DNA of 64,000 bases. Origin: Lactiplantibacillus pingfangensis (GTDB lineage Bacteria > Bacillota > Bacilli > Lactobacillales > Lactobacillaceae). The stretch covers positions 1 to 64,000 of the forward strand of contig NZ_BJDG01000013.1 of assembly GCF_005404945.1 (NCBI RefSeq), written 5' to 3'. A program made the position numbers and the translations under genes. How positions within the stretch are numbered: the stretch's first letter is position 1; every line of letters begins with the position of its first letter. The notes below the pieces were generated by a model. The model worked only from the letters and a program-made list of their open reading frames with translations. It was not told the DNA's origin and did not search any database. Below, in pieces: positions 1-64,000 of the stretch.

Positions 1-13
1 TGGACATACAAAA

Positions 14-70
14 ATCCCTCCATGATAATCAGATGAATTATAGTATTTCATCTGACAACCATAGAGGGAT
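14..70 (+). promoter_or_regulatory. Nested inverted repeats masking a ribosome binding site
   Basis: ATCCCTC (14-20) can pair with GAGGGAT (64-70), and inside it CAGATGAA (30-37) pairs with TTCATCTG (47-54). The outer right arm contains the only plausible ribosome binding site (GAGGG) of the gene that starts at 79. Seen directly. That it controls translation is inference; it could also be part of an upstream terminator cut by the window edge. Confidence 0.4.
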
Positions 71-78
71 CATAACAT

Positions 79-1182
79 ATGTCAAAAAGAAAACTTTTTC
101 TAATCAGTCTCATTGTCATCTTGATCGTCGCTAGTATTGGTGGCGGCTATTGGTGGACGCATCGCAGCACCGATGATCCTAGCCATCAAGTTTATGTCGA
201 TAGCACTAATATTTCACCCGCCATTTCAACCACTAAAACTTTCTATCAAAGCTTTATCGCGGCCTATCCGCAACTAAAATCAGCCATTGATCACGACTCG
301 GAGCCTAATACTTACGCGGTTCCGGGACTTATTCAGACCAAAACATTACGCGCCGGCACCAAAACGGTTGGCAAAGCGACTGATATGGACCCACAAGGCT
401 TGGCAATCACACCGAAATACTTGATTATTTCTGCCTATAGCCGGAGCAAAAAATACAATTCCGTGCTCTACTTTATGGATAAGAAAACAGGGCAATATGT
501 TAAACAGATCGTCCTGCCGACAACCTCGCACGTTGGTGGCTTAGCCTATGATCCAATCAGCAAGCGGCTGTGGGTTGCAACGCAACGCGGGTTATCACAA
601 GCCACGCTGTCCGCCTATAATCAGGCGACATTAGCCAAAGCCAGCTTTAAGTCCTCACATCAAGCCACAAAATTTGATCACGTGGTCGCGTTACCGAATA
701 TCCCGCGTTCGTCGTTTATCGCTTATCACAACAACACGCTGTATACTGGGTATTTCTCTCAAGCCAGCCAAGGCAAGTTTATTAGTTATCCCTTGTCAAC
801 AAGTGGCATGCCACGTTTAAGCAGTCGTTCCGATGTGGATTTACGTGGCAAGCATCTCTATGACAGTTCATATACGACCAACAAGCAGCTCCAAGGCGTG
901 ACCTTTTATGAAGGCCAGATTCTCTTTTCACAATCGTTTGGTAACGCGCATTCTAACTTATTAACTTTCGACAATGACGGTCAAAAGACTTGGTTAGATT
1001 TTGACCATGATGACATGCTCAAAAGTGTTGCTTTACCACCTTATATGGAACAAGTCGCTGTCGATGGCTCTGATTTGTATGTGTTATTCGAATCCGGCTC
1101 ATCACATTACCGCTCACAAAAGCTAAGTATTCATGCCGATCGTATTATCAAGCTGAATTTAAAAACGCTCTTAGGGCAGTAA
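79..1182 (+). CDS. Membrane-anchored or secreted beta-propeller-like protein, function unknown
   Basis: The protein has 367 residues. Residues 1-27 are a short basic stretch followed by a hydrophobic segment (LFLISLIVILIVASIGG), so it is either a signal peptide or an N-terminal membrane anchor; there is no lipobox cysteine. From about residue 100 onward it shows short strand-like repeats (for example GLAITPKYLIISAY, GGLAYDPISKRLWVAT, LQGVTFYEGQILFSQS, VAVDGSDLYVLFES) typical of a six- or seven-bladed propeller of the YncE/NHL type. No catalytic motif is visible. It is followed by a strong terminator, so it is probably monocistronic. The exact ligand or role cannot be deduced. Confidence 0.75.
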   Translation: MSKRKLFLISLIVILIVASIGGGYWWTHRSTDDPSHQVYVDSTNISPAISTTKTFYQSFIAAYPQLKSAIDHDSEPNTYAVPGLIQTKTLRAGTKTVGKATDMDPQGLAITPKYLIISAYSRSKKYNSVLYFMDKKTGQYVKQIVLPTTSHVGGLAYDPISKRLWVATQRGLSQATLSAYNQATLAKASFKSSHQATKFDHVVALPNIPRSSFIAYHNNTLYTGYFSQASQGKFISYPLSTSGMPRLSSRSDVDLRGKHLYDSSYTTNKQLQGVTFYEGQILFSQSFGNAHSNLLTFDNDGQKTWLDFDHDDMLKSVALPPYMEQVAVDGSDLYVLFESGSSHYRSQKLSIHADRIIKLNLKTLLGQ

Positions 1183-1202
1183 AGCTTTCGATCTGGATTC
1201 GG

Positions 1203-1234
1203 TTTGCCACTTCCGGTCGCCACTGATTACATTT
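1203..1234 (-). repeat. Fragment of repeat family A (right end, inverted)
   Basis: GCCACTTCCGGTCGCCACTG reads, on the minus strand, as the conserved right end of family A (outer stem arm CAGTGGCGAC followed by the GGAAGTGGC tail). The left arm and the hairpins are missing, so it is a remnant. Confidence 0.6.
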
Positions 1235-1283
1235 TTAAAATCAAAGCGCCAAAAACAACTGATACAAACATTTAGACAATTCA

Positions 1284-1342
1284 AAATAGTAGCGGATCAT
1301 TACTTGAATTTTTTCAAGTATAATGATCCGCTACTATTTTTA
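1284..1342 (+). terminator. Rho-independent terminator, probably bidirectional
   Basis: The arms AAATAGTAGCGGATCATTA and its complement at 1324-1342 form a stem of more than 20 bp that continues into a T-rich end. It follows the gene at 79-1182. Confidence 0.9.
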
Positions 1343-1470
1343 GCCTTCATGAAAAAAAAGTAACTGATGACTCTTTCACAACGCTGTGTACATTATTAGA
1401 GACGAGTTAACCAAACTTACCAGCACAACATCTTCACTTTTCTCCATTAAGCCTGGTTAACAGTCGCTTA

Positions 1471-1572
1471 GCTGTAGGTTGGGACTGATCGCATCGGTCG
1501 CGAGGGCCAAGACGTGCCTGGCTTGGACCGGTCCCACGACCGCATGTGATCAGTCCCAACCGGAAGCGGCAA
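1471..1572 (+). repeat. Repeat family A, short version (copy A1)
   Basis: TAGCTG leader, then an outer stem GGTTGGGACTGATC (1477-1490) pairing perfectly with GATCAGTCCCAACC (1548-1561), then the conserved tail CGGAAGCGGCAA. Only the third internal hairpin (CCAAG / CTTGG) is kept; hairpins I and II of full copies are absent. The rest of the 1183-1700 gap holds a terminator, a family A fragment and no gene. Confidence 0.85.
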
Positions 1573-1700
1573 TCACCAATGAATTTTGCTATCAAGTTAA
1601 TTATGAAAAAAGCTTAGATAACCTTCATTTTTCAGTACTGGCAAGCCTTGCCGTCACTCACTATACTCAAGTTACTTGAAAACGAAAGGTGGTCATACGA

Positions 1701-1961
1701 ATGCTCATCGAAAATGAAACTCCGGCATTAACGATTATTGCTGCACAAATTGTGAAAGTTTTCTATCCGTTCATCCTAGCGCGCACGGAAACTGGTCAAT
1801 ACTTACACTTACAACTTTCTGATCGTGAACAACAAGACCCACTGTTTTGGGACAGCCTCCGCAGTATTTTACAGGCTCATCTGTGGGTCCCGATTGGACA
1901 ACATTACCATCAACTACTTGATGATGGCTGGCTGCAGCCGACCACGGTTACCCCTGTCTGA
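1701..1961 (+). CDS. Small hypothetical protein (86 aa)
   Basis: I do not recognise this family. The ATG at 1701 is chosen because AAAGGTGG (1685-1692) lies about 8 bases upstream; a GTG at 1689 overlaps that site. The protein is acidic to neutral, rich in aromatic residues near the end (LFWDSLRSILQAHLWVPIGQHYHQLL), has no signal peptide and no membrane segment. It lies 85 bp upstream of the DedA gene in the same direction without a clear terminator between, so the two may be co-transcribed. Confidence 0.65.
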   Translation: MLIENETPALTIIAAQIVKVFYPFILARTETGQYLHLQLSDREQQDPLFWDSLRSILQAHLWVPIGQHYHQLLDDGWLQPTTVTPV

Positions 1962-2046
1962 GAAATCCTCAGGAATTTTTCACTTGTCGTAAGGGGCAAG
2001 CTTCCGCGCCAACCAGTATGCTTAATAAAAAAAACGAGGTAATCCC

Positions 2047-2688
2047 ATGACAACAATTTTAGCCATGTTCTTCCATTTAAATACGATTTTACCCCAACTC
2101 ATTGCCAGCTTCGGTAATTGGATCTATGTCGGTCTGTTCTTACTCATTTTTATTGAAACTGGACTAGTCGTCTTCCCGTTCCTGCCTGGTGACTCAATCT
2201 TATTCCTATGCGGCTCATTAGCAGCCATGGCCAGCGGGTCCCTCAACATTTGGGTTCTAGCCGCCACCCTCACACTCGCCGCCATTCTTGGTGACTTATG
2301 TAATTTTGAAATTGGCAAACGCTTTGGCGCTTATGTTTTAAATAACAATCGGCTCAAACGTTTCATTAAGCCTAAATACGTCCAAGACTCACAAGAATTT
2401 TTTGACCGTCATGGGAGCTTGGCAATCTTTCTAGGGCGCTTTGTCCCAATCATTCGGACCCTAGTGCCATTCACTGCTGGCATGAGTGCCATGCATTATC
2501 CAACTTTTGCACGCTACAACATCATTGGTGGGATCAGTTGGATTGTCGTCACGCTTGGCGCTGGCTTCCTATTCGGCAATATTAGTTTCGTCCAACAACA
2601 TTTCGAACTAATCATGCTCGCAATCGTCTTCATCTCTTTGATCCCTGTCGGCATTAGCATGCTGAATCGACGCAAAACGGTTGAATAA
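2047..2688 (+). CDS. DedA family inner-membrane protein
   Basis: 213 residues, highly hydrophobic. The DedA/SNARE-associated signature is present: an acidic residue in FIETGLVVFPFLPGDS (about 35-50) and GRFVPIIRTLVPFTAGMSAM (about 138-157), with the arginines that mark the family. Members of this family act as lipid flippases or scramblases (undecaprenyl phosphate or phosphatidylethanolamine) or support membrane potential; which applies here cannot be told. A good AACGAGG ribosome binding site precedes the ATG. The next gene, a response regulator-like protein, starts 32 bp downstream on the same strand. Confidence 0.9.
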   Translation: MTTILAMFFHLNTILPQLIASFGNWIYVGLFLLIFIETGLVVFPFLPGDSILFLCGSLAAMASGSLNIWVLAATLTLAAILGDLCNFEIGKRFGAYVLNNNRLKRFIKPKYVQDSQEFFDRHGSLAIFLGRFVPIIRTLVPFTAGMSAMHYPTFARYNIIGGISWIVVTLGAGFLFGNISFVQQHFELIMLAIVFISLIPVGISMLNRRKTVE

Positions 2689-2720
2689 CCACAATTTTTT
2701 AAAGTAAAAGAGGTCTACGG

Positions 2721-3401
2721 ATGGCAAAAATATTAATCGTGGCCCAACAAGATCCGCTACTAAATCAGCTCATTAGCTATTTACGGCAAAATCATTTCGG
2801 CCTCAAAACAATGACCAACAACGCTGACGCGACGCGACTCGCTGAACGTCACCCCGGGAGTTTTAGTCTCATTATTTTAAATTGGCAAGGTGCCAATTCA
2901 AAAACCTTGTCACAAATTCAGCGCCTTCGGCAGTCGCCAACCACTGCCATCATGGTCGTGACGACCATCACGGATACCGCACAAAAGATTGCCGTCTTAA
3001 CGGCTGGAGCAGATGATTTTGTGACCGAGCCACTGAGCTTACTCGAGTTAATTACTCGTGTGCGGGTCCTACTCCGTCGTCAATCCGGCGTGCAAACAAG
3101 CGGCAGTCAATTTCGATATAGTGATTTACTCATTGATACTAAAACGCGCCAAGTTTGGCGCAATGGTGTCTTGATTCAATTAACCCAACGTGAATACCAA
3201 TTATTATTAGTATTGGTCCAGCATGCGGAGGTTCAGTTAAGTCGTGCCGACTTACTAGCCTTAGCTTGGGGCGCCGACTTTACCGGTCAGCCCAACTTGA
3301 TTGATGTCTACATTCGCTACTTACGCCAAAAATTAGCCCTGACTACCACGCACCAACTGATTAAAACGGTGCGTGGCGTGGGCTATTGCTTACAAGCTTA
3401 G
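2721..3401 (+). CDS. OmpR-type response regulator with a non-phosphorylatable receiver
   Basis: 226 residues: receiver domain 1-120 and winged-helix DNA-binding domain about 128-226 (QLTQREYQLLLVL ... IDVYIRYLRQKL ... TVRGVGYCL). The receiver has lost its chemistry: the acidic pair that should be at 8-9 is A8-Q9, the phospho-acceptor aspartate is N54 (IILNW), and the conserved lysine is E103 (FVTEP). The paralogue 420 bp downstream has all of them (D8, D9, D54, K103). No histidine kinase is nearby. It may therefore act constitutively, by dimerising with its paralogue, or through another ligand. It follows the DedA gene closely (AAAGAGG ribosome binding site). Confidence 0.9.
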   Translation: MAKILIVAQQDPLLNQLISYLRQNHFGLKTMTNNADATRLAERHPGSFSLIILNWQGANSKTLSQIQRLRQSPTTAIMVVTTITDTAQKIAVLTAGADDFVTEPLSLLELITRVRVLLRRQSGVQTSGSQFRYSDLLIDTKTRQVWRNGVLIQLTQREYQLLLVLVQHAEVQLSRADLLALAWGADFTGQPNLIDVYIRYLRQKLALTTTHQLIKTVRGVGYCLQA

Positions 3402-3502
3402 CCAAAAAGGCGCGCATCTTTCGCGATGGGCGCTTTTTGACTGGCGTCAGCAACGGTCGCTCCCAAACCAAACTCGTGGTAAACGCGCCGTCAGTCAGAA
3501 AC

Positions 3503-3553
3503 GTTGTCCCACGGCCGCATATTATCAGTGGCAACCGGAAGCGACAACTTTTA
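3503..3553 (+). repeat. Fragment of repeat family A (right half)
   Basis: TCCCACGGCCGCATATTATCAGTGGC followed by CCGGAAGCGACAA is the right arm and tail of family A, read here in shortened form. No matching left arm is seen. The 3402-3819 gap otherwise contains an ACTAGCAATAT/ATATTGCTAGT hairpin (3632-3664) and the promoter region of the next gene. Confidence 0.55.
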
Positions 3554-3697
3554 ACTACAGACTAAAAAAGAGCCTGGTTTTCCTTCCCAGACCCTCAAAG
3601 AACCGGCTATTATGACTAATAATGGCTGATCACTAGCAATATTGCGAGTGACTATATTGCTAGTATAAGAAGTTGTCAGTTTGAACGCCAGTGCAAC

Positions 3698-3725
3698 TTT
3701 CTGAAACTTTTCTGAGATTTTCTTA
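3698..3725 (+). promoter_or_regulatory. Three direct repeats, likely response-regulator binding box
   Basis: TTTCTGA at 3698, TTTCTGA at 3709 and TTTCTTA at 3719 are spaced 11 and 10 bp, one helical turn, as is usual for OmpR/PhoB-type sites. They lie about 100 bp upstream of the canonical response regulator gene, so autoregulation is a reasonable inference. Confidence 0.45.
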
Positions 3726-3819
3726 GACTGTAACCAAAATTTAGTAATTGGTTATAGTTGTCCCATTTCATAATTATCACTATACTAAATACAAATAACT
3801 CAATCAGAGGTCCAATCGA

Positions 3820-4515
3820 ATGCCAAAAATTTTATTAGTAGATGATGAAGCCAGTGTCGTTGACTTTTTACAGCAAGAATTAGTTTTTGAAGACTATCAA
3901 GTCGTCACTGCAGCAGATGGGCAGGCGGCCTATGACACGTATCAACAACAAAAAGATAGCTTGGATCTGATTATTTTAGATTGGATGCTACCTAAGATGG
4001 ATGGACTCGAAGTCCTACGTCGCATCCGTAAACACGATGAGATTCCGGTGATCATGATGACTGCGCGTGACTATGTCAGTGATAAAGTTGCCGGGCTTGA
4101 CGGTGGTGCAGATGACTACATCACCAAACCTTTTGATACCGAAGAACTGCTAGCCCGCGTTCGCGTCATTTTGCGACATGAAGAACGCCAGCAGAATGTC
4201 AAAGAAGTTTATCAATTTTCAGATCTAGAACTTAATACTAAAGCTCGGCAAGTTAAACGAAATCAACGGCTCGTGCAATTAACCCAACGGGAATATGACC
4301 TGTTACTCGCACTGCTCAAAAATGCGCCAGAAACCTTGACGCGCGATGAGTTGTTGGACCAAGTGTGGGGTGTGGATTTTGAAGGCCAACCGAACATTGT
4401 TGATGTCTATGTCCGTTACTTACGCCATAAAATTGATACCGAAGCTGATTTTAAATTGATTCACACTGTTCGCGGCGTTGGTTACTGCTTACGCGATGAT
4501 CACCATACGTCATGA
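3820..4515 (+). CDS. Orphan OmpR/PhoB-family response regulator
   Basis: 231 residues with an intact receiver (D8, D9, phospho-acceptor D54 in IILDW, T81, K103 in ITKP) and a C-terminal winged helix (LTQREYDLLLALL, VDVYVRYLRHKI, TVRGVGYCL). It controls transcription after phosphorylation by a sensor kinase, but no kinase gene adjoins; the next gene encodes a YfhO protein. It is about 50 percent identical by eye to the degenerate paralogue just upstream, so the pair arose by duplication. The target cannot be named; its own promoter carries tandem TTTCTGA repeats. Confidence 0.93.
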   Translation: MPKILLVDDEASVVDFLQQELVFEDYQVVTAADGQAAYDTYQQQKDSLDLIILDWMLPKMDGLEVLRRIRKHDEIPVIMMTARDYVSDKVAGLDGGADDYITKPFDTEELLARVRVILRHEERQQNVKEVYQFSDLELNTKARQVKRNQRLVQLTQREYDLLLALLKNAPETLTRDELLDQVWGVDFEGQPNIVDVYVRYLRHKIDTEADFKLIHTVRGVGYCLRDDHHTS

Positions 4516-4669
4516 TTCCAGAAATTAACCCGACTTAACAGACTGACTCGCTTCAAGTTATCGCTTGTCGCGAGCCAGTTTGGCGTTAAAGTAGTAATTC
4601 CAGCTAATCGTTAGTATTATTCTGAAAAAAAATCAGAAACTTCTCGTTTTACCTGAGTGGTTACGCGTC

Positions 4670-4697
4670 ACGATAGTTCGTATACTAGGACTATCGT
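4670..4697 (+). promoter_or_regulatory. Inverted repeat spanning the -10 of the yfhO-like gene
   Basis: ACGATAGT (4670-4677) and ACTATCGT (4690-4697) flank a TATACT -10 hexamer (4681-4686). A repressor bound here would block the promoter. A TTCTGA...TCAGAA inverted repeat lies just upstream near 4619-4638. Confidence 0.4.
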
Positions 4698-4726
4698 AAT
4701 TAAACTGTATCGGAGCTGAGCGACAA

Positions 4727-7279
4727 ATGTCAAAATCGAATCAAACGAAACGTTGGCTCGTGCCAATTGTGGCCGGACTTGCTGCTCTTGTGATTATGTC
4801 TCTTGTTTTTGCAATCAAAGACATCACCCCATTTGGCAATCATAATTTACTTTTCAGTGACCTTGGTGGCCAATATTTATCTTTCTTTACCGCATATCGA
4901 CACGCGCTTTTAACGCATAGTTTTCAATTGTATTCCTTCTCCCAATCTTTGGGCGGCAACGCCTTGCCAACAATTGCCTACTATTTATTAAGTCCGTTTA
5001 ATTTGCTCATTTTACTTTTTCCAGCGGCAAATATCCCAACCGGCTTAAACGTCATTATTCTCGTAAAAATCATGGCAATTGCCATCACAATGACTAGCTT
5101 CCTACAGACGCATTTTCAAACCCGTCGCTGGTCAATCGCCATTTTTGGCGTCGCCTTTAGCTTATCCGGCTTTGTGGCCTTAAACTATTTCACGATTATG
5201 TGGTTAGACGCCCTAATCTGGTTGCCACTAGTGATCAAGGGGTTAGAACGCCTCGTTAAAACCGGTCACCGTGGGCCATTTTTCTGGTGGCTATGGGTCA
5301 GCATCGTGACCGATTACTATCTCGGATACATGACATGCCTGTTTGTCGTTTACTACTTCATCACCCAATTGATCACCATGAAACAACCCGGAGCGTCCTT
5401 TTGGCAAACGGTCAAAACTCAACATCGGTTAATCATCCGCGTTGTCACAACTGCCGTACTCAGCGGTCTCAGCACGCTATTCGTCTTAATTCCAACCGGT
5501 TTAGGTATGTTGCAAACCGCCAAATCGAGTGTTCAATTGAGTTATTACTTACCATTCCCACAGTTTGGCCTTGGTATTTTTAGTCAACTGGGTCTGGGGG
5601 CAAATAATTATATGACGCGCCTATCGCATGCCCCAACTATTTTCAGTAGTACATTGGTTATCTTGCTTGTCTTAGTCTACTTCGTCCATCCGAAAATTAG
5701 TCGTCAACATAAATGGCATAACGGCGGCTTGCTCGTTGCCCTATTGTTGACGATGGAAATCAACACGTTGAATACCATTTGGCACATGTTCCAACGGCCA
5801 GCCGGCTTTCCGTATCGCGAAGCCTTCTTTGTCAGTTTCGTCTTAGTGATGATTGCTTGTGAAGCTTGGCTCGCCCAACCGGAAAAAATCAATCGGCGTT
5901 GGCAATGGTTATTACCAACAATCTTAGGCGCCGCTTTAACGCTTGGTTGGTTGTCTCGGCACTGGTCTTCAGCACCGTTGGCGACATCCACTTGGCTGTT
6001 GAGTCTTGGCTTTGTCCTCGTCACCGCCAGCATTCTCTTTATCACCAATCGGCGTCTGCGGGTCATCCTCTTAGCTGGAACCGTGGCAACCGAATTAACC
6101 GCCAATGGGGTCTTGAACATGCAGTACTCACCACTCGGCAACCAGTCGACATTTGTCAAAGCGTACAAAGTTGAATACCGGCAAATGCACTCAGTTAATG
6201 ATCCAGATGGCCAATTGTACCGGGTTGAAAATGATAACACCTTGATTAATCAAGCTTACAATTACAACACGAAGTATCGTAATTATAATGATCCAATGTT
6301 GTTTAACTTCCATGACATTACTTATTACAGCTCAACTTTTGATAATCAGACACGGGTCATGCTGAGATCACTTGGCTTATTCAGTAAAAATGTTCGGCGT
6401 GTCAGTTCAGAAGGTTTAAATCCGGTCAGTGCGCTCTTGTTAGACATCAAGTACGATGTCACTTTGAGTCAAAATGGCCAGTCAACGACCGAAACGCTGA
6501 GTCAAAACGGCTTAGGCTTTACGGCCACGGATGCGTTCGCTAACTTAAATCTGCATCCTAGTTCCGCGATTACGAATCAAGAGAACATCCTGCAAAGCTT
6601 GATTCCAAGCAATAGTCCCTACTTTGCTAAACCGACTGTCTTGAGTGACCAGGTCAAAGTTGATCCTAAGGCGACCACTTATCACGACTTGCATACCGTT
6701 AAATTACGGGTGAACACGTCTGGCGACTTGTACTATGATGATACCGCCGGTCAAACCAAGTATTCAACGATGCGCGTGAATGGCAAACTTATCCCAAGTA
6801 AGTTCAATGCTGACGGTGATGTGACGCTTCGAGATCTAGGTTCCTTCAAAAAAGGCACGGTTGTAACCTTGACCGTCAAACGCACAAGTAAGACTTTGGG
6901 CAGCAAAGTTCATCTGGGGAGCCTCGATGCCACTAAATTCATCCGGCTTACTCACAGCTTGAAAAAAGAAAGTTTCACACCGACTTATCATGTGACTGGC
7001 ACCCAAACAGTTGTCAGCGGCACGGTTAATAACCAATCGAATCAACACTGGCTTTACGTTGCCATTCCGGCTGATAGCGGTTGGCAAGCGAGCGTCAATG
7101 GTCAATCCGTCACGACAAAGACCGTCCTTGGCGGCATGCTAGCCGTCCCAATCACTGCCGGTCAAAATCAAGTTAAATTGGTTTATCATGTACCAGGCTT
7201 CCGAGCCGGACTAGCAATTTCCGCGGCAAGTCTACTCATCTTTGGCGCAGTCGTCTACTTCCGTCGTCAAAACAACTAA
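4727..7279 (+). CDS. YfhO family multi-pass membrane protein
   Basis: 850 residues. About a dozen membrane segments fill residues 10-470, followed by a large extracellular beta-rich domain (about 480-825) and a final membrane helix (826-845) ending in RRQNN. The first loop (FSDLGGQYLSFFTAYRHAL) and the WLDALIWLPLVI region are typical of YfhO/DUF-type GT-C-like proteins. In Bacillus and Listeria, YfhO-type proteins work with undecaprenyl-phosphate-linked sugars to glycosylate lipoteichoic or wall teichoic acid outside the cell; a similar role is inferred. No partner CsbB-type glycosyltransferase gene is next to it. It has its own promoter region and a strong terminator, so it is monocistronic. 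Confidence 0.88.
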   Translation: MSKSNQTKRWLVPIVAGLAALVIMSLVFAIKDITPFGNHNLLFSDLGGQYLSFFTAYRHALLTHSFQLYSFSQSLGGNALPTIAYYLLSPFNLLILLFPAANIPTGLNVIILVKIMAIAITMTSFLQTHFQTRRWSIAIFGVAFSLSGFVALNYFTIMWLDALIWLPLVIKGLERLVKTGHRGPFFWWLWVSIVTDYYLGYMTCLFVVYYFITQLITMKQPGASFWQTVKTQHRLIIRVVTTAVLSGLSTLFVLIPTGLGMLQTAKSSVQLSYYLPFPQFGLGIFSQLGLGANNYMTRLSHAPTIFSSTLVILLVLVYFVHPKISRQHKWHNGGLLVALLLTMEINTLNTIWHMFQRPAGFPYREAFFVSFVLVMIACEAWLAQPEKINRRWQWLLPTILGAALTLGWLSRHWSSAPLATSTWLLSLGFVLVTASILFITNRRLRVILLAGTVATELTANGVLNMQYSPLGNQSTFVKAYKVEYRQMHSVNDPDGQLYRVENDNTLINQAYNYNTKYRNYNDPMLFNFHDITYYSSTFDNQTRVMLRSLGLFSKNVRRVSSEGLNPVSALLLDIKYDVTLSQNGQSTTETLSQNGLGFTATDAFANLNLHPSSAITNQENILQSLIPSNSPYFAKPTVLSDQVKVDPKATTYHDLHTVKLRVNTSGDLYYDDTAGQTKYSTMRVNGKLIPSKFNADGDVTLRDLGSFKKGTVVTLTVKRTSKTLGSKVHLGSLDATKFIRLTHSLKKESFTPTYHVTGTQTVVSGTVNNQSNQHWLYVAIPADSGWQASVNGQSVTTKTVLGGMLAVPITAGQNQVKLVYHVPGFRAGLAISAASLLIFGAVVYFRRQNN

Positions 7280-7293
7280 GTTTCAACCGCGAA

Positions 7294-7337
7294 AAAAGGT
7301 GCCCCCGCAGCCAATTCTGGTTGCAGGGGCACCTTTT
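7294..7337 (+). terminator. Bidirectional terminator between convergent genes
   Basis: AAAAGGTGCCCC and AGGGGCACCTTTT form the base of a GC-rich stem with an inner CGCAGCC/GGTTGC helix; T-runs on both strands. Confidence 0.93.
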
Positions 7338-7376
7338 CTGATTTCTTGATCACATTCTAATCTTCAATTTGACCGG

Positions 7377-7712
7377 CTAATCCGTTTCATCGCATAACAC
7401 CGTCGTCAAGTGATCCCGGTCAACGTGGGCGAGGCCCCAATCACAAATTGTATCCAACACTGGGATCATCGAGTGACCATTTTCAGTTAATTGATAGGCC
7501 ACATGCAATGGCTGTTCGTGAAAGTCATGGCGTTGGACTAAGCCATCCGCTATTAACTGTTGCAACTGCTCGGCCAAAATTTTATGCGTGACATTCAGTG
7601 TGCGTTGCAGCTGGTTAAACCGGCCTTCACCGTCAGCCAGCTCATATAAAATCAAAATTTTCCATTTACCACGGATCATTTGCATCGTGGCATCAAATTC
7701 ATTTGCGTACAT
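7377..7712 (-). CDS. HxlR family winged-helix regulator
   Basis: 111 residues from the ATG at 7712, which has GGAGGG 6 bases upstream; a longer reading to 7757 has no ribosome binding site. The HxlR core is clear: MIRGKWKILILYELADGEGRFNQLQRTL, then the recognition helix THKILAEQLQQLIADGLV and the wing with YQLTENG. Such proteins often sense electrophiles, aldehydes or quinones through cysteines; here the cysteines are in CDWGL and VLCDE near the end. It is divergent from a short-chain dehydrogenase gene, the usual arrangement for a regulator and its target. Confidence 0.9.
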   Translation of the reverse strand: MYANEFDATMQMIRGKWKILILYELADGEGRFNQLQRTLNVTHKILAEQLQQLIADGLVQRHDFHEQPLHVAYQLTENGHSMIPVLDTICDWGLAHVDRDHLTTVLCDETD

Positions 7713-7727
7713 CTCGACCCTCCATGA

Positions 7728-7754
7728 CCTAGTTACTAAAAAGTGCGTACTAGG
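7728..7754. promoter_or_regulatory. Candidate HxlR operator
   Basis: CCTAGT (7728-7733) and ACTAGG (7749-7754) are inverted arms around TACTAAAAAGTGCGT, just upstream of the regulator gene and of a TATACT -10 (7773-7778) for the divergent dehydrogenase gene. Confidence 0.4.
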
Positions 7755-7833
7755 CAAATTGCCAATTCAGATTATACTTATCTCTTGTATTCGTCAAATC
7801 AGACAATTTAATTAAAAGGAAGTTTAAACTCAA

Positions 7834-8559
7834 ATGAAATCATTAATCGTTATTACCGGTGCAAGTTCCGGGTTCGGAGCCGAAATGGCCAAAGTTTTCA
7901 ACGCTGACCAACACCCCTTATTACTACTTGGCCGCAATACGGCTAAAATCGCGGCCTTAAATCTGGCTGGTGACGTCTTGATTAAGCATGCCGATGTCAC
8001 TAATCAAGCGGAATTACGTGATGCCATCGCAGCCGCCGAAGCGCTTTATGGGCCAACTGACTTGTTAATCAATAACGCCGGCGTGATGTTGCTCGGCAAT
8101 GTTTGGCAACAATCCCCCACCGAATGGCAAACCATGCTCGACACTAACGTCATGGGCGTCTTAAACGGGATTCAACTTGTCTTACCACAAATGACTGAAC
8201 GGCAACACGGCACAATTATTAACGTCTCTTCAATTGCTGGTTTTAAAGCCTTTCAAAATCATGCGGCCTACGTTGCCAGTAAATTCGGCGTCCACGGCTT
8301 AACGGAAACAATCCGCCAAGAAGTCGCGGCTAAAAATGTGCGACTCATGCTAGTTGCACCTGGCGCAGCCGAAACGAACTTACTCACCCACGTCACCGAT
8401 GACCACGCCTTGACTGAATATGAGGCTTGGAAACAAACTATGGGCGGGGTTACCCTTGATCCAAAGCACGTTGCCGAAACCGTTAAGTTTATGTACGACA
8501 TGCCACAAGAAGTCAATATCCGTGAAGTCGACATCGCTGCGACCCGGCAAGACAGCTAA
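7834..8559 (+). CDS. Short-chain dehydrogenase/reductase (SDR)
   Basis: 241 residues, full length for a classical SDR. The cofactor motif TGASSGFG is at 8-15, NNAG follows the fourth strand, and the catalytic set is INVSSIAG (serine) with Y146-x-x-x-K150 in AAYVASK. The reaction is NAD(P)(H)-dependent oxidation or reduction of a carbonyl or hydroxyl; the substrate is unknown. Closest in style to the YdfG/clavaldehyde-type SDRs. The divergent HxlR gene suggests induction by a reactive carbonyl or quinone (inference). AAAAGGAAG precedes the start. Confidence 0.93.
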   Translation: MKSLIVITGASSGFGAEMAKVFNADQHPLLLLGRNTAKIAALNLAGDVLIKHADVTNQAELRDAIAAAEALYGPTDLLINNAGVMLLGNVWQQSPTEWQTMLDTNVMGVLNGIQLVLPQMTERQHGTIINVSSIAGFKAFQNHAAYVASKFGVHGLTETIRQEVAAKNVRLMLVAPGAAETNLLTHVTDDHALTEYEAWKQTMGGVTLDPKHVAETVKFMYDMPQEVNIREVDIAATRQDS

Positions 8560-8607
8560 GGGATAATAAAGTATCTAATATTTTAATTTTTAAATAACAG
8601 CGCCACA

Positions 8608-8669
8608 AAACATCAGTCAGCCATTACTTGAGAAACTGTTTCAAGTAATGGCTGACTGATGTTTTTTTA
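8608..8669 (+). terminator. Strong terminator of the SDR gene
   Basis: AAACATCAGTCAGCCATTAC pairs with GTAATGGCTGACTGATGTTT (24 bp stem with TTGA/TCAA at the top) followed by TTTTTTT. Confidence 0.95.
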
Positions 8670-8678
8670 GATTTCTAA

Positions 8679-9087
8679 CTGAAGGTTGAAAGGACAAAAA
8701 AGCTCGTAAATACTGGCATATCGGCAACAGGCACTTCAGAATTAGTGGTGATCCCGCTCCGGCAGGCAGAAATCGCTGTGCTATGGTGGGACGGTCGCAG
8801 CCATAGTGCGGTCTGCGACTTCGATTTAAAGCCGATAACCCACGTCTTTAAATCGCCCTGTAAGATTAGGCGGCCAAGACCCGCCGGCCAATCTTACCGA
8901 CACAGCACAACGATTTCTGCCTGCTTCCGCTAAACCTAACCTAAAAATAGCTAAATTAGCTGGAAGTCGCCACTGATAGCATCAGTCGTTAAGGTAGCAT
9001 TGGCGACTGGAAGCGGCACTGTCAACTAATCTTCATGTCCTAATCATTGACATGGCAGTAGTTATTAGCAATTTTGATCTTTCAACC
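8679..9087 (+). mobile_element. Composite MITE-like element 1 (modules B and short A)
   Basis: AAGGTTGAAAG at 8682-8692 and its inverted copy CTTTCAACCTT at 9079-9089 bound the unit. Outside them lies the same 13-mer, TTTAGATTTCTAA, at 8666-8678 and at 9088-9100, like a target-site duplication. Inside are module B (8762-8924) and a shortened family A stem (GTCGCC / GGCGAC, about 8963-9014) with the GGAAGCGGCA tail. There is no coding sequence. Open reading frames here are by-products of the repeats. Confidence 0.75.
8762..8924 (+). repeat. Repeat family B, copy B1
   Basis: A 21-nt outer arm starting GCAGGCAGAAATCG pairs with AGCACAACGATTTCTG onward at 8904-8924 (one mismatch). Inner hairpins: CGATTTAAAG/CTTTAAATCG and AAGATTAGGCGG/CCGCCggcCAATCTT. 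The second copy at 47695-47835 has GATTTCAAG/CTTGAAATC at the same place, a compensatory change. Confidence 0.8.
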
Positions 9088-9249
9088 TTTAGATTTCTAA
9101 GAAAAAAGCTTGTCAGTATCGAACACGTTGAAACTAGACTCGTGGTGAGCGCACTGTCAGTTAGAATCGTTGTGGAATATAGAACAGTTTCAACCATCAT
9201 ACGATCTGAGGCTTCGGCACACCATTCCTGTCCGTCTCTGCTAAACTTA

Positions 9250-9440
9250 ATATCTGCAGGTTGGGACTGATGCCATCGGTCGTGAGGGTGGCGTTACATC
9301 GGCCGCTTTTTGCCGACGTTACCCCACGGACGGTCCGGTACACTTGCGATATTTGCAAGGGTTCCGGGCGAGGACCAAGACGTGTCTGGCTTGGTCCGGT
9401 CCCACGACCGCATGGCATCAGTCCCAACCAGAAGCGGCAA
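9250..9440 (+). repeat. Repeat family A, full-length copy A3
   Basis: The outer stem runs from 9259 to 9284 and 9403 to 9429: 18 bp perfect, one bulged C, then 8 bp (CGGTCGTG/CACGACCG). It closes three hairpins: CGGC/GCCG near 9300-9316; CCGGTACACTTGC/GCAAGGGTTCCGG near 9334-9367; GGACCAAG/CTTGGTCC near 9372-9397. It is followed by the tail AGAAGCGGCAA. The gap 8560-9533 contains only the terminator, composite element 1 and this copy. Confidence 0.9.
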
Positions 9441-9533
9441 CTATTAACTCATCTGCATAATCCACTTATCGACACATCGATACCTACTAGTGAATTTCAT
9501 TTTTTAACAAGGTCACTCTTAGTTTAGATTGTT

Positions 9534-10097
9534 TCATTTCAATCGCGCCCGAATCCGACTCAGTGATACTGGTGTAATGCCCAGATAGGACGCGACTAAA
9601 TGCAGTGGTACTCGCTCCAGAATTTCCGGTTCATTTTCAACTAAATTTTGATAGCGTTCAACGGGCGATTTTTCAAGTTGTTCAAAGAAAATATTGCGAT
9701 AATTGATGAACCGCTCACAAACAAATTGCGTAATTTCTGGCTCAATTTCCGGATAAGTTGCGCGTAGCCACTCAAAGTCGGCCTTACTTAAGACATATAA
9801 GTCGCTATCCTCAAAACAAGTTAGCGCAAACCCACTAGGTTGATTGAGATAGAAGCTTTCAAACGAAGCCACAATCTGATTTTCAAAGAAGAATTGTAAG
9901 GTGACGTCGCGGCCATCAGAACTGTGGGTGAGTCGGGCTGCCCCACTGACAATGAAATACAAGTTTTCCGCAACCTCCCCCTCAGCCAACAACGTTGTTT
10001 CTGACGACACATTTTGGCGGATAAAATGCGGCTGGATAGTCGCCCAATGCGCGGCCATTGCCGGAAATTGGTGTGCAAAATAATCGGTTAAAGCCAT
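9534..10097 (-). CDS. Crp/Fnr family transcription regulator
   Basis: 187 residues from the ATG at 10097, which has AAGGGGGA 7 bases upstream (a TTG 6 bases further up overlaps no better site). Cyclic-nucleotide-binding-type barrel about 20-110 (NLYFIVSGAARL, VTLQFFFENQIVASFESF), dimer helix 115-150, and a helix-turn-helix at the very end (LHLVASYLGITPVSLSRIRARL). No FNR-type N-terminal cysteine cluster is present, so the signal is not an iron-sulfur cluster. It is divergent from a flavodoxin-fold oxidoreductase whose promoter carries a matching palindrome. Confidence 0.9.
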   Translation of the reverse strand: MALTDYFAHQFPAMAAHWATIQPHFIRQNVSSETTLLAEGEVAENLYFIVSGAARLTHSSDGRDVTLQFFFENQIVASFESFYLNQPSGFALTCFEDSDLYVLSKADFEWLRATYPEIEPEITQFVCERFINYRNIFFEQLEKSPVERYQNLVENEPEILERVPLHLVASYLGITPVSLSRIRARLK

Positions 10098-10121
10098 CGT
10101 CAATCCCCCTTTGTTTACGAC

Positions 10122-10163
10122 TTAACATATGTTAATGCCGCGTTCCTGATTTGTCACTATACT
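10122..10163 (+). promoter_or_regulatory. Crp/Fnr-type box and -10 of the oxidoreductase gene
   Basis: TTAACATATGTTAA (10122-10135) is a perfect 14-bp palindrome. A TATACT -10 lies at 10158-10163 with no recognisable -35. With a start near 10170, the palindrome is centred near -41.5, the classic position for activation by a Crp/Fnr protein. Confidence 0.6.
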
Positions 10164-10196
10164 ACCATTATTAACTAACGAAAGAAGTTTTGACAA

Positions 10197-10787
10197 ATGA
10201 AAACAGTGATTATTTTTGACCATCCGTACACGGCAACCGCAGGCAACAATGTCCCCCACCATCGATCCTTTCTGGCAGCATTACTCAAAGTTGTCAGCCA
10301 TCAACTGGCTCAGGCCGGTGATGACATTGACTTAATTGATTTGCACGCCGATCACTTTGATCCGGTCATGTCTGCCGCGGATCTCACCAACTGGCGCCGA
10401 GGTTTGCCAATCAATCCACAAGTTGTCGATTACCAACAACGCTTGCTTGACGCGGATCATCTCATTTTTATGTTCCCCGTTTGGTGGGAAGTCATGCCCG
10501 CCATGACTAAAGGCTTTTTAGACAAAGTGTATGCCAAAGGCCAGCTCTACGATGCCAAATCCATGCAAACAAAACTGGTCAAGCAACCAAAAATTGACCT
10601 GATCACGACCATGAGCACCCCAAATTGGGCCTATCGCTTATTGTTTGGCGCACCACTCGCCAAATTACTCTTTCGGGGTACCTTTCTCAAAACCCGACTT
10701 TGGCACTTCAAATGGCATAATTTTTCACAAGTTGACAAGAAAACCATAGTACAACGACAAGCCATCCTCAGTCATTTCAAACTTTAA
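10197..10787 (+). CDS. NAD(P)H oxidoreductase, flavodoxin-2 fold (MdaB/YwrO type)
   Basis: 196 residues. N-terminal strand and phosphate loop (VIIFDHPYTATAGNN), then the flavin-site motif FPVWWEVMPAMTKGFLDKVY (about 88-107) that marks the NQO/MdaB family. Predicted FMN- or FAD-dependent two-electron reduction of quinones, azo or nitro compounds with NAD(P)H in the cytoplasm. The divergent Crp/Fnr-type regulator gene and the palindrome at -41.5 suggest direct activation. A GAAAGAAG site precedes the ATG. Confidence 0.9.
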   Translation: MKTVIIFDHPYTATAGNNVPHHRSFLAALLKVVSHQLAQAGDDIDLIDLHADHFDPVMSAADLTNWRRGLPINPQVVDYQQRLLDADHLIFMFPVWWEVMPAMTKGFLDKVYAKGQLYDAKSMQTKLVKQPKIDLITTMSTPNWAYRLLFGAPLAKLLFRGTFLKTRLWHFKWHNFSQVDKKTIVQRQAILSHFKL

Positions 10788-10839
10788 CCTAATTACGAAT
10801 AGGCTAACAAAAAAAGGATTAGCCATCAGCTAACCCCCA

Positions 10840-10881
10840 AACGTCCTCTCAATCAAGTCACCTGATTGAGGGCGTTTTTTG
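10840..10881 (+). terminator. Bidirectional terminator
   Basis: AACGTCCTCTCAATCA and TGATTGAGGGCGTT form the stem, followed by TTTTTT; it separates two convergent genes. Confidence 0.85.
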
Positions 10882-10886
10882 TTTTC

Positions 10887-11210
10887 TTATTGAACCGTTG
10901 CGAAGTAGTCCTTGATTTTCGACGCTAAGACGTTCCGACCAGTTTCAGCGTACAAATCGTAATCGTCAAACATGACAGTTGTCGTATCAACATCCTTATA
11001 GCCGGATTTCAATCTAGCCGGCACAATATTCAATGCCTCCGGATCAAAAGTCACGTTTTCACCCTTAATCGCAATCGTCTTGACCACATAATCTGAACCT
11101 AATGCTGTCTGCAGTTTTCTCCGGTTAACTGCATCCATTGTCTCTGGCGCCATGCTAACATAGCCAAACCCGAGCGTCGAAATGACGTAAATATTCACCT
11201 TTTTTGACAT
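10887..11210 (-). CDS. Hypothetical protein (107 aa)
   Basis: Start chosen at the ATG at 11210, 8 bases after GAGGGG; two upstream in-frame starts overlap or precede the site. I do not recognise the family. It is soluble, with a strand-rich N-terminus (VNIYVISTLGFGYVSM) and many charged residues, no cysteine and no signal peptide. Its promoter contains a textbook catabolite-responsive site (see 11235-11263), so it is likely repressed by CcpA on good sugars. It is flanked by terminators on both sides and is therefore monocistronic. Confidence 0.8.
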   Translation of the reverse strand: MSKKVNIYVISTLGFGYVSMAPETMDAVNRRKLQTALGSDYVVKTIAIKGENVTFDPEALNIVPARLKSGYKDVDTTTVMFDDYDLYAETGRNVLASKIKDYFATVQ

Positions 11211-11234
11211 CTTAATCATCCCCTCGTTGGGCTC

Positions 11235-11263
11235 ATTATACACGCTTGTGAAAACGTTTACAA
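11235..11263 (-). promoter_or_regulatory. Promoter with overlapping cre site
   Basis: On the minus strand, -35 TTGTAA (11263-11258), 17-bp spacer, -10 TATAAT (11240-11235). TGTAAACGTTTTCA (11262-11249) fits the cre consensus TGWAARCGYTWNCW at every position and covers the -35 and spacer, so CcpA binding should repress. Confidence 0.8.
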
Positions 11264-11276
11264 TATCATTTAGCGC

Positions 11277-11319
11277 AAAAAAATCACAGCTTAGGTTAAG
11301 TTACCCCAAGCCGTGATTT
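11277..11319 (-). terminator. Terminator of the purine permease gene
   Basis: On the minus strand AAATCACGGCTTGG pairs with CCTAAGCTGTGATTT and is followed by a run of T. Confidence 0.85.
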
Positions 11320-11331
11320 GACTGATTATCG

Positions 11332-12639
11332 TTAAATATTTAAGATCCAGAGATAGATGATAAAGACGAAGAATAACACATACATGAGTGGATGGATTTC
11401 CTTAGCATGCTTCGTTGCCACCATCGTGATCACATAGGTGATAAATCCAAGTGCAATCCCATCAGAAATACTATAAGTTAGTGGCATGCCAATTACCGTT
11501 AAGAAAGCTGGGACGGCAATTTCAAACCGTTCCCAGTGGATTTCCTTTAAGGATTCCGCCATTAAGACCCCGACAATAATCAACGCCGGTGCAGTGACCT
11601 GACTCGTCACCACATTCAATAGTGGTGAGAAGAAAAGTCCTAAAATAAAGAGTAATCCGGTGACGACCGCGCTAAAACCAGAACGACCACCAACCGCAAT
11701 CCCCGCTGAAGATTCAACATAGGCCGACGTTGGTGAAGTTCCAAGGACAGAACCTACTAACATGGACGTCGAGTCAGCCATCAAGGCTTTACCAACACGT
11801 GGCATCTTATTGTTTTTCATAAAGCCAGCTTGTTCCGCTAACCCAACGAGCGTTCCAGCCGTGTCAAAAAACGTGACCAATAAGAAGGTTAAAACGACAA
11901 TGACCAGTTGAACACTATTAATATCACCAACATGGGTCAAGGCCACGCCAAAGGTTGGTTTTAATGACGGTGCTGCTGAAACCCAATGGGCTGGCATCTT
12001 AATTAGGCCAGTCGCCAAACCTAAGATTGACGTTAAGACCATCCCAATAAAAATACCACCAGGCACTTTGCGGCTCATCAAGATCAGCGTCACAATTAGG
12101 CCAAAAATGGTTAACCAAGTCGTGCCCACCGTTAATGATCCTAAGCTCACGACCGTTGATTTGTTAGGCATGATCAAGCCACCGCCACGGAGTCCAATAA
12201 AGGCGATGAAGAACCCAATCCCAGCAGAAATGGCTAACTTCATATCGCGTGGAATCGCATCAATAATCATTTCCCGCAATTTGAACAGCGTGATAATCAT
12301 GAAAATAACGGAAGCAACGAAGACGCCGGCTAAAGCCGTCTCCCACTTGACGCCCATCCCGATAACGACGGAATAGGTAAAGAAGGCGTTAACCCCTAGC
12401 CCTGGCGCAATGGCAATTGGGTACTTTGCCACTAACCCCATCAATAAACACCCTAACGCTGAAGCTAATGCCGTTGCGGTAAAGACAGCCCCTTGACTCA
12501 TTCCTGATGCCCCTAAGACACTTGGGTTAACAAAGAGAATGTAAGCCATCGAGACGAAGGTGGTCAACCCGGCCAAGCTTTCGGTCCGTAGGTTGGTTTT
12601 TAATTCTGAAAAATTAAAATATGCCGCAATTTTACTCAT
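11332..12639 (-). CDS. NCS2-family purine permease (guanine/hypoxanthine type)
   Basis: 435 residues from the ATG at 12639, which follows CTGGAGG. Around 13 membrane segments. The AzgA/PbuG subfamily is indicated by TESLAGLTTFVSMAYILFVNP (about 17-37), APGLGVNAFF (77-86), LVTFFDTAGTLVGL (about 250-263) and TSPTSAYVESSAGI (about 300-313). It imports purine bases by proton symport. It is monocistronic, between a terminator and a long 5' region with PurR-box-like sequences, so purine regulation is likely. Confidence 0.93.
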   Translation of the reverse strand: MSKIAAYFNFSELKTNLRTESLAGLTTFVSMAYILFVNPSVLGASGMSQGAVFTATALASALGCLLMGLVAKYPIAIAPGLGVNAFFTYSVVIGMGVKWETALAGVFVASVIFMIITLFKLREMIIDAIPRDMKLAISAGIGFFIAFIGLRGGGLIMPNKSTVVSLGSLTVGTTWLTIFGLIVTLILMSRKVPGGIFIGMVLTSILGLATGLIKMPAHWVSAAPSLKPTFGVALTHVGDINSVQLVIVVLTFLLVTFFDTAGTLVGLAEQAGFMKNNKMPRVGKALMADSTSMLVGSVLGTSPTSAYVESSAGIAVGGRSGFSAVVTGLLFILGLFFSPLLNVVTSQVTAPALIIVGVLMAESLKEIHWERFEIAVPAFLTVIGMPLTYSISDGIALGFITYVITMVATKHAKEIHPLMYVLFFVFIIYLWILNI

Positions 12640-12680
12640 GATTTCCTCCAGATAATTTAAATAATAGCAAATGCACAAAT

Positions 12681-12760
12681 GTAAATGTTCGTGTTTTCTA
12701 TATTTATCATAGTTATTATCATATCATCGGTCATAGTCAAAAGCAATATCCGAACACTAT
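12681..12760 (-). promoter_or_regulatory. Possible PurR boxes upstream of the purine permease
   Basis: AAAACACGAACATTTAC on the minus strand (12697-12681) and AATATCCGAACACTAT on the plus strand (12745-12760) both resemble the Gram-positive PurBox (AWWWCCGAACWWT) and face each other. The spacing of about 50 bp is wider than in Bacillus subtilis. No purine riboswitch was seen. Confidence 0.4.
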
Positions 12761-12865
12761 CAAATTAAAACTAATTTTCTGTCTATTTTTAAATCTGTCT
12801 CGCTAGCGTTAAACTGTAAGTGGTTACATGTCGATTATCATTAAATTACTTTGGGGATGATTAAA

Positions 12866-13027
12866 ATGGCAAGTTCCAAATTTAGTGCAATTTTCTTTTT
12901 TATTTTATATTCAGTGTTACTCTTTTTGGTTTTGACGATGCACAATATGGCCGCGATGATTATCATGGGAATTGGGATGTTCCTCGAAGGTTGCGAGGGA
13001 CTCTACTGCAACTTTTTTAAACATTAG
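12866..13027 (+). CDS. Small membrane peptide (53 aa)
   Basis: ATG at 12866, 8 bases after TTGGGGA; stop TAG at 13025-13027, followed 9 bases later by a perfect terminator hairpin. The peptide starts MASSKFSAIFFFILY, and residues 6-38 are two hydrophobic stretches separated by MHNM, followed by a short cysteine-containing tail (EGCEGLYCNFFKH). No family is recognised. Ribosome site, length and own terminator make it a likely real gene; function unknown. Confidence 0.6.
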   Translation: MASSKFSAIFFFILYSVLLFLVLTMHNMAAMIIMGIGMFLEGCEGLYCNFFKH

Positions 13028-13035
13028 CGAAGACC

Positions 13036-13074
13036 AACGCGCGTGAGAATGTCACCATCCTCACGCGCGTTTGT
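13036..13074 (+). terminator. Terminator of the small peptide gene
   Basis: AACGCGCGTGAG (13036-13047) and CTCACGCGCGTT (13060-13071) form a perfect 12-bp stem; the T-run is short. Confidence 0.85.
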
Positions 13075-13115
13075 GTATAATTAATGTAATCGCTTTACTA
13101 AAGGAGTTTTTTGAC

Positions 13116-13859
13116 ATGGCATTTTTCGGTTATAACGACGCCAAAACCTTGGTCGGCGTGGATGTCGCAATCTATGACTATATTTTGACCCACGAAAGTC
13201 GCATCCCATTGATGCACGTTCGTGATCTCGCAACCGGTGCACACGTTTCTAATTCATCCGTGATGCGCTTCGTCCAAAAAATGGGGTATAGCAGCTTCCC
13301 AGAATTTAAAATTGCCTGCCATAAACAATCACTAGAAACCTCGTCGGATTTAGAAACTGGTGTGCAATTACTGACAGCTGAAACTTTTCCCAGTACCTTA
13401 CAGCGCGACTTAGACCTAGTCGCCCAGACAGTTTTAGCCGCAAATAACGTGATTTTTACTGGTACCGGTTCCTCAGCTAATGTGGCCGAATATGCCAGCC
13501 GTTTGACTTCAACACTTGGTATCAACAGCTTCCCAGTAACTGATCCCTACTACCCACTCATTCCACAACTTAAACAAACCAGTAAAAATGTCTTAATCAC
13601 CTTGTCCGTTTCCGGTCAGGCCGCAGAAGTGCTTGGAATGTTACGTCAATTTCAAAATGACGCTACCACGACATTGATTAGTATTACTGGTCATCGCGAT
13701 AGCCCGATTGCAAAGTTAAGTACTACCGTTCTCACGTATCATACTACGGAACGCCGCATTCATGGTCACTACGATTTAACTAGTCAACTACCGGCAATGA
13801 CCATTGTAGAGGCCCTTGCAAGGACGATTCGACGGCAGGCACAACTGCCACATCATTAA
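13116..13859 (+). CDS. RpiR/MurR-family sugar-phosphate regulator
   Basis: 247 residues from the ATG at 13116, 10 bases after AAAGGAG. N-terminal helix-turn-helix of the RpiR type (HVRDLATGAHVSNSSVMRFVQKMGY, here cut short, about 33-60) and a C-terminal SIS sugar-isomerase-fold domain (VIFTGTGSSANVAEY, VLITLSVSGQAAEV, LISITGHRDSPIA). SIS regulators sense phosphosugars. It stands 160 bp upstream of a 6-phospho-beta-glucosidase gene on the same strand and probably controls it. No PTS gene for the same sugar is in the window. Confidence 0.92.
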   Translation: MAFFGYNDAKTLVGVDVAIYDYILTHESRIPLMHVRDLATGAHVSNSSVMRFVQKMGYSSFPEFKIACHKQSLETSSDLETGVQLLTAETFPSTLQRDLDLVAQTVLAANNVIFTGTGSSANVAEYASRLTSTLGINSFPVTDPYYPLIPQLKQTSKNVLITLSVSGQAAEVLGMLRQFQNDATTTLISITGHRDSPIAKLSTTVLTYHTTERRIHGHYDLTSQLPAMTIVEALARTIRRQAQLPHH

Positions 13860-13962
13860 ATACGCCCTAATCAGTGCAAAATAGCTGGTCTGTTCCAACC
13901 TGATGGTACAACTTGTCAAAAGCAGCTAAAGGCCTAGGAAACAACTTTGTTAGCGCTTATAA

Positions 13963-15507
<1,545 letters not shown>

Positions 15508-15627
15508 CTTGGTGTTGATTGACTAGTCCCGTTGATCCTTCTGACCTTTTGGACAATGCGCACCAGCCTGTAAGACTTAGCCAGTCAGACAAGTTGGCCT
15601 AGTAGTTAACACCATGCCTAAATAGTT

Positions 15628-15666
15628 AAGCAGCCCATTCAATCAAAAATGGACTGCTTTTTTAAT
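15628..15666 (+). terminator. Terminator of the GH1 gene
   Basis: AAGCAGCCCATT pairs with AATGGACTGCTT, followed by TTTTTTAATT. The stretch 15508-15620 before it also contains loosely paired GGTGTT/AACACC ends but nothing further I can name. Confidence 0.9.
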
Positions 15667-15778
15667 TGGTTAAATTACCATTCCGAGTTTACTTGCCGCT
15701 ACCACACTTAATTCATTGTGCCCAACTCATGGCCGCTTGTCGTTAAAATAAGGCTGACGGCACAAGCAGGTTACTGAA

Positions 15779-16160
15779 GATTGAAAGAACAAAAGGACTC
15801 GTAAACACTGTCATATAGGCAACAGGCACTGCCAAATCAGTGGTAATCCCACTCCGGCAGGCAGAATCGCTAAATCTAGTCTAAAAACGGTTAAATTAGC
15901 TGGAAGTCGCCGCTGATAGCATCGGTCGTGAAGGTGGCGTTGGGTCGGCATGTTTCTTGCCGGCGTTACGCAGCGGACGGTCCAGGACACTTGCGATTTG
16001 TGCAAGTGTTCTGGGCGAGGACCAAGACGTTCTTCAGGCTTGGCCCGGTCCCGCGGCCGCATGTTATCAGTGGCGACTGGAAGCGGCACTATCAAGTAAT
16101 CTTCATGCCCTAATCATTGATGTGGCAGCAGTTACTAGCGATTCTGATCTTTCAACCTTT
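15779..16160 (+). mobile_element. Composite MITE-like element 2 (full module A, no module B)
   Basis: The 14-mer AGCAGGTTACTGAA occurs at 15765-15778 and again at 16161-16174. Just inside are AAGATTGAAAG on the left and CTTTCAACCTT (16149-16159) on the right. The flanks align with composite element 1 (CTCGTAAA, GGCAACAGGCACT, CTCCGGCAGGCAGAA on the left; TAATCATTGA on the right). Where element 1 carries module B, this one jumps directly from GGCAGGCAGAATCGCTAAA. Its module A is full length: outer stem GTCGCCGCTGATA (15906-15918) / TATCAGTGGCGAC (16065-16077), hairpin II CCAGGACACTTGC/GCAAGTGTTCTGG fully paired. Confidence 0.8.
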
Positions 16161-16186
16161 AGCAGGTTACTGAAAAGTGACCCAAA

Positions 16187-16678
16187 TCACCGGTAATGTA
16201 AGTCATCGTCACCAGTTTGACTCAATTGCATGACTTGATTACTAATTGTTTCCATCATCGTTAAGGCTTCATTAATTTGCGATTCCCCCAACTTATCCAC
16301 CCACTTGTCAAAATGCGACGTAATCGCCGAACTGACAATTATTTCAACCCGTTGGCCGGCCTCCGTCAAATGTAAATAGAGCCGCCGGCGGTCTTGTGGA
16401 TCTGGGACTTGAAACACGTAATGTTGCGCTAATAGCGCCTTAATTTGGCGTGAAATTGCACTTCTGGTTACTTGTCGTTGCAACGCAATATCATTTAACG
16501 TTACTGCTTCCGTTGTCGCAATTCGCCGTAAAATCAGAAATTGCTCAAACGACAGCTTATTTTGATTCAATGGCCAAGCAACCAAATCCGCCATAATTTT
16601 GGTTGTATTTTGATAGGCCTCAAAATAGTTGTTTAATAATTTGCTCAAATCAGCATTTGTCATTGCACTCACCATCAT
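16187..16678 (-). CDS. MarR family regulator
   Basis: 163 residues from the ATG at 16678 (GAAGGC 8 bases upstream); an internal ATG at 16663 is a possible alternative. Winged helix at about 45-105: FEQFLILRRIATTEAVTLNDIALQ, recognition helix TRSAISRQIKALL, wing DPQDRRRLYLHLTEAG. MarR proteins repress resistance or stress genes and are released by small ligands. It diverges from the LicD-family gene, which is its most likely target. A second MarR protein of similar shape lies at 48179. Confidence 0.9.
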   Translation of the reverse strand: MMVSAMTNADLSKLLNNYFEAYQNTTKIMADLVAWPLNQNKLSFEQFLILRRIATTEAVTLNDIALQRQVTRSAISRQIKALLAQHYVFQVPDPQDRRRLYLHLTEAGQRVEIIVSSAITSHFDKWVDKLGESQINEALTMMETISNQVMQLSQTGDDDLHYR

Positions 16679-16851
16679 TTCAAATTTGCCTTCATAGCAT
16701 TTTTTAGAATATAACATGCCTTTAACCAATTTGCACAGAATCACCCGCACATTCCCCGGATTTGCCTATGTAAAGCATCCTGCCTAACAATTCAGGCTTA
16801 CAAAGTGTATGATAGACAGTGAGGAAACGCTTACGAAAAGGAGCTGAGAAA

Positions 16852-17661
16852 ATGTCTCTTTCACCCCTGCATCAAGTCGAATTAGACCTCATGCAAACCG
16901 TGATTAATATTTGTGACACGGAAAAAATCGACTACTTCCTAATCGGTGGTTCATTACTTGGCACCATTCGTCATCGAGGTTTTATCCCCTGGGACGATGA
17001 CATTGATATTGGCATGCGTCGGAGTGAGTATCAACGCTTTATTACCGTTGCCAATCGCTACCTTGATCCAAATGAGGACTTTCTTCAAACTGGTGCCAGT
17101 GATCCCGACTACGGCCTCAGCTATATGAAGTTGCTAGACGTGAACACCTACATTGAAGAAAAAAATAACGTTAATAATGCCTTTAAAGGTGTCTTTGTCG
17201 ATATTTTTCCCTTTGACAAAATTCCAGATGATGAGGCCCTCCGTCGTTCCCAACTGATGCATTATAAGTTGGAAGACGCCGCTATCTTATTACGTTTGAA
17301 CTACAACTTTGTCAAAACACCGTTGCGACACATGCTGAAAAAGAAAACCGCCCAACAATTGGCGGAAGTCAATGCGTTGAAGCAAGATCGTGAAGGTTAT
17401 ATGCGACTTTACGAACAATCCGATTCACGCACTTACAAAAACTTGGCTTCACAATATGATTACGACAAGGAAATTTTGTCACATGCAGAATTAACTGACC
17501 TGGTGGACGCGCCTTTTGAAAACATCACCGTTAAGATCCCACGAGCCTATGACGAAATTTTGACGCGCATGTATGGTGATTACCAACAATTACCGCCAGT
17601 TGATCAACGAGTTGAAAAACATCTGAACAAACTAATTATTAATAATCACGAAATTTTGTAG
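16852..17661 (+). CDS. LicD family phosphotransferase
   Basis: 269 residues from the ATG at 16852 (AAAAGGAG 8 bases upstream). The LicD/nucleotidyltransferase core is plain: YFLIGGSLLGTIRHRGFIPW followed by DDDIDIGM (about 36-63), and VFVDIFPFD (about 113-121). LicD proteins transfer phosphocholine or similar phospho-groups to surface glycans or teichoic acids; the substrate here is unknown. Promoter: TATGAT at 16808-16813; AGGAAACGCTTACG (16822-16835) resembles a cre site just downstream of the start, so CcpA road-block control is possible. Divergent MarR gene. Confidence 0.9.
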   Translation: MSLSPLHQVELDLMQTVINICDTEKIDYFLIGGSLLGTIRHRGFIPWDDDIDIGMRRSEYQRFITVANRYLDPNEDFLQTGASDPDYGLSYMKLLDVNTYIEEKNNVNNAFKGVFVDIFPFDKIPDDEALRRSQLMHYKLEDAAILLRLNYNFVKTPLRHMLKKKTAQQLAEVNALKQDREGYMRLYEQSDSRTYKNLASQYDYDKEILSHAELTDLVDAPFENITVKIPRAYDEILTRMYGDYQQLPPVDQRVEKHLNKLIINNHEIL

Positions 17662-17669
17662 ACAGCACT

Positions 17670-17717
17670 AGTGCGGTTCAGAAACGGCTCGTTTGTTGCT
17701 GAACTGCGCTTTTTTTA
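17670..17717 (+). terminator. Terminator of the licD-like gene
   Basis: AGTGCGGTTCAG (17670-17681) and CTGAACTGCGCT (17699-17710) followed by TTTTTTT. Confidence 0.93.
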
Positions 17718-17859
17718 GTGTTAACCAAATCTTTACAGAGATAAAAAAATTTTTACGCCTTTTTGATGGAAATATACAGCCTTTTGCGTATGGTAAACTG
17801 GAGTAGCTTGTTTTTTTACTTTTCCAATACATACCATAAGACTTGAATGGGGGATTAAC

Positions 17860-19389
17860 ATGGCAGCAAAATTATTTGGGATTATGATGATCAACGTACA
17901 GAGTATTGAGCTTTCCATCGTCAATTTGCGCACACTGCGACAGGTCGAACGGGTACGGTCAGACGTCTCATTAGGCGAAGATATTTACGATCAACATACC
18001 ATTGACTACGACTCGGTTGAACAGGCAACACAGGCCTTAACAGGCTTTATTCAGATCATGCATGACTATGGCGTTAAAGATTATCATTTATGGGGATCAT
18101 GGTCACTGTCATCTGCGAACAATGCTGATTATATTCAGGACCAGTTATTTGTCCGCACTGGTTTAAAAATTGATTGGCTTTCTAGCAGTCAGGAAACATA
18201 CTTACGATCGGCGGCAGTCGCCGTTCATTTTCCAAAATTCAAACAAATGATTGAATCACCAACTTACTTATTAGGGATCAATTCTGGTAGCGTTGGGATT
18301 TCGCATTACGACCACGGCACCTTCGCCTTCTCACGCAGTTTACGATTGGGACCCGTTCGAATTGCCGAAGTTCTGGAAGACTTACAATCTAGTGTGCCGA
18401 ATTATGTTGAAGTCTTGGACGACTATATTTCTAGTCAGATTTCCGACTTTGGCCGATTTCTACCAGCAACGCGTCAACAACCTAGTAACGTTGTGATGTT
18501 GGGCGTGGCCCCTTTCTCCAACTTATTCCAACGGCAACAGTCTAAGGCTGGCGTTGAAGAACTGAGCAAAGCCGACTTTAAGACGCTCTACGCCGACGTG
18601 ATTAATGCCTCCGACCAATACTTGATGGATAAGTACGAAGTGGACGAAAACGACGTCCGCTTGATTATCCCAGAACTTTTATTAGTCAACGAATTATTGC
18701 AGCTGACCAATGCTGAAACCATTTGGCTTGGCAACGTGACCGCCTTAGATGGCCTCATTATTCAAGAAGCCGTCAAACTTGGTTATAAAAAATACAACTT
18801 TAACGATCAAATCGTGACGGCTGCTAAAAACTTAGCCGACCGTTACAATGTTGAACCCAAGCACAGAGACTTAGTCACCAAGTTTTCAATGCATTTATTT
18901 GATCAACTCAAGCCCTTGCATCACTTAGGCAAGCGTGACCGCTTACTCTTACAAGTTGCGTCAATCGTGCATGATGTTGGGAGTTATATTGATCCGCATC
19001 AACATTATATGCACTCAGATTATATTTTACGGGCGACCGAGTTAACTGGGCTGACGAACGCTGAAAAGCAAACGATTGCCACGATTGCCCGTTATCACAG
19101 CGCACAAACGCCGTCTAAAGATATTAAACATTTTGAACATATGAGTTTGGAACAGCGTCTCGTTGTCTCTAAGTTGTCGGCAATTTTACGGCTAGCGGAT
19201 GCATTAGATGACGGTCGCCAGCAAAAGATTAGCAAGATTTCAGTTTCCATCAAAAATCCACAAGTCATCATCACTTGTTATGCGCATGACGATCTGTTTT
19301 TAGAGAATTGGGTTTTCTCACAAAAATCAGAGTTTTTCAAAGAGGTCTTCGGACTAACACCAGTTATTAAACGTCGGGGGGTACGTTAG
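17860..19389 (+). CDS. ppx: Ppx/GppA-like protein with HD domain, degenerate phosphatase site
   Basis: 509 residues. N-terminal ASKHA-type halves as in exopolyphosphatase (about 1-310) and a C-terminal HD-type domain (about 320-500; ASIVHDVGSYIDP, IARYHSA, LADALDDGR). The phosphate loops are eroded: the first reads GIMMINVQSIELSI instead of IDLGSNSxR-like, and the second LGINSGSVGIS instead of DTGGGS. The HD histidine and aspartate are kept. It is the first gene of the polyphosphate operon (2 bases before ppk, then a canonical ppx). It may be a regulator or altered enzyme of polyphosphate or (p)ppGpp rather than a normal exopolyphosphatase. GGGGGA precedes the ATG. Confidence 0.85.
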   Translation: MAAKLFGIMMINVQSIELSIVNLRTLRQVERVRSDVSLGEDIYDQHTIDYDSVEQATQALTGFIQIMHDYGVKDYHLWGSWSLSSANNADYIQDQLFVRTGLKIDWLSSSQETYLRSAAVAVHFPKFKQMIESPTYLLGINSGSVGISHYDHGTFAFSRSLRLGPVRIAEVLEDLQSSVPNYVEVLDDYISSQISDFGRFLPATRQQPSNVVMLGVAPFSNLFQRQQSKAGVEELSKADFKTLYADVINASDQYLMDKYEVDENDVRLIIPELLLVNELLQLTNAETIWLGNVTALDGLIIQEAVKLGYKKYNFNDQIVTAAKNLADRYNVEPKHRDLVTKFSMHLFDQLKPLHHLGKRDRLLLQVASIVHDVGSYIDPHQHYMHSDYILRATELTGLTNAEKQTIATIARYHSAQTPSKDIKHFEHMSLEQRLVVSKLSAILRLADALDDGRQQKISKISVSIKNPQVIITCYAHDDLFLENWVFSQKSEFFKEVFGLTPVIKRRGVR

Positions 19390-19390
19390 G

Positions 19391-21547
19391 ATGAACTATC
19401 AAAAAGAGAGTTATTATACCAATCGTGAATTAAGTTGGATGGACTTCAACTATCGCGTTTTGGACGAAGCCCGCGACAAAGACAATCCATTGCTTGAACG
19501 GGTGCGTTTTTTAGGCATTACCCAAAGTAATCTGGACGAATTCTTTACCGTCCGCGTGGCGTCACTACGAAAGTTAGTTTCTGTGAACTATACCAAAACC
19601 GATTCCGCGGGCTTAACACCGGCCGATCAAGTGGCGGCAATTAGTGACCAAGCGCATGAAATGGTCAAACGTCAATACAACACCTTGAACCGCTCATTAT
19701 TGCCACTGCTCGAACAACACGATATTAAGTTATTAACGATGCCCGAACTGACTGAGGAACAATTTAACTTCGTCAAAAACTATTTTGATGACGAATTATA
19801 CCCCGCTTTGACACCAATGGCGGACGATTCCTCACGGCCGTTTCCCTTTATCGCCAATAACACCTTAAATATTGCCCTACGTATTTATAAAAATGGCAAT
19901 AAAAAGGAACGAAAATTTGCCACCGTCCAAGTTCCTGATGTCTTTCCACGCGTCGTGGTCCTGCCTGGCGCAGAAAACCGCTTCATCTTGATTGAAGATA
20001 TTATTAAAGCCTTTGTGGGCTCACTTTTCATCAACTACACCGTCAAAGAAACCAGTGCCTATCGGGTCATTCGCGACCTTGATTTGGACGTGGCTGAAGA
20101 AGATACTTCCGACTTATTGAAGGAAGTTCAAAAACAATTAAAAATGCGTGAACGTGGTAAAGTGATGCGGCTTGAAGTTGAAAAAACGATGAGTAAACAT
20201 CAACGCACCCGTTTGGCGAAAGCCCTTGGAACCACTGAGAGCTCACTTTATGTCGTGAATGGCCCGCTTAACTTGACGTTCTTATCCAAATTAGTCAAAT
20301 CAATCACCGGTCATGAAGACTTAAATTATCAAAAGTACCAGCCTTACTATCCGGCCGTTTATCGTGAAAAATCAATTTTCGACTTGATTAAGGATCACGA
20401 TATTTTAATGCAATATCCTTATGATGATTTTCAGCCAGTCGTCGACTTTATTCACGAAGCCGCCGAAGACAAAAACGTGTTAGCGATTAAGATGACCCTT
20501 TACCGTGTTTCGGCGGATTCTCCGATCATCAAATATTTGGGGCAAGCGGCTCAAAATGGCAAGCAAGTAACCGTCTTAGTCGAAGTTAAGGCTCGTTTTG
20601 ATGAAGAAAACAACGTGCATTGGGCGAAGAAGCTGGAAGAAATGGGTTGCCACGTCATCTATGGGCTAATCGGCCTGAAAACCCATTGTAAGTTAGCCCT
20701 AGTCGTTCGGCGCGAAAACGAAGGCATCAAACGTTACATGCATATGGGAACTGGGAACTATAACGATGTGACCGCCCACTTCTATACCGACCTAGGCCTA
20801 TTTACCGCCGATACCGATATGGGCATTGACGCCTCCAACATTTTTAACATGTTGTCAGGTTATTCGGAACCACCATATTTCCACAAATTGCACATTTCGC
20901 CAGACGGCATTCGGGAGTTTATTAACGAAAAACTCGACGCCGAAATTGCGATTGCCAAAGCTGGTCGGCCGGCGGTAGTCAAAATGAAAATGAACTCACT
21001 TTCTGACCCGCAGATTATTAGCAAACTCTATGAAGCTTCACATGCGGGCGTTAAGATTCAGTTGATTATTCGGGGTATCTGCTGCCTGCGGACTGGCATC
21101 AAGGGAATTTCCGATAACATTGAAGTACACTCAATTATTGGCCGGCTGTTGGAACATAGTCGTATTTATTACTTCAGTAATGATGGCGAGCCACAAATTT
21201 ATTTATCGAGTGCCGATATGATGACCCGTAATTTGAATCGACGGGTGGAATTACTTTTCCCACTACTGCAATCAGAAATCAGCGATCGCGCCATGACCAT
21301 TTTTGACACCATGTGGCATGATACGGTGAAGACTCGTATTTTACAGGCTGATAATAGCTATCAGAAGTGTGATCGGCGTGGCTTGCCATCACTGGATTCA
21401 CAAGCAAGCTTCATGGCTGATGCGGAAAAACGCGTAGCGGCAGATCATCCAACGCCAACCGCAACCAGTACTGCGCATCAGTTTATTCCAATGATGAGCC
21501 CTAAGAATGAACCAAATACATTCAATGACGATGGCGGTGAACATTAA
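19391..21547 (+). CDS. ppk: Polyphosphate kinase 1
   Basis: 718 residues, usual length. N-terminal domain begins YTNRELSWMDFNYRVLDEA; RVSADSP, VLVEVKARFDEENN, the phospho-accepting His432 in THCKLALVV and HMGTGNYND are all present, as is the second phospholipase-D-like half. It polymerises the gamma-phosphate of ATP into polyphosphate reversibly. Translationally coupled: it starts 2 bases after the upstream ppx-like gene and ends 2 bases before the downstream ppx. The C-terminal 50 residues are low-complexity. Confidence 0.97.
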   Translation: MNYQKESYYTNRELSWMDFNYRVLDEARDKDNPLLERVRFLGITQSNLDEFFTVRVASLRKLVSVNYTKTDSAGLTPADQVAAISDQAHEMVKRQYNTLNRSLLPLLEQHDIKLLTMPELTEEQFNFVKNYFDDELYPALTPMADDSSRPFPFIANNTLNIALRIYKNGNKKERKFATVQVPDVFPRVVVLPGAENRFILIEDIIKAFVGSLFINYTVKETSAYRVIRDLDLDVAEEDTSDLLKEVQKQLKMRERGKVMRLEVEKTMSKHQRTRLAKALGTTESSLYVVNGPLNLTFLSKLVKSITGHEDLNYQKYQPYYPAVYREKSIFDLIKDHDILMQYPYDDFQPVVDFIHEAAEDKNVLAIKMTLYRVSADSPIIKYLGQAAQNGKQVTVLVEVKARFDEENNVHWAKKLEEMGCHVIYGLIGLKTHCKLALVVRRENEGIKRYMHMGTGNYNDVTAHFYTDLGLFTADTDMGIDASNIFNMLSGYSEPPYFHKLHISPDGIREFINEKLDAEIAIAKAGRPAVVKMKMNSLSDPQIISKLYEASHAGVKIQLIIRGICCLRTGIKGISDNIEVHSIIGRLLEHSRIYYFSNDGEPQIYLSSADMMTRNLNRRVELLFPLLQSEISDRAMTIFDTMWHDTVKTRILQADNSYQKCDRRGLPSLDSQASFMADAEKRVAADHPTPTATSTAHQFIPMMSPKNEPNTFNDDGGEH

Positions 21548-21548
21548 T

Positions 21549-22502
21549 ATGGAAAATTTTGCCGTAATTGATTTAGGCTCAAATTCTTGCCGGATGACCA
21601 TTACCCAAGTTCAAGAAGATGGCAGTTATCAGGTTACCCATCGACTCAAGGAAATGGTTCGACTCTCTGAAAATGAGGATGAGACGGCAACCCCAACCTT
21701 GCACCCGGAAGCAATCGAACGCACGATTGCCGCATTACAATCTTTTAAAGCCGTTTACGAAAAATTACCGAATTTAACTTTAAAGGCAGTCGCAACCGCA
21801 GCAACGCGTAAAGCCAGCAATCAAAAAAAGTTTTTGAAACAGGTCAAAACCGCCGTTGGCTTAGATATTGAAGTCATTCCTGGAACCAGTGAAGCCTATT
21901 ATGACTACGTCGGCGTGGTCAACACCTTACCGACCACCAACTGTGTCATGATGGATACTGGCGGTGGCAGTTGTGAACTTGTGTTGATTGTCAACGGACA
22001 GGCGAAGAACCTCATTAGCCTTCCGATTGGCGCCGTAAGTTTATCCGAAAAATTTGGACTAAATGATCAAATTTCGGCGAGTGCCCTCTTTGATGCGATG
22101 ACTTTCGTTGATAAATTATTTAATAGTGTGTGGTGGCTTCGAAACGGACTCAACTTGCCGCTCGTTTGTCTTGGCGGCAGTAATCGGACCCTCGCCAAGA
22201 TCAATCGTCGCAAGAGCAACTTCTTGAACTTCGAAGATATTCACGGTTATCGGTTGCGCGATGAAGCCATCTATCAAACCTTCAATGAAGTTTTGGCACA
22301 GGATGCTGCCGGACGTGCTAAGATTCCTGGCCTTGCCAAGGATCGCGCTGACATTATCGTCGGTGGTATGATTCCCGCCATCATGCTGATGCGCTTTTTA
22401 GATTCCGATCGCATTATCTTCTCACAAAATGGCTTACGTGAAGGCATTTTATTTGAACATTTGACCTCACTAGCCGAACAGAATAGCAAAGTTCCAGAAT
22501 AG
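21549..22502 (+). CDS. ppx: Exopolyphosphatase (Ppx/GppA family)
   Basis: 317 residues from the ATG at 21549, directly after the ppk stop (GGCGGTGA upstream); a longer in-frame reading from 21507 lies inside ppk. Both phosphate loops are canonical: FAVIDLGSNSCRMTI (4-18) and MMDTGGGSCELVL; GTSEAYYDY carries the expected catalytic glutamate. It degrades polyphosphate from the chain end to phosphate. With ppk it allows turnover of the stored polymer. Confidence 0.95.
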   Translation: MENFAVIDLGSNSCRMTITQVQEDGSYQVTHRLKEMVRLSENEDETATPTLHPEAIERTIAALQSFKAVYEKLPNLTLKAVATAATRKASNQKKFLKQVKTAVGLDIEVIPGTSEAYYDYVGVVNTLPTTNCVMMDTGGGSCELVLIVNGQAKNLISLPIGAVSLSEKFGLNDQISASALFDAMTFVDKLFNSVWWLRNGLNLPLVCLGGSNRTLAKINRRKSNFLNFEDIHGYRLRDEAIYQTFNEVLAQDAAGRAKIPGLAKDRADIIVGGMIPAIMLMRFLDSDRIIFSQNGLREGILFEHLTSLAEQNSKVPE

Positions 22503-22540
22503 CCAGTCGATAACTGACTGCTGGGATTCGATGTTTTTTA

Positions 22541-22582
22541 AAATAGACGCTGGCACAAGCAAATTGTGCCGGCGTCTATTTA
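22541..22582 (+). terminator. Terminator of the polyphosphate operon
   Basis: AAATAGACGCTGGCACA pairs with TGTGCCGGCGTCTATTT (one mismatch). Confidence 0.9.
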
Positions 22583-22744
22583 AATTATCATGATAATCGT
22601 CGGCTGTTGTCCCCTCACAGGTAATAATTAACTTTTCGATGTCAAAAACACCAAAACACTCCCATACTCGTAACGATTTCACTTGTATTCGCTATGACTA
22701 TTTAGCAAAGCGCTACACTACTAGACTCGTTGTGCTATACCAAT

Positions 22745-23045
22745 GTTAGTAAGCTTCAAGCTTTTCTCGGTTTGCTCTAAATTCATTACTTGTTTAGTCT
22801 TTTATATAAATTGATTCTCGAATAGTGCTAATTTCCGCCTACCGGGGGCTTCGTTTGGGGCTGGAACGCCATGAACCATTTTTGAGCCAAAGGGCGGTCT
22901 CAAAAGCTGGTTTTTGACTAACCGTGGACAAAATCACCACGCTAAGTCAAACGCCACGGCTGAGCCCCAAACGAAGCCCCCTCACGGCTAAAGATGTGCA
23001 TTGTTTTGAATGACCAGTCATCCAAAAATTTTGACTAGGTGCCAA
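22745..23045 (+). repeat. Repeat family C, copy C1
   Basis: The core is a perfect 19-bp stem, GGGGGCTTCGTTTGGGGCT (22844-22862) with its complement at 22963-22981. Inside are two hairpins: AACCATTTTTGAG/CTCAAAAGCTGGTT and TTTGACTAACCGTGG/CCACGCTAAGTCAAA. A conserved left flank (AAGCTTTTCTCGGTTTGCTC ... TTTCCGCCTACC) and right flank (CTCACGGCTA ... AAAAATTTTGAC) recur at the other copies. It lies in a 1.4-kb gene-free gap (22503-23907) together with two family A copies. Confidence 0.88.
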
Positions 23046-23252
23046 CCGAACTAATCGAGGCTTAACCCCAGAACTAACACCAACTTAAGTCGTCACAAAG
23101 TTATTTGTCCTTTAGCTTTTCTTCAACCCTGCTAAAATTTGTGACATGGAAGACCGATTCTCTCTATTTGATGCGTGGCAACTCAATCAGAGATGCAGAG
23201 GCTTCTTTGTCAACAAATCTTCCTACCGAGAAAAATTTCATACTAACCCTAT

Positions 23253-23360
23253 GCTAGCTGTAGGTTGCTGCTGATTACATCGGCTGAGAACCAAGACGTA
23301 TCTGGCCTGGCACGGTCCTACGACCATATGACATCAGCAACAACAGGAAACCGCAACTTT
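23253..23360 (+). repeat. Repeat family A, short copy A5
   Basis: TAGCTG leader; outer arms GTTGCTGCTGAT (23264-23275) and ATCAGCAACAAC (23333-23344), 11 of 12 paired and different in sequence from other copies; only a weak third hairpin remains; tail AGGAAACCGCAA. Confidence 0.75.
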
Positions 23361-23383
23361 GCGTCCATTAAACACCAGACTGA

Positions 23384-23800
23384 CGGTTGAAAGGTTAATA
23401 CTGGCTATCAATTCTAATTTAACAAGGTTTTATAAGTGAAATATTAATTACGGCGCTCAAAGAAAATATTCAAGATAGTTCTAAACATTCCTAACTGATG
23501 CCATTATTTTTAAGAATCAAATCAACTGTTTTTTAGTCTTTTATCTTGATAAACATTATCCTAGCTGGAGGGCGTCGCTGATTGCATCAGGCGTGAAAGT
23601 CCCGTTTGAGCGGCGTTTTTTGCCGGTCTTACAGGACGGACGGTCCGGGATAGTTGCGCCTTTCGCAACCATTCCGGGCGAAGTCCGCATGTAATCAGCG
23701 ACGCCCGGAAGCGATAACGTTAACTTTTTTTCATTGCCAATGTACTAGTACGATCGCATGCTATCAGTGGCAACCGGAAGCGGCAACGTTGCTCACTCCC
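23384..23800 (+). repeat. Repeat family A, copy A6 with left arm, plus adjoining fragment
   Basis: Begins with CGGTTGAAAGG and a roughly 170-bp left arm alignable with that of copy A9. Outer stem GGGCGTCGCTGATTGCAT (23570-23587) / ATGTAATCAGCGACGCCC (23689-23706), all 18 positions paired with one G-T. Hairpin II CCGGGATAGTTGC/GCAACCATTCCGG is intact, hairpin III is deleted. At 23750-23795 a right-end fragment of another copy (CATGCTATCAGTGGCAACCG) follows. Confidence 0.85.
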
Positions 23801-23818
23801 AATATTTTAGTCCAAAAT

Positions 23819-23858
23819 AAAACCGCAACACCAAGCGTTTAGCCTGATGCTGCGGTTT
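23819..23858 (-). terminator. Terminator of the mntH-usp operon
   Basis: On the minus strand TAAACCGCAGCATCA pairs with a TTGGTGTTGCGGTTTTA-type arm, then a T-rich stretch. Confidence 0.8.
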
Positions 23859-23907
23859 AGTTCTTATGAAACTTAATTGGTACCTTCCCGTCCACTAACC
23901 TAACCCT

Positions 23908-24339
23908 TTAGCGAATAACGAGTACCGAAATTGGTGAATATTTAGCCATGTACGCGGCTTGACTACCGAAGCGTCGTGCAATGCCCTTTTTGGCAATTGA
24001 TCCGATAATCAGTAAATCTGGTTGTAAATGTGGAATGACATCTTTTACGATGGTTTCACCAGGTTCGCCTTCAGCAATAATGCTCTTAACATGTTTTGCG
24101 CCGGCATCTTGGGCTTGTTTCTGGTATTTCAAAAGATGCTTTTGAAGCTCATCTCGTTCACCATGCACATAGTCCTTATTTAGAGCCTGATAAACATTCA
24201 TTTCATCATTTTCCAAAATTGAGACAATAATTAATTCTGCATCGGTTTGAATCGCTTGCTGAATCGCGTATTCAAATGCCAACATGGCATCTGCTGAATC
24301 GTCAACCCCGACTAAAATCCGTTTAAAAGTTGTACTCAT
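23908..24339 (-). CDS. Universal stress protein (UspA family)
   Basis: 143 residues, one Usp domain. FKRILVGVDDSADAMLAFEYAI at the start (nucleotide-site aspartate) and the ATP-binding-type end GSIAKKGIARRFGSQAAYMAKYSPISVLVIR (GxxG...GS pattern). Binds ATP or AMP in many relatives; physiological role varies. It starts 2 bases after the mntH stop, so the two are one operon, an arrangement that is common in lactobacilli. Confidence 0.93.
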   Translation of the reverse strand: MSTTFKRILVGVDDSADAMLAFEYAIQQAIQTDAELIIVSILENDEMNVYQALNKDYVHGERDELQKHLLKYQKQAQDAGAKHVKSIIAEGEPGETIVKDVIPHLQPDLLIIGSIAKKGIARRFGSQAAYMAKYSPISVLVIR

Positions 24340-24341
24340 CT

Positions 24342-25928
24342 TTATTCACCATCCTTGGCTAAGGCAGCTTGTTGGGCAGCGTAACGTTTGTTGCCACGTT
24401 GTAAATCATAAACGGTCCAAGCAAGTAACGCTAAAATAGCCGCAACTAAAACATAAGCAATAATCTTTGAAAGAGTTTGTTCGCCAGCCGATGGATTATC
24501 CCCAAAGAATCCTAAAATGGCATCAGGCAAGCCAATCATGTTCAAGACCGTCAAACCGATGACTGATAACCAGCCTAAGCCTTTAATAATAAACGAGTTC
24601 TTAAAGCGATTACCCATTTCAACTTTACTGTCGGTCATCATCAATAATGGCAACATTGAGAATGGTAAGGCGAAGGCTAAGAAGACTTGCGAATTATTCA
24701 TCAAATTATTCAAAGCCGTATGCTCATCAATCGCACTCTTACCACTTGTTAACATGACACAAATTAACACTGGAATAACTGAAATCAACCGGGTCACTAA
24801 TCGACGTAACCAGAGTGGCATCCGCATGTGGACGAAACCTTCCATGATCACTTGACCAGTCAAGGTCCCAGTGATGGTCGAGTTTTGACCAGAAGCTAGT
24901 AAGGCAATCGCAAACAATGCTGAAAGTAAGCCAGACTTAGCAACGCCAATCAAAATACCATTACTTAACATTGACGTATTTGATAAAGCTTCATATAGAC
25001 CGAAGAATGACGGGTCTTTAACCGCACCACTCTTGAAAACTGCCACACCCATGATTAAGAGTAAGGCATTGACGACAAAGGCAAATGTCAATTGAATATT
25101 TGAATCCCAAGCCGCAAACTTAACCGTCCGAGCCACATCTTCTTCATCACTGTGGTCGATCTTCCGAGTTTGTGAAATTGCGGAATGTAAATACAAGTTA
25201 TGTGGCATAACCGTCGCACCAATAATCCCTAATGACCCGGATAATGGTGTCATTCCGGCTACGCTACGCGATGTCGAGAAGGTTTCAGCCGTTGGGACTA
25301 ACCCTTTAATCACGCCACCCCAATCAGGGTTAGAAAGCGCAACTTGATAAACGAATACAAATAGAATGACAAGAATTAAACAAACCACAATAGCTTCAAT
25401 TTTACGGAAACCAATTTTGGTCAATAATAGCAATACTAAAACATCAAAAACAGTAATGAACACCGCAACGACTAACGGAATTCCGAATAATAAATATAAC
25501 GCGATTGCCGCCCCAATGACTTCCGCAATATCGGTTGCCATAATGGCAAATTCAGTCAGGATCCATAAAACAATCCCTAGTGTCTTACTGGTTCTGGCCC
25601 GAATCGCTTGCGCCAAATCCATCTGACTCACGATTCCAAGTTTAGCTGCCATGTATTGCAGCAACATCGCAATCAAACTTGAAATTAAGATGACAGACAT
25701 TAACATGTACTGATAGTTTTGACCACCAGTGATTGACGTGGACCAGTTACCTGGATCCATGTAACCAACTGCGACTAACGCACCAGGACCAGAGTAGGCA
25801 AATAATGTTTTCCAGAAATTAAGGTTCTTGGGTACTTCGATTGACCCATTAATTTCTTCCAATGATGGGCCATTCGCATATTGAATTAGCTTATGCTTTT
25901 GGCCACTTGTAGCGTTTTCTTTGTTCAA
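24342..25928 (-). CDS. mntH: Nramp-family divalent metal (Mn2+) transporter
   Basis: 528 residues with about 11-12 membrane segments. Metal-site motifs DPGN ([13 protein letters not shown], about 56-68) and MPHN ([14 protein letters not shown]) are both intact. Proton-driven uptake of Mn2+, which lactobacilli accumulate as an antioxidant. The start codon is TTG at 25928 (TTGAACAAAGAAAACGC), 6 bases after GGGGGAG; no in-frame ATG is better placed. A DtxR/MntR-type palindrome lies between it and the divergent DtxR-like gene. Confidence 0.95.
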
Positions 25929-26004
25929 GTAAAACTCCCCCTTTGTTTTGTTTGAATTAATTGAACAGTTGTTATTGTACTATAAATCATATAAAATGGA
26001 AATG

Positions 26005-26028
26005 TTTTTTAGGTGTGCCTAGAAAAAA
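26005..26028. promoter_or_regulatory. DtxR/MntR-type operator
   Basis: TTTAGGTGTGCCTAGA with T6 and A6 flanks forms an almost perfect palindrome, of the TTTAGG-n-CCTAAA type bound by DtxR-family manganese regulators. It sits between mntH and the divergent DtxR-like gene. Confidence 0.65.
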
Positions 26029-26049
26029 GTTATCTTTGGGGGTTAATGT

Positions 26050-26715
26050 ATGCGTGACAGTTTTAGCAATTATTTGAAAACCATTTATGAAGCAAGTTTT
26101 ACAAAATCAATCACAACTAACAAGCAAGTTGCAACCTTGATGGGGGTATTACCGGGGTCTGTAACTGAAGCCGTTAGTAATCTCGTTGCCGCTGGTTTAG
26201 TTAATCGGCAAAAATATCATGGCATTTCTTTGACCGCGACCGGCTATCAAGAAGTCTGCCAGTTGATGTATCGCTATCGCCTCTGTGAAGTTTGGCTAGA
26301 CCAAACCATTCACTTGCCGTTGCCGGCCATTCCAGAACAAGCCTGGTTGATGGCTGCAATTGATAACGCTGCGTTACTACAACAATTAGCGTTCAAGTTA
26401 AATCAGCCATCGCGGAGTCCCTTTGGCGGTAAACTAGTTTTACAAACCTTTGAACAAGCGTCTGAATGGCAATCTTTAGAGACCATTCTAGTTGGGCAAA
26501 CAATTGTAATTGAGAGTTATTTGGAAAATCCCAGCACGATTCGCTACTGCCTACACAGCCAAATTGCGAGCCAACAAGTTTTTAAGTGTATTGGTCAAGC
26601 AACCGATATCGAAATGATGACCTTGTTAGATTCCCAACAACGTGAACTGCTGATTAGTACGGTGGTTGCCCGTCACATTTACGTGTCACTGATTGCCGAT
26701 CACGACGCTTTTTAA
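26050..26715 (+). CDS. DtxR/MntR-like regulator lacking the usual metal ligands
   Basis: 221 residues. N-terminal helix-turn-helix of the MntR type (YLKTIYEAS, TNKQVATLMGVLPGSVTEAVSNL, VNRQKYHGISLTATG), dimer helix (LMYRYRLCEVWL) and an extra C-terminal FeoA/SH3-like part (about 140-221). Aligned by eye with Bacillus MntR, the six ligands are replaced: D8 by N7, E11 by K10, H77 by Y in RYRL, and the E99/E102/H103 cluster by a stretch reading EQAWLMAAID. It probably still binds the operator in front of it but senses something else or is metal-independent. Divergent from mntH. Confidence 0.88.
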   Translation: MRDSFSNYLKTIYEASFTKSITTNKQVATLMGVLPGSVTEAVSNLVAAGLVNRQKYHGISLTATGYQEVCQLMYRYRLCEVWLDQTIHLPLPAIPEQAWLMAAIDNAALLQQLAFKLNQPSRSPFGGKLVLQTFEQASEWQSLETILVGQTIVIESYLENPSTIRYCLHSQIASQQVFKCIGQATDIEMMTLLDSQQRELLISTVVARHIYVSLIADHDAF

Positions 26716-26747
26716 AATTTTACTTACGTCAAAATCACCGATTGCGT

Positions 26748-26767
26748 TATACTTGATTAGTAATCAA
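26748..26767 (+). promoter_or_regulatory. Promoter -10 and operator of the MFS gene
   Basis: TATACT -10 at 26748-26753 overlaps the start of a perfect palindrome TTGATTAGTAATCAA (26753-26767), at the expected transcription start. A repressor site is the simplest reading. Confidence 0.5.
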
Positions 26768-26789
26768 AAAAATCAAGGTAATTGTTAAT

Positions 26790-26896
26790 CAGATGCTTGT
26801 ATATCTTTCAAACGGCCGCCGAGTTGTTCTCCGAGGGAAAAGTATCGTTTCAGTCATTGGAACGACCTTTGCCTTGAACAACTGGAGGTCTTTTTT
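26790..26896 (+). promoter_or_regulatory. Structured 5' leader of the MFS transporter gene
   Basis: The start near 26760 leaves a 5' leader of about 135 nt. AGTTGTTC (26822-26829) pairs perfectly with GAACAACT (26876-26883), closing AAAAG/CTTT and TCGTT/AACGA helices; the ribosome binding site GGAGG (26884-26888) follows at once. A competing helix, GACCT (26864-26868 region) with AGGTC (26886-26890), is followed by TTTTTT right before the ATG, like an intrinsic terminator. An ATG at 26793 opens a possible leader peptide (MLVYLSNGRRVVLRG). No known riboswitch class recognised. Confidence 0.5.
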
Positions 26897-28294
26897 ATGT
26901 CAACTCGTTCAAAGTCAAGTCAATCCGCAACTAACCTTGCCATTTTTGGTGCAGCTGGACTCGCCTTTTGTGGCGTGCTTGTTGAAACTTCGATGAACGT
27001 CACTTTTCCAACCTTAATGCGTCAATTTCACGCGCCACTAGATACGGTTCAATGGGTTACTACCGCCTATTTACTGGCAGTCGCCGCAACGATGGTCATT
27101 GCGGCCTTCACTCAGCGTCGTTTTCAGTGGCGGACAATTATTAATGTGGGTGGGACTGGCTTTGTCCTTGGTGGCTTACTTTGCGCCACCGCACCAAATT
27201 TAGGGATCCTGCTCACCGGTCGCATTATCCAAGCAATTGGTACCGGCTTTTCATTGCCACTAGTTTTTGCTCAGATCATGACGCAAATTCCATTTGAGCA
27301 ACAAGGCAAATATACCGGTACCGCCGGCATGTTAATTGCCTTAGCACCATCGCTTGGGCCAACCTATGGCGGTCTAGTCACGCAGCTGCTTTCCTGGCGC
27401 CTGATTTTCTGGATTACCTTACCAATTGGTCTGATTGCTTGGCTAGTCACGGCGAAACATATTCATCACCCGCACAAACCAGTAGCAATCGCTTTTCCTT
27501 GGGGACAATTTTTGTTAATCGTAGCCGCGTTAAGTTTAATGACCTTAGGCTTTAACAACGCTGGGACTAAGGGATTCTCAGCAGTGAATTGTTGGTTACC
27601 CTTGTTACTAGCAGGCATAGCACTCATTAGTTTTCTCATGAGTGCGGCTAAAAGTTCCCAGCCACTCATTAATATTTCAATTTTCAAAAATGGCGCTTTT
27701 AATCAGGCACTGGCAATCTATTTTTTAATTCAATTTATCCAAATTGGCTTAGCCTTCTTATTACCAAACTTTACCCAGTTGGCACTTGGCAAAAACGCCT
27801 TAATCTCAGGCCTGATGCTGTTAGCCGGTAGCTTAACCTCGGCCGTCTTATCGCCATTCACGGGGAAGTTTATGGATCGGGTGGGTATCGTCGTGCCATT
27901 AAGACTTGGCACTGGCTTCTTGCTATTAGCGACGTTATCGTTTGCGTTACTTGCTAAACAACTATCCATTCCAATTATCATTGGCTTATATCTCGTTTAT
28001 CAAATTGGGTTCAGCCTGATGTTCAACAATACGCTGGCATATGGCCTGCAGCAATTGTCACCCGCCCGACTTGGTGACGGCAATGCGGCTTTCAATACCT
28101 TACAACAATATTCTGGTTCACTCGGAACAGCGCTCATGGCCGCGTTACTTGCAACCGGGGCAAAACTACTGCCACAGGCTGCCACGGTTACGCAGACCAC
28201 TTTGGGCACGCAATTGGCACTCTGGCTATGTTTTGGTCTCATCTGCTTAGTCACACTGATTGCTTGGCTGATCAAGCCTGAAAAACAAAATTAA
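26897..28294 (+). CDS. MFS drug exporter (DHA2/EmrB-QacA type)
   Basis: 465 residues with about 14 membrane segments. Motif region LDTVQWVTTAYLLAVAATM (about 49-67), LLTGRIIQAIGTGFSLPL (about 102-119, motif typical of drug exporters) and GMLIALAPSLGPTYGGLV (antiporter motif C). Proton-coupled export of lipophilic compounds is expected; substrate unknown. Long structured leader and an operator-like palindrome suggest tight induction. Follows the DtxR-like gene by 180 bp; terminator downstream. Confidence 0.93.
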   Translation: MSTRSKSSQSATNLAIFGAAGLAFCGVLVETSMNVTFPTLMRQFHAPLDTVQWVTTAYLLAVAATMVIAAFTQRRFQWRTIINVGGTGFVLGGLLCATAPNLGILLTGRIIQAIGTGFSLPLVFAQIMTQIPFEQQGKYTGTAGMLIALAPSLGPTYGGLVTQLLSWRLIFWITLPIGLIAWLVTAKHIHHPHKPVAIAFPWGQFLLIVAALSLMTLGFNNAGTKGFSAVNCWLPLLLAGIALISFLMSAAKSSQPLINISIFKNGAFNQALAIYFLIQFIQIGLAFLLPNFTQLALGKNALISGLMLLAGSLTSAVLSPFTGKFMDRVGIVVPLRLGTGFLLLATLSFALLAKQLSIPIIIGLYLVYQIGFSLMFNNTLAYGLQQLSPARLGDGNAAFNTLQQYSGSLGTALMAALLATGAKLLPQAATVTQTTLGTQLALWLCFGLICLVTLIAWLIKPEKQN

Positions 28295-28296
28295 TC

Positions 28297-28350
28297 AAAA
28301 AAGGTTGCTTGGTGGACTGGTTTTAACCAGTCATACCAAGCAACCTTTTT
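28297..28350 (+). terminator. Bidirectional terminator
   Basis: AAAAAGGTTGCTTGGT and ACCAAGCAACCTTTTT with an inner ACTGGTT/AACCAGT helix: a perfect long hairpin between convergent genes. Confidence 0.95.
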
Positions 28351-28364
28351 AGTTACCGCGTTAT

Positions 28365-28571
28365 TTATTTACCGTGTTGTTCGTCTTGATCCTTTTTCCA
28401 ACTATTGGGACTCCAAAGTTGGCCTTCCATCGACCCACGCAAACTTTCAATTTCAGCTTGTTGGTCTGCGATCACCTTCATAATGCCAGTGAGTATCGCG
28501 TCATTATCATCATTTTTTAACTTTTTCAGCTCAGTAATCGCCCACGCTGATTGATCTTGTTCGCTCATCAT
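28365..28571 (-). CDS. Small hypothetical protein (68 aa)
   Basis: Two tandem ATG codons (28571, 28568) follow AAAGGAG; the first is used here. Acidic and helical in character (AWAITELKKLKNDDNDAIL, ADQQAEIESLRGSM), ending in a charged tail KKDQDEQHGK. No family recognised. Sits directly upstream of the terminator shared with the MFS gene and downstream of the spx-like gene, with a terminator between. Confidence 0.7.
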   Translation of the reverse strand: MMSEQDQSAWAITELKKLKNDDNDAILTGIMKVIADQQAEIESLRGSMEGQLWSPNSWKKDQDEQHGK

Positions 28572-28623
28572 CAAAAACTCCTTTAAGTTAATCCAATCGT
28601 CTTAGTGCCTAACTTCACAGTGA

Positions 28624-28654
28624 TAAAAAAGGACCCCAGCACTAACCGGGATCC
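28624..28654 (-). terminator. Terminator of the spx-like gene
   Basis: On the minus strand GGATCCCGG/CTGGGGTCC followed by TTTTTT. Confidence 0.85.
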
Positions 28655-28665
28655 CACGACGCGCA

Positions 28666-29088
28666 TTAACCAACTGCTTGTTGGTCGTCATCGTATAGTT
28701 TTTGTTGAATTTGACGTAGTTCTGACTTACGCACTGAACGTGGCAAAAATGCCCGAATGTCTTCTTCATTGTACCCGATTTGTAAACGGCGACCATCATA
28801 AATGATTGGCCGTTTTAAAAGTTGTGGTTTTTCAACGAGCAAATCTAATAACTGGTTAAAACCGAGATCTGACAAGTCGATGTGCAATGCCTTGAAGGCT
28901 TTAGAACGCGTTGAAACAATGTCCTCGAAGCCATTTTCTGTTAGCCGGAGGATTTGTTTCAATTCATCGCGATCTAGAGGGTTCGCAATAATGTCGCGTT
29001 CATTGAAAGCAATGTTGTTAGCAACCAACCATGCGCGTGCACTACGGCTTGACTTGCTAGATGTTGAATAATATAAATTTACTGTCAC
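28666..29088 (-). CDS. spx: Spx/ArsC-family regulator without the CXXC redox switch
   Basis: 140 residues, full Spx length. Family hallmarks: SARAWL, TENGFEDIVSTRSKAF, LVEKPQLLKRPIIYDGRRLQ (RPII motif cut short) and GYNEEDIRAFLPR. In Spx, Cys10 and Cys13 form a disulfide that activates the protein; here the aligned positions are Ser11 and Ser14 (STSSKSS). It can probably still bind the RNA polymerase alpha C-terminal domain but cannot use the classic thiol switch, so control is likely by synthesis and ClpXP degradation. Good GAGGAATT ribosome site. Confidence 0.9.
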   Translation of the reverse strand: MTVNLYYSTSSKSSRSARAWLVANNIAFNERDIIANPLDRDELKQILRLTENGFEDIVSTRSKAFKALHIDLSDLGFNQLLDLLVEKPQLLKRPIIYDGRRLQIGYNEEDIRAFLPRSVRKSELRQIQQKLYDDDQQAVG

Positions 29089-29243
29089 GATGAATTCCTC
29101 CTAAGTTTGCAGTAAGCAGTTTTATTACTTACTTTTATATAGTAAGTATACGTTGTTAGTCAAGAATAGTCAAGGTTTGTCAGACAATTTTTTATGATGA
29201 TTGTGTGACTTAAGTTTGAATAAATTCAAAACTAAACGACTGG

Positions 29244-29278
29244 CGACAAAAGCGGTATCTCAGTGACGAGATACCGCT
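29244..29278 (-). terminator. Terminator after tRNA-Asn
   Basis: AGCGGTATCTC (29251-29261) and GAGATACCGCT (29268-29278), with TTTT on the minus strand. Confidence 0.9.
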
Positions 29279-29300
29279 CAAACCGCTTTGACTCACTAAC

Positions 29301-29371
29301 TGCCCAGGCTGGGATCGAACCAGCGACCTCTTGATTAACAGTCAATTATTCTACCGCTGAACTACTGGGCA
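29301..29371 (-). tRNA. tRNA-Asn (GTT)
   Basis: On the minus strand TGCCCAG...CTGGGCA forms the 7-bp acceptor stem, TTGACTGTTAATCAA the anticodon arm with anticodon GTT, and GCTGGTTCGATCCCAGC the T arm. About 71 nt, CCA not encoded. Followed by its own terminator. Confidence 0.97.
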
Positions 29372-29470
29372 ATTTTGCTACTCAATAGTTATAACACAGG
29401 CACCAAGTAGAAATCAATCATTTTTCTAATTTATTTTTAATTTGTTCACAGAGATTACTAATCTATAATC

Positions 29471-30253
29471 CTAGAGTGGGTATAGGCCGAAGCAAGACAT
29501 CACTGTAAAATCATCTTTATTAATCACTTTCTGAATCGTGCTTCTAATGTCATACTCACTTAAGCTTGACCGTAAATCAAAGTAATAATCACCCTTGTCA
29601 TTGTGGACAGAAAGCAACCATTTGCCCAATTCGTCAAACTGCTCGGTATCCGGCTCGCCCTGCTGATGGCGAAACATAACGTGAAAAGTGGGTTTCCAAG
29701 TACCCTCATCATTACCAGTCAGTTGCACCAACGCACGTACTTTTCGATGTAACCGTATCGCCGCGATAATGCTAGCAGTGACTAATAAACTAATAACCAC
29801 CGTCAGGATCGCAAGACTGCTTAAAAAAATCGTGGCTGGAATCATCACGCGGGTTTGATTGGCGAGGACAATGGCCAGGCTTAACATCAACCAAAACCCA
29901 ACCACCGCGCCATTGACACAATTCAAGGCATAATCTCTAGCTTGGCGAGTGACCTTTAAGCGATAATTATTGTCCGATTTCACAATCCGATCCTTGGCTG
30001 TCACTAGTGAATAGGCGACCGCAAATTTGTTGTGTTTAAACCGGTAACTCGCTAACGGGTGAAAGGACTCGGACATGGCCGTCAACGTCTCCGCTGGCAA
30101 ATATTCTGATAGAACCCGGCCTGACTGGTTGCTAGCTTTGAATTGATAACGGCAACCGTCAATTTGAGTCAGCTGCAGTCCATTTTGGGCTTGCTGATTT
30201 AACCAGTGGCTTTCCGCTGCAGAACCTTTTAAAAAGAAACGTGTTTTTTGCAT
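29471..30253 (-). CDS. DUF2812-like membrane protein
   Basis: 260 residues from the ATG at 30253, 9 bases after GGAGG. The N-terminus (KGSAAESHWLNQQAQNGLQL, then strands with YQFK and Y-aromatic residues) resembles the DUF2812 domain, in which a conserved WLN..A..G pattern opens the protein; two membrane segments follow (about 110-132 and 139-165), and a soluble C-terminal part. DUF2812 proteins are often paired with PadR regulators; none is present here. Function unknown. Confidence 0.7.
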   Translation of the reverse strand: MQKTRFFLKGSAAESHWLNQQAQNGLQLTQIDGCRYQFKASNQSGRVLSEYLPAETLTAMSESFHPLASYRFKHNKFAVAYSLVTAKDRIVKSDNNYRLKVTRQARDYALNCVNGAVVGFWLMLSLAIVLANQTRVMIPATIFLSSLAILTVVISLLVTASIIAAIRLHRKVRALVQLTGNDEGTWKPTFHVMFRHQQGEPDTEQFDELGKWLLSVHNDKGDYYFDLRSSLSEYDIRSTIQKVINKDDFTVMSCFGLYPL

Positions 30254-32084
<1,831 letters not shown>

Positions 32085-32085
32085 T

Positions 32086-32135
32086 AAAAACAGTAGTCAA
32101 CACTTGAGCAATTTCAAGCGCTGACTACTGTTTTT
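32086..32135 (+). terminator. Bidirectional terminator after glpK
   Basis: AAAAACAGTAGTCA and TGACTACTGTTTTT with an inner CTTGA/TTCAAG helix. Confidence 0.93.
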
Positions 32136-32682
32136 ATTTGGCCGGTTTTGGTGCAAACCAAACTAAAATATTGACCAACAATCCTAAAAATAAGAATGGT
32201 GGGTAGAAAAACGTCACAACTAACGTAATCGTATTGATCACAAACGATAATCGTTCCGACTGCAATAAGTTGCCCATATCCGTAATGTGATTCAATTTCA
32301 CGACCTGGCGACGTAACAAAGCGGTGACGATATTATATAACACCATGTTCAGGACATATAGCACCCCAGCCACTCTTGAAAAGATGTCCGTCCCAAACCA
32401 TGCAGTCGTCGCCGGCAACAATGACGCAAAGAATAATAATAAAATATTCAACCAAATCGTCTGGTTGTTAATGACTTTGACCTCACTGAACATGTAATGG
32501 TGATTAACCCACATGGTCGCAATAAAAATAAATGTTAACACATACGCACCAAATTGTGGTGCCATCGCAATGAGGGCCTGCCATGAATGGTTATCATTCG
32601 GCAAATGAATTTCTAAAACCAAGATTGTCAAAATAATAGCGATGACAGCATCCGTAAATGCCTCAAACCGTTCCTTTTTCAT
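32134..32682 (-). CDS. TMEM175-family (DUF1211) membrane protein
   Basis: 182 residues, six hydrophobic segments. The opening RFEAFTDAVIAIILTILVLE (5-24) matches the family hallmark RxxxFSDAVxAI that forms the potassium channel gate in bacterial TMEM175 proteins; the serine is a threonine here. Probably a tetrameric K+-permeable channel. It begins 4 bases after the upstream nitroreductase gene, so the two form an operon. Confidence 0.88.
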   Translation of the reverse strand: MKKERFEAFTDAVIAIILTILVLEIHLPNDNHSWQALIAMAPQFGAYVLTFIFIATMWVNHHYMFSEVKVINNQTIWLNILLLFFASLLPATTAWFGTDIFSRVAGVLYVLNMVLYNIVTALLRRQVVKLNHITDMGNLLQSERLSFVINTITLVVTFFYPPFLFLGLLVNILVWFAPKPAK

Positions 32683-32686
32683 GCAA

Positions 32687-33439
32687 TTAATCCCCTATTT
32701 CTGGTAAAAATCCCTGTCGGCGAGCAATCGTCAAAAAGTCCCGCCGCTTGGCAGCGGTTCCCAAGGCTTCACGGGTCATATCCGCTAAATGTTCATCGCG
32801 GGCCTGACTGCCACGTTGTTGATAGTAAGTATGCAGCCGCGCATCAAATTTAGTTAGTTCAGTTTGATAAGTAATTGGTTCAGCATAATGATCTTTAAAT
32901 AGGACTGCCTCTAAGCCTAAACGTGGCTTGGACTCCGGTTGTGTGGCGGGGTAGCCAATCTGCAACCCGAACACCGGTAAGGTTAAAGCGGGTAATTTTA
33001 GCAAGTCAATCACCGCCTGAGTATCATTGTTGATTGAGCCTAAAACTACGCTACCTAAGCCTAGACTTTCAGTGACCATTACCATGGCTTCCGTCATTAA
33101 GGTAGCATCTTCCACACTGCCCATAAACCGATCCAATTCCGTTAGGGCACGTTTGGCAGTCGGGGTTGCCGCTAATTCAGCATTACGGTGCTGATCGGCC
33201 AACACAACTAGTAACCGTCCTTGGGTCGCCACCGCAGACCGCGTCGTAATCTTAGCAAGTGCCTCACGAGTTGCTGGCACGGTCACTTCAATCAAACTAT
33301 ACGCCTGTAAATATTGACTCGTTGGTGCATGTTGCGCCGTCGTAATGATTTTAGCTAAGATTGCGTCCGATACCGGCGCTGTCGTAAAATTTCGGTGCGT
33401 TCGGTGCGCCATTAAAATGTCACTCACTGAAGCTGTCAT
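32687..33439 (-). CDS. NfsA/FRP-type nitroreductase
   Basis: 250 residues, full length for NADPH-dependent FMN nitro/flavin reductases. FMN-contact regions: RTHRNFTTAPV (13-23), APTSQYLQAYSLIEV (38-52), and LGLGSVVLGSINND (about 125-138); the C-terminal FRP-type tail carries several arginines. Reduces nitroaromatics, quinones or free flavin. First gene of an operon with the TMEM175-like gene. Confidence 0.92.
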   Translation of the reverse strand: MTASVSDILMAHRTHRNFTTAPVSDAILAKIITTAQHAPTSQYLQAYSLIEVTVPATREALAKITTRSAVATQGRLLVVLADQHRNAELAATPTAKRALTELDRFMGSVEDATLMTEAMVMVTESLGLGSVVLGSINNDTQAVIDLLKLPALTLPVFGLQIGYPATQPESKPRLGLEAVLFKDHYAEPITYQTELTKFDARLHTYYQQRGSQARDEHLADMTREALGTAAKRRDFLTIARRQGFLPEIGD

Positions 33440-33531
33440 AACTTAATCCGTCCTATTCTTGAATAAATTAGCCACTCTTGGCATAACAATCAATCTTGAT
33501 TTACCATACCACGTTCATCAAATCAGCACAT

Positions 33532-33559
33532 AAAAAAAGCACCAGTTCTAACTGATGCC
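33532..33559 (-). terminator. Terminator of the 102-aa protein gene
   Basis: On the minus strand GGCATCAGTT pairs with AACTGGTGC, then TTTTTTT. Confidence 0.85.
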
Positions 33560-33566
33560 AATTGTT

Positions 33567-33875
33567 TTAACCAATATGGTTTTCCTTTAAAATCATGTCT
33601 ACTTCTGCTTGCATGTCTTCGGTCTTAGTCCATTCTTCCCAATGATCCATCGACTCGTCTGGAATCTCAAAATTTTCATTGATATAGGCCTGATATTTTT
33701 CAACATGGGTTGAGTGCGGGATGTTCAATTGTAAAATTCGAACCTGCTTAATAAACCCACGTTCAGCAGCCAGCTCGGCACGACCGTTCATGACCATGTT
33801 GCCGATTTCCATATAAGTTGTGCCATCGTTACGCGTAATTTCCTGAATCAAATCCAAGACTTCATGATTTTTCAA
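33567..33875 (-). CDS. Hypothetical protein (102 aa) with TTG start
   Basis: TTG at 33875 follows GAGGGA at 6 bases; the next in-frame ATG would cut 20 residues. Acidic, helix-rich protein (EVLDLIQEITRNDGTTYMEI, then GRAELAAERGFIKQVRIL, and an acidic end with DHWEEWTKTEDMQAEVDM). No family recognised. Its promoter must lie next to or within the left flank of repeat C2, about 60 bp upstream. Confidence 0.7.
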   Translation of the reverse strand: MKNHEVLDLIQEITRNDGTTYMEIGNMVMNGRAELAAERGFIKQVRILQLNIPHSTHVEKYQAYINENFEIPDESMDHWEEWTKTEDMQAEVDMILKENHIG

Positions 33876-33934
33876 AACAAATCCCTCACTTCATTTTTAG
33901 TATAGCTGGGGATACGGCGAGTGTCAAAAGTTGG

Positions 33935-34215
33935 TGACGGCAAGTAAGTGTCAAGTTTTTCTCGGTTTTCTCTAAACTCATTACTGATGGGCCTTTCATT
34001 CCCTTTGCTAATTGAATAGTGAATGACAGCTGATTTCCGCCTACCGGGGGCTTCGTTTGCGGCTGGAACGCCATGAACCAGTTTTGAGCCAAAAGGCGGT
34101 CTCAAAAGCTGGTTTTTGACTAACCGTGGACAAATCACCACGCTAAGTCAAACGCCACGGCTGAGCCCCAAACGAAACCCCCTCACGGCTAGAAACGTGC
34201 CTTATTTTGACTGCC
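33935..34215 (+). repeat. Repeat family C, copy C2
   Basis: Left flank TTTTTCTCGGTTTTCTCTAA, then TTTCCGCCTACC. Outer arms GGGGGCTTCGTTTGCGGCT (34046-34064) and AGCCCCAAACGAAACCCCC (34164-34182), 17 of 19 paired. Inner hairpins AACCAGTTTTGAG/CTCAAAAGCTGGTT and TTTGACTAACCGTGG/CCACGCTAAGTCAAA are as in C1. It is the only C copy next to the 5' end of a gene. Confidence 0.87.
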
Positions 34216-34346
34216 TCTTTGTCACGCCCATCAGTTGTTAATAATCACATAATGTGTGGTCATTTAGGACTGCGGCAACACTAGCTATTTTTGATATCGC
34301 AGTCTCAAATACTTTGACGATGCATTTTCACAAAATTCAGCAGTGC

Positions 34347-34424
34347 ACAAAAAACCACTATCCAAAGATAGTGGTCGGCATAAGAGAGAAAGAGAATTGA
34401 TTAGAAGGTAACTAAATACCTTAC
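34347..34424 (-). ncRNA. Candidate small RNA
   Basis: On the minus strand: -35 TTGACA (34459-34454), 17-bp spacer, -10 TATCCT (34436-34431), then an AAGGTA/TACCTT hairpin and a terminator hairpin ACCACTATC/GATAGTGGT (34375-34354) with TTTTTT. The transcript would be about 78 nt with no reading frame. TGTAAGCGTTGTCA (34445-34458, plus strand) matches a cre site except one base and overlaps the -35. Confidence 0.4.
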
Positions 34425-34484
34425 AAACTAAGGATAATCGAAATTGTAAGCGTTGTCAACAGTTAGCAAAAATAAATACTTAAA

Positions 34485-34613
34485 TTATTTGGGTTTAATG
34501 TTTAACTTGATCTTGCGACGCCCAATGTCAAATTTCATGCGACAATCATCATATTTAGTCGCCCTTTCACAACAGTTTTCAGCAGTACTGAGATTAATTA
34601 GTTCAGTTAACAT
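34485..34613 (-). CDS. Doubtful small ORF (42 aa)
   Basis: ATG at 34613 to TAA at 34485, encoding a basic peptide (MLTELINLSTAENCC ... FDIGRRKIKLNIKPK). Only a weak GGGAC lies upstream. It precedes the candidate small RNA on the same strand. Listed because it is the only sizeable frame in the 34216-34904 gap; it may not be real. Confidence 0.2.
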   Translation of the reverse strand: MLTELINLSTAENCCERATKYDDCRMKFDIGRRKIKLNIKPK

Positions 34614-34851
34614 TAACTAGTAGTCCCAGCTAATTACACAATCCGCCTTAATTCTTGCAAACTACATATTATAAATTAAATATACAGTTAACATTTTATT
34701 GTTAACGGCGATTTAATTGCGGTGACTTTCGACTGCCCGATAACCAGCACATATCCTTGTCCCACTGCTTCAAACGGCGTACTTGTGATAAAATTTACAA
34801 AACAATCGCTCATCAGCTATGTAATCGTTCGCATTCGCGTCAATAATGAAA

Positions 34852-34865
34852 TATACTAATAGTAT
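34852..34865 (+). promoter_or_regulatory. galM -10 with overlapping palindrome
   Basis: TATACT (34852-34857) is part of ATACTAATAGTAT (34853-34865), a perfect 6+1+6 palindrome; a likely operator for galM. Two further GTTAAC palindromes lie near 34687 and 34701. Confidence 0.45.
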
Positions 34866-34904
34866 CAGCAGAATTGTCAGGCATGCATTGGAGTGAGTGA
34901 ATCT

Positions 34905-35924
34905 ATGAAGATAATTGAGCATCAGGCAAACGGGATAAATTATTACACATTAGTGAACAATCATCACATGAGTGTGACGATCATGGATTGGGGCGCCACG
35001 GTCACCGCGATTAAAACCCATGACAAAGATGGGCAGTACGCCAATGTCATCTTAGGTTTTGATGACGGTGAGGACTACATTACTTATCAATCGTTTTTTG
35101 GCGCGACGATTGCGCGAGTCGCCGGCGTCCTTAAAAATGCCCGTTGGCGTGGTCATGATCTCACCCAAAACTTTGGTGAGCACAATTTGAATGGCGGTAA
35201 CATGCCCCAAATTTCCTTTGAACCTTGGTTCCTTGAACGCAAATTGCAGTCATCCGAACAAGTCGGCCTCGTCATGCAATATATCACGTTAGACGGCGAA
35301 AATGGCTTCCCGGGCACCATGACAATCACAGCCGACTTTATTCTCGACAATAACGGAAAATTTACCATCAGTTACACCGGTAAAAGTGACAAAGCGACAC
35401 TCTTCAATCCGACGAACCACGCCTACTTCAATCTCAGTGGTGACGCTGAGCGTTTAATCGATCATCAAATTTTAAAAATCAACGCCGATGAATATTGCGC
35501 GCTTAACAAACACGGCATTCCAACCGGCAAATTACCTTGGGTCACCGGCTCACCGTTTGATTTCCGAGAACGCACTGAAATTGGGCCACAAATCTCCCAC
35601 ATTAAGGGAGGCCTGCACCACGGATTCGTCCTGAATGACACACCTTATCCACAAGTTGAATTATTGGACCGTGTTAGTGGCCGCAAAGTCACCTTACGGA
35701 CTAATGCCAAGGCCATCGTTGTCTCCAGTGCGACCAACTATCGCGATGATCGTTATCGTTTAAATGGCGGGAAACCGATGCGCTCACAATTGGGGCTCTC
35801 TTTACAACCTCAGATGTTACCTGATGCCATTCATCACAAGGAATTCGGTAATATTATTATTGAACCCAATATTCCAGTGACGTATCAAACTGCCTATCAA
35901 TTTTCAAATATTTATGATGTCTAA
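34905..35924 (+). CDS. galM: Aldose 1-epimerase (mutarotase)
   Basis: 339 residues from the ATG at 34905 (TTGGAG upstream); a GTG 12 bases earlier is an alternative. Motifs: MDWGATVTAI (27-36), NLNGG, the catalytic histidine in LFNPTNHAYFNLSGD and the catalytic glutamate near the end in IIIEPNIPVTYQTAY. It interconverts alpha- and beta-anomers of hexoses for the Leloir pathway. It stands alone, away from gal or lac genes. Confidence 0.93.
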   Translation: MKIIEHQANGINYYTLVNNHHMSVTIMDWGATVTAIKTHDKDGQYANVILGFDDGEDYITYQSFFGATIARVAGVLKNARWRGHDLTQNFGEHNLNGGNMPQISFEPWFLERKLQSSEQVGLVMQYITLDGENGFPGTMTITADFILDNNGKFTISYTGKSDKATLFNPTNHAYFNLSGDAERLIDHQILKINADEYCALNKHGIPTGKLPWVTGSPFDFRERTEIGPQISHIKGGLHHGFVLNDTPYPQVELLDRVSGRKVTLRTNAKAIVVSSATNYRDDRYRLNGGKPMRSQLGLSLQPQMLPDAIHHKEFGNIIIEPNIPVTYQTAYQFSNIYDV

Positions 35925-35927
35925 CAG

Positions 35928-35959
35928 AAAACGGACTGGCAAAATGCCGGTCCGTTTTT
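35928..35959 (+). terminator. Bidirectional terminator
   Basis: AAAACGGACTGGC and GCCGGTCCGTTTTT, between convergent galM and the YhgE/Pip gene. Confidence 0.93.
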
Positions 35960-35962
35960 GTG

Positions 35963-38587
35963 TTAATCCGTTGTTTCGGAGTCAAAATCGATGGCTTTAA
36001 TTCGCCCATGTCGCCGCGCATAGAAGCCCATGCTGAAGACTGAAAAGGCTAAAGCGACGCCAATCAGCACAGCCAGCTGTGGCCAAGCAGTATTGCCAAC
36101 CATCAGCGTATTACGTAAGCCACTCACCGCATAGCTCATTGGTAGCCAAGGATGAATAGTCTGGAAAAAGTGGTTAGACAACTGAATCGGATAGGTCCCC
36201 GCAGAACCCCCAAGCTGTAGGACGAGTAGAATCATGCTAAAGAACGCTCCGACCTTACCAAAGACAAGGTTTAACCAATACACGATGCTCATAAACGCAA
36301 CGGCAATACTGAGCAACATGCCAAAGGTCGCCCACGGATGCAAAGGTGCTAGCCCATCAATTAAGATTAACAAGCTCTCAATCAAGACGGCTTCACCACA
36401 CGCAAAAGCACCCAAGATTGAAACTTTTCCCGTCCACCAACGAAACCCATTTTTCGGATATTTCCGTGGCGTATACATATCAAACATCATGTTAAAGGCC
36501 AAAGCCCCGACAAATAGTGAAACCGACATCATATAAGGTGCCATCCCAGTCCCATTATTACGCGCATCATCCGTGTCATGACTCGCAGTCGTGGTCGGCT
36601 TGGCGAGCTGATTGTAGGTAAGCTGGGTCGGCTTAACTTTTGATTTTTGACCAGCCGCAGTTAACTTAGTCGCCAATTGTTGGTTTCCTGCTTGAACTTG
36701 CGTGAGTCCAGTTGCCAACTGTTGACCGCCATCAGCAAGTTTAGTCGTGCCCGTCGTCAACTGAGTGGTGCCCGCGAACAATTGACTCGCACCGTTGGTT
36801 AACGCCATCCCTTGCTGGGCCAAGGTCGTGAGGCCACTAGTTAAGCTAGCCGTCCCTTGCGTCAACGCCGTGCCATTTTGGCTCAACTTCTGCGTGCCAC
36901 CAGCCAACTGCTGATTGCCACTAACTAATTGACTCGTTCCTTGCAGCAAACTCGAACTTCCGCCACTTAGTTGCGCGGTGCCATTGGCGAGGCCGGTCGC
37001 ACCGGTCGCCAATTTTTGCACACCGGTTGTCAATTGTGGCGTCTGGGTCGCTAATAGTTGCACGCCTTGGTTCAGCTTCTGAAACCCTTGGGTCGCTTGT
37101 TGCAATTGCGCCGTCAGATCTTGTGAGCCTTGACTCACGGTCGCCAGTTTGGCAACTAGGGCTTGCTGAGTGGCTTCATTGCTCGTGAGGGCCTGTTTCA
37201 GCGCTTGCAGTTGCTGTGTGGCATGATTATCCTGACTAGTCGGCAATGCCGTCACAGCCTGATCTAGTTGTTGCAGGGCAGTCGTGATAGCCGTTGAACG
37301 ATCATCATCTTGATTGGCGGTAACCGTCGCCAGGATTGCTGTTTTCTGGTCAGCATCCAAATGTTGCGCATCCGCCGTTGCCGCGACTTTCGTCACCAGA
37401 TCGTTACGATTCTGACTAGCCGTCACCGCAGTTTTAACTTGCGCCATGGCAGTTTGAATCGCCGTTACTTGGGCACTTGACTCATTTTTACTGAGCGATT
37501 GTCCAAGTTGGGTCAACAATTGCGGAATCGTTGTCGTTTGCGTTGACGTGACACCCGCAGACTGAAGCTGGGCCAAGCTTGTCGTCAATTTCCCACTACC
37601 CGCACTTAACTGCTGCAAACCTTGCGCCAACTGTTGACTTCCCGTCGCCAAGCTTTGCGTACTCCCGGATAAGGTGGTCGTTTTTTGATTCAGCGTCGCT
37701 AAATTTTGACTCAATTGTTGCGCACCGGTATTCGCCGCATCAACGCCAGTCACATAGCGTTGTGTGCCACTCTGAACCGTCTGGGCACCGGTCGCGAGTT
37801 TTTGCGCCGCTGTGTTGGCCTGTTGTACCCCGGCCGTATAAGTTTGTACGCCACGATTTAACTGCTGACTGCCATTCAACGCTTGGTCAACACCTGTTAA
37901 ATACCGATTTAAGCCGGTCGACAGCTGCTGACTGCCATCAGCCAACGTTAAACTACTCGTGGCTAACTGGTTAAGTCCAGTCGTCATTTTTTGGTCCGCC
38001 GTCACCGCAGTTTGACTACCGGTGGCTAATTTCTGATTGTTTTTGCCGGCTTTAGTGACGCCAGTGCTTAGCGTCTTAATACTGGCAAACATCGTCTTAG
38101 CATACGTTTGCGTCACTTGGTTGGCAACTTGTTGGGCCGCAGTTTTCGCGGCTGTCGCGGTCATTTTTGACGCTGTATAGTTGTGTCCTGCACTCGTGGT
38201 ATAGTGTAAAACCATTTTTTTCGGTCGCGATTGCATTAAGGTCGTCGCATTCTTCGAAAAATCACTTGGAATCGTGATGACCATATAATACTTGCCATTT
38301 TTCAATCCTTGATTCGCCGCTTTGGCACCCATCAATTTGAAGGCCATGTCATTAGATTTCACAAGTTTTTTGGATAATTGCTTGCCCGCCGCCAAATGAG
38401 TGCCTTGATAAGTGGTCGCGCGATCATGATTCACCACGGCAACTGGTAAATCTTGTAACTTACCATATGGGTCCCACATTGATTTTAAAAATGTCACCGC
38501 ATAAATTGATGGAATAAACCCAATCACAATTAAAACGATCAACATTAATTTGTGTCGCCATAAATACAGCCATTCGGCCTTGATCAT
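35963..38587 (-). CDS. YhgE/Pip-type membrane protein with long repeat-rich ectodomain
   Basis: 874 residues. One membrane helix near the start (14-34, then FIPSIYAVTFLKSMWDPYGK, the Pip N-terminal hallmark), a long extracellular region (about 36-685) built of imperfect heptad-like units such as LATGSQQLAQGLQQLSAG that predict extended coiled coils, and five or six C-terminal membrane helices (about 690-860). Relatives include the phage infection protein Pip (a phage receptor) and EsaA of type VII secretion; no other secretion genes are here. Controlled most probably by the divergent TetR gene, which faces it across two operator-like palindromes. Confidence 0.92.
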   Translation of the reverse strand: MIKAEWLYLWRHKLMLIVLIVIGFIPSIYAVTFLKSMWDPYGKLQDLPVAVVNHDRATTYQGTHLAAGKQLSKKLVKSNDMAFKLMGAKAANQGLKNGKYYMVITIPSDFSKNATTLMQSRPKKMVLHYTTSAGHNYTASKMTATAAKTAAQQVANQVTQTYAKTMFASIKTLSTGVTKAGKNNQKLATGSQTAVTADQKMTTGLNQLATSSLTLADGSQQLSTGLNRYLTGVDQALNGSQQLNRGVQTYTAGVQQANTAAQKLATGAQTVQSGTQRYVTGVDAANTGAQQLSQNLATLNQKTTTLSGSTQSLATGSQQLAQGLQQLSAGSGKLTTSLAQLQSAGVTSTQTTTIPQLLTQLGQSLSKNESSAQVTAIQTAMAQVKTAVTASQNRNDLVTKVAATADAQHLDADQKTAILATVTANQDDDRSTAITTALQQLDQAVTALPTSQDNHATQQLQALKQALTSNEATQQALVAKLATVSQGSQDLTAQLQQATQGFQKLNQGVQLLATQTPQLTTGVQKLATGATGLANGTAQLSGGSSSLLQGTSQLVSGNQQLAGGTQKLSQNGTALTQGTASLTSGLTTLAQQGMALTNGASQLFAGTTQLTTGTTKLADGGQQLATGLTQVQAGNQQLATKLTAAGQKSKVKPTQLTYNQLAKPTTTASHDTDDARNNGTGMAPYMMSVSLFVGALAFNMMFDMYTPRKYPKNGFRWWTGKVSILGAFACGEAVLIESLLILIDGLAPLHPWATFGMLLSIAVAFMSIVYWLNLVFGKVGAFFSMILLVLQLGGSAGTYPIQLSNHFFQTIHPWLPMSYAVSGLRNTLMVGNTAWPQLAVLIGVALAFSVFSMGFYARRHGRIKAIDFDSETTD

Positions 38588-38619
38588 GTTACAACCCCCT
38601 GTGTTTGTGCTATGCTTTT

Positions 38620-38709
38620 GCTGAGATAATCCTCAGCTGTGGTCATAGCATACCGGCATCGCCCGGTGAATACCACAACAGCACACAGAAAAATGAGGAT
38701 TAAGCCTCA
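38620..38709. promoter_or_regulatory. Two TetR operator-like palindromes
   Basis: GCTGAGATAATCCTCAGC (38620-38637) and TGAGGATTAAGCCTCA (38694-38709) share the TGAG-n6/7-CTCA design, one near each divergent gene. Confidence 0.6.
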
Positions 38710-38754
38710 GTTACGCCACATCTGGGGTCTAACTAATTAAGGAGAATGAAAAAT

Positions 38755-39336
38755 ATGCCTAAAATTGATCGTCGGGTTGCCCGGACTAATCAAGCACTGC
38801 GCGAAGCTTTCCAACAGCTTGCGGTCACCCATAACTATCGAGACATCACGGTCAAACAACTCACGGAAGTTGCCAATGTGAATCGTAAAACCTTCTATTT
38901 ACATTTTGATTCCATCGATGACTTAGCCGAAACGTTTGTCCACGATAGCGCCGAACAAATTTTAAAAGTCATTAACCAAACCGATATTAAAAAAAGCTTA
39001 GCGACATCAGGCATAATTTTTGACCAACTTGCTTACTTTTATAACCAAGCACGCGATTTTCATCGTGTCGTTCTGTTGAATGATGATTACAGTTTTCTGG
39101 CGCGAAAGGTACAAAACGAAGTCGCGCATGGGCTAACTGCCAACTTACAGACTGCGTATCATCTGTCTAAAGTCGATGCCCTCGTCTGTGCCAACTTTCT
39201 CATTCACAATATGATGACCTTCTTTCGGCTATTTTTCACCGGCCAACTTGATTTAACCCCGGCCGAATTCAAGCAACATTTAATTTCATTAAACTCATAT
39301 GGCGTTCACCAATTTTTTTATCCAAATGAGCACTAA
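38755..39336 (+). CDS. TetR family regulator
   Basis: 193 residues from the ATG at 38755, 8 bases after AAGGAGA; an ATG at 38746 abuts the site. TetR helix-turn-helix at about 8-55 (ALREAFQQLAV, ITVKQLTEVANVNRKTFYLHF). The C-terminal ligand domain is of the AcrR/TetR_C type with a conserved FLIHNMMTFFRLFFTG region. Expected to repress its own gene and the divergent pip-like gene. Confidence 0.93.
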   Translation: MPKIDRRVARTNQALREAFQQLAVTHNYRDITVKQLTEVANVNRKTFYLHFDSIDDLAETFVHDSAEQILKVINQTDIKKSLATSGIIFDQLAYFYNQARDFHRVVLLNDDYSFLARKVQNEVAHGLTANLQTAYHLSKVDALVCANFLIHNMMTFFRLFFTGQLDLTPAEFKQHLISLNSYGVHQFFYPNEH

Positions 39337-39455
39337 CCGGTTGCAAGGACAAAAAGAAACATGCACCGGACTGCATCCTAAACTAAGCTCGTGATGAGCG
39401 CCGCGTCAGTCAATGAAAATATCCAAAGAAGTTCAAAATATTGCTTTAACAGCGC
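39337..39455 (+). repeat. Degenerate left arm of a composite A/B element
   Basis: GGTTGCAAGGACAAAAAG resembles the element-1 left end GGTTGAAAGGACAAAAAAG, and CTCGTGATGAGCGCCGCGTC recurs in related form at 9140, 42883 and 47670. No structured core follows. Confidence 0.45.
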
Positions 39456-39456
39456 T

Positions 39457-39491
39457 AAAAAAAACACCTAACGATTTTTTCGTTAGGTGTT
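39457..39491 (-). terminator. Terminator of the HAD phosphatase gene
   Basis: AACACCTAACGA and TCGTTAGGTGTT with T-run on the minus strand. Confidence 0.93.
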
Positions 39492-39507
39492 CGCTTATAT
39501 CAGTTGC

Positions 39508-40320
39508 CTACGACAGCACGAGTTTTTGAATCATTTTTAAAACGCCGTCATGCTCATTGTCTAACTCAGAAACCTGATCAGCTACCGCCTGGACACTCGC
39601 AGTGGCGTTCACCATCGCGACGCCCTGCCCCGCATATTGCAATAGTGGCTTGTCATTATCACCATCACCGAACGCCAACAGTTGATCTTCGGTTAATTGC
39701 CACCGTTGCATTAGCCACTGGATTGCGGGTAATTTTCCGACTCCCGCAGTGACGAGATCAATCACACCGTAGCCACTATCATGAGCCTTGAGACGTCCCT
39801 CAAAATACGCGTTCAATTTGGCGACTTTTTGTGCCGCGTGAGCCGGCGTTGCGGATACACTTATCTTTTTAATCGTATCGGTCACCGCACTAAAATCAGT
39901 CACTTGTTGCAGGTTATCATAGAACTTTTCGGCGGCAGTAATCAATGCCTGTGGCGCGCCAATCTCAGTATATGAGCCATGTTCACCAACCATGATCAAA
40001 TAAGATGACTTTAGCGGCTCTTGTTGTCGATCAACCGCCACAAACTGAGCCAATTCTGAGGCTGATAAGCTCCCATCAAAGACCTGTTCGTCATTCACAT
40101 AAATAGAAGCGCCATTTTCGGCCACCATCACCAAGTTATCAGCCGTCACTTTGGCAAACAATTGTTTTAAATGCGCATATTGATTGCCAGAAGATAACAC
40201 CAGCCGAATTCCTTGTTGTTTTAAAGCCATTAACGTCTGTTGCAACAAGGCTTGATTGTAAGTTTGATCACCATGTAATAGGGTGCCATTCAAGTCCGTT
40301 GCGATTAATTTGATTGCCAC
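39508..40320 (-). CDS. Cof-type HAD-superfamily phosphatase
   Basis: 270 residues, start codon GTG at 40320 with AGAGGAAG upstream. HAD motif I is ATDLNGTLL: nucleophile D9 is present but the usual second aspartate is N11. Motif II LVLSSGN (serine), the lysine region and motif IV FGDGDNDKPLL are normal, and the C2 cap domain is full length. Probably dephosphorylates sugar phosphates or cofactors; the D-to-N change may lower turnover or alter specificity. Monocistronic. Confidence 0.88.
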   Translation of the reverse strand: MAIKLIATDLNGTLLHGDQTYNQALLQQTLMALKQQGIRLVLSSGNQYAHLKQLFAKVTADNLVMVAENGASIYVNDEQVFDGSLSASELAQFVAVDRQQEPLKSSYLIMVGEHGSYTEIGAPQALITAAEKFYDNLQQVTDFSAVTDTIKKISVSATPAHAAQKVAKLNAYFEGRLKAHDSGYGVIDLVTAGVGKLPAIQWLMQRWQLTEDQLLAFGDGDNDKPLLQYAGQGVAMVNATASVQAVADQVSELDNEHDGVLKMIQKLVLS

Positions 40321-40394
40321 TCAAGCCACTTCCTCTATCTTTTTATTCTGATTCATTATACGCGCAAGTCGGCTAAAAACACCAATCGGGCTAA

Positions 40395-40424
40395 CAAAAA
40401 AAGAGTCCAATTCAGACTCTTTTT
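40395..40424 (-). terminator. Terminator (bidirectional shape) downstream of glmS
   Basis: AAAAAGAGTC and GACTCTTTTT with A- and T-runs on either side. Confidence 0.88.
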
Positions 40425-40440
40425 CAGCTCCAAATATTTA

Positions 40441-40545
40441 TTGTCGAAACGTGCAACAAAAGGCACGAATGCAACAGAGCTACGGTAACCAAACGATTTA
40501 AAGCCCAATCATCTGGTTCCCTAGGCTATGCTCGGTAGCAAACCG
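40441..40545 (-). other. Structured region in the glmS 3' end
   Basis: GAGCTACGGTAACCA...CGATT (40477-40498) pairs with AATCAT...TGGTT...GGCTATGCTC (40507-40533), extended by TGC/GCA at 40470/40538; a smaller CGTGC/GCACG hairpin lies at 40450-40467. It sits between the glmS stop and the terminator. It may be a 3'-UTR-derived RNA; no known family was recognised. Confidence 0.35.
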
Positions 40546-40602
40546 CCTTTTGTCCCACTCTCTCGTAACTCCCCATAAGTTACCTATCATTTACCCTAAT
40601 CT

Positions 40603-42426
40603 TTATTCTACCGTGACACTCTTGGCCAAATTCCGTGGCTTATCAACATCTAAGCCCTTGTTCAAACTTGTGTAGTAAGCCAATAACTGACCAGGAACCA
40701 CACTGAGTAAGGCGGTCATTCGTTCATCAACCGTTGGTAACACGACTGTGTCATCCGGTTTTGCTAAAGCGTCTGTGACGATGGTAATCGTCTTAGCGCC
40801 CCGAGCAGCAACTTCTTGCAAGTTTGACCGCGTTAACCCGGCCGTCTTTTGCTGGGTAATAATCCCAATAACCGGCGTATCCTTTTCAATCAAGGCAATC
40901 GTCCCATGCTTCAATTCACCCGAAGCAAAGCCTTCTGCTTGAACATAAGAGATTTCCTTAAGCTTCAAAGCCGTTTCCAACGAAACCGCATAGTCTAAAC
41001 CCCGGCCAATGTAAAAGGCATTTGGCGTGTGTAATAACGCACTCTTAGCTAATTTGTCGAAAGTTGCTTTTTCATCGACAAGTGCTTGCATGCCATTCGC
41101 AACTAAGGCTAATTGTTGTTTAACATCAAAGTCTTTGGCTGCGGTCTGGTTATCCGCTTCACCTAAAGCTTTGGCCAAAATCGCTTGTAAGGCAATCTGA
41201 GCAGTATAGGCTTTAGTAGACGCAACCGCAATTTCAGGGCCAGCATGTAGCAACAGCGTATAAGTTGCTTCCCGTGATAACGTTGAGTTAGGCACATTGG
41301 TAATCGTCAAACTTGGAAATTTTTGTTCGTTGACGTTCAATAAGACTTCACGGCTATCGGCCGTTTCACCTGATTGCGTCAAGAAAATGAAGAATGGCTT
41401 CTTTGAAAGCAATGGTTGGTTATAAGCAAATTCAGATGACACATGGACTTCAGTTGGCACTCCGGCGAGTGATTCAAAGAGTTTAGCCCCCACTAAACCA
41501 GCATGATAACTCGTCCCAGCAGCCACAATGTATAAGCGGTCTGCTGATTTGATTGCCGTCAACAAGTCGGCATTAATGACCGGCGTCCCATCATCATTCA
41601 AATAAACTTGTGATAACTTTCGCATCACATTTGGTTGTTCGTCGATTTCTTTTAGCATGTAGAAAGGATAAGTCCCTTTGTCTGCTTGCGCAGCGTCAAT
41701 ATCCACATGGAATGTCTGACGTTGCACTGCGTCGCCAGCTTGATCCGTAATCTTGATCTCATCGGGCTTAACGACAACAATTTCACCGTCATGTAATTCC
41801 AAGAAATCTTTGGTTTGATCTAGCATCGCCAAACTATCAGAACAAACGACGTTGAATCCATCACCAACACCGATTAAGAGTGGGCTCTTATTTTTGGCAA
41901 CGTATAAGGTATCAGGATCTTCTTTATCCATCAATAAGAAACCGTATGATGAATGGCCTAATAAACTTAACGTTTTCCGGAAGGCCGACAACGTGTCTAG
42001 CCCTTCCTTTGTCACAAAGCGGTCAACCAATTGAACGATAACTTCGGTGTCCGTCTGTGAAGTAAATTGAACATCACTTAAATAATCTGATTTTAAATCT
42101 TGGAAGTTTTCGATGACACCGTTGTGAACTAAGAAGAAGCGCCCATCGGCTGAAACTTGCGGATGCGCATTAGCCACACTTGGTTCACCATGAGTCGCCC
42201 AACGTGTATGTCCGATCCCAGTCGTGCCATGGACATTGGCCGTCGCACTAACTTCTTTACGCAAGTCGTCAATCCGACCCTTTTCTTTGACCAAATAGTC
42301 TTCGCCATTCTGATCATTAACATAAATACCCGCTGAATCGTACCCGCGGTATTCCAATCTTTGTAAGCCATTTAATAAAATCGATACTGCATTATCATTA
42401 CCGGTAACTCCAACAATTCCACACAT
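40603..42426 (-). CDS. glmS: Glutamine-fructose-6-phosphate aminotransferase
   Basis: 607 residues. Glutaminase domain begins at Cys2 (MCGIVGVTGN) with RWATHGEPS and GVIENF; two SIS isomerase domains follow (AAGTSYHAG, TQSGETADSREVL, ASTKAYTAQ), ending in LAKSVTVE. Converts fructose 6-phosphate and glutamine to glucosamine 6-phosphate, the first step of UDP-GlcNAc synthesis. Its message carries a glmS ribozyme, so the product feeds back on its own mRNA, and its promoter has GntR-type sites. glmM lies 1.2 kb downstream in the direction opposite to usual operons (upstream on this strand), separated by repeats. Confidence 0.98.
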   Translation of the reverse strand: MCGIVGVTGNDNAVSILLNGLQRLEYRGYDSAGIYVNDQNGEDYLVKEKGRIDDLRKEVSATANVHGTTGIGHTRWATHGEPSVANAHPQVSADGRFFLVHNGVIENFQDLKSDYLSDVQFTSQTDTEVIVQLVDRFVTKEGLDTLSAFRKTLSLLGHSSYGFLLMDKEDPDTLYVAKNKSPLLIGVGDGFNVVCSDSLAMLDQTKDFLELHDGEIVVVKPDEIKITDQAGDAVQRQTFHVDIDAAQADKGTYPFYMLKEIDEQPNVMRKLSQVYLNDDGTPVINADLLTAIKSADRLYIVAAGTSYHAGLVGAKLFESLAGVPTEVHVSSEFAYNQPLLSKKPFFIFLTQSGETADSREVLLNVNEQKFPSLTITNVPNSTLSREATYTLLLHAGPEIAVASTKAYTAQIALQAILAKALGEADNQTAAKDFDVKQQLALVANGMQALVDEKATFDKLAKSALLHTPNAFYIGRGLDYAVSLETALKLKEISYVQAEGFASGELKHGTIALIEKDTPVIGIITQQKTAGLTRSNLQEVAARGAKTITIVTDALAKPDDTVVLPTVDERMTALLSVVPGQLLAYYTSLNKGLDVDKPRNLAKSVTVE

Positions 42427-42469
42427 AAGTTAATCTTCCTTTACTTGTTTGAATTGTTTCTAGCTGCTT

Positions 42470-42600
42470 GGTCAATATATCTGGCACTAGTCTCACAACT
42501 AGCTTTTGTAACTGACCTGTAGAGTGCAGTCCCTGACATCACCCGTCGATTGTCGATAAATGTCATCCTCGTCAACTTTAGAATCTAAAGTCCTGGCGCT
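42470..42600 (-). ncRNA. glmS ribozyme
   Basis: On the minus strand the conserved core is present in order: AGCGCCAGGAC (cleavage expected 5' of the G at 42599), the P2 loop closing with AGTTGACGAGGATG, TTTATCGA, CGACGGGTGATGTC, and the P4 element GGTCA...TGACC with a CTAGT/ACTAG inner helix (ending at 42470). It matches my memory of the Bacillus and Lactobacillus glmS ribozymes. Glucosamine 6-phosphate triggers self-cleavage and mRNA decay. An ACCAATT/AATTGGT hairpin (42612-42628) precedes it. Confidence 0.93.
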
Positions 42601-42643
42601 ATTCCGCTTTAACCAATTAAGAATTGGTCGTTTTTCACCTCTG

Positions 42644-42751
42644 ATTGGTATATTTCCTAGAAACAGTATTACTTTAACGTTACAATCGTAAAAAGTCAAC
42701 AATATTCTGTATTGGTATAGACGTTAATTCGTATATATACCAATATAGAAT
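42644..42751 (-). promoter_or_regulatory. glmS promoter with three ATTGGTATA sites
   Basis: On the minus strand: -35 TTGACT (42699-42694), 17-bp spacer, -10 TAAAGT (42676-42671). ATTGGTATA occurs at 42644-42652 and 42711-42719, and inverted at 42736-42744. The latter two belong to a large inverted repeat with 16-nt arms (42704-42719 / 42736-42751, one mismatch). ATTGGTATAGA is the half-site of NagR/DasR-type GntR regulators, so amino-sugar control of transcription is inferred. Confidence 0.65.
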
Positions 42752-42869
42752 GTAAGCAAAACAACCAACTGAGACATTCTGGTAGCGTCCGTAACTATTT
42801 GTTGAGATGACTAAAAGTTGCATGCACAAAATGAAATGTGAACAAGTCCATATCAGCGATGGTTGCTTC

Positions 42870-42995
42870 TAAACTAGACCCGTGATGAGTGAGTGCTCCG
42901 TCAGACATAATAACTGAAGGTTGAGTCGTCCAAGACGTGCCTGGCTTGGACCGATCCCACGACCGCATGTTATCAGCCTCAACCGGAAGCGACAG
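42870..42995 (+). repeat. Repeat family A, reduced copy A8 with left arm
   Basis: Left arm TAGACCCGTGATGAG...CTCCGTCAG, then outer arms GGTTGAG (42919-42925) / CTCAACC (42978-42984), hairpin III GTCCAAG/CTTGGAC and the tail CGGAAGCGACAG. Hairpins I and II missing. Confidence 0.75.
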
Positions 42996-43052
42996 CTGTC
43001 AACTAGTCCGTAAGTGCCGATTAGTTGCGCAACGGATTTTATTTTTTAATTA

Positions 43053-43495
43053 AAGGTTGAAAGGCGGCTAGTGGCTATTAATCCCAGTGTAACAGTAGTG
43101 ACATATGAAATATTACTCACAGATAGCTAATGAAAGCATTGAGAAAGTTCAAAACACCACCGACTGGCTCAATGATTTTCAAGAATCAAATCGCCTGTTT
43201 TTGATGCCGGTTACTTTATAACCATTAACCTAGCTGGCCGGTGTCGCTGATTGCATCGGACGTGAAAGTCCCGTTTGAGCGGCGGCTTTTTGCCGGTCTT
43301 ACGGGACGGACGGTCCGGAATAGTTGCGATTTTTGCAACCATTCCGGGCGAAGGCCAAGACCGCTCCTCAGGCTTGGCCTGGTCCCTCGTCCGCATGTAA
43401 CCAGCGACACCCGGAAGCGACAGCTTTGACTTTTCTCGTTATCAATATACTGATACGACAGCATTTATTAGTTATTATCGTCTTTCAACCTTTAG
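43053..43495 (+). repeat. Repeat family A, full copy A9 with both arms
   Basis: Bounded by AAAGGTTGAAAGG (43053-43065) and CTTTCAACCTTT (43482-43493). Left arm alignable with copy A6. Outer stem GGTGTCGCTGATT (43240-43252) / AACCAGCGACACC (43399-43411), one mismatch; hairpins CGGC/GCCG, CCGGAATAGTTGC/GCAACCATTCCGG and GGCCAAG/CTTGGCC all present. Confidence 0.87.
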
Positions 43496-43514
43496 TTGCT
43501 TAATTAAAATTGCA

Positions 43515-43554
43515 CAAAAATGGCCGAACCAGGAAAATCATCCTAGTTCGACCA
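43515..43554 (-). terminator. Terminator of the cdaA-cdaR-glmM operon
   Basis: On the minus strand TGGTCGAACTAGGA pairs with TCCTGGTTCGGCCA, followed by TTTTTG. Confidence 0.92.
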
Positions 43555-43578
43555 CTATTTGGTTAACTTTAATTGTAA

Positions 43579-44937
43579 TTAAGCTTCGACGCCAACTTCA
43601 TCGCGGACAACGTCGACAATGCGATCAACATAAGCATTGACCAATTCGTTAGTCTTAGCTTCCGCCATAACCCGGAGTAAGTCTTGCGTCCCTGAAGGGC
43701 GAACTAAGACCCGACCATCACCAGCCATTTCGGTTTCAACTTCACCGATTACGGCTTTAATTTGGTCATTGTTCAAGGCCGCTTGCTTATCTTGGACCTT
43801 CACGTTGACTAATTTTTGTGGATAAGTGGTGACTTCATCTGCTAATTCAGATAACTTCTTGCCAGTTTCTTTCATGACATGCAGTAATTGAATCCCAGTT
43901 AACATCCCATCACCAGTCGTATTGAAGTCTAAGAAGACCACGTGACCTGATTGTTCGCCACCAAGATTGAAACCGTCTTTGAGCATTTCTTCGACGACGT
44001 AACGATCCCCAACTTGGGTTTGTTCGCTGTGCAAGCCAGCAGCTTCCAAGGCTTTGTATAAGCCAAGGTTACTCATTACCGTTGTGACCACCGTATCTTT
44101 TTTGAGTTTACCGCGTTCCGCTAAGAACTTCCCACAAATATACATGATCTTGTCACCATCAATCACGTGACCCAATTCGTCAACCGCGATACAACGGTCA
44201 CCATCGCCATCAAAGGCTAAACCGACTTGCGCACCCTTTTCAACGACGAATTTTGACAAGGCTTCTGGATGTGTTGACCCCACACCCTTATTGATGTTCA
44301 GACCATCAGGTGACGTTGCCATGGTGTCAAAATCAACATTTAAGTCAGCAAAAATCCGTGAAACCAAGTTACTGGTTGACCCGTTAGCCCCATCAACAGC
44401 CAAATGAATTCCGCTCAAATCATCAGGAATCGTTTGTTCCAAAAATTGAGAATACTTCAAATTACCCTCTGGAAAATCAGCCACCGTCCCTAAACCTTCA
44501 GCGGCTGGGCGTGGTAAATCATCGGTTGGTTGTTCCAATAAGGCTTCAATTTCTTCTTCCTTGGCATCGGACAACTTAAAGCCGTCACCACCAAAGAACT
44601 TAATGCCGTTATCTTCAACTGGATTATGTGAAGCAGAAATCATCACACCGGCATCAGCATCTTGAATCCGAACCAAATAAGCCACACCAGGTGTCGTAAT
44701 GACGCCTAAACGGAGCACTTCAATTCCGGCAGATAATAGCCCAGCAATCAATGATTCTTCTAACATTTGACCAGAAATTCGCGTGTCACGTGCGACTAAA
44801 ACTCGTGGTTGCGTGTCCTTGTCTTTGGCATGTTCCGTTAAGACATAGCCACCAGCACGACCTAAACGAAAAGCCAATTCGGGTGTTAGCCCAGAGTTCG
44901 CAATCCCACGGACACCATCAGTACCAAAATATTTCAT
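43579..44937 (-). CDS. glmM: Phosphoglucosamine mutase
   Basis: 452 residues. Catalytic phosphoserine in SASHNP (101-106, Ser103), metal loop FDGDGDRCI, sugar-binding GGEQSGH and phosphate-binding [11 protein letters not shown] at the end. Converts glucosamine 6-phosphate to glucosamine 1-phosphate. Last gene of the cdaA-cdaR-glmM operon, 25 bp after cdaR. In related bacteria GlmM binds and inhibits the diadenylate cyclase CdaA, linking wall precursor supply with c-di-AMP. Confidence 0.98.
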
Positions 44938-44962
44938 CGTTTCTTTACCTCATTTCAGATTT

Positions 44963-45943
44963 TCAGTTACTCTTAACTGTAATTTTCACTTTGATTGACG
45001 TTGGATTAATCGAAGAAATGCCATCTTCGTCGGTATTTGAAAGATCAACCGTCTTCGTGGTCGTCGCGTTAACATCCGTAACATCAACGTCAACCGGCAA
45101 TTTATCCAATTTAGCCAATGCGGCCTTCGTTCCCATGACGGTCACCGACTTCGTATCCGTTGAAAACGAATAACTTGTATCGGCCGACGTCTTACCGCTA
45201 GCCTTGAGATCGACCGGCACATCTTTCTTCGCCGCGGCTGCCGTAATTGGAATATAAACGGAAGTCGTCGATGGCGTCAAAACCACATTCAAGGTTTGAC
45301 CATTCGCATCCAGCGCTTCAATCATCGCTTGTTGGTTCACGGATTTTTTCAAATTCTTTTCCGTATTAACCACTGCCACCACTTTGGCAACCTTGCTAAC
45401 CTCACTCACAGCCCCCGTCACTTTAACCGAAGCGGTGCCTAAGCGTGCACTGCCAACTTCGTAACCAGACGCCACGTTGGCGTTATTAAAATCAGCACTG
45501 ACTTTATAAGTTGCCGTTCGCCGTGGTTGAATATTAATATGAATATATTTTTGATCTAGCGTATAACTTAATTCTTTATTCAACCCGTTGACTTGAACTT
45601 TCACACTGTGACGACCAACCGATAAATCCGACAAATTCGCATAAACTTTAAAATTTTGCGTATTCGCGGTGGTCGTGACTAATGCTGCCGGGCCCTCAAT
45701 CGTAATTTTAACATTTTCGGGATAGCCCGTCACAAAATACTTCGTGCTATTGACGTTCAACTCTAAGGGCGCACTAATGGTCACTTTGCGGTTGGAAGTC
45801 AGCGTTGTTTTAGACGCATTATTTGTTAAAACACTCGACGTCGTGTTATTTGTTTTCATTGAGCTAACATAAGCAAATAATGCCAGTGCACAAATCAAGG
45901 CCAATAGTCGCATTGACCAGGCGCTATCCATAAATTTTTTCAC
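44963..45943 (-). CDS. cdaR: CdaA regulatory protein (YbbR domains)
   Basis: 326 residues. N-terminal membrane helix (12-30) followed by four YbbR-type beta repeats outside the membrane (recognisable turns: NVKITIEGPAALV, ASVKVTGAVSEVSKV, KSVTVMGTKAALAKLDKL). It modulates CdaA activity through membrane contact. Its start overlaps the cdaA stop by 4 bases (ATGA), so the genes are translationally coupled. Confidence 0.95.
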   Translation of the reverse strand: MKKFMDSAWSMRLLALICALALFAYVSSMKTNNTTSSVLTNNASKTTLTSNRKVTISAPLELNVNSTKYFVTGYPENVKITIEGPAALVTTTANTQNFKVYANLSDLSVGRHSVKVQVNGLNKELSYTLDQKYIHINIQPRRTATYKVSADFNNANVASGYEVGSARLGTASVKVTGAVSEVSKVAKVVAVVNTEKNLKKSVNQQAMIEALDANGQTLNVVLTPSTTSVYIPITAAAAKKDVPVDLKASGKTSADTSYSFSTDTKSVTVMGTKAALAKLDKLPVDVDVTDVNATTTKTVDLSNTDEDGISSINPTSIKVKITVKSN

Positions 45944-46782
45944 TTACGTAGCCCTCCTCCAAAGATATGTGCAAACCAATTCTGAATCGCATTTTGCTTC
46001 GTCTCATCTTCTGGTGTGAGCAAGATTTGACGGAAGTAGCGCAAGTAGTTTTCACGGGTCATGCCACGCATTAATTCGTTATCTTTGGTAATGGAAACTT
46101 CACCAGTTTCTTCGGAAATGACGATGGTTAATGCATCCGTCACTTCACTAATACCGACAGCGGCTCGATGTCTAGTGCCTAACTCCTTTGGAATCAAGTT
46201 ACTTTCAGACAAAGGCAAGTATGCCGCTGCGACTTTAATTTGATTGTCTTGGATAATGACCGCACCATCATGTAAAGGTGTGTTTGGAATAAAAATATTA
46301 ATCAGGAGCTCGCCAGTAATGTCCGCATCAAGGGCGATCCCAGTTTCAATATAGTCTTCCAAACCAGTATCCAGCTTAATGGACATGAGGGCGCCAATTC
46401 GCCGTTTAGCCATGTACTGAATCGCTTTGTCCAATTCATTGATCATCCGCTCTTCATCTTCATTTTGCCGCTTACCACGGACAAAAATAGAACCGCGACC
46501 GAGGTGTTCGAGTCCCCGCCGGATTTCCGGTTGAAAAATGATAACGAGCGCAATCACACCCCAATTGATAATCTGATCCATGATCCACGAAACTGTATCT
46601 AGACCAATGAACACACTCAGAATTTTGACAACGGCAATGACAACGATACCACGGAACAACTGCACCGCTTTAGTCCCTTGCAACAAGACAATCAATTCAT
46701 AAATGACGAACCAGACCACTAGAATGTCAAGGAGCCGGACAAAGTTGGTCACTGTCAACAAATCGCTCCAGTTGAAGTTCAT
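45940..46782 (-). CDS. cdaA: Diadenylate cyclase
   Basis: 280 residues. Three membrane helices (about 12-35, 40-60, 68-88), a coiled stretch, then the DAC domain with DGA at 172-174 (LHDGAVII) and RHR at 204-206 (GTRHRAAVGIS). Makes c-di-AMP from two ATP; the messenger controls potassium and osmolyte transport and wall stability. First gene of the operon; GGAGGGGG ribosome site. Confidence 0.98.
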   Translation of the reverse strand: MNFNWSDLLTVTNFVRLLDILVVWFVIYELIVLLQGTKAVQLFRGIVVIAVVKILSVFIGLDTVSWIMDQIINWGVIALVIIFQPEIRRGLEHLGRGSIFVRGKRQNEDEERMINELDKAIQYMAKRRIGALMSIKLDTGLEDYIETGIALDADITGELLINIFIPNTPLHDGAVIIQDNQIKVAAAYLPLSESNLIPKELGTRHRAAVGISEVTDALTIVISEETGEVSITKDNELMRGMTRENYLRYFRQILLTPEDETKQNAIQNWFAHIFGGGLRK

Positions 46783-46816
46783 AATCCCCCTCCTTGTGAA
46801 AAATATTTACTTTCAC

Positions 46817-46825
46817 ATTATAGCA
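46817..46825 (-). promoter_or_regulatory. Extended -10 promoter of cdaA-cdaR-glmM
   Basis: TGCTATAAT on the minus strand, about 30 bases before the cdaA ribosome binding site; no good -35, as usual for extended -10 promoters. Confidence 0.6.
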
Positions 46826-46965
46826 CGGGGAACTCTTAGCGTTGACCCATTTTAGAATGGAAGCCGTAATTTCCTGGATTATTTGCATTAATATTAAACT
46901 TGCGATTATTTAATATAGATTGGTTAATATTTCTGTTAAAATAATGGTGAAAGTGTGGTGATCAA

Positions 46966-47637
46966 ATGACCCGGTTACAGCGTTGGCTCGTGCGGCTCTT
47001 TTATTGGGGCTTTATTGGTTTCGTGGCGTTAACCATCCATGATTCCTTTTCATTTTTATTGCTCAATACCTTACTTGCTTATATTCCGATTGAATTAAGT
47101 TTCTGGCTGACTAAGCGGCGTTCAACATTGCTGTTTTGGATCATCGTCGTCATTTGGTTACTCTTTTATCCGAATACGCCGTACTTATTAACAGACTTGT
47201 TCCATTTAAGCTTATTAAAGCCATACGCAATCAATGGTTTACTAAAATTCAATCTGAGCATGTGGCGTGACTTCGCCTATTTAGTCGCGCCCACCGTCGT
47301 TTCAATCATTATTGGCACCTACACGGTTGACCAAATTGCCCAAGAATTGCAGCGGCGCTTACGGCTCACGAAACTGCCGGCTGGTCGAACCCTAATCAGT
47401 ATCGCCCTGTTCCTGTTCGCAAGTATCGGCGTTTATGTTGGCCGCTTCATGCGACTTCATACGATTTATCTTTTAATTACGCCACAATATGTCTTGGAGC
47501 AACTCGCAGAAATGTGGTCAAACAAAATGCTCGCCTTCGTCCTACTGATGTGGTTATTACAATTAGTCATTTACGGTGCTTGGCGATTTACAACCACTCC
47601 CACTAGTGAAAAAGACAAGTCATCTGACCAGCCTTGA
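46966..47637 (+). CDS. DUF1361 family membrane protein
   Basis: 223 residues, seven hydrophobic segments. Family marks: IIVVIWLLFYPNTPYLLTDL (cut at 20, about 54-73) and a second conserved block SIGVYVGRFMRLHTIYLL (about 145-162). Function unknown in all species I recall. The hydrophilic tail ends EKDKSSDQP. It is divergent from cdaA; no evidence of a functional link. Confidence 0.9.
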   Translation: MTRLQRWLVRLFYWGFIGFVALTIHDSFSFLLLNTLLAYIPIELSFWLTKRRSTLLFWIIVVIWLLFYPNTPYLLTDLFHLSLLKPYAINGLLKFNLSMWRDFAYLVAPTVVSIIIGTYTVDQIAQELQRRLRLTKLPAGRTLISIALFLFASIGVYVGRFMRLHTIYLLITPQYVLEQLAEMWSNKMLAFVLLMWLLQLVIYGAWRFTTTPTSEKDKSSDQP

Positions 47638-47694
47638 CCGTTTAATTAACGGAGACTGTTGATTTAGGCTTGTAGTGAGCGCTCCGTCAGTCAA

Positions 47695-47835
47695 AATCGT
47701 TGTGCTAGGCGGGACAGTCCCAACCAGAAAACGGTCTGTGACTTCGATTTCAAGCCGATAGCCCACGTCTTGAAATCGCCCAGTGATTAGGCGGCCCAGA
47801 ACGCCGACTAATCTTACCGACACAGCACAACGATT
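47695..47835 (+). repeat. Repeat family B, copy B2
   Basis: Outer arms AATCGTTGTGCT (47695-47706) / AGCACAACGATT (47824-47835), perfect. Inner hairpins: GATTTCAAG/CTTGAAATC and GATTAGGCG/CGCCGACTAATC. Preceded by the arm sequence TAGTGAGCGCTCCGTCAGTC. Confidence 0.8.
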
Positions 47836-47854
47836 CCGCCTGTCTACGCTAAGC

Positions 47855-48108
47855 TTAATAGCTGAAGGTTGGGACTGATAACATCGGTCGTGATGGTCGC
47901 GTTGCATCAGCCGTTTTTGCCGACGTTACGCCACGGACGGACCGGGACACTTGCGCTTTTGGCAAGGGTTCCGGACGAGGTCCAAGACGTCCTTGGCTTG
48001 GACCGGTCCCACGACCGCATGTTATCAGTCTCAACCGGAAGTGAAATCCGTATGGACCTGATTATTGACGCAGTGGGGCTTACTCGCGAATTTCATCTTT
48101 CAACCTTT
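47855..48108 (+). repeat. Repeat family A, full copy A10 with right arm
   Basis: TAGCTG leader; outer stem GGTTGGGACTGATAACAT (47867-47884) / ATGTTATCAGTCTCAACC (48019-48036), 18 pairs with one G-T, then CGGTCGTG/CACGACCG; hairpin II CCGGGACACTTGC/GCAAGGGTTCCGG; hairpin III GGTCCAAG/CTTGGACC, the mirror of A3's GGACCAAG/CTTGGTCC. Ends with the arm CTTTCAACCTTT (48097-48108). Confidence 0.9.
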
Positions 48109-48118
48109 CCTTTAAAAT

Positions 48119-48164
48119 AAATACGGCAGTGAATTGACGTTTTCGTCGACTCACTGCCGTATTT
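48119..48164. terminator. Bidirectional terminator
   Basis: AAATACGGCAGTGA and TCACTGCCGTATTT with an inner GACG/CGTC helix. Confidence 0.93.
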
Positions 48165-48178
48165 GTTGTTGAGTTGCT

Positions 48179-48688
48179 TTAAAGCACTTTAGGATCACTA
48201 TATGTCGAATGTGCACTCCGTTTATCATGGAGACCGCTGAAACCACTAAAGCCCATTTCAGTCGCTTTCTTCTCCGCATCCGTAATATAACGTAGCGTAT
48301 CATCCGCCCGCTTTTCACCATAAACTTGTAACCATTGATGGAACCGTTCATCCGATGCCGAACTAATGGCTTGCTCAACCTTTAAGCCCGCTGGTGTTAA
48401 CGACAAATATTTAATCCGTCGATCACTGGCATTAGTCGTTTGATCAATATACTTTAAGTCGAGTAAGACATTAATTTGCCGCGCAATTGCACTTCGTGAA
48501 ACACGTTGGGCATTGGCAATTTTAACCAGTGTCAACGGTTCCTTCGTTGTCGCAATCATCTGCATCACAATATAAGCCTCGAAAGTGATCTTATACGGCC
48601 GTGTTGGCACTGAGACAAAGTCACCAATGTATTTCAAAATATGCATATAAGTTTCAACGAATTGTTCGTGGATCTCTGCTTCTGTCAT
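48179..48688 (-). CDS. MarR family regulator
   Basis: 169 residues. Winged helix with ITFEAYIVMQMIATTKEPLT, recognition helix VSRSAIARQINVLLDL and wing NASDRRIKYLSLTPAG. The C-terminus (GFSGFSGLHDKRSAHSTYS) is longer than usual. GGGGGGAC precedes the ATG. Upstream lies the palindrome TGGCAATTAATTGCCA, probably its own operator. Similar in size and layout to the MarR protein at 16187. Confidence 0.9.
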   Translation of the reverse strand: MTEAEIHEQFVETYMHILKYIGDFVSVPTRPYKITFEAYIVMQMIATTKEPLTLVKIANAQRVSRSAIARQINVLLDLKYIDQTTNASDRRIKYLSLTPAGLKVEQAISSASDERFHQWLQVYGEKRADDTLRYITDAEKKATEMGFSGFSGLHDKRSAHSTYSDPKVL

Positions 48689-48734
48689 ATGACGTCCCCC
48701 CGCTAGGTTTCACCTAATAATCCCGTTTATTACT

Positions 48735-48750
48735 TGGCAATTAATTGCCA
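48735..48750. promoter_or_regulatory. Perfect 16-bp palindrome, candidate MarR operator
   Basis: TGGCAATTAATTGCCA, 47 bp upstream of the MarR start; a smaller TAGGT-ttc-ACCTA repeat lies at 48704-48716. Confidence 0.55.
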
Positions 48751-48828
48751 GTTCTAATCATTCACTCTAAATACTATTCTAACCTTATTATAACCGAGAA
48801 GGCTTGCAATGCAATATAAAATAATTTA

Positions 48829-50964
48829 TTAATCGTCGTCTGCTTCCAGATCATTCAACATCAGTAAGTTTTCAGAATAGTTAATGAACTGTCGGAGTTT
48901 CGAGGCGGTGCGTAGACTAATTTGTCCACTTTCTAATAAATGTTGTACACCGGCACGTTCTGCACCTAAACTTTTAATTCGGAGTGCTTGCAATTGTCGC
49001 TCATAATCGGCTCGTGACAAACTATGATCCGCCTTTGCGCTCTCAATCCGGTTGCGATAATGAACAATCAAGTGATATAACGCCTGACGGTCAAATTGTT
49101 GTTCGTCGACACCGGTCTGTTTTAAATATTGTGACAACGATTTAATCGCTGCTTTGGAAGCCACACGTTGAATCGCCAATTGTTCCGCACGAAATTTATC
49201 ACTATCGACTGGCGTTAACCAAATTCGTAGACTCTGCATGCCGCGTGAAAGCATTAACCGTAACGAACGCAGTGTTGGTAATCCGGGTTTATGTGCCGCT
49301 TGTGACAGGCGTTGTTCGCGCCGCTCGATCCGGCGTAAATAAGCTTGTGCACCTAATTTAGACGTCTCCCCGGCAACGAGCATCTCTTTAACCGCCTGCC
49401 GCTCACCAGCTAAGGCAACTAAGCGCAACTGCATTTCATCCGTCAACATTGGTTGCAGTTCATCGGCTGTCTGTGAGGCCACTTCTAAACGCCGAATTTG
49501 AAATTGTTGATCCAAGATCAAATCATACGCAGCCCGTTGATTTTCAGGACGTCGATGCTCTTCAATATTTTGCACGGCCAGTTGTAACACATAGATCCGT
49601 GCTTGCTTATAAGTAAATTGTTGGGGCGTCGCTTCGGCAGTTACGTCAGCTGCTTCTGAATCATCAGCGACAACCACCGTGCCATCTTCATCAAGACTGG
49701 AGCCACGGGTCATGAATGGTAATGATTTAGCTGCCATCAACGGCAAGATGCCAGCGGCCGAAACCAAGCTGACAATAATCACCCCAGCGGCAATGAACAA
49801 GACTAACGACCGTTCCGGGAAGGCCGCACCAGTGGCAATCACAGTTGGAATCGTGAAGACCCCAGCCATCGTGATCGCCCCACGCACGCCAGATAACCCA
49901 GATAGCGTGGCAATTCTTAAACTTGGTTTGGATTTTTCGTGATTCCGCAACCAAGTCATTAACATATAGCCATATGTCCAGGCCACCCGAATCAATAATA
50001 AAATTCCCCAAACAATCAGCACATCAAAAATCGCATGTAACGTATTAGTATGGTTGCCTTCGATAGTTGCTTGCGTCGCAACGGGCAACTCAATCCCAAG
50101 AATCAGAAAAACAATACCGTTTAACAAATAAACAATAATATTCCAAACTTTTTCCGTGACTAACCGCAGTTCGGGGGCATCCTCCGCTTCATGTGACCCT
50201 TGCACATGTGCGAGAACCCCGGCCGCAACCACCGCGACAACCCCCGAAGCGTGAAACCATTCTTCAGCCACAAAATAAATCGCAAACGGTGTCAAGATTT
50301 GTAACACCACGTTGAACACTGTGTCGTTGATTCCTTCGCGCCGTAAAATATCGCGAATCAATTGAATAATCGTAATTAAAGCCAACCCAACCGCTAAACC
50401 AACTAAACTGATATAAAAGAAATCGCCGATTGCTTTGCCAAGGACAAAACTCCCTGTGACCGCTGCGGCCAAAGCATATTTAAAACCAATCAAGCCACTG
50501 GCATCATTGATTAAGCTTTCGCCACTAACCAAATGCAAAATTTCTTTAGGCAATTTGACTCCCTCAGAAATCGATTGTACCGCCATTGGATCAGTTGGCG
50601 AGAGAATGGCAGCTAAAGCAATACTAACTGCCAATGGAATCGTTGGAATCAGAATATGAATCAAAAATCCGCCTAAAATAGTGGTGATGAATACTAGCAC
50701 GATTGCGTTGGCAAAAATTGCCCCGCGAAGTTCCCATAACTCTTGTTTTGGAAACTGTCTGCCATCGTTGTACAGCATCGGTGCAATAAAGACTAGCATG
50801 AACCAGTCCGTTTGCAACTTAACTTGTACATTTAATAATAAAGCCACTCCTAGACCCAGCCCGACTTGGATTAAACTGACCGGGATTGCGACTAGATAGT
50901 GGCTCAACACATTCGACAGCAGCACTAAACATGCCAATAAAATCACTAATTCGATGATCGGCAT
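48829..50964 (-). CDS. CPA1-type Na+/H+ antiporter
   Basis: 711 residues from the ATG at 50964, 9 bases after AAAGGAGG. About 12 membrane segments (1-420) with the ion-site motifs LAAILSPTDPMAV and GESLINDASGLIGF, and a cytoplasmic C-terminal tail of about 280 residues rich in helices and arginine (RRIERREQRLSQAA). Exchanges Na+ or K+ for H+. It begins 40 bp after murB on the same strand and may be co-transcribed with it. Confidence 0.93.
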   Translation of the reverse strand: MPIIELVILLACLVLLSNVLSHYLVAIPVSLIQVGLGLGVALLLNVQVKLQTDWFMLVFIAPMLYNDGRQFPKQELWELRGAIFANAIVLVFITTILGGFLIHILIPTIPLAVSIALAAILSPTDPMAVQSISEGVKLPKEILHLVSGESLINDASGLIGFKYALAAAVTGSFVLGKAIGDFFYISLVGLAVGLALITIIQLIRDILRREGINDTVFNVVLQILTPFAIYFVAEEWFHASGVVAVVAAGVLAHVQGSHEAEDAPELRLVTEKVWNIIVYLLNGIVFLILGIELPVATQATIEGNHTNTLHAIFDVLIVWGILLLIRVAWTYGYMLMTWLRNHEKSKPSLRIATLSGLSGVRGAITMAGVFTIPTVIATGAAFPERSLVLFIAAGVIIVSLVSAAGILPLMAAKSLPFMTRGSSLDEDGTVVVADDSEAADVTAEATPQQFTYKQARIYVLQLAVQNIEEHRRPENQRAAYDLILDQQFQIRRLEVASQTADELQPMLTDEMQLRLVALAGERQAVKEMLVAGETSKLGAQAYLRRIERREQRLSQAAHKPGLPTLRSLRLMLSRGMQSLRIWLTPVDSDKFRAEQLAIQRVASKAAIKSLSQYLKQTGVDEQQFDRQALYHLIVHYRNRIESAKADHSLSRADYERQLQALRIKSLGAERAGVQHLLESGQISLRTASKLRQFINYSENLLMLNDLEADDD

Positions 50965-51003
50965 TAAAGTGTTGCCTCCTTTGTTCAATATAATTTGAAA
51001 GTG

Positions 51004-51906
51004 CTATTTGACATCCTCGCCGATGATCCGAACTTCGGTCTCAAGGTGAACGCCAAAGGTTTCATAAACAACTTTTTGCACATAATGAATCATATCCATG
51101 TAGTCGGTCGCCGTTGCATGATCGACATTAATAATAAAGCCAGCGTGTTTCTTGGAAACTTGCGCGCCGCCAATTTGATGTCCTTGTAGACCGGCATCAT
51201 GGATTAGTTTACCAGTAAAGTAGCCGGTTGGTCGCTTGAAAACACTCCCACACGATGGCCACTCTAAAGGCTGCTTCGACGCCCGGAGTGTATTGAGCTC
51301 ATCCATCCGAGCTTGGATCGTCTTCTGGTTACCGGGTTTAAGCTTAAAGGTGGCCGTAACCACGGTGTCATCGTAATCTTGGACCGTACTGTGACGATAA
51401 CCGAATTCAAGGTCGGCATTCGATAATGTTTTTAAATGCCCTTCGCGCGTTAAAACAGTGACTTCTTCAATGACTTCACTCATTTCACCGCCGTAAGCGC
51501 CAGCATTCATAAAGACTGCACCACCGACACTGCCAGGAATACCGGCTGCAAATTCAAGCCCCGTGAGACTCGCCTGACAAGCAACCTTAGTCGTGGCAAT
51601 TAACGCCGCACCGGCTTCGGCCACCACTTCAGTTTCACTGGCATGAATCTGGGCCATTTTGGTCAAAATAATCGTCAAGCCACGAATGCCACCATCCTTA
51701 ACGATTAAATTGCTGGCATTCCCGATTATGGTGATTGGCATTTCGCGGGCATCGGCAAATTCAATCAAACTTTTCGTTTCACTGATTGACTTAGGAAATG
51801 CCACGTAATCTGCGGGACCTCCAGTTTTAGTATTCGTATAATGACTCAGTGATTCATCTTTTTTAATTTCAATGGCTGGAAAACTGGCCAACACATCTTG
51901 GGTCAT
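51004..51906 (-). CDS. murB: UDP-N-acetylenolpyruvoylglucosamine reductase
   Basis: 300 residues from the ATG at 51906 (AAAGGAAC 8 bases upstream). FAD-binding type 4 domain: [53 protein letters not shown]; reductase domain with the catalytic serine in [10 protein letters not shown], and the final glutamate in ETEVRIIG. Type II MurB as in Firmicutes. Second committed step of peptidoglycan precursor synthesis. Confidence 0.97.
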
Positions 51907-52029
51907 GGGTAAAGTTCCTTTCATGGTTCAATTTTACAATTATTTTAAGGACGGTACGCTCAATCCCCACTCGTTATCGTCGAGATAAGGTCTAAAGTAA
52001 CCGTTAGAGTGTTTTAATGATAGCACTTT

Positions 52030-52932
52030 TTAATCGCTTAATAAATGACGGCACACCGCGTGACTCGTAATGGCAGATGTGGGATCAACTGGATTAGGAC
52101 CGTGCGTGGCGACTGCCGTCAAGAACGCCCGGATTAGCGGGGCAAAACCGCGCTTTTCTAACGTTTGCGTCCAATCTGGAAAAATCGTCGTTTGCGTTTG
52201 CGCAGTTTGATAGGTTGTTAAACTGCTCAAATTATTGACCACGGCACGTTGTAAACTAGCTTGCACCGTTGACGTTTCCAAGTTGATCCCACCACGCATA
52301 TTGGTCACAACTTGTAACTGCTCATGGGCGGTTTGGGCTGTAAAGTAGCCTTGCGCCAATTTGCCGTCAGCAGTCGCTACAATTCTGCCGGTCGTTGTCA
52401 CTAATGGTTCATCTAATAAGTATAACCCAGTATCCACACTATGAATCATCAGATCAAATACAGCGGTTTCCACGTCTTGATCACTCGTTTCACGAACCTT
52501 CTCGGCCATGATCAACCGTTTATCAGGAATCGCCTTTAATTGTTGATTAAGCGGTGCAAAGCGCCGATTAAAGCCACAAGTTAAGAGTAAGTGCCGCGCA
52601 GCCGCCAAGTCATATAAGCCCTGAACTTCCTGCAAATCCATCGAAACCGGTTTATCAACATACACATTAATATCGGCAAGCAGCAACTTTTTGATGATAC
52701 TGGCATGGGTCGCAGTCGGCGTATGCACAAAGACTGCGGCCGGCTGTGTCGCCATCAGCTCATCTAAAGTCGCATGCGTGTGCGTAAACCCATATTCTGC
52801 GGCCAACTGCTGCCTTTTTTCTGGATTGCGCGTCGTCAGATGAAACTCATACTGGTCTTGCATCGCCGCCATCACGGGCAGATAAGCCTTTTGTGCGATA
52901 TTTCCTAAACCAAGCACACCAATTTTTATCAT
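52030..52932 (-). CDS. Gfo/Idh/MocA-family oxidoreductase
   Basis: 300 residues. Rossmann domain at the start (IGVLGLGNIAQKAYLPVM), VDKPVSMDLQEVQGLYDLA (the EKP-like motif, here DKP, at about 93-95) and a C-terminal alpha/beta dimer domain. Acts on sugars, inositols or related compounds with NAD(P); the substrate cannot be told. TTGGAGG precedes the ATG. Divergent from exoA. Confidence 0.9.
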   Translation of the reverse strand: MIKIGVLGLGNIAQKAYLPVMAAMQDQYEFHLTTRNPEKRQQLAAEYGFTHTHATLDELMATQPAAVFVHTPTATHASIIKKLLLADINVYVDKPVSMDLQEVQGLYDLAAARHLLLTCGFNRRFAPLNQQLKAIPDKRLIMAEKVRETSDQDVETAVFDLMIHSVDTGLYLLDEPLVTTTGRIVATADGKLAQGYFTAQTAHEQLQVVTNMRGGINLETSTVQASLQRAVVNNLSSLTTYQTAQTQTTIFPDWTQTLEKRGFAPLIRAFLTAVATHGPNPVDPTSAITSHAVCRHLLSD

Positions 52933-53004
52933 GTGAAATCCTCCAATTTAATGCATCGAATGCGGTACAATTGACCTATTAACAAATAGAAAGGCGTTGA
53001 CATA

Positions 53005-53760
53005 ATGAAATTTATCTCTTGGAACGTCAATGGCCTGCGTGCCGCGGTAAAACACGGCTTCGTCGACCGTTTTAATGAACTTGATGCAGATGCGTTCTGC
53101 CTGCAAGAAACTAAGCTGCAAGCCGGTCAAATTGCACTCGACTTGCCAGGCTATCACCAATACTGGAACTACGCCGAACGAAAGGGTTACTCTGGCACCG
53201 CGATTTTTACCAAAAATGAACCGTTGCGCGTTGCTTATGGGATCGGCGTCCCCGAGCACGATACCGAGGGGCGCGTTATTACACTAGAATACGCGGATTA
53301 TTACCTGATTACTTGCTACACACCTAATTCTGGCGGCGAACTCAAACGCCTGGCCTATCGCCAAACTTGGGAAGACGCCTTTTTAGCTTATATTAACGGG
53401 CTTAACGCGGACAAACCTGTGATTTTCTGTGGCGATTTAAATGTCGCTCACGAAAACATTGATCTTAAAAACTGGCAAAGTAACCACCACAGTGCCGGAT
53501 TTACGGACGAGGAACGTGGTAAATTCAACCAGTTGCTCGCTAGTGGCTACACTGATACGTTCCGTCATTTTTATCCAGACCAGACCGGGATTTATTCCTG
53601 GTGGAGCTATCGGGCACATGCCAGAGAAAACAATTCTGGTTGGCGGATTGATTATTTTATCGCCTCTGAAAAATTGAACGATCGCTTGTTAAACGCCCGC
53701 ATCTTAACCGATGTGATGGGTTCCGATCACTGTCCGGTTGAACTCGACATTCGAGTCTAA
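53005..53760 (+). CDS. exoA: Exodeoxyribonuclease III / AP endonuclease
   Basis: 251 residues. FISWNVNGLRAA (3-14), LQETKLQ, YSGTAIF, CGDLNVAHENIDL, GWRIDYFIAS and the final GSDHCPVELDI show all metal and catalytic residues of the ExoIII family. Cleaves DNA 5' of abasic sites in base-excision repair. AAAGGCG precedes the ATG; the exonuclease gene follows 66 bp later on the same strand. Confidence 0.97.
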   Translation: MKFISWNVNGLRAAVKHGFVDRFNELDADAFCLQETKLQAGQIALDLPGYHQYWNYAERKGYSGTAIFTKNEPLRVAYGIGVPEHDTEGRVITLEYADYYLITCYTPNSGGELKRLAYRQTWEDAFLAYINGLNADKPVIFCGDLNVAHENIDLKNWQSNHHSAGFTDEERGKFNQLLASGYTDTFRHFYPDQTGIYSWWSYRAHARENNSGWRIDYFIASEKLNDRLLNARILTDVMGSDHCPVELDIRV

Positions 53761-53826
53761 AACTTGAATTTTACGACTAATCCAAGTACGATTAGCCCAT
53801 AATATTTAGAAATGTAGGTGAACTGG

Positions 53827-54363
53827 TTGAATTTTGTCGCCATGGACTTTGAAACCGCCAGTGCCAAGCGTGATAGCGCTTGTTCATTGGCGCTCACCAT
53901 TGTTCGTAATAATCAAATTGCGGATGAATTTTATACCTTGATCAAACCTGAAACGGACTTTTTCTGGCGTAACGTTCAGATTCATGGTATTCATGCCGAA
54001 GATGTCGCGGATGCGCCAAAGTTTCCAGCAGTCTGGGAGCATATCCAACCGTTTTTTCAACGGGACCGCCTGGTGATTGCGCACAATGCACCCTTTGACA
54101 CCGGCGTCTTACGCCAAACATTGGCCCATTATGGTATTGGTGCCCCAGAATATCTGTCGATGGACACCGTCAAAACAAGCAAAAAATTCTATCCTGAATT
54201 GCCTAATCACAAGCTTGACACCATGTGCCGCGCACTAGATATTGAGCTTCAGCACCACCACAACGCCCTCGATGATAGCTTGGCCTGCGCCAATATTCTC
54301 ATCACCGAGGCCGAGCAATTCGGTGCCGAACAACTCAAACCTTTCGTTCGCGTCCAAGGTTAA
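53827..54363 (+). CDS. DnaQ-like 3'-5' exonuclease
   Basis: 178 residues. TTG at 53827 chosen (AGGTG 6 bases upstream); a GTG at 53818 is inside that site. DEDDh motifs: MDFETAS (ExoI), AHNAPFDTGVL (ExoII) and HHNALDDSLA (ExoIII). A stand-alone proofreading or RNA/DNA trimming enzyme of the epsilon-subunit type. Probably in an operon with exoA. Confidence 0.9.
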   Translation: MNFVAMDFETASAKRDSACSLALTIVRNNQIADEFYTLIKPETDFFWRNVQIHGIHAEDVADAPKFPAVWEHIQPFFQRDRLVIAHNAPFDTGVLRQTLAHYGIGAPEYLSMDTVKTSKKFYPELPNHKLDTMCRALDIELQHHHNALDDSLACANILITEAEQFGAEQLKPFVRVQG

Positions 54364-54365
54364 TC

Positions 54366-54411
54366 AAAAGTGAGTCAAACAGCTATTAATGGCGGTTTGA
54401 CCCACTTTTTT
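54366..54411 (+). terminator. Terminator of the exoA region
   Basis: AAAAGTGAGTCAAAC and GGTTTGACCCACTTTT followed by TT; one mismatch. Confidence 0.9.
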
Positions 54412-54417
54412 AGTCAT

Positions 54418-54612
54418 TAACTTGTCGCTTCCGGTTGGGACTGATACCATGCGGCCGTGGGACCGGGCCAAGCCAGGCACGTCTTGGTCCTCGTCCGCAA
54501 CCCTTGCAAAAACCGCAAGTGTCCCGGCCAGTCCGTGGTGTAAAATCGGCAAAAACGGCCGATTAACGCCACCATCACGACCGATGGCATCAGTCCCAAC
54601 CTTCAGCTAATT
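54418..54612 (-). repeat. Repeat family A, inverted full copy A11
   Basis: The tail reads CTTGTCGCTTCCGG at the left and the TAGCTG leader as CAGCTA at the right, so the copy is on the minus strand. Outer arms GGTTGGGACTGATACCAT (54433-54450) and ATGGCATCAGTCCCAACC (54584-54601), one mismatch; all three hairpins recognisable. Confidence 0.87.
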
Positions 54613-54794
54613 AACAGCTTTTCAATAGCTAACTAGGCGTATCAGAAGTCGTAGACCGCACTCGTACTGGGCCTGTCACAACACCACAAACGACATAATA
54701 CTCATGGACAATAGTAACAAGTAATATAATTTTCACACACTGTTTAAGAATTTACTGTGTCACTCACAACTTTGAAGGCTACTACCGGCTAATG

Positions 54795-54995
54795 ATCTTT
54801 AACTAGCTGTATGCCGTCGCAGATGACATCGGGCGTGAAGGTCTCCGTTAGTCTGGCGTCCTTTGCCAGTCTTACGGAACGGACGGTCCGGGATAGTTGC
54901 GATTTTGGCAACAATTCCGGGCGAAGGCCAAGACGTTTCTCAGGCTTGGCCTGGTCCCACGCCTGCATGTCATCTGTGACGGCTGGAAGCACACT
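54795..54995 (+). repeat. Repeat family A, full copy A12
   Basis: CTAGCTG leader; outer stem GCCGTCGCAGATGACAT (54813-54829) / ATGTCATCTGTGACGGC (54967-54983), all paired with one G-T and a sequence unlike any other copy; hairpin I CTGGC/GCCAG, II CCGGGATAGTTGC/GCAACAATTCCGG, III GGCCAAG/CTTGGCC. The gap 54364-55004 holds this, copy A11 and the terminator, nothing else. Confidence 0.9.
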
Positions 54996-55004
54996 ATTGG
55001 CCTT

Positions 55005-55520
55005 TCAAACATCCAAAACCATGTCAATCGCGGCAACCTTTTTGCCAGTCGGATCAATAACATTATAACTTGCAGGCGTTACTTGTTTGAATCCAAGATG
55101 TTGGTAGAGCTTAGTCGCGCGCTGATTGCGGAGTTGCACCGTCAACACTAATTGACTTAGCGTACTAAAATCTTGGGCCCAGTGAATCACTTCTTCCACC
55201 AGCGCCGTGCCTAAACCTTGACCCCAGTACTTTTTTAAGACTGCGACGCCAACTTCACCTTGTTGCTTAATTAAGTCGTCCGTTGCTTGCACCGTCCCGA
55301 CACCAATCAACTCATTTCCCAGCGCCGCCACAAAAATCGTATTGGTCGTCGTTCGTGTAATTTGCTCAATTTGACTGCGTTCATCGGCTTCACTTAATTC
55401 CCCTAAACCATCATCAATCGTAAACGTATTTGACTCGGCTGCTAATTGCATCAGTAAGGTTAATAATTGCGCCGCATCGGATGCTTCCGCTGGGCGGACA
55501 TCGACAACTTCTGCTGTCAT
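55005..55520 (-). CDS. GNAT family N-acetyltransferase
   Basis: 171 residues from the ATG at 55520, 6 bases after GAGGGGTGA. Acetyl-CoA-binding motif: VGVAVLKKYWGQGLGTALVEEVIHWA (V-x-x-x-x-Q-G-x-G; cut: KKYWGQGLGTALVEE, about 89-103) and NQRATKLYQHLGF. Target unknown. It starts 5 bases after tsaE, a common pairing in lactobacilli. Confidence 0.9.
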   Translation of the reverse strand: MTAEVVDVRPAEASDAAQLLTLLMQLAAESNTFTIDDGLGELSEADERSQIEQITRTTTNTIFVAALGNELIGVGTVQATDDLIKQQGEVGVAVLKKYWGQGLGTALVEEVIHWAQDFSTLSQLVLTVQLRNQRATKLYQHLGFKQVTPASYNVIDPTGKKVAAIDMVLDV

Positions 55521-55525
55521 GCTTG

Positions 55526-55987
55526 TCACCCCTCTAATTTATCAACCAACTTTTGATAGTGCGTCCCGTTTGGTTCAAACTTAATCGTACGCGTCTCATC
55601 TTGATCCGTCGTCCGACTAAGCGTGATCCGCAAATAATTATCTGGTAGCAACGCCTGCATAAATTCTGACCATTCGACAACGCTAACGCCATCGCCATCA
55701 AAATACTCATCTAAACCAAGGTCTTCCGCCCCGCCATCTTCCAAGCGGTAAATATCCATGTGATACAGAGGAATCCGACCTTCTTGATACTCACGAACTA
55801 AGGTAAACGTCGGGCTTTTAATCGTCTTTTCAATGCCCAAGCTTTTGGCCAAACCTTTACTAAAGGTCGTCTTGCCCGCGCCTAAATCACCATCTAATAA
55901 AATTAAGTCACCCGGCTGCACTAATTGGCCAAGTTTGGCACCAAGCTGCATGGTTTGTTCCGGGGACGTGACTGTCACTGCTTTCAT
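55526..55987 (-). CDS. tsaE: tRNA t6A synthesis ATPase TsaE
   Basis: 153 residues. P-loop GDLGAGKTTFSKGL (34-47), IKSPTFTLVREYQ and DIYRLEDGGAEDLGLDEYFD, VEWSEFM: standard TsaE. Works with TsaB/TsaD in making N6-threonylcarbamoyladenosine on ANN-decoding tRNAs. GGAGG lies 14 bases upstream, wider than normal; an ATG immediately after it opens a 5-codon frame (MAELT) whose TGA overlaps the tsaE ATG, so coupling is possible. Confidence 0.93.
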   Translation of the reverse strand: MKAVTVTSPEQTMQLGAKLGQLVQPGDLILLDGDLGAGKTTFSKGLAKSLGIEKTIKSPTFTLVREYQEGRIPLYHMDIYRLEDGGAEDLGLDEYFDGDGVSVVEWSEFMQALLPDNYLRITLSRTTDQDETRTIKFEPNGTHYQKLVDKLEG

Positions 55988-56081
55988 GTTAATTCAGCCA
56001 TCCTCCATTCAATTTGCCTTCAGATTGTGGTGGCGTGCTTGTTGCAACCATCACAGTCTGAAATTCCTTCTATCATATTAT

Positions 56082-56130
56082 AAAAAAAACGCGAGAAACT
56101 TCAAAGACCAAGCACTGAAGTTTCTCCCGC
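56082..56130 (-). terminator. Terminator of ung-pta
   Basis: On the minus strand GCGGGAGAAACTTCA pairs with TTGAAGTTTCTCGC, then TTTTTTTT. Confidence 0.93.
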
Positions 56131-56142
56131 TTAACAAACTAA

Positions 56143-57123
56143 TTAGGCTTCTAAGCCTTGCGCTGCGGTGATAATCGCAACTTTATAAACATCTTCTTCG
56201 CTCGCGCCACGTGATAAGTCAGAAACTGGTTTATTCAAACCTTGCAAGATTGGGCCGACAGCTTCAAAGTTCCCAAAACGTTGGGCAATCTTGTAACCAA
56301 TATTTCCTGATTGTAGTTCTGGGAAGACAAAGACATTAGCATGACCGGCAACTTTGGAACCCGGCGCTTTTTGCAGCCCAACTTTTTCAACAAAAGCAGC
56401 ATCAAATTGCATTTCGCCATCAATGGCCAAGTCTGGTTCAGCGGCCTGCGCTTTGGCTGTGGCTTCTTGAACCTTGGTCACCATATCGCCCTTGGCAGAC
56501 CCTTTAGTGGAAAAGCTCAACATGGCAACTTTAGGATCGATGTCAAAGATTTTGGCTGTATGCGCACTTTGAGTGGCAATTTCAGCTAATGTATCAGCAT
56601 CTGGGTCAATGTTAATGGCGCAATCTGCAAAGACATAACGTTCGTCACCCTTTTGCATGATGAAAGCCCCACTAATTCGATGTGAACCTGGCTTGGTTTT
56701 AATAATTTGTAATGCTGGGCGCACCGTGTCACCGGTTGGATGGACCGCACCGGAAACCATCCCATCAGCCAGTCCAAGATAAACTAACATGGTGCCAAAG
56801 TAATTTTCATCTTCAAGCATTTTAGCTGCTTGTTCAGGCGTGTTCTTACCCTTGCGCCGTTCAACTAACGCATCAAGCATCGCTTGCTTGTCGGTCGCTG
56901 GATAAGTCGCTGGATCAAGAACTTGCACACCGGTTAACGCCACGTTTAATTCCTTGGCAACAGCGGCAACTTTTGCTTCAGGGCCAAGCACGATTGGTTT
57001 CACTAACTCATCCGCAGCTAAACGCGCGGCGGCACCGACAATGCGTGGTTCAGTACCTTCTGGGAAGACAATGGTTTGATTCTTACCGGTAATTTTCTTT
57101 GCTAATGCTGTAAATAAATCCAT
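56143..57123 (-). CDS. pta: Phosphate acetyltransferase
   Basis: 326 residues, class I length. IVFPEGTEPRIVGAAARL at the start, GTMLVYLGLADGMVSGAVHPTGD (cut: LADGMVSGAVHPTGD), MLSFSTKGSA, and NVFVFPELQSGNIGYKIAQR (cut). Interconverts acetyl-CoA and acetyl phosphate, giving ATP with acetate kinase. Starts 22 bp after ung on the same strand. Confidence 0.97.
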   Translation of the reverse strand: MDLFTALAKKITGKNQTIVFPEGTEPRIVGAAARLAADELVKPIVLGPEAKVAAVAKELNVALTGVQVLDPATYPATDKQAMLDALVERRKGKNTPEQAAKMLEDENYFGTMLVYLGLADGMVSGAVHPTGDTVRPALQIIKTKPGSHRISGAFIMQKGDERYVFADCAINIDPDADTLAEIATQSAHTAKIFDIDPKVAMLSFSTKGSAKGDMVTKVQEATAKAQAAEPDLAIDGEMQFDAAFVEKVGLQKAPGSKVAGHANVFVFPELQSGNIGYKIAQRFGNFEAVGPILQGLNKPVSDLSRGASEEDVYKVAIITAAQGLEA

Positions 57124-57145
57124 GAAATAGCCTCCAATAAATTAA

Positions 57146-57838
57146 TTAATCTTTAACACTAACTTCTGCTGGCAATTGCCAATTAATCGGCTGTTCACCA
57201 AACGATTCCAACGCCAAGTTGGTTTTGGAAAACGGCTTTGACCCAAAGAACCCGCGGTAAGCTGATAACGGACTCGGATGTGGTGCCTGTAAGACCACGT
57301 TGCGCTCGGTATCAATCAAGGAAATCTTTGAACGCGCCGCTTTACCCCAAAGGATAAAGACTACCGGCGTCGGCCGCTCTGAAAGACGTTGAATCGCAAC
57401 ATCCGTCAGGCGTTCCCAGCCTTTACCGGCATGTGAAAAGGCAACACCATTTTGGACCGTCAACACGGAGTTCAACAACAGCACCCCTTGCTTCGCCCAA
57501 GCTTCCAAATAGCCGTGGTTAACCGGCTGACAACCGACATCATCTTGCAATTCTTTATAAATATTCACCAACGATGGTGGCACTTGTACCCCTGGTAGCA
57601 CAGAAAAGCTTAACCCATGGGCTTGATGCGGACCATGATAAGGATCTTGACCCAAAATAACGACCTTTGTGTCAGCAAACGGCGTCCATTCAAAGGCCTG
57701 AAAAATATTATACATATCGGGATGAATATTTTTCGTCCGATACTCGCTTTTCAAAAACTCGTGTAATTGATGGTAATAGGGTTGCTCAAATTCCGGCTCA
57801 AGCACGTCCCACCAATCAGTGTGAATAAACGCTTTCAT
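57146..57838 (-). CDS. ung: Uracil-DNA glycosylase
   Basis: 230 residues from the ATG at 57838 (GAGGTGTTAAGG before it); a 25-residue extension is unlikely. Catalytic D65 in [18 protein letters not shown] and [14 protein letters not shown] with the catalytic histidine. Removes uracil from DNA. Probably co-transcribed with pta. Confidence 0.97.
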
Positions 57839-57953
57839 CCTTAACACCTCTAGCATTATTGTAGCATACTCAAAACCGCTAATGATAATAATTCTGAATT
57901 CACTTTCAAACATGGTAGAATGTAACTATTAAGACAACTAAGGATGTGACAAC

Positions 57954-58823
57954 ATGATTTCGATTATCGCTTCTGACATGGATGGAACGCTTTTGAATAA
58001 TGAAATGACCGTTTCTGACTTCAACGCTCAAGCCATTCTCAAAGCGCAGCAGCAAGGCGTTCATTTTATTGTCTCCACCGGCCGCCGCTACTCCGAAGCT
58101 CAGCCATTGATTGCCGCGCAAGGCATTACGGCGCCACTAATTACTTTAAATGGCGCCGAAGTGTACGATGCTTCCGGCAAAATGCTCGATATGGTCCCAA
58201 TCACGAAAACCGTCGCGCGTGCCATTTTCCATACGCTCTCTTCACAAGGCTATTATTATGAAGTGGTCGGAAATGATGCCGTCTATTCTAACAGCAAAGC
58301 GAAACGGGTCGAACAAATCGCCCATTTATTAACAAATTTAAATCCTGACACTTCTTTTAAAATCGCCGTTTCATTGGCTACGGCTCGGTTGGAACTAATG
58401 GATATTAGTTACGTCGACGATTATAGTGAACTGCTTGATGATCCTAAAAACCACGTGATGAAGATTATTGCGTTTAGTCAAGCGGGACCAGAAAAATTAA
58501 AACCATTGTCCGATGACTTATTGGCAAAACATTCTTCAATCAAAATCACCTCATCATCGCGCTCTAACATTGAAATTAACAATATCAATGCGCAAAAAGG
58601 CATCGCCGTTGAGCGTTATGCCAACATGCTCAATACCCCGATGAGCAATGTGATGGCCATTGGTGATAACAATAATGACGTCTCAATGTTGAAATTAGCC
58701 GGGACGAGCTATGCCATGGGTAATGCCTCGACAGAGGTTAAGCAGTTGGCAACTCACATTACGGACACTAACGTCAACGATGGCGTCGGTAAAGCCATTT
58801 TGGCAGTGTTAGCCGAACAATAA
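57954..58823 (+). CDS. Cof-type HAD-superfamily phosphatase
   Basis: 289 residues. Canonical motifs: IIASDMDGTLLNN (motif I with both aspartates), VSTGRRY (II), the lysine before GIAVERYA, and IGDNNNDVSML (IV). Likely sugar-phosphate phosphatase. AAGGATG precedes the ATG; divergent from ung, and 25 bp upstream of the LURP-one-like gene, forming an operon. Confidence 0.93.
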   Translation: MISIIASDMDGTLLNNEMTVSDFNAQAILKAQQQGVHFIVSTGRRYSEAQPLIAAQGITAPLITLNGAEVYDASGKMLDMVPITKTVARAIFHTLSSQGYYYEVVGNDAVYSNSKAKRVEQIAHLLTNLNPDTSFKIAVSLATARLELMDISYVDDYSELLDDPKNHVMKIIAFSQAGPEKLKPLSDDLLAKHSSIKITSSSRSNIEINNINAQKGIAVERYANMLNTPMSNVMAIGDNNNDVSMLKLAGTSYAMGNASTEVKQLATHITDTNVNDGVGKAILAVLAEQ

Positions 58824-58848
58824 GTTAACCGGGAAATGAGGGTTTGAC

Positions 58849-59412
58849 ATGCGTAAATTATATTTCAGTCGCAATAGTTTTGCTAAAGGGGCCCGCATCG
58901 TTCGCGACGACCATGGTCAGTCACACTATTTACTCGTCGGTCGTTGGGGCCGGCGGCAAGATGCGCTCAGCCTCTACGCCATTCAGGGCGAACTACTTGC
59001 CGAAATTAAACAAACCTCACTCGGTCTTTTGCCGAAGTTTGATTTGTACTACAACCGTCAAAACGTTGGCTCAATTAGTAAAACACTTGGCTTCTGGCAC
59101 GAAATGATTTATGTTCGCAAGCTCCGTTGGATTATTATGGGGAGCTTAAGTAATGAAAATTATCGCATTTATCATGGCACGGAACTCGTGATGACGATGC
59201 GTCCAGTAGTCACGACCAATGGCGAAGCCTTCGAATTAGCAATTACCGATGAAGCTACGGAACCATTGTGCATTTGCATCGCCGCCATCCTGGATCATTG
59301 GCAGAAACCTACCAATCGTGAACAATCACGCGCACCACAAGAAGGTTACGGCATGACCTTTGGTGAAAGTAACTATACGTTGCATCCGCACCACAAATTG
59401 CCACAAACATAA
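58849..59412 (+). CDS. LURP-one-related / YxjI-like protein
   Basis: 187 residues. Pattern of the LOR/YxjI fold: a chain of beta-hairpins with YLLVGRWGRRQDALSLYAIQG, LLAEIKQTSLGLLPKFDLYY and WIIMGSLSNENYRIYHG. The family resembles phospholipid scramblase and Tubby domains; molecular role unknown. GAGGG precedes the ATG. Second gene of an operon with the HAD phosphatase. Confidence 0.8.
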   Translation: MRKLYFSRNSFAKGARIVRDDHGQSHYLLVGRWGRRQDALSLYAIQGELLAEIKQTSLGLLPKFDLYYNRQNVGSISKTLGFWHEMIYVRKLRWIIMGSLSNENYRIYHGTELVMTMRPVVTTNGEAFELAITDEATEPLCICIAAILDHWQKPTNREQSRAPQEGYGMTFGESNYTLHPHHKLPQT

Positions 59413-59420
59413 ACACGATC

Positions 59421-59457
59421 TAGCCTTCAGCGAGCGATTCGCTGGGGGCTTTTTTTG
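59421..59457 (+). terminator. Terminator
   Basis: AGCCTTCAGCGA and TCGCTGGGGGCT followed by TTTTTTT. Confidence 0.92.
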
Positions 59458-59464
59458 ATAGTGC

Positions 59465-59497
59465 AAAAAAATCGACCCCCGAATAGCAGGGTCGATT
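59465..59497 (-). terminator. Terminator of the ABC operon
   Basis: On the minus strand ATCGACCC/GGGGTCGAT followed by TTTTTTT. Confidence 0.92.
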
Positions 59498-59503
59498 CAT
59501 TAA

Positions 59504-59989
59504 CTAGCCTAGTTGATAGGCTTGTTCAGTTAAACTCATTTTTGAAGTCAATTTGACCTGATAAGGTGTTTCTACCGCGACAAAGCCTTGTGTTTCATAA
59601 AAACGTCTTGCGGCTTGATTGCTGGCAAGGACAGCCAACATGATCGGCGTCGGCTGTGCTAAGCGCGCGATGGCGGCCTGAATCAGTCGTTGACCAACGC
59701 CTTGTCGCTGAAATGCTGGCAAAACGTATAGTGAATAGATTTCCTGCCGACCAGCCCAAGTTGCTGGCCGCGCTGGTCCAAACGCACAGACGCCGACGAC
59801 TTGATCGGCTTCAAACGCTAAAATGGTTTGTCGCCAGCGTTTTTGTGGTTGCCAAGTCGCCGTTGTGAGTTGGGCGAGATACGCCGCAGGAAGCTGAGTC
59901 ACATACGTTGCCCGCCAAACGGTAAGATACAACTCAGCGACGGCTTCAAAGTCATCTTGAGCCGTCGCTGGTCGCAACCTGATTGTCAT
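59504..59989 (-). CDS. GNAT family N-acetyltransferase
   Basis: 161 residues. IYSLYVLPAFQRQGVGQRLI is the strand and acetyl-CoA loop (Q-R-Q-G-V-G); the end has ASNQAARRFYETQGF. Its ATG directly follows the stop of the ABC ATPase gene (TAAATG), so it is the last gene of the glutamine-type ABC operon. Substrate unknown; an amine or amino-acid derivative would fit the context. Confidence 0.9.
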   Translation of the reverse strand: MTIRLRPATAQDDFEAVAELYLTVWRATYVTQLPAAYLAQLTTATWQPQKRWRQTILAFEADQVVGVCAFGPARPATWAGRQEIYSLYVLPAFQRQGVGQRLIQAAIARLAQPTPIMLAVLASNQAARRFYETQGFVAVETPYQVKLTSKMSLTEQAYQLG

Positions 59990-60724
59990 TTAGACGTTAA
60001 TCACTTTATCTAAGAAATCTTGTAACCGCGGACTCTTTGGATGATCAAAGACGTCCTCAGGCTTGCCGCTCTCTTGAATCAGCCCGTCTGACATAAAGAC
60101 GACACGATCGGCCACTTCTTTAGCGAAGCCCATTTCATGCGTCACCACAATCATCGTCATCCCATCCGCGGCCAACTTTTTCATGACATCTAAAACATCA
60201 CCGACCATTTCGGGATCGAGGGCGGAAGTTGGTTCATCAAACAACATAATCTTGGGTTTCATTGCCAAGGCACGGGCAATCGCAACCCGTTGTTGTTGCC
60301 CACCAGATAAAGAATTTGGCATCGCATCTGCCTTGTCAGCGAGACCAACCGTTTTCAATAAGGCATGGGCGGTGACATCGGCAGTTTCTTTGGACTCTTT
60401 GTTCAACTGAACCGGCGCCAAAGTAATGTTTTGCATCACACTTAAATGTGGGAATAAGTTGAAATGTTGAAAAACCATCCCAATATTTTCACGAACCAAG
60501 TTGATGTTGGTTCCTTTATCGGATAAGTCGTAGCCACTAATGACGATTTGGCCTTGCGTCGGCACTTCCAAATCATTCAGGCAGCGTAAAAAGGTACTCT
60601 TACCAGACCCAGAAGGACCAATCATGCAGACAACTTCATTATCTTCAACTTCTAAGTTGAGGCCTTTTAACACTTCATTGTCGCCATAACTTTTGTGTAA
60701 ATCTTTAACAATTACTTTAGCCAT
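59990..60724 (-). CDS. glnQ: Polar amino-acid ABC transporter ATPase (GlnQ type)
   Basis: 244 residues. Walker [10 protein letters not shown] (36-44), Q-loop [13 protein letters not shown], signature [15 protein letters not shown], Walker [14 protein letters not shown], and switch histidine VVTHEMGF. It powers the fused binding-protein/permease encoded just upstream (1-base gap) on the same strand. Confidence 0.96.
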
Positions 60725-60725
60725 G

Positions 60726-62162
60726 CTAATTCATCCTCCTTTGAACCCAATTTGAAAGCCAAGTCAATAATGTGATAATAATCAAGTAAATAATCGCAAT
60801 CATCAGCCAAATCTTGAAGCCTTCAAAGTTTCTGGCAATAATTAACGTCCCAGTTTGGGTCAATTCAACGATCCCAATGACCGACAAAATTGACGTATCC
60901 TTCAACGTAATAATAAATTGATTAATAAATGATGGAATCATAATCCGAATTCCTTGTGGCATGATCACCTTACGCATTGCGGTCCAATAAGGTAACCCCA
61001 GTGAGCGGGCCGCTTCCATTTGACCATCGTCAACCGCTTGGAACCCACCTTTAACGAATGCCCCGGTATACGCCCCTTCGTTGAGCATCAGCGTAATCAT
61101 CCCGGCAACAAACGCTGGAATTTTAAAGCCATGCCCAATTAAGTCTGGGAACCCGATGTAGATGAAGAACGCCAATACCATTAATGGCATCCCCCGGAAA
61201 ATATAAATAATCGTGCTAGAAATGGCTGGTCCTAATTTACCTGGCATCACACCTAAGACCCCCAAAATCATTCCTAGAATCGTGGCTAACACGATTGAAA
61301 CGACTGTTAAGACTAAGGTCATCCATAACCCACTACCAATGGTGTCGAGGTTTTGTGTGAATAGCCCGATAAAAGTTCGGCTACTTGCGGTTTCACCAGT
61401 CAAAGATGATTCGCTAGAATGTAAATATTTATCAACGATCTTTTTATATTGACCATCAGCCTTAATGGCTTTTAGCCCGGCATCGAATTTCGCTAATAAT
61501 TCAGCATTCTTACCTTTTTTAACGGCAAAGCCATAATCCCCGGCTTCATATTGTTTGGAAACGATCTTCAACGCAATCCCGTTTTTAATTCCGTAAGACA
61601 TGACTGGATAATCTTCAAAACAAGCCGCGGAATTACCGACCTTCACATCGTTATACATGTTATTAGAATCATTGAAATACTTAATCTTAAAACCATATTT
61701 GCTTTGAATCGACTTGGCATAAGTCGCACCAGCCGTCCCAGTCTTTAACGCAACGGTTTTGCCTTTAAGATCCTTAAAGTTCTTCACGGAACTGCCTTTG
61801 GCAACTGCCATGACGACCCCAGACGTATAGTAAGCATCTGAGAAGTCAAAAGTCTGCTTACGTTCAGGCGTAATGTTCATCCCGGCGATGACCCCATCAA
61901 CTTGGTTAGCACTCAACTGCTGAACGGCGGCACCGAAACTGATTGCTTTTAATTTATAATTGATATTTTCCTTTTTAGCAATCGCATTTAAAATGTCGAT
62001 ATCAATCCCTTTATACTTACCACCTTTTGCCTGAAATTCAAACGGGGCAAACGTGGTATCCGTCGCAATGGTGTAAGTCTTAGCTTGAGCAGTTGACGCA
62101 AATGCGAACCAGCTACCGAGTGTGGCTAACACCATGACAACAGCAACTTGCCATTTCTTCAT
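60726..62162 (-). CDS. glnP: Fused amino-acid binding protein and permease (GlnH-GlnP type)
   Basis: 478 residues: signal peptide 1-27 (cleaved or anchoring, STAQAK), one solute-binding domain about 28-250 ([35 protein letters not shown]), then a permease domain about 270-478 with five membrane helices and the ATPase-contact loop [20 protein letters not shown]. Uptake of glutamine or another polar amino acid. Many lactobacilli have several such fusions. AGGAGG precedes the ATG. Confidence 0.95.
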
Positions 62163-62290
62163 GATGGAGACCTCCTAATTCATTCTACCTGAACGGTATG
62201 TCATAAAATATAACATAGTTTAGGATATGTCACCAACTCAAACTATCATAATATTCTAATTTTAATTTAATGTTTGCGGTATCATTTGGT

Positions 62291-62315
62291 CTTAACTTAA
62301 CTTTCTTAAGTTAAG
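62291..62315. promoter_or_regulatory. Perfect inverted repeat upstream of the ABC operon
   Basis: CTTAACTTAA (62291-62300) and TTAAGTTAAG (62306-62315). It may be an operator or the stem of a weak terminator; it lies about 130 bp upstream of the ABC operon. The rest of 62163-62418 is AT-rich promoter sequence. Confidence 0.45.
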
Positions 62316-62418
62316 TGGCCTTTAGAGAAAAGATATTAAGGAATCTGACCAATTATTGCGATTATTAAGTTTTTTGATTTGAATTAACAAATTACCGATG
62401 CTAACCCGTCATTTATGA

Positions 62419-62607
62419 GTGTATAAGTTTGTTTATGTTGGCGGTGACTGGATGTCAACCACTGCCGATCAACTTCATTTACACCGTAATAGTCTAACTA
62501 AGCGGCTTCAACGGATTGATGATCTGATCCACATTGACTGGGATCAACCTCACAAAACATTTGGACTGCGTCTAAGTTACCGAATTTTCAACTACCTAGA
62601 CCACTAG
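62419..62607 (+). pseudogene. Remnant of a PucR/CdaR-type regulator (C-terminal helix-turn-helix)
   Basis: The frame contains GGDWMSTTADQLHLHRNSL followed by TKRLQRIDDLIHIDWDQ and FGLRLSYRIFNYLD. This is the PucR-type HTH that normally ends a 400- to 500-residue regulator (pattern TAexLxIHRNTLxYRLxRIeeL). Nothing upstream continues the protein, so it is a truncated remnant next to the ABC operon. Confidence 0.6.
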
Positions 62608-62730
62608 GTAAATGTACGAAGCATCACATCCAAACAGTTGACATCTCTGATTCCAGCATATACATTGGTGACTAAGGAAGCCCAATTGTGGGTTTTTGAG
62701 TCGCGTCAGACCACTTAGGAGGAAGTTTTT

Positions 62731-63285
62731 ATGCCAACTACACAAGCCTTATTAGTTATTGATTACACCAATGATTTTGTGGCCGACCAAGGGGCACTAA
62801 CTTGCGGTCAGCCCGGACAACAATTAGCACCAGCCATCGTGTCGCTCGCAGAACAAATGCGGTCAAACGGTGATTGGGTGTTGCTGCCTACGGATGTTCA
62901 CACCCCGAATGACCCGTACCATCCCGAAAGTCAGCTATTCCCACCTCACAATGTTCGCGACAGTTGGGGCCGGGAACTCTACGGCCCACTAAAGGATTGG
63001 TACAACGACCATCAAACTGAAACGACCGTTTGGCAATTTGACAAGACCCGCTACAGTTCCTTTGCCGGGACCGACCTTGATCTACGTTTACGAGAACGCC
63101 ACGTTGACAGCTTGCACTTAGTGGGCGTCTGCACGGACATCTGCGTTTTACATACCGCCGTCGATGCATATAACCTTGGCTACCAACTCGTCATTCACGA
63201 AAATGCCGTTGCGAGCTTTGATCCGGTGGGGCATGCGTGGGCCCTACGGCATTTTAAAAACACCCTCGGCGCGACCATCGTTTAA
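62731..63285 (+). CDS. pncA: Nicotinamidase (isochorismatase-family cysteine hydrolase)
   Basis: 184 residues. Catalytic triad: D10 (LLVIDYTNDFV), the lysine in FDKTRYSSFAGTDL, and the cysteine in GVCTDICVLHTAVDAYNLGY (first C after GV and the nucleophile in ICV region). Metal ligands in PTDVHTPNDPYHPES. Very close by eye to Bacillus subtilis YueJ/PncA, including the end FDPVGHAWALRHFKN. Deamidates nicotinamide to nicotinate for NAD salvage. AGGAGG precedes the ATG. Confidence 0.93.
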   Translation: MPTTQALLVIDYTNDFVADQGALTCGQPGQQLAPAIVSLAEQMRSNGDWVLLPTDVHTPNDPYHPESQLFPPHNVRDSWGRELYGPLKDWYNDHQTETTVWQFDKTRYSSFAGTDLDLRLRERHVDSLHLVGVCTDICVLHTAVDAYNLGYQLVIHENAVASFDPVGHAWALRHFKNTLGATIV

Positions 63286-63436
63286 CTTATCTTAAAATCA
63301 TCCAGTGTACTAGATCTTTACTGGTCTTAATTACCAGTTAGTGTAAAATTTCTTTTGACAGGAAGATTGGTTACAAAGAAGAGCCAGTCATCTCTAATTA
63401 AGTGACCACATATCAAATAGAGAGCGGCAGTCTTCC

Positions 63437-63592
63437 ATGAAACAAAACTTATTAGATTCCAAAGAAAAATTAAGCCAAAAAACAGTTTTAGTCGGTGCTG
63501 GTCAAGGAGTTGGGACTTCGTTTCCAGACGGTTCTACGTTAATACGGATCACCAGTTCAGCCAGTATGCATCGGGCTAAAATTTTTAGGTGA
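63437..63592 (+). pseudogene. Short truncated frame ended by repeat C3
   Basis: 51 codons from the ATG at 63437; TVLVGAGQGVGTSF (16-29) is glycine-rich like a Rossmann start, but no ribosome binding site is convincing and the frame ends where the flank of repeat C3 begins. Possibly the 5' end of an oxidoreductase gene cut by the repeat; weak. Confidence 0.25.
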
Positions 63593-63835
63593 CTGGTAAT
63601 TTTTCTAGCCGTAAGGGGGCTTCGTTTGGGGCTCAGCCGTGGCGTTTGACTTAGCGCGGTGATTTTCCCGCGGTTAGTCAAAAACCAGCTTTTGAGACCG
63701 CACTTTGGCTCAAAAATGGTTCATGGCATTCCAGCCCCAAACGCAGCCCCCGGTAGGCGGAAATTAAGCCACTGATAATGAATTTAAAGAAAATTGAGAA
63801 AAATTTGACACTTACGGATTACCAACAACAGTTGA
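63560..63835 (-). repeat. Repeat family C, inverted copy C3
   Basis: Outer arms GGGGGCTTCGTTTGGGGCT (63615-63633) / AGCCCCAAACGCAGCCCCC (63733-63751), one mismatch; hairpin arms TTTGACTTAGCGCGG/CCGCGGTTAGTCAAA and AACCAGCTTTTGAG/CTCAAAAATGGTT. Compared with C1 the GTGG/CCAC inner pair became GCGG/CCGC, a compensatory change. Flanks match C1 and C2. The 63286-63898 gap otherwise has only an ACTGGT/ACCAGT hairpin and the truncated frame. Confidence 0.88.
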
Positions 63836-63886
63836 CAAAAAAGGAGCATTCGTTAGTCATCAATTGACGACTAACGAGTGCTCCTT
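63835..63886 (-). terminator. Terminator of smpB
   Basis: GGAGCA-TTCGTTAGTC pairs with GACTAACGAG-TGCTCC; A-run on the plus strand side gives the T-run on the minus strand. Confidence 0.93.
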
Positions 63887-63898
63887 CTGATTAGTTTG

Positions 63899-64000
63899 CT
63901 AATAATGTTTCATGACGCGATCAATTTGACGCTGTTGTTCGCGCTTTTTAATATCTTGACGCTTATCGTATTCACGCTTCCCATGCGCGACTCCAATTAA
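63899..64000 (-). CDS. smpB: SsrA-binding protein SmpB, C-terminal part
   Basis: The last 33 codons are inside the window; the start lies beyond 64000. The peptide reads [20 protein letters not shown]...IDRVMKHY, the typical SmpB end (GLARGKKxYDKRexIKxRex). SmpB carries tmRNA to stalled ribosomes. Confidence 0.95.

Follow-up and report, generated by a model that had tools for sequence, protein, structure and literature searches.

A 64,000-nt stretch of the Lactiplantibacillus pingfangensis genome (contig NZ_BJDG01000013.1, positions 1 to 64,000; hereafter the window) carries many copies of a non-coding cloverleaf repeat. We think it probable that this repeat is a mobile family, often twinned and, in this genus, borne by IS4-type MITEs, whose fold is kept by selection, most simply as RNA.

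Structure and copies of the cloverleaf unit

The unit measures ~185 nt and is bordered by TAGC..GCG ends. A long outer stem, with a GGA/GGA loop near its base, closes a three-arm junction. The original prediction listed at least seven full copies, and our covariance model R1 recovered all of them at 125–199 bits (E<=2e-32; Table 1). Six of the seven belong to the R1 training alignment, A2; the copy absent from A2, at 23562, spans 152 nt without one hairpin and is thus not quite full length. The four predicted reduced copies were likewise matched by R1 (73, 33, 24.5 and 19.7 bits), and the GGAAGCGRCA end said to be shared by the copies occurred 15 times with at most one mismatch, versus 6.3±2.6 times in shuffled sequence. 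Copy 47859–48043 folds with z=-7.3 under RNA parameters and z=-7.5 under DNA parameters.

A second repeat of the window (22837–22990, 34035–34191 and 63606–63762) scores as a distant member of the cloverleaf family. This kinship is new relative to the original prediction, as are the terminal inverted repeats, the target duplications and the opposite-strand partners.

Table 1. Cloverleaf units and associated terminal repeats and duplications in the window.
Feature	Position	Strand	Evidence
Reduced cloverleaf A (100 nt)	1469..1568	+	R1 73.4 bits, E=2e-18
Target duplication ATTTCTAA, left copy	8671..8678	.	Direct reading; duplication scan (as L001)
Left terminal inverted repeat CTGAAGGTTGAAAG of MITE 8679-9092	8679..8692	+	
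Cloverleaf B, opposite-strand partner	8752..8932	-	R1 69.8 bits at 8754-8933; R2 170.9 bits (copy in R2 training set)
Strongly reduced cloverleaf A	8957..9015	+	R1 24.5 bits, E=4e-5
Right terminal inverted repeat CTTTCAACCTTTAG of MITE 8679-9092	9079..9092	-	
Target duplication ATTTCTAA, right copy	9093..9100	.	Direct reading; duplication scan (as L001)
Possible reduced cloverleaf B adjoining copy 9251	9147..9243	-	R2 20.0 bits, E=0.001; weak
Cloverleaf A, full	9251..9436	+	R1 199 bits
Left terminal inverted repeat CTGAAGATTGAAAG	15774..15787	+	
Cloverleaf A, full, second outer-stem type	15897..16085	+	R1 193 bits
Right terminal inverted repeat	16149..16162	-	
Distant reduced member (other repeat family)	22837..22990	-	R1 50.2 bits, E=4e-12; repeat families D10, D14; orientation uncertain, as true copies score up to 52 bits on the reverse strand
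Reduced cloverleaf A	23255..23352	+	R1 33.1 bits
Cloverleaf A without one hairpin	23562..23713	+	R1 124.9 bits
Distant reduced member	34035..34191	-	R2 19.8 bits, E=0.001; 91-96% like 22827-23012; 93% complementary to 63602-63764
Reduced cloverleaf A	42853..42991	+	R1 19.7 bits, E=9e-4
Left terminal inverted repeat TTAAAGGTTGAAAG	43050..43063	+	
Cloverleaf A, full, third outer-stem type	43231..43419	+	R1 194 bits
Right terminal inverted repeat CTTTCAACCTTTAG	43482..43495	-	
Cloverleaf B, partner of 47859	47677..47851	-	R2 164.5 bits (in training set); R1 47.2 bits at 47679-47852, not decisive alone
Cloverleaf A, full; partner 7 bp away	47859..48043	+	R1 190 bits; fold z=-7.3
Cloverleaf A, left half of inverted A/A pair	54426..54609	-	R1 188 bits
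Cloverleaf A, right half of inverted A/A pair	54804..54991	+	R1 189 bits
Distant reduced member keeping TAGCC..GAGACCGCACTTTGGCTC..GGCGGAAA	63606..63762	+	R1 45.7 bits at 63606-63758; R2 26.1 bits

Units often stand head to head

Cloverleaf units often stand as pairs. The 'module B' next to some copies is a diverged homologue of A on the opposite strand: B scores 69.8 and 76.9 bits with R1, against up to 52 for reverse strands of A, and R2, trained only on B, recovers units from other genera on the strands that R1 gave (E 1e-28 to 7e-7). Within 270 bp, a partner stands head to head, with 5' ends facing and 3' ends outward, at 44 of 76 loci; one pair is in tandem, none is tail to tail and at 31 loci no partner was seen. 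Of the 44 partners, 18 have scores <60 bits. Among the 77 A copies of the window's own genome, 28 are paired with a B-like unit and 8 with a second A. Paired units share conserved outward ends, GCGGCAA.

Compensatory changes and gene conversion

The compensatory stem changes of the original prediction were borne out at scale. An alignment of 46 A sequences has 96.6% of its cells paired and double changes at 33 pairs, a number reached in 0 of 500 shuffles and compared with 8–12 for slid partners. A pair-specific count over 133 distinct copies found 120 branch events that were compensatory, where 7.0±2.6 would be expected (maximum 17 of 200; slid partners 2–9); on a tree built from unpaired columns the figures were 185 against 11.2±3.0 (slid partners 1–22). 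Module B shows 25 double-change pairs versus 14.2±2.1 in shuffles and 5–8 in slides. A generic G-test (R-scape-like, with APC and a tree-based null) returned only two pairs at E<0.05, both within the structure.

The original prediction left selection and gene conversion side by side, and the two are partly separable at orthologous loci of two species. At seven of ten such loci the reciprocal nearest unit, among 86 units compared, is the orthologue (for one of them, L235, by 244 versus 243 bits only), and these seven hold nine compensatory pairs. At the other three the unit is closer to paralogues than to its syntenic counterpart, which could reflect conversion or independent insertion; 13 of the 22 compensatory pairs lie at these loci. 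One unit of alignment A1 (L019:1779-1965) is a chimaera with a mismatched outer stem. The three loci and the chimaera are what would be expected if stem changes arose by conversion between copies, or by template switching that perfects palindromes, rather than by functional selection, a reading to which we give rather little credence. Compensatory pairs at the seven reciprocal-nearest loci are not readily explained by it, and such changes at orthologous loci of two species argue against gene conversion alone. Weighing on the other side, 37 changes across the orthologous loci destroy or restore a pairing, and units are only slightly more conserved than flanks that include coding sequence (0.897 versus 0.857). 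Selection likely acts on the fold.

Strand preference and the acting form

The fold has a preferred strand. For 159 of 163 A copies the own strand gives the more stable fold of the two, and rc(B) is more stable in 81 of 82. Single-step changes, read on the copy's own strand, produced G-U more often than A-C (135 versus 87), as they did on another tree (149 versus 94; ratio 1.58, 95% CI 1.11–2.21). All these strand counts come from related copies and are therefore not independent. The G-U preference is modest and not uniform: it is weaker on terminal branches (103 versus 76), and 27 pairs favour G-U while 23 show the reverse. Unpaired columns lean the opposite way (133 versus 248). Correction of palindromes predicts no strand preference, yet G-U exceeds A-C and unpaired columns run counter to it. 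Together with the compensatory changes, the G-U excess agrees with the original proposal that selection acts on a folded single strand.

That strand would be RNA or single-stranded DNA, two forms that the folding energies do not separate. We favour RNA as the simpler form, which would arise by transcription through the element; selection would then keep the fold on the strand reading outward through each unit. The folded segment might protect or insulate intergenic transcripts, so that host and element would tolerate many copies. Divergent promoters in the spacer were rejected on the spacers of G263, a genome of another genus, where promoter-like signal toward the units was absent (score >=9 toward 5 of 61 units, away from 9 of 61, 20% in shuffles). 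The B–A spacer at 47852–47858 is only 7 bp long and leaves no room for such promoters. Both results count against the RNA reading.

The absence of promoter signal also fits a single-stranded DNA role, in which paired units would act as structured ends, recognised when replication or transposition exposes one strand, by analogy with IS200/IS605 or REP hairpins. Two equivalent inverted units with conserved outward GCGGCAA do resemble transposon ends, and folding is equally significant under DNA and RNA parameters. We nevertheless consider this role unlikely: IS4-type ends and 8-bp duplications, which lie apart from the units and outside them, already account for mobility in the genus; visual reading of the 25 largest clusters of ORFs close to copies showed no transposase; and ten G263 pairs, inspected by eye, had no noticeable duplications.

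Carriage by an IS4-family MITE

In this genus the cloverleaf is cargo of an IS4-family MITE, and its mobility is well supported. The MITE has 14-bp ends, CTRAAGGTTGAAAG, with 8-bp target duplications. Allowing at most one mismatch, the end consensus CTNAAGGTTGNAAG matched 63+59 times in the window's own genome, against 7+9 for the reversed control. Both ends were found around 31 of its 77 A copies and not around the other 46, so that part of the copies carry them. Among 76 end pairs, drawn from several genomes, 31 are flanked by 7–9-bp duplications, a raw count with no shuffled control. At the single locus tried for an empty site, the G004 copy is flanked on both sides by TTAAATAA and G016 has a single TTAAATAA without the element, a precise empty site; the ends of the G004 copy differ from the consensus at two positions each.

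IS4-family elements of 1.46–1.57 kb share these ends: L366 (G019), L367 (G008) and L368 (G020), and the broken L369 (G017) and L089 (own genome), with the transposase family checked for L089, L366 and L368. The G020 element codes for an IS4 transposase that is intact at 457 aa (NF049925, 460 bits), and it has a 7-bp duplication; for a second G020 copy, L370, a matching end pair was not found. The 13 MITEs looked at in G020 are nearly identical. One unit or a B+A pair is carried inside a MITE that an IS4-family transposase may move in trans, making the 8-bp duplications.

The gene on the 3' side of a unit is convergent in 120 of 138 cases in this genus, a bias absent from G133 (5 of 10) and G263 (4 of 9). 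A fixed insertion orientation beside terminators was rejected: by eye, duplication-bearing copies have terminators on either side, which leaves the 120:18 bias unexplained. Plasmid or phage carriage was also rejected, one window copy having no DNA-level match in a comparison that could miss distant relatives. IS hits did occur in plasmids of several Lactobacillaceae, and one protein had a 57% match in Schleiferilactobacillus shenzhenensis. A dedicated neighbouring gene was rejected too: by eye, the 25 largest clusters of ORFs around copies showed no recurrent mobile gene or transposase.

Distribution across Lactobacillaceae

Of 21 genomes in the genus, 14 carry the fold (two of them on one weak match each), as do 38 of 251 sampled genomes of the family, in 10 of 40 genera; its sequence differs largely among the ten. 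Several genomes hold about 100 or more matches. In an order-level sample of 246 genomes, searched with stricter filters, R1 had matches in three, each belonging to this family.

Outside the genus, MITE ends were sought around three sets of units. Around 61 G263 units no locus had both ends and one had a left-end match (two in the control); around 10 G133 units the counts were zero and one. At 26 loci of other genera, 24 had none (these include L267, L279 and L288, whose orientation was not properly set), and L274 and L275 had isolated matches at least 446 nt away. The possibility, raised by the original prediction, that the repeat is IS-derived therefore holds in half: its vehicle in the genus is an IS4-family MITE, but the cloverleaf occurs in other genera without the ends and is not merely an IS remnant.

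These units bear on whether A and B are only the internal sequence of a decayed MITE family, folding back by accident and without function. Transcripts of MITEs are described as forming stable stem-loops in a review (PMC10969869), and the low share of A copies with both ends would suit decay. Purely decayed MITE sequence was rejected, and the reading is very improbable, given the 120 compensatory events against 7 and a fold shared by ten genera in largely different sequence, without MITE ends in those looked at. Tentatively, the repeat could be an undescribed, family-wide class of structured RNA in Lactobacillaceae, often in divergent pairs, that is kept by locus-level selection and was picked up in one genus as cargo of an unrelated transposon. 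These genomes would then carry distributed, divergent structured RNAs with a host role.

Relation to known repeats

In a bacterial family widely used in food, the repeat is a large structured element whose compensatory evolution is strong and which is missing from the RNA library searched. Twin diverged folds, head to head and carried by an IS4-type MITE, offer a testable case of RNA function versus selfish structure in a dispersed repeat, and locus-level selection can be measured on the orthologous copies of two related species.

The original prediction knew no named family that fits, and Rfam agrees. At gathering score the window yielded nothing except glmS and a tRNA, and eight relative loci only a tRNA; the best sub-threshold match on one copy reached 15.3 bits against a cut-off of 100. 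A known Rfam element was accordingly rejected. No description of this repeat was found in the literature searched, which covers subscription journals in part.

EFAR is a structured intergenic repeat. It is listed for Enterococcus in PMC3733652, as BOX, RUP and SPRITE are for Streptococcus pneumoniae in PMC10969869. All four resemble the cloverleaf as structured intergenic repeats of the same bacterial order; they would be told apart from it by the order-level sample, in which R1 matches under stricter filters were confined to this family.

REPINs are inverted pairs of a structured REP unit. The REP itself, according to PMC3733652, is a 20–40-bp palindrome with a GTAG or CGTC tag, often tied to RAYT transposases. 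The cloverleaf is similar in its many copies and in having a structured unit in inverted pairs, but it is ~185 nt long with TAGC..GCG ends, and no RAYT-type gene was noticed by eye in the 25 ORF clusters.

The repeat bcr1 is an intergenic mobile element with a conserved fold, and a single unit of one species group. It belongs to the Bacillus cereus group and measures ~150 nt (size and copy number in PMC2267715), and is counted among MITEs in PMC3733652. The cloverleaf shares its intergenic location, mobility and conserved fold; by description rather than sequence, it differs in its frequent head-to-head pairs and its presence in ten genera.

Also close are the bacterial MITEs of the IS4 family, which the cloverleaf elements resemble in their short IS4-type ends, 8-bp duplications, intergenic position, lack of visible coding capacity and one empty site. 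The cloverleaf elements differ in their interior, a conserved four-armed fold that is often paired and that also occurs elsewhere without such ends.

Cloverleaf copies and covariation of the fold

A covariance model (R1) trained on 46 copies from six genomes of family A, a ~185-nt cloverleaf unit, recovered all seven copies named in the original prediction at 125–199 bits (six of the seven were in the training set). The four reduced copies were recovered as well, confirming where family A had been placed, and one of the seven described as full lacks a hairpin. Searching the whole window against Rfam release 15 at the gathering score returned glmS and tRNA only and no match to the cloverleaf, as had been anticipated. 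The glmS ribozyme lies just upstream of a 607-amino-acid ORF, in an intergenic region that also holds cloverleaf elements. Elsewhere a duplication-flanked carrier element directly adjoins another copy; thus, elements cluster within the same intergenic gaps.

Positions of individual features (window coordinates unless a fetched locus, L, is named)
Feature	Position	Remark
A copy lacking one hairpin	23562-23713	
MITE flanked by ATTTCTAA	8679-9092	
A copy adjoining this MITE	9251-9436	
B copy	8754-8933(-)	R1, 69.8 bits
B copy	47679-47852	R1, 47.2 bits
glmS ribozyme	42460-42611 (-)	
607-aa ORF	40603-42426	
Second dispersed repeat	22748-23012, 33943-34213, 63389-63766	parts 88-97% alike over longer stretches
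Chimeric copy	L019:1779-1965	
Open frame	L180 1221-1661 (-)	
IS4-family element with MITE ends	L089 697-2156	in this genome; transposase divided between two ORFs

Covariation was assessed by parsimony on a tree of 133 distinct copies, counting branches on which the two partners of a pair change at once without loss of pairing. We observed 120 such branches, versus 7.0 expected when changes were redealt over branches (s.d. 2.6, maximum 17 of 200) and 2–9 with slid partners; the rate per pair was 1.9 within the structure versus 0.031 outside it. On a tree built from unpaired columns, 185 were observed versus 11.2 expected (slid partners, 1–22), and a separate pair counter agrees. The compensatory changes proposed for the stems are therefore borne out. 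A generic G-test with APC found only two significant pairs, both within the structure; we read this as low power, yet it is the weaker of the two covariation results.

The covariation had been attributed to selection or gene conversion. Comparing 40 distinct units of one genome of the genus (G004) with 46 of another (G016), 86 in all, gave ten syntenic pairs, with identity of 0.897 in the units and 0.857 in the 250-bp flanks, which include coding sequence. Gaps were much rarer in the units (20 beside 1859 aligned positions, versus 812 beside 4594). Compensatory pair changes numbered 22; there were also 33 of wobble type, and 37 changes broke or mended a pair. The orthologue was the reciprocal best match among the 86 units at seven of the ten loci, once by a single bit. 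Across these seven, 9 pair changes are compensatory, where we estimate about one by chance from their 7% per-site divergence, which speaks against conversion as the sole cause; a further 26 are wobble-type and 17 break or mend a pair. The other three hold 13 of the 22 compensatory pairs and may reflect conversion or separate insertions. Recombination between copies is also suggested by a chimeric copy, whose outer stem is mismatched because its 5' strand comes from one subfamily and its 3' strand from another.

Strand preference and head-to-head pairing

Single changes away from a Watson–Crick pair, read on the unit's own strand, gave G-U 135 times versus A-C 87 times (about 33 versus 11 on internal branches, 103 versus 76 on terminal ones), a ratio of 1.58 on the unpaired-column tree (bootstrap interval 1.11–2.21). 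Pair by pair, 27 pairs were for this preference and 23 against; unpaired columns leaned the opposite way (133 versus 248). In a set of 163 copies taken from nine genomes, which are related and so not independent, the own strand folded better than the opposite one in 159. Palindrome correction alone should not produce such a strand preference. We infer that the fold has a function and lean slightly towards RNA as its acting form; single-stranded DNA, the main rival, seems rather unlikely.

B, the second conserved block of the carrier, is a cloverleaf on the other strand. R1 scored it at up to 76.9 bits (L114). True A copies read on the wrong strand score as high as 52 bits, and R1 alone therefore does not decide the lower-scoring B copy in the table. 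R2, trained on 24 B copies only, matched units of other genera on the same strands as R1 (31–111 bits, E 1e-28 to 7e-7), missing one unit that R1 recovered in G263, a genome of another genus. Its matches to six A copies in the window (31–43 bits, E 5e-10 to 9e-7) prove little, because they lie near the 34–35 bits of B's own reverse strand. B covaries too, and its reverse complement is the stabler strand in 81 of 82 copies; with the strands matched by R1 and R2, this indicates that each unit reads outward.

Ten pairs mapped in G263, several of them selected because their matches already appeared as pairs, all run minus-then-plus with 57–170 bp between units; one locus there (L331) holds a single unit. 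Among a further 76 loci (22 of G263, the others being the top-scoring ones in other genomes), a head-to-head partner was present at 44 (18/22 in G263, 26/54 elsewhere), scoring below 60 bits in 18 of them; one was tandem, none tail-to-tail and 31 lacked a partner. In this genome, a B-like partner lies upstream of 28 of 77 A copies and a second A lies head to head at 8, so pairing is common, not universal.

Gene context, subfamilies and spread

An ORF on each side could be assigned for 138 of 212 distinct units in the genus set; of the rest, 33 had no ORF on one side, 28 overlapped an ORF of ≥100 amino acids and 13 were too near a locus end. The 3'-side gene points toward A in 120 of the 138 and the 5'-side gene in 77. 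The 3' bias recurs by genome (this genome 40/49, G004 24/26, G016 25/27, G009 9/10, G013 7/7, G020 2/3, G014 7/10) and is absent in two other genera (G133 5/10, G263 4/9).

Both models score the second dispersed repeat of the window as a reduced, distant cloverleaf, retaining the GAGACCGC..GGCTC arm. A further subfamily of ~177 nt in G004 and G016 (L246–L254, five loci read) shares its ends (TAGCTGGAGG..CCGGAAGC) with the main family and differs in the second arm. Similar open frames occur in 26 loci; that in L180 runs antisense to the cloverleaf and the other 25 appear to do likewise. They are probably a chance of composition and could mislead gene callers.

Within the genus, 14 of 21 genomes have matches (G001 and G010 one weak match each). 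The family sample has them in 38 of 251 genomes and 10 of 40 genera, own genus included, and the order sample, under stricter filters, in 3 of 246 genomes, all within Lactobacillaceae. The counts per genome, bounded by the 150 candidates scored in each, take in reduced copies and count the two units of a pair separately; they are at least 142 matches in this genome, 144 in G014, 104 in G263 and 93 in G133. By eye, sequence varies across genera and the plan is kept: an outer stem TA-GCY-GGA-stem ... stem-GGA-RGC-G, GTTA..TTAC in arm 1, and AGAC..GGCU in arms 2 and 3, both closed by GGAC/GUCC.

The carrier and its relation to known elements

In this genome the cloverleaves sit inside elements of ~310–570 bp with ends CTRAAGGTTGAAAG...CTTTCAACCTTYAG. 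The left end lies within 450 nt of 44 of 77 A copies (control 5), the right end within 150 nt of 41 (control 14), and both flank 31. Among 76 end pairs drawn from several genomes, 31 are flanked by target duplications of 7–9 bp. For the one element checked against an empty site, whose ends are two mismatches from consensus, G004 has TTAAATAA-element-TTAAATAA and G016 a single TTAAATAA. IS4-family elements of 1.46–1.57 kb share these ends in G008, G019, G020 and, broken, in this genome and G017. One in G020 encodes an intact 457-amino-acid transposase; a second copy there has no recognisable ends, and the 13 G020 MITEs examined are near-identical to one another. The element of this genome is probably inactive because its transposase is split.

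In the other genera looked at, no unit has both MITE ends (61 units of G263 and 10 of G133). The cargo is a four-armed fold across ten genera, often paired, with no match in the databases and open-access literature searched. Within the genus, shared ends, duplications, the empty site and the IS4-family elements explain mobility by a known mechanism, in which, judging from sequence, an IS4-family transposase would move the cloverleaf-bearing MITEs in trans. The carrier is thus of a known kind, an IS4-family MITE, part of the copies bearing the defining features tested.
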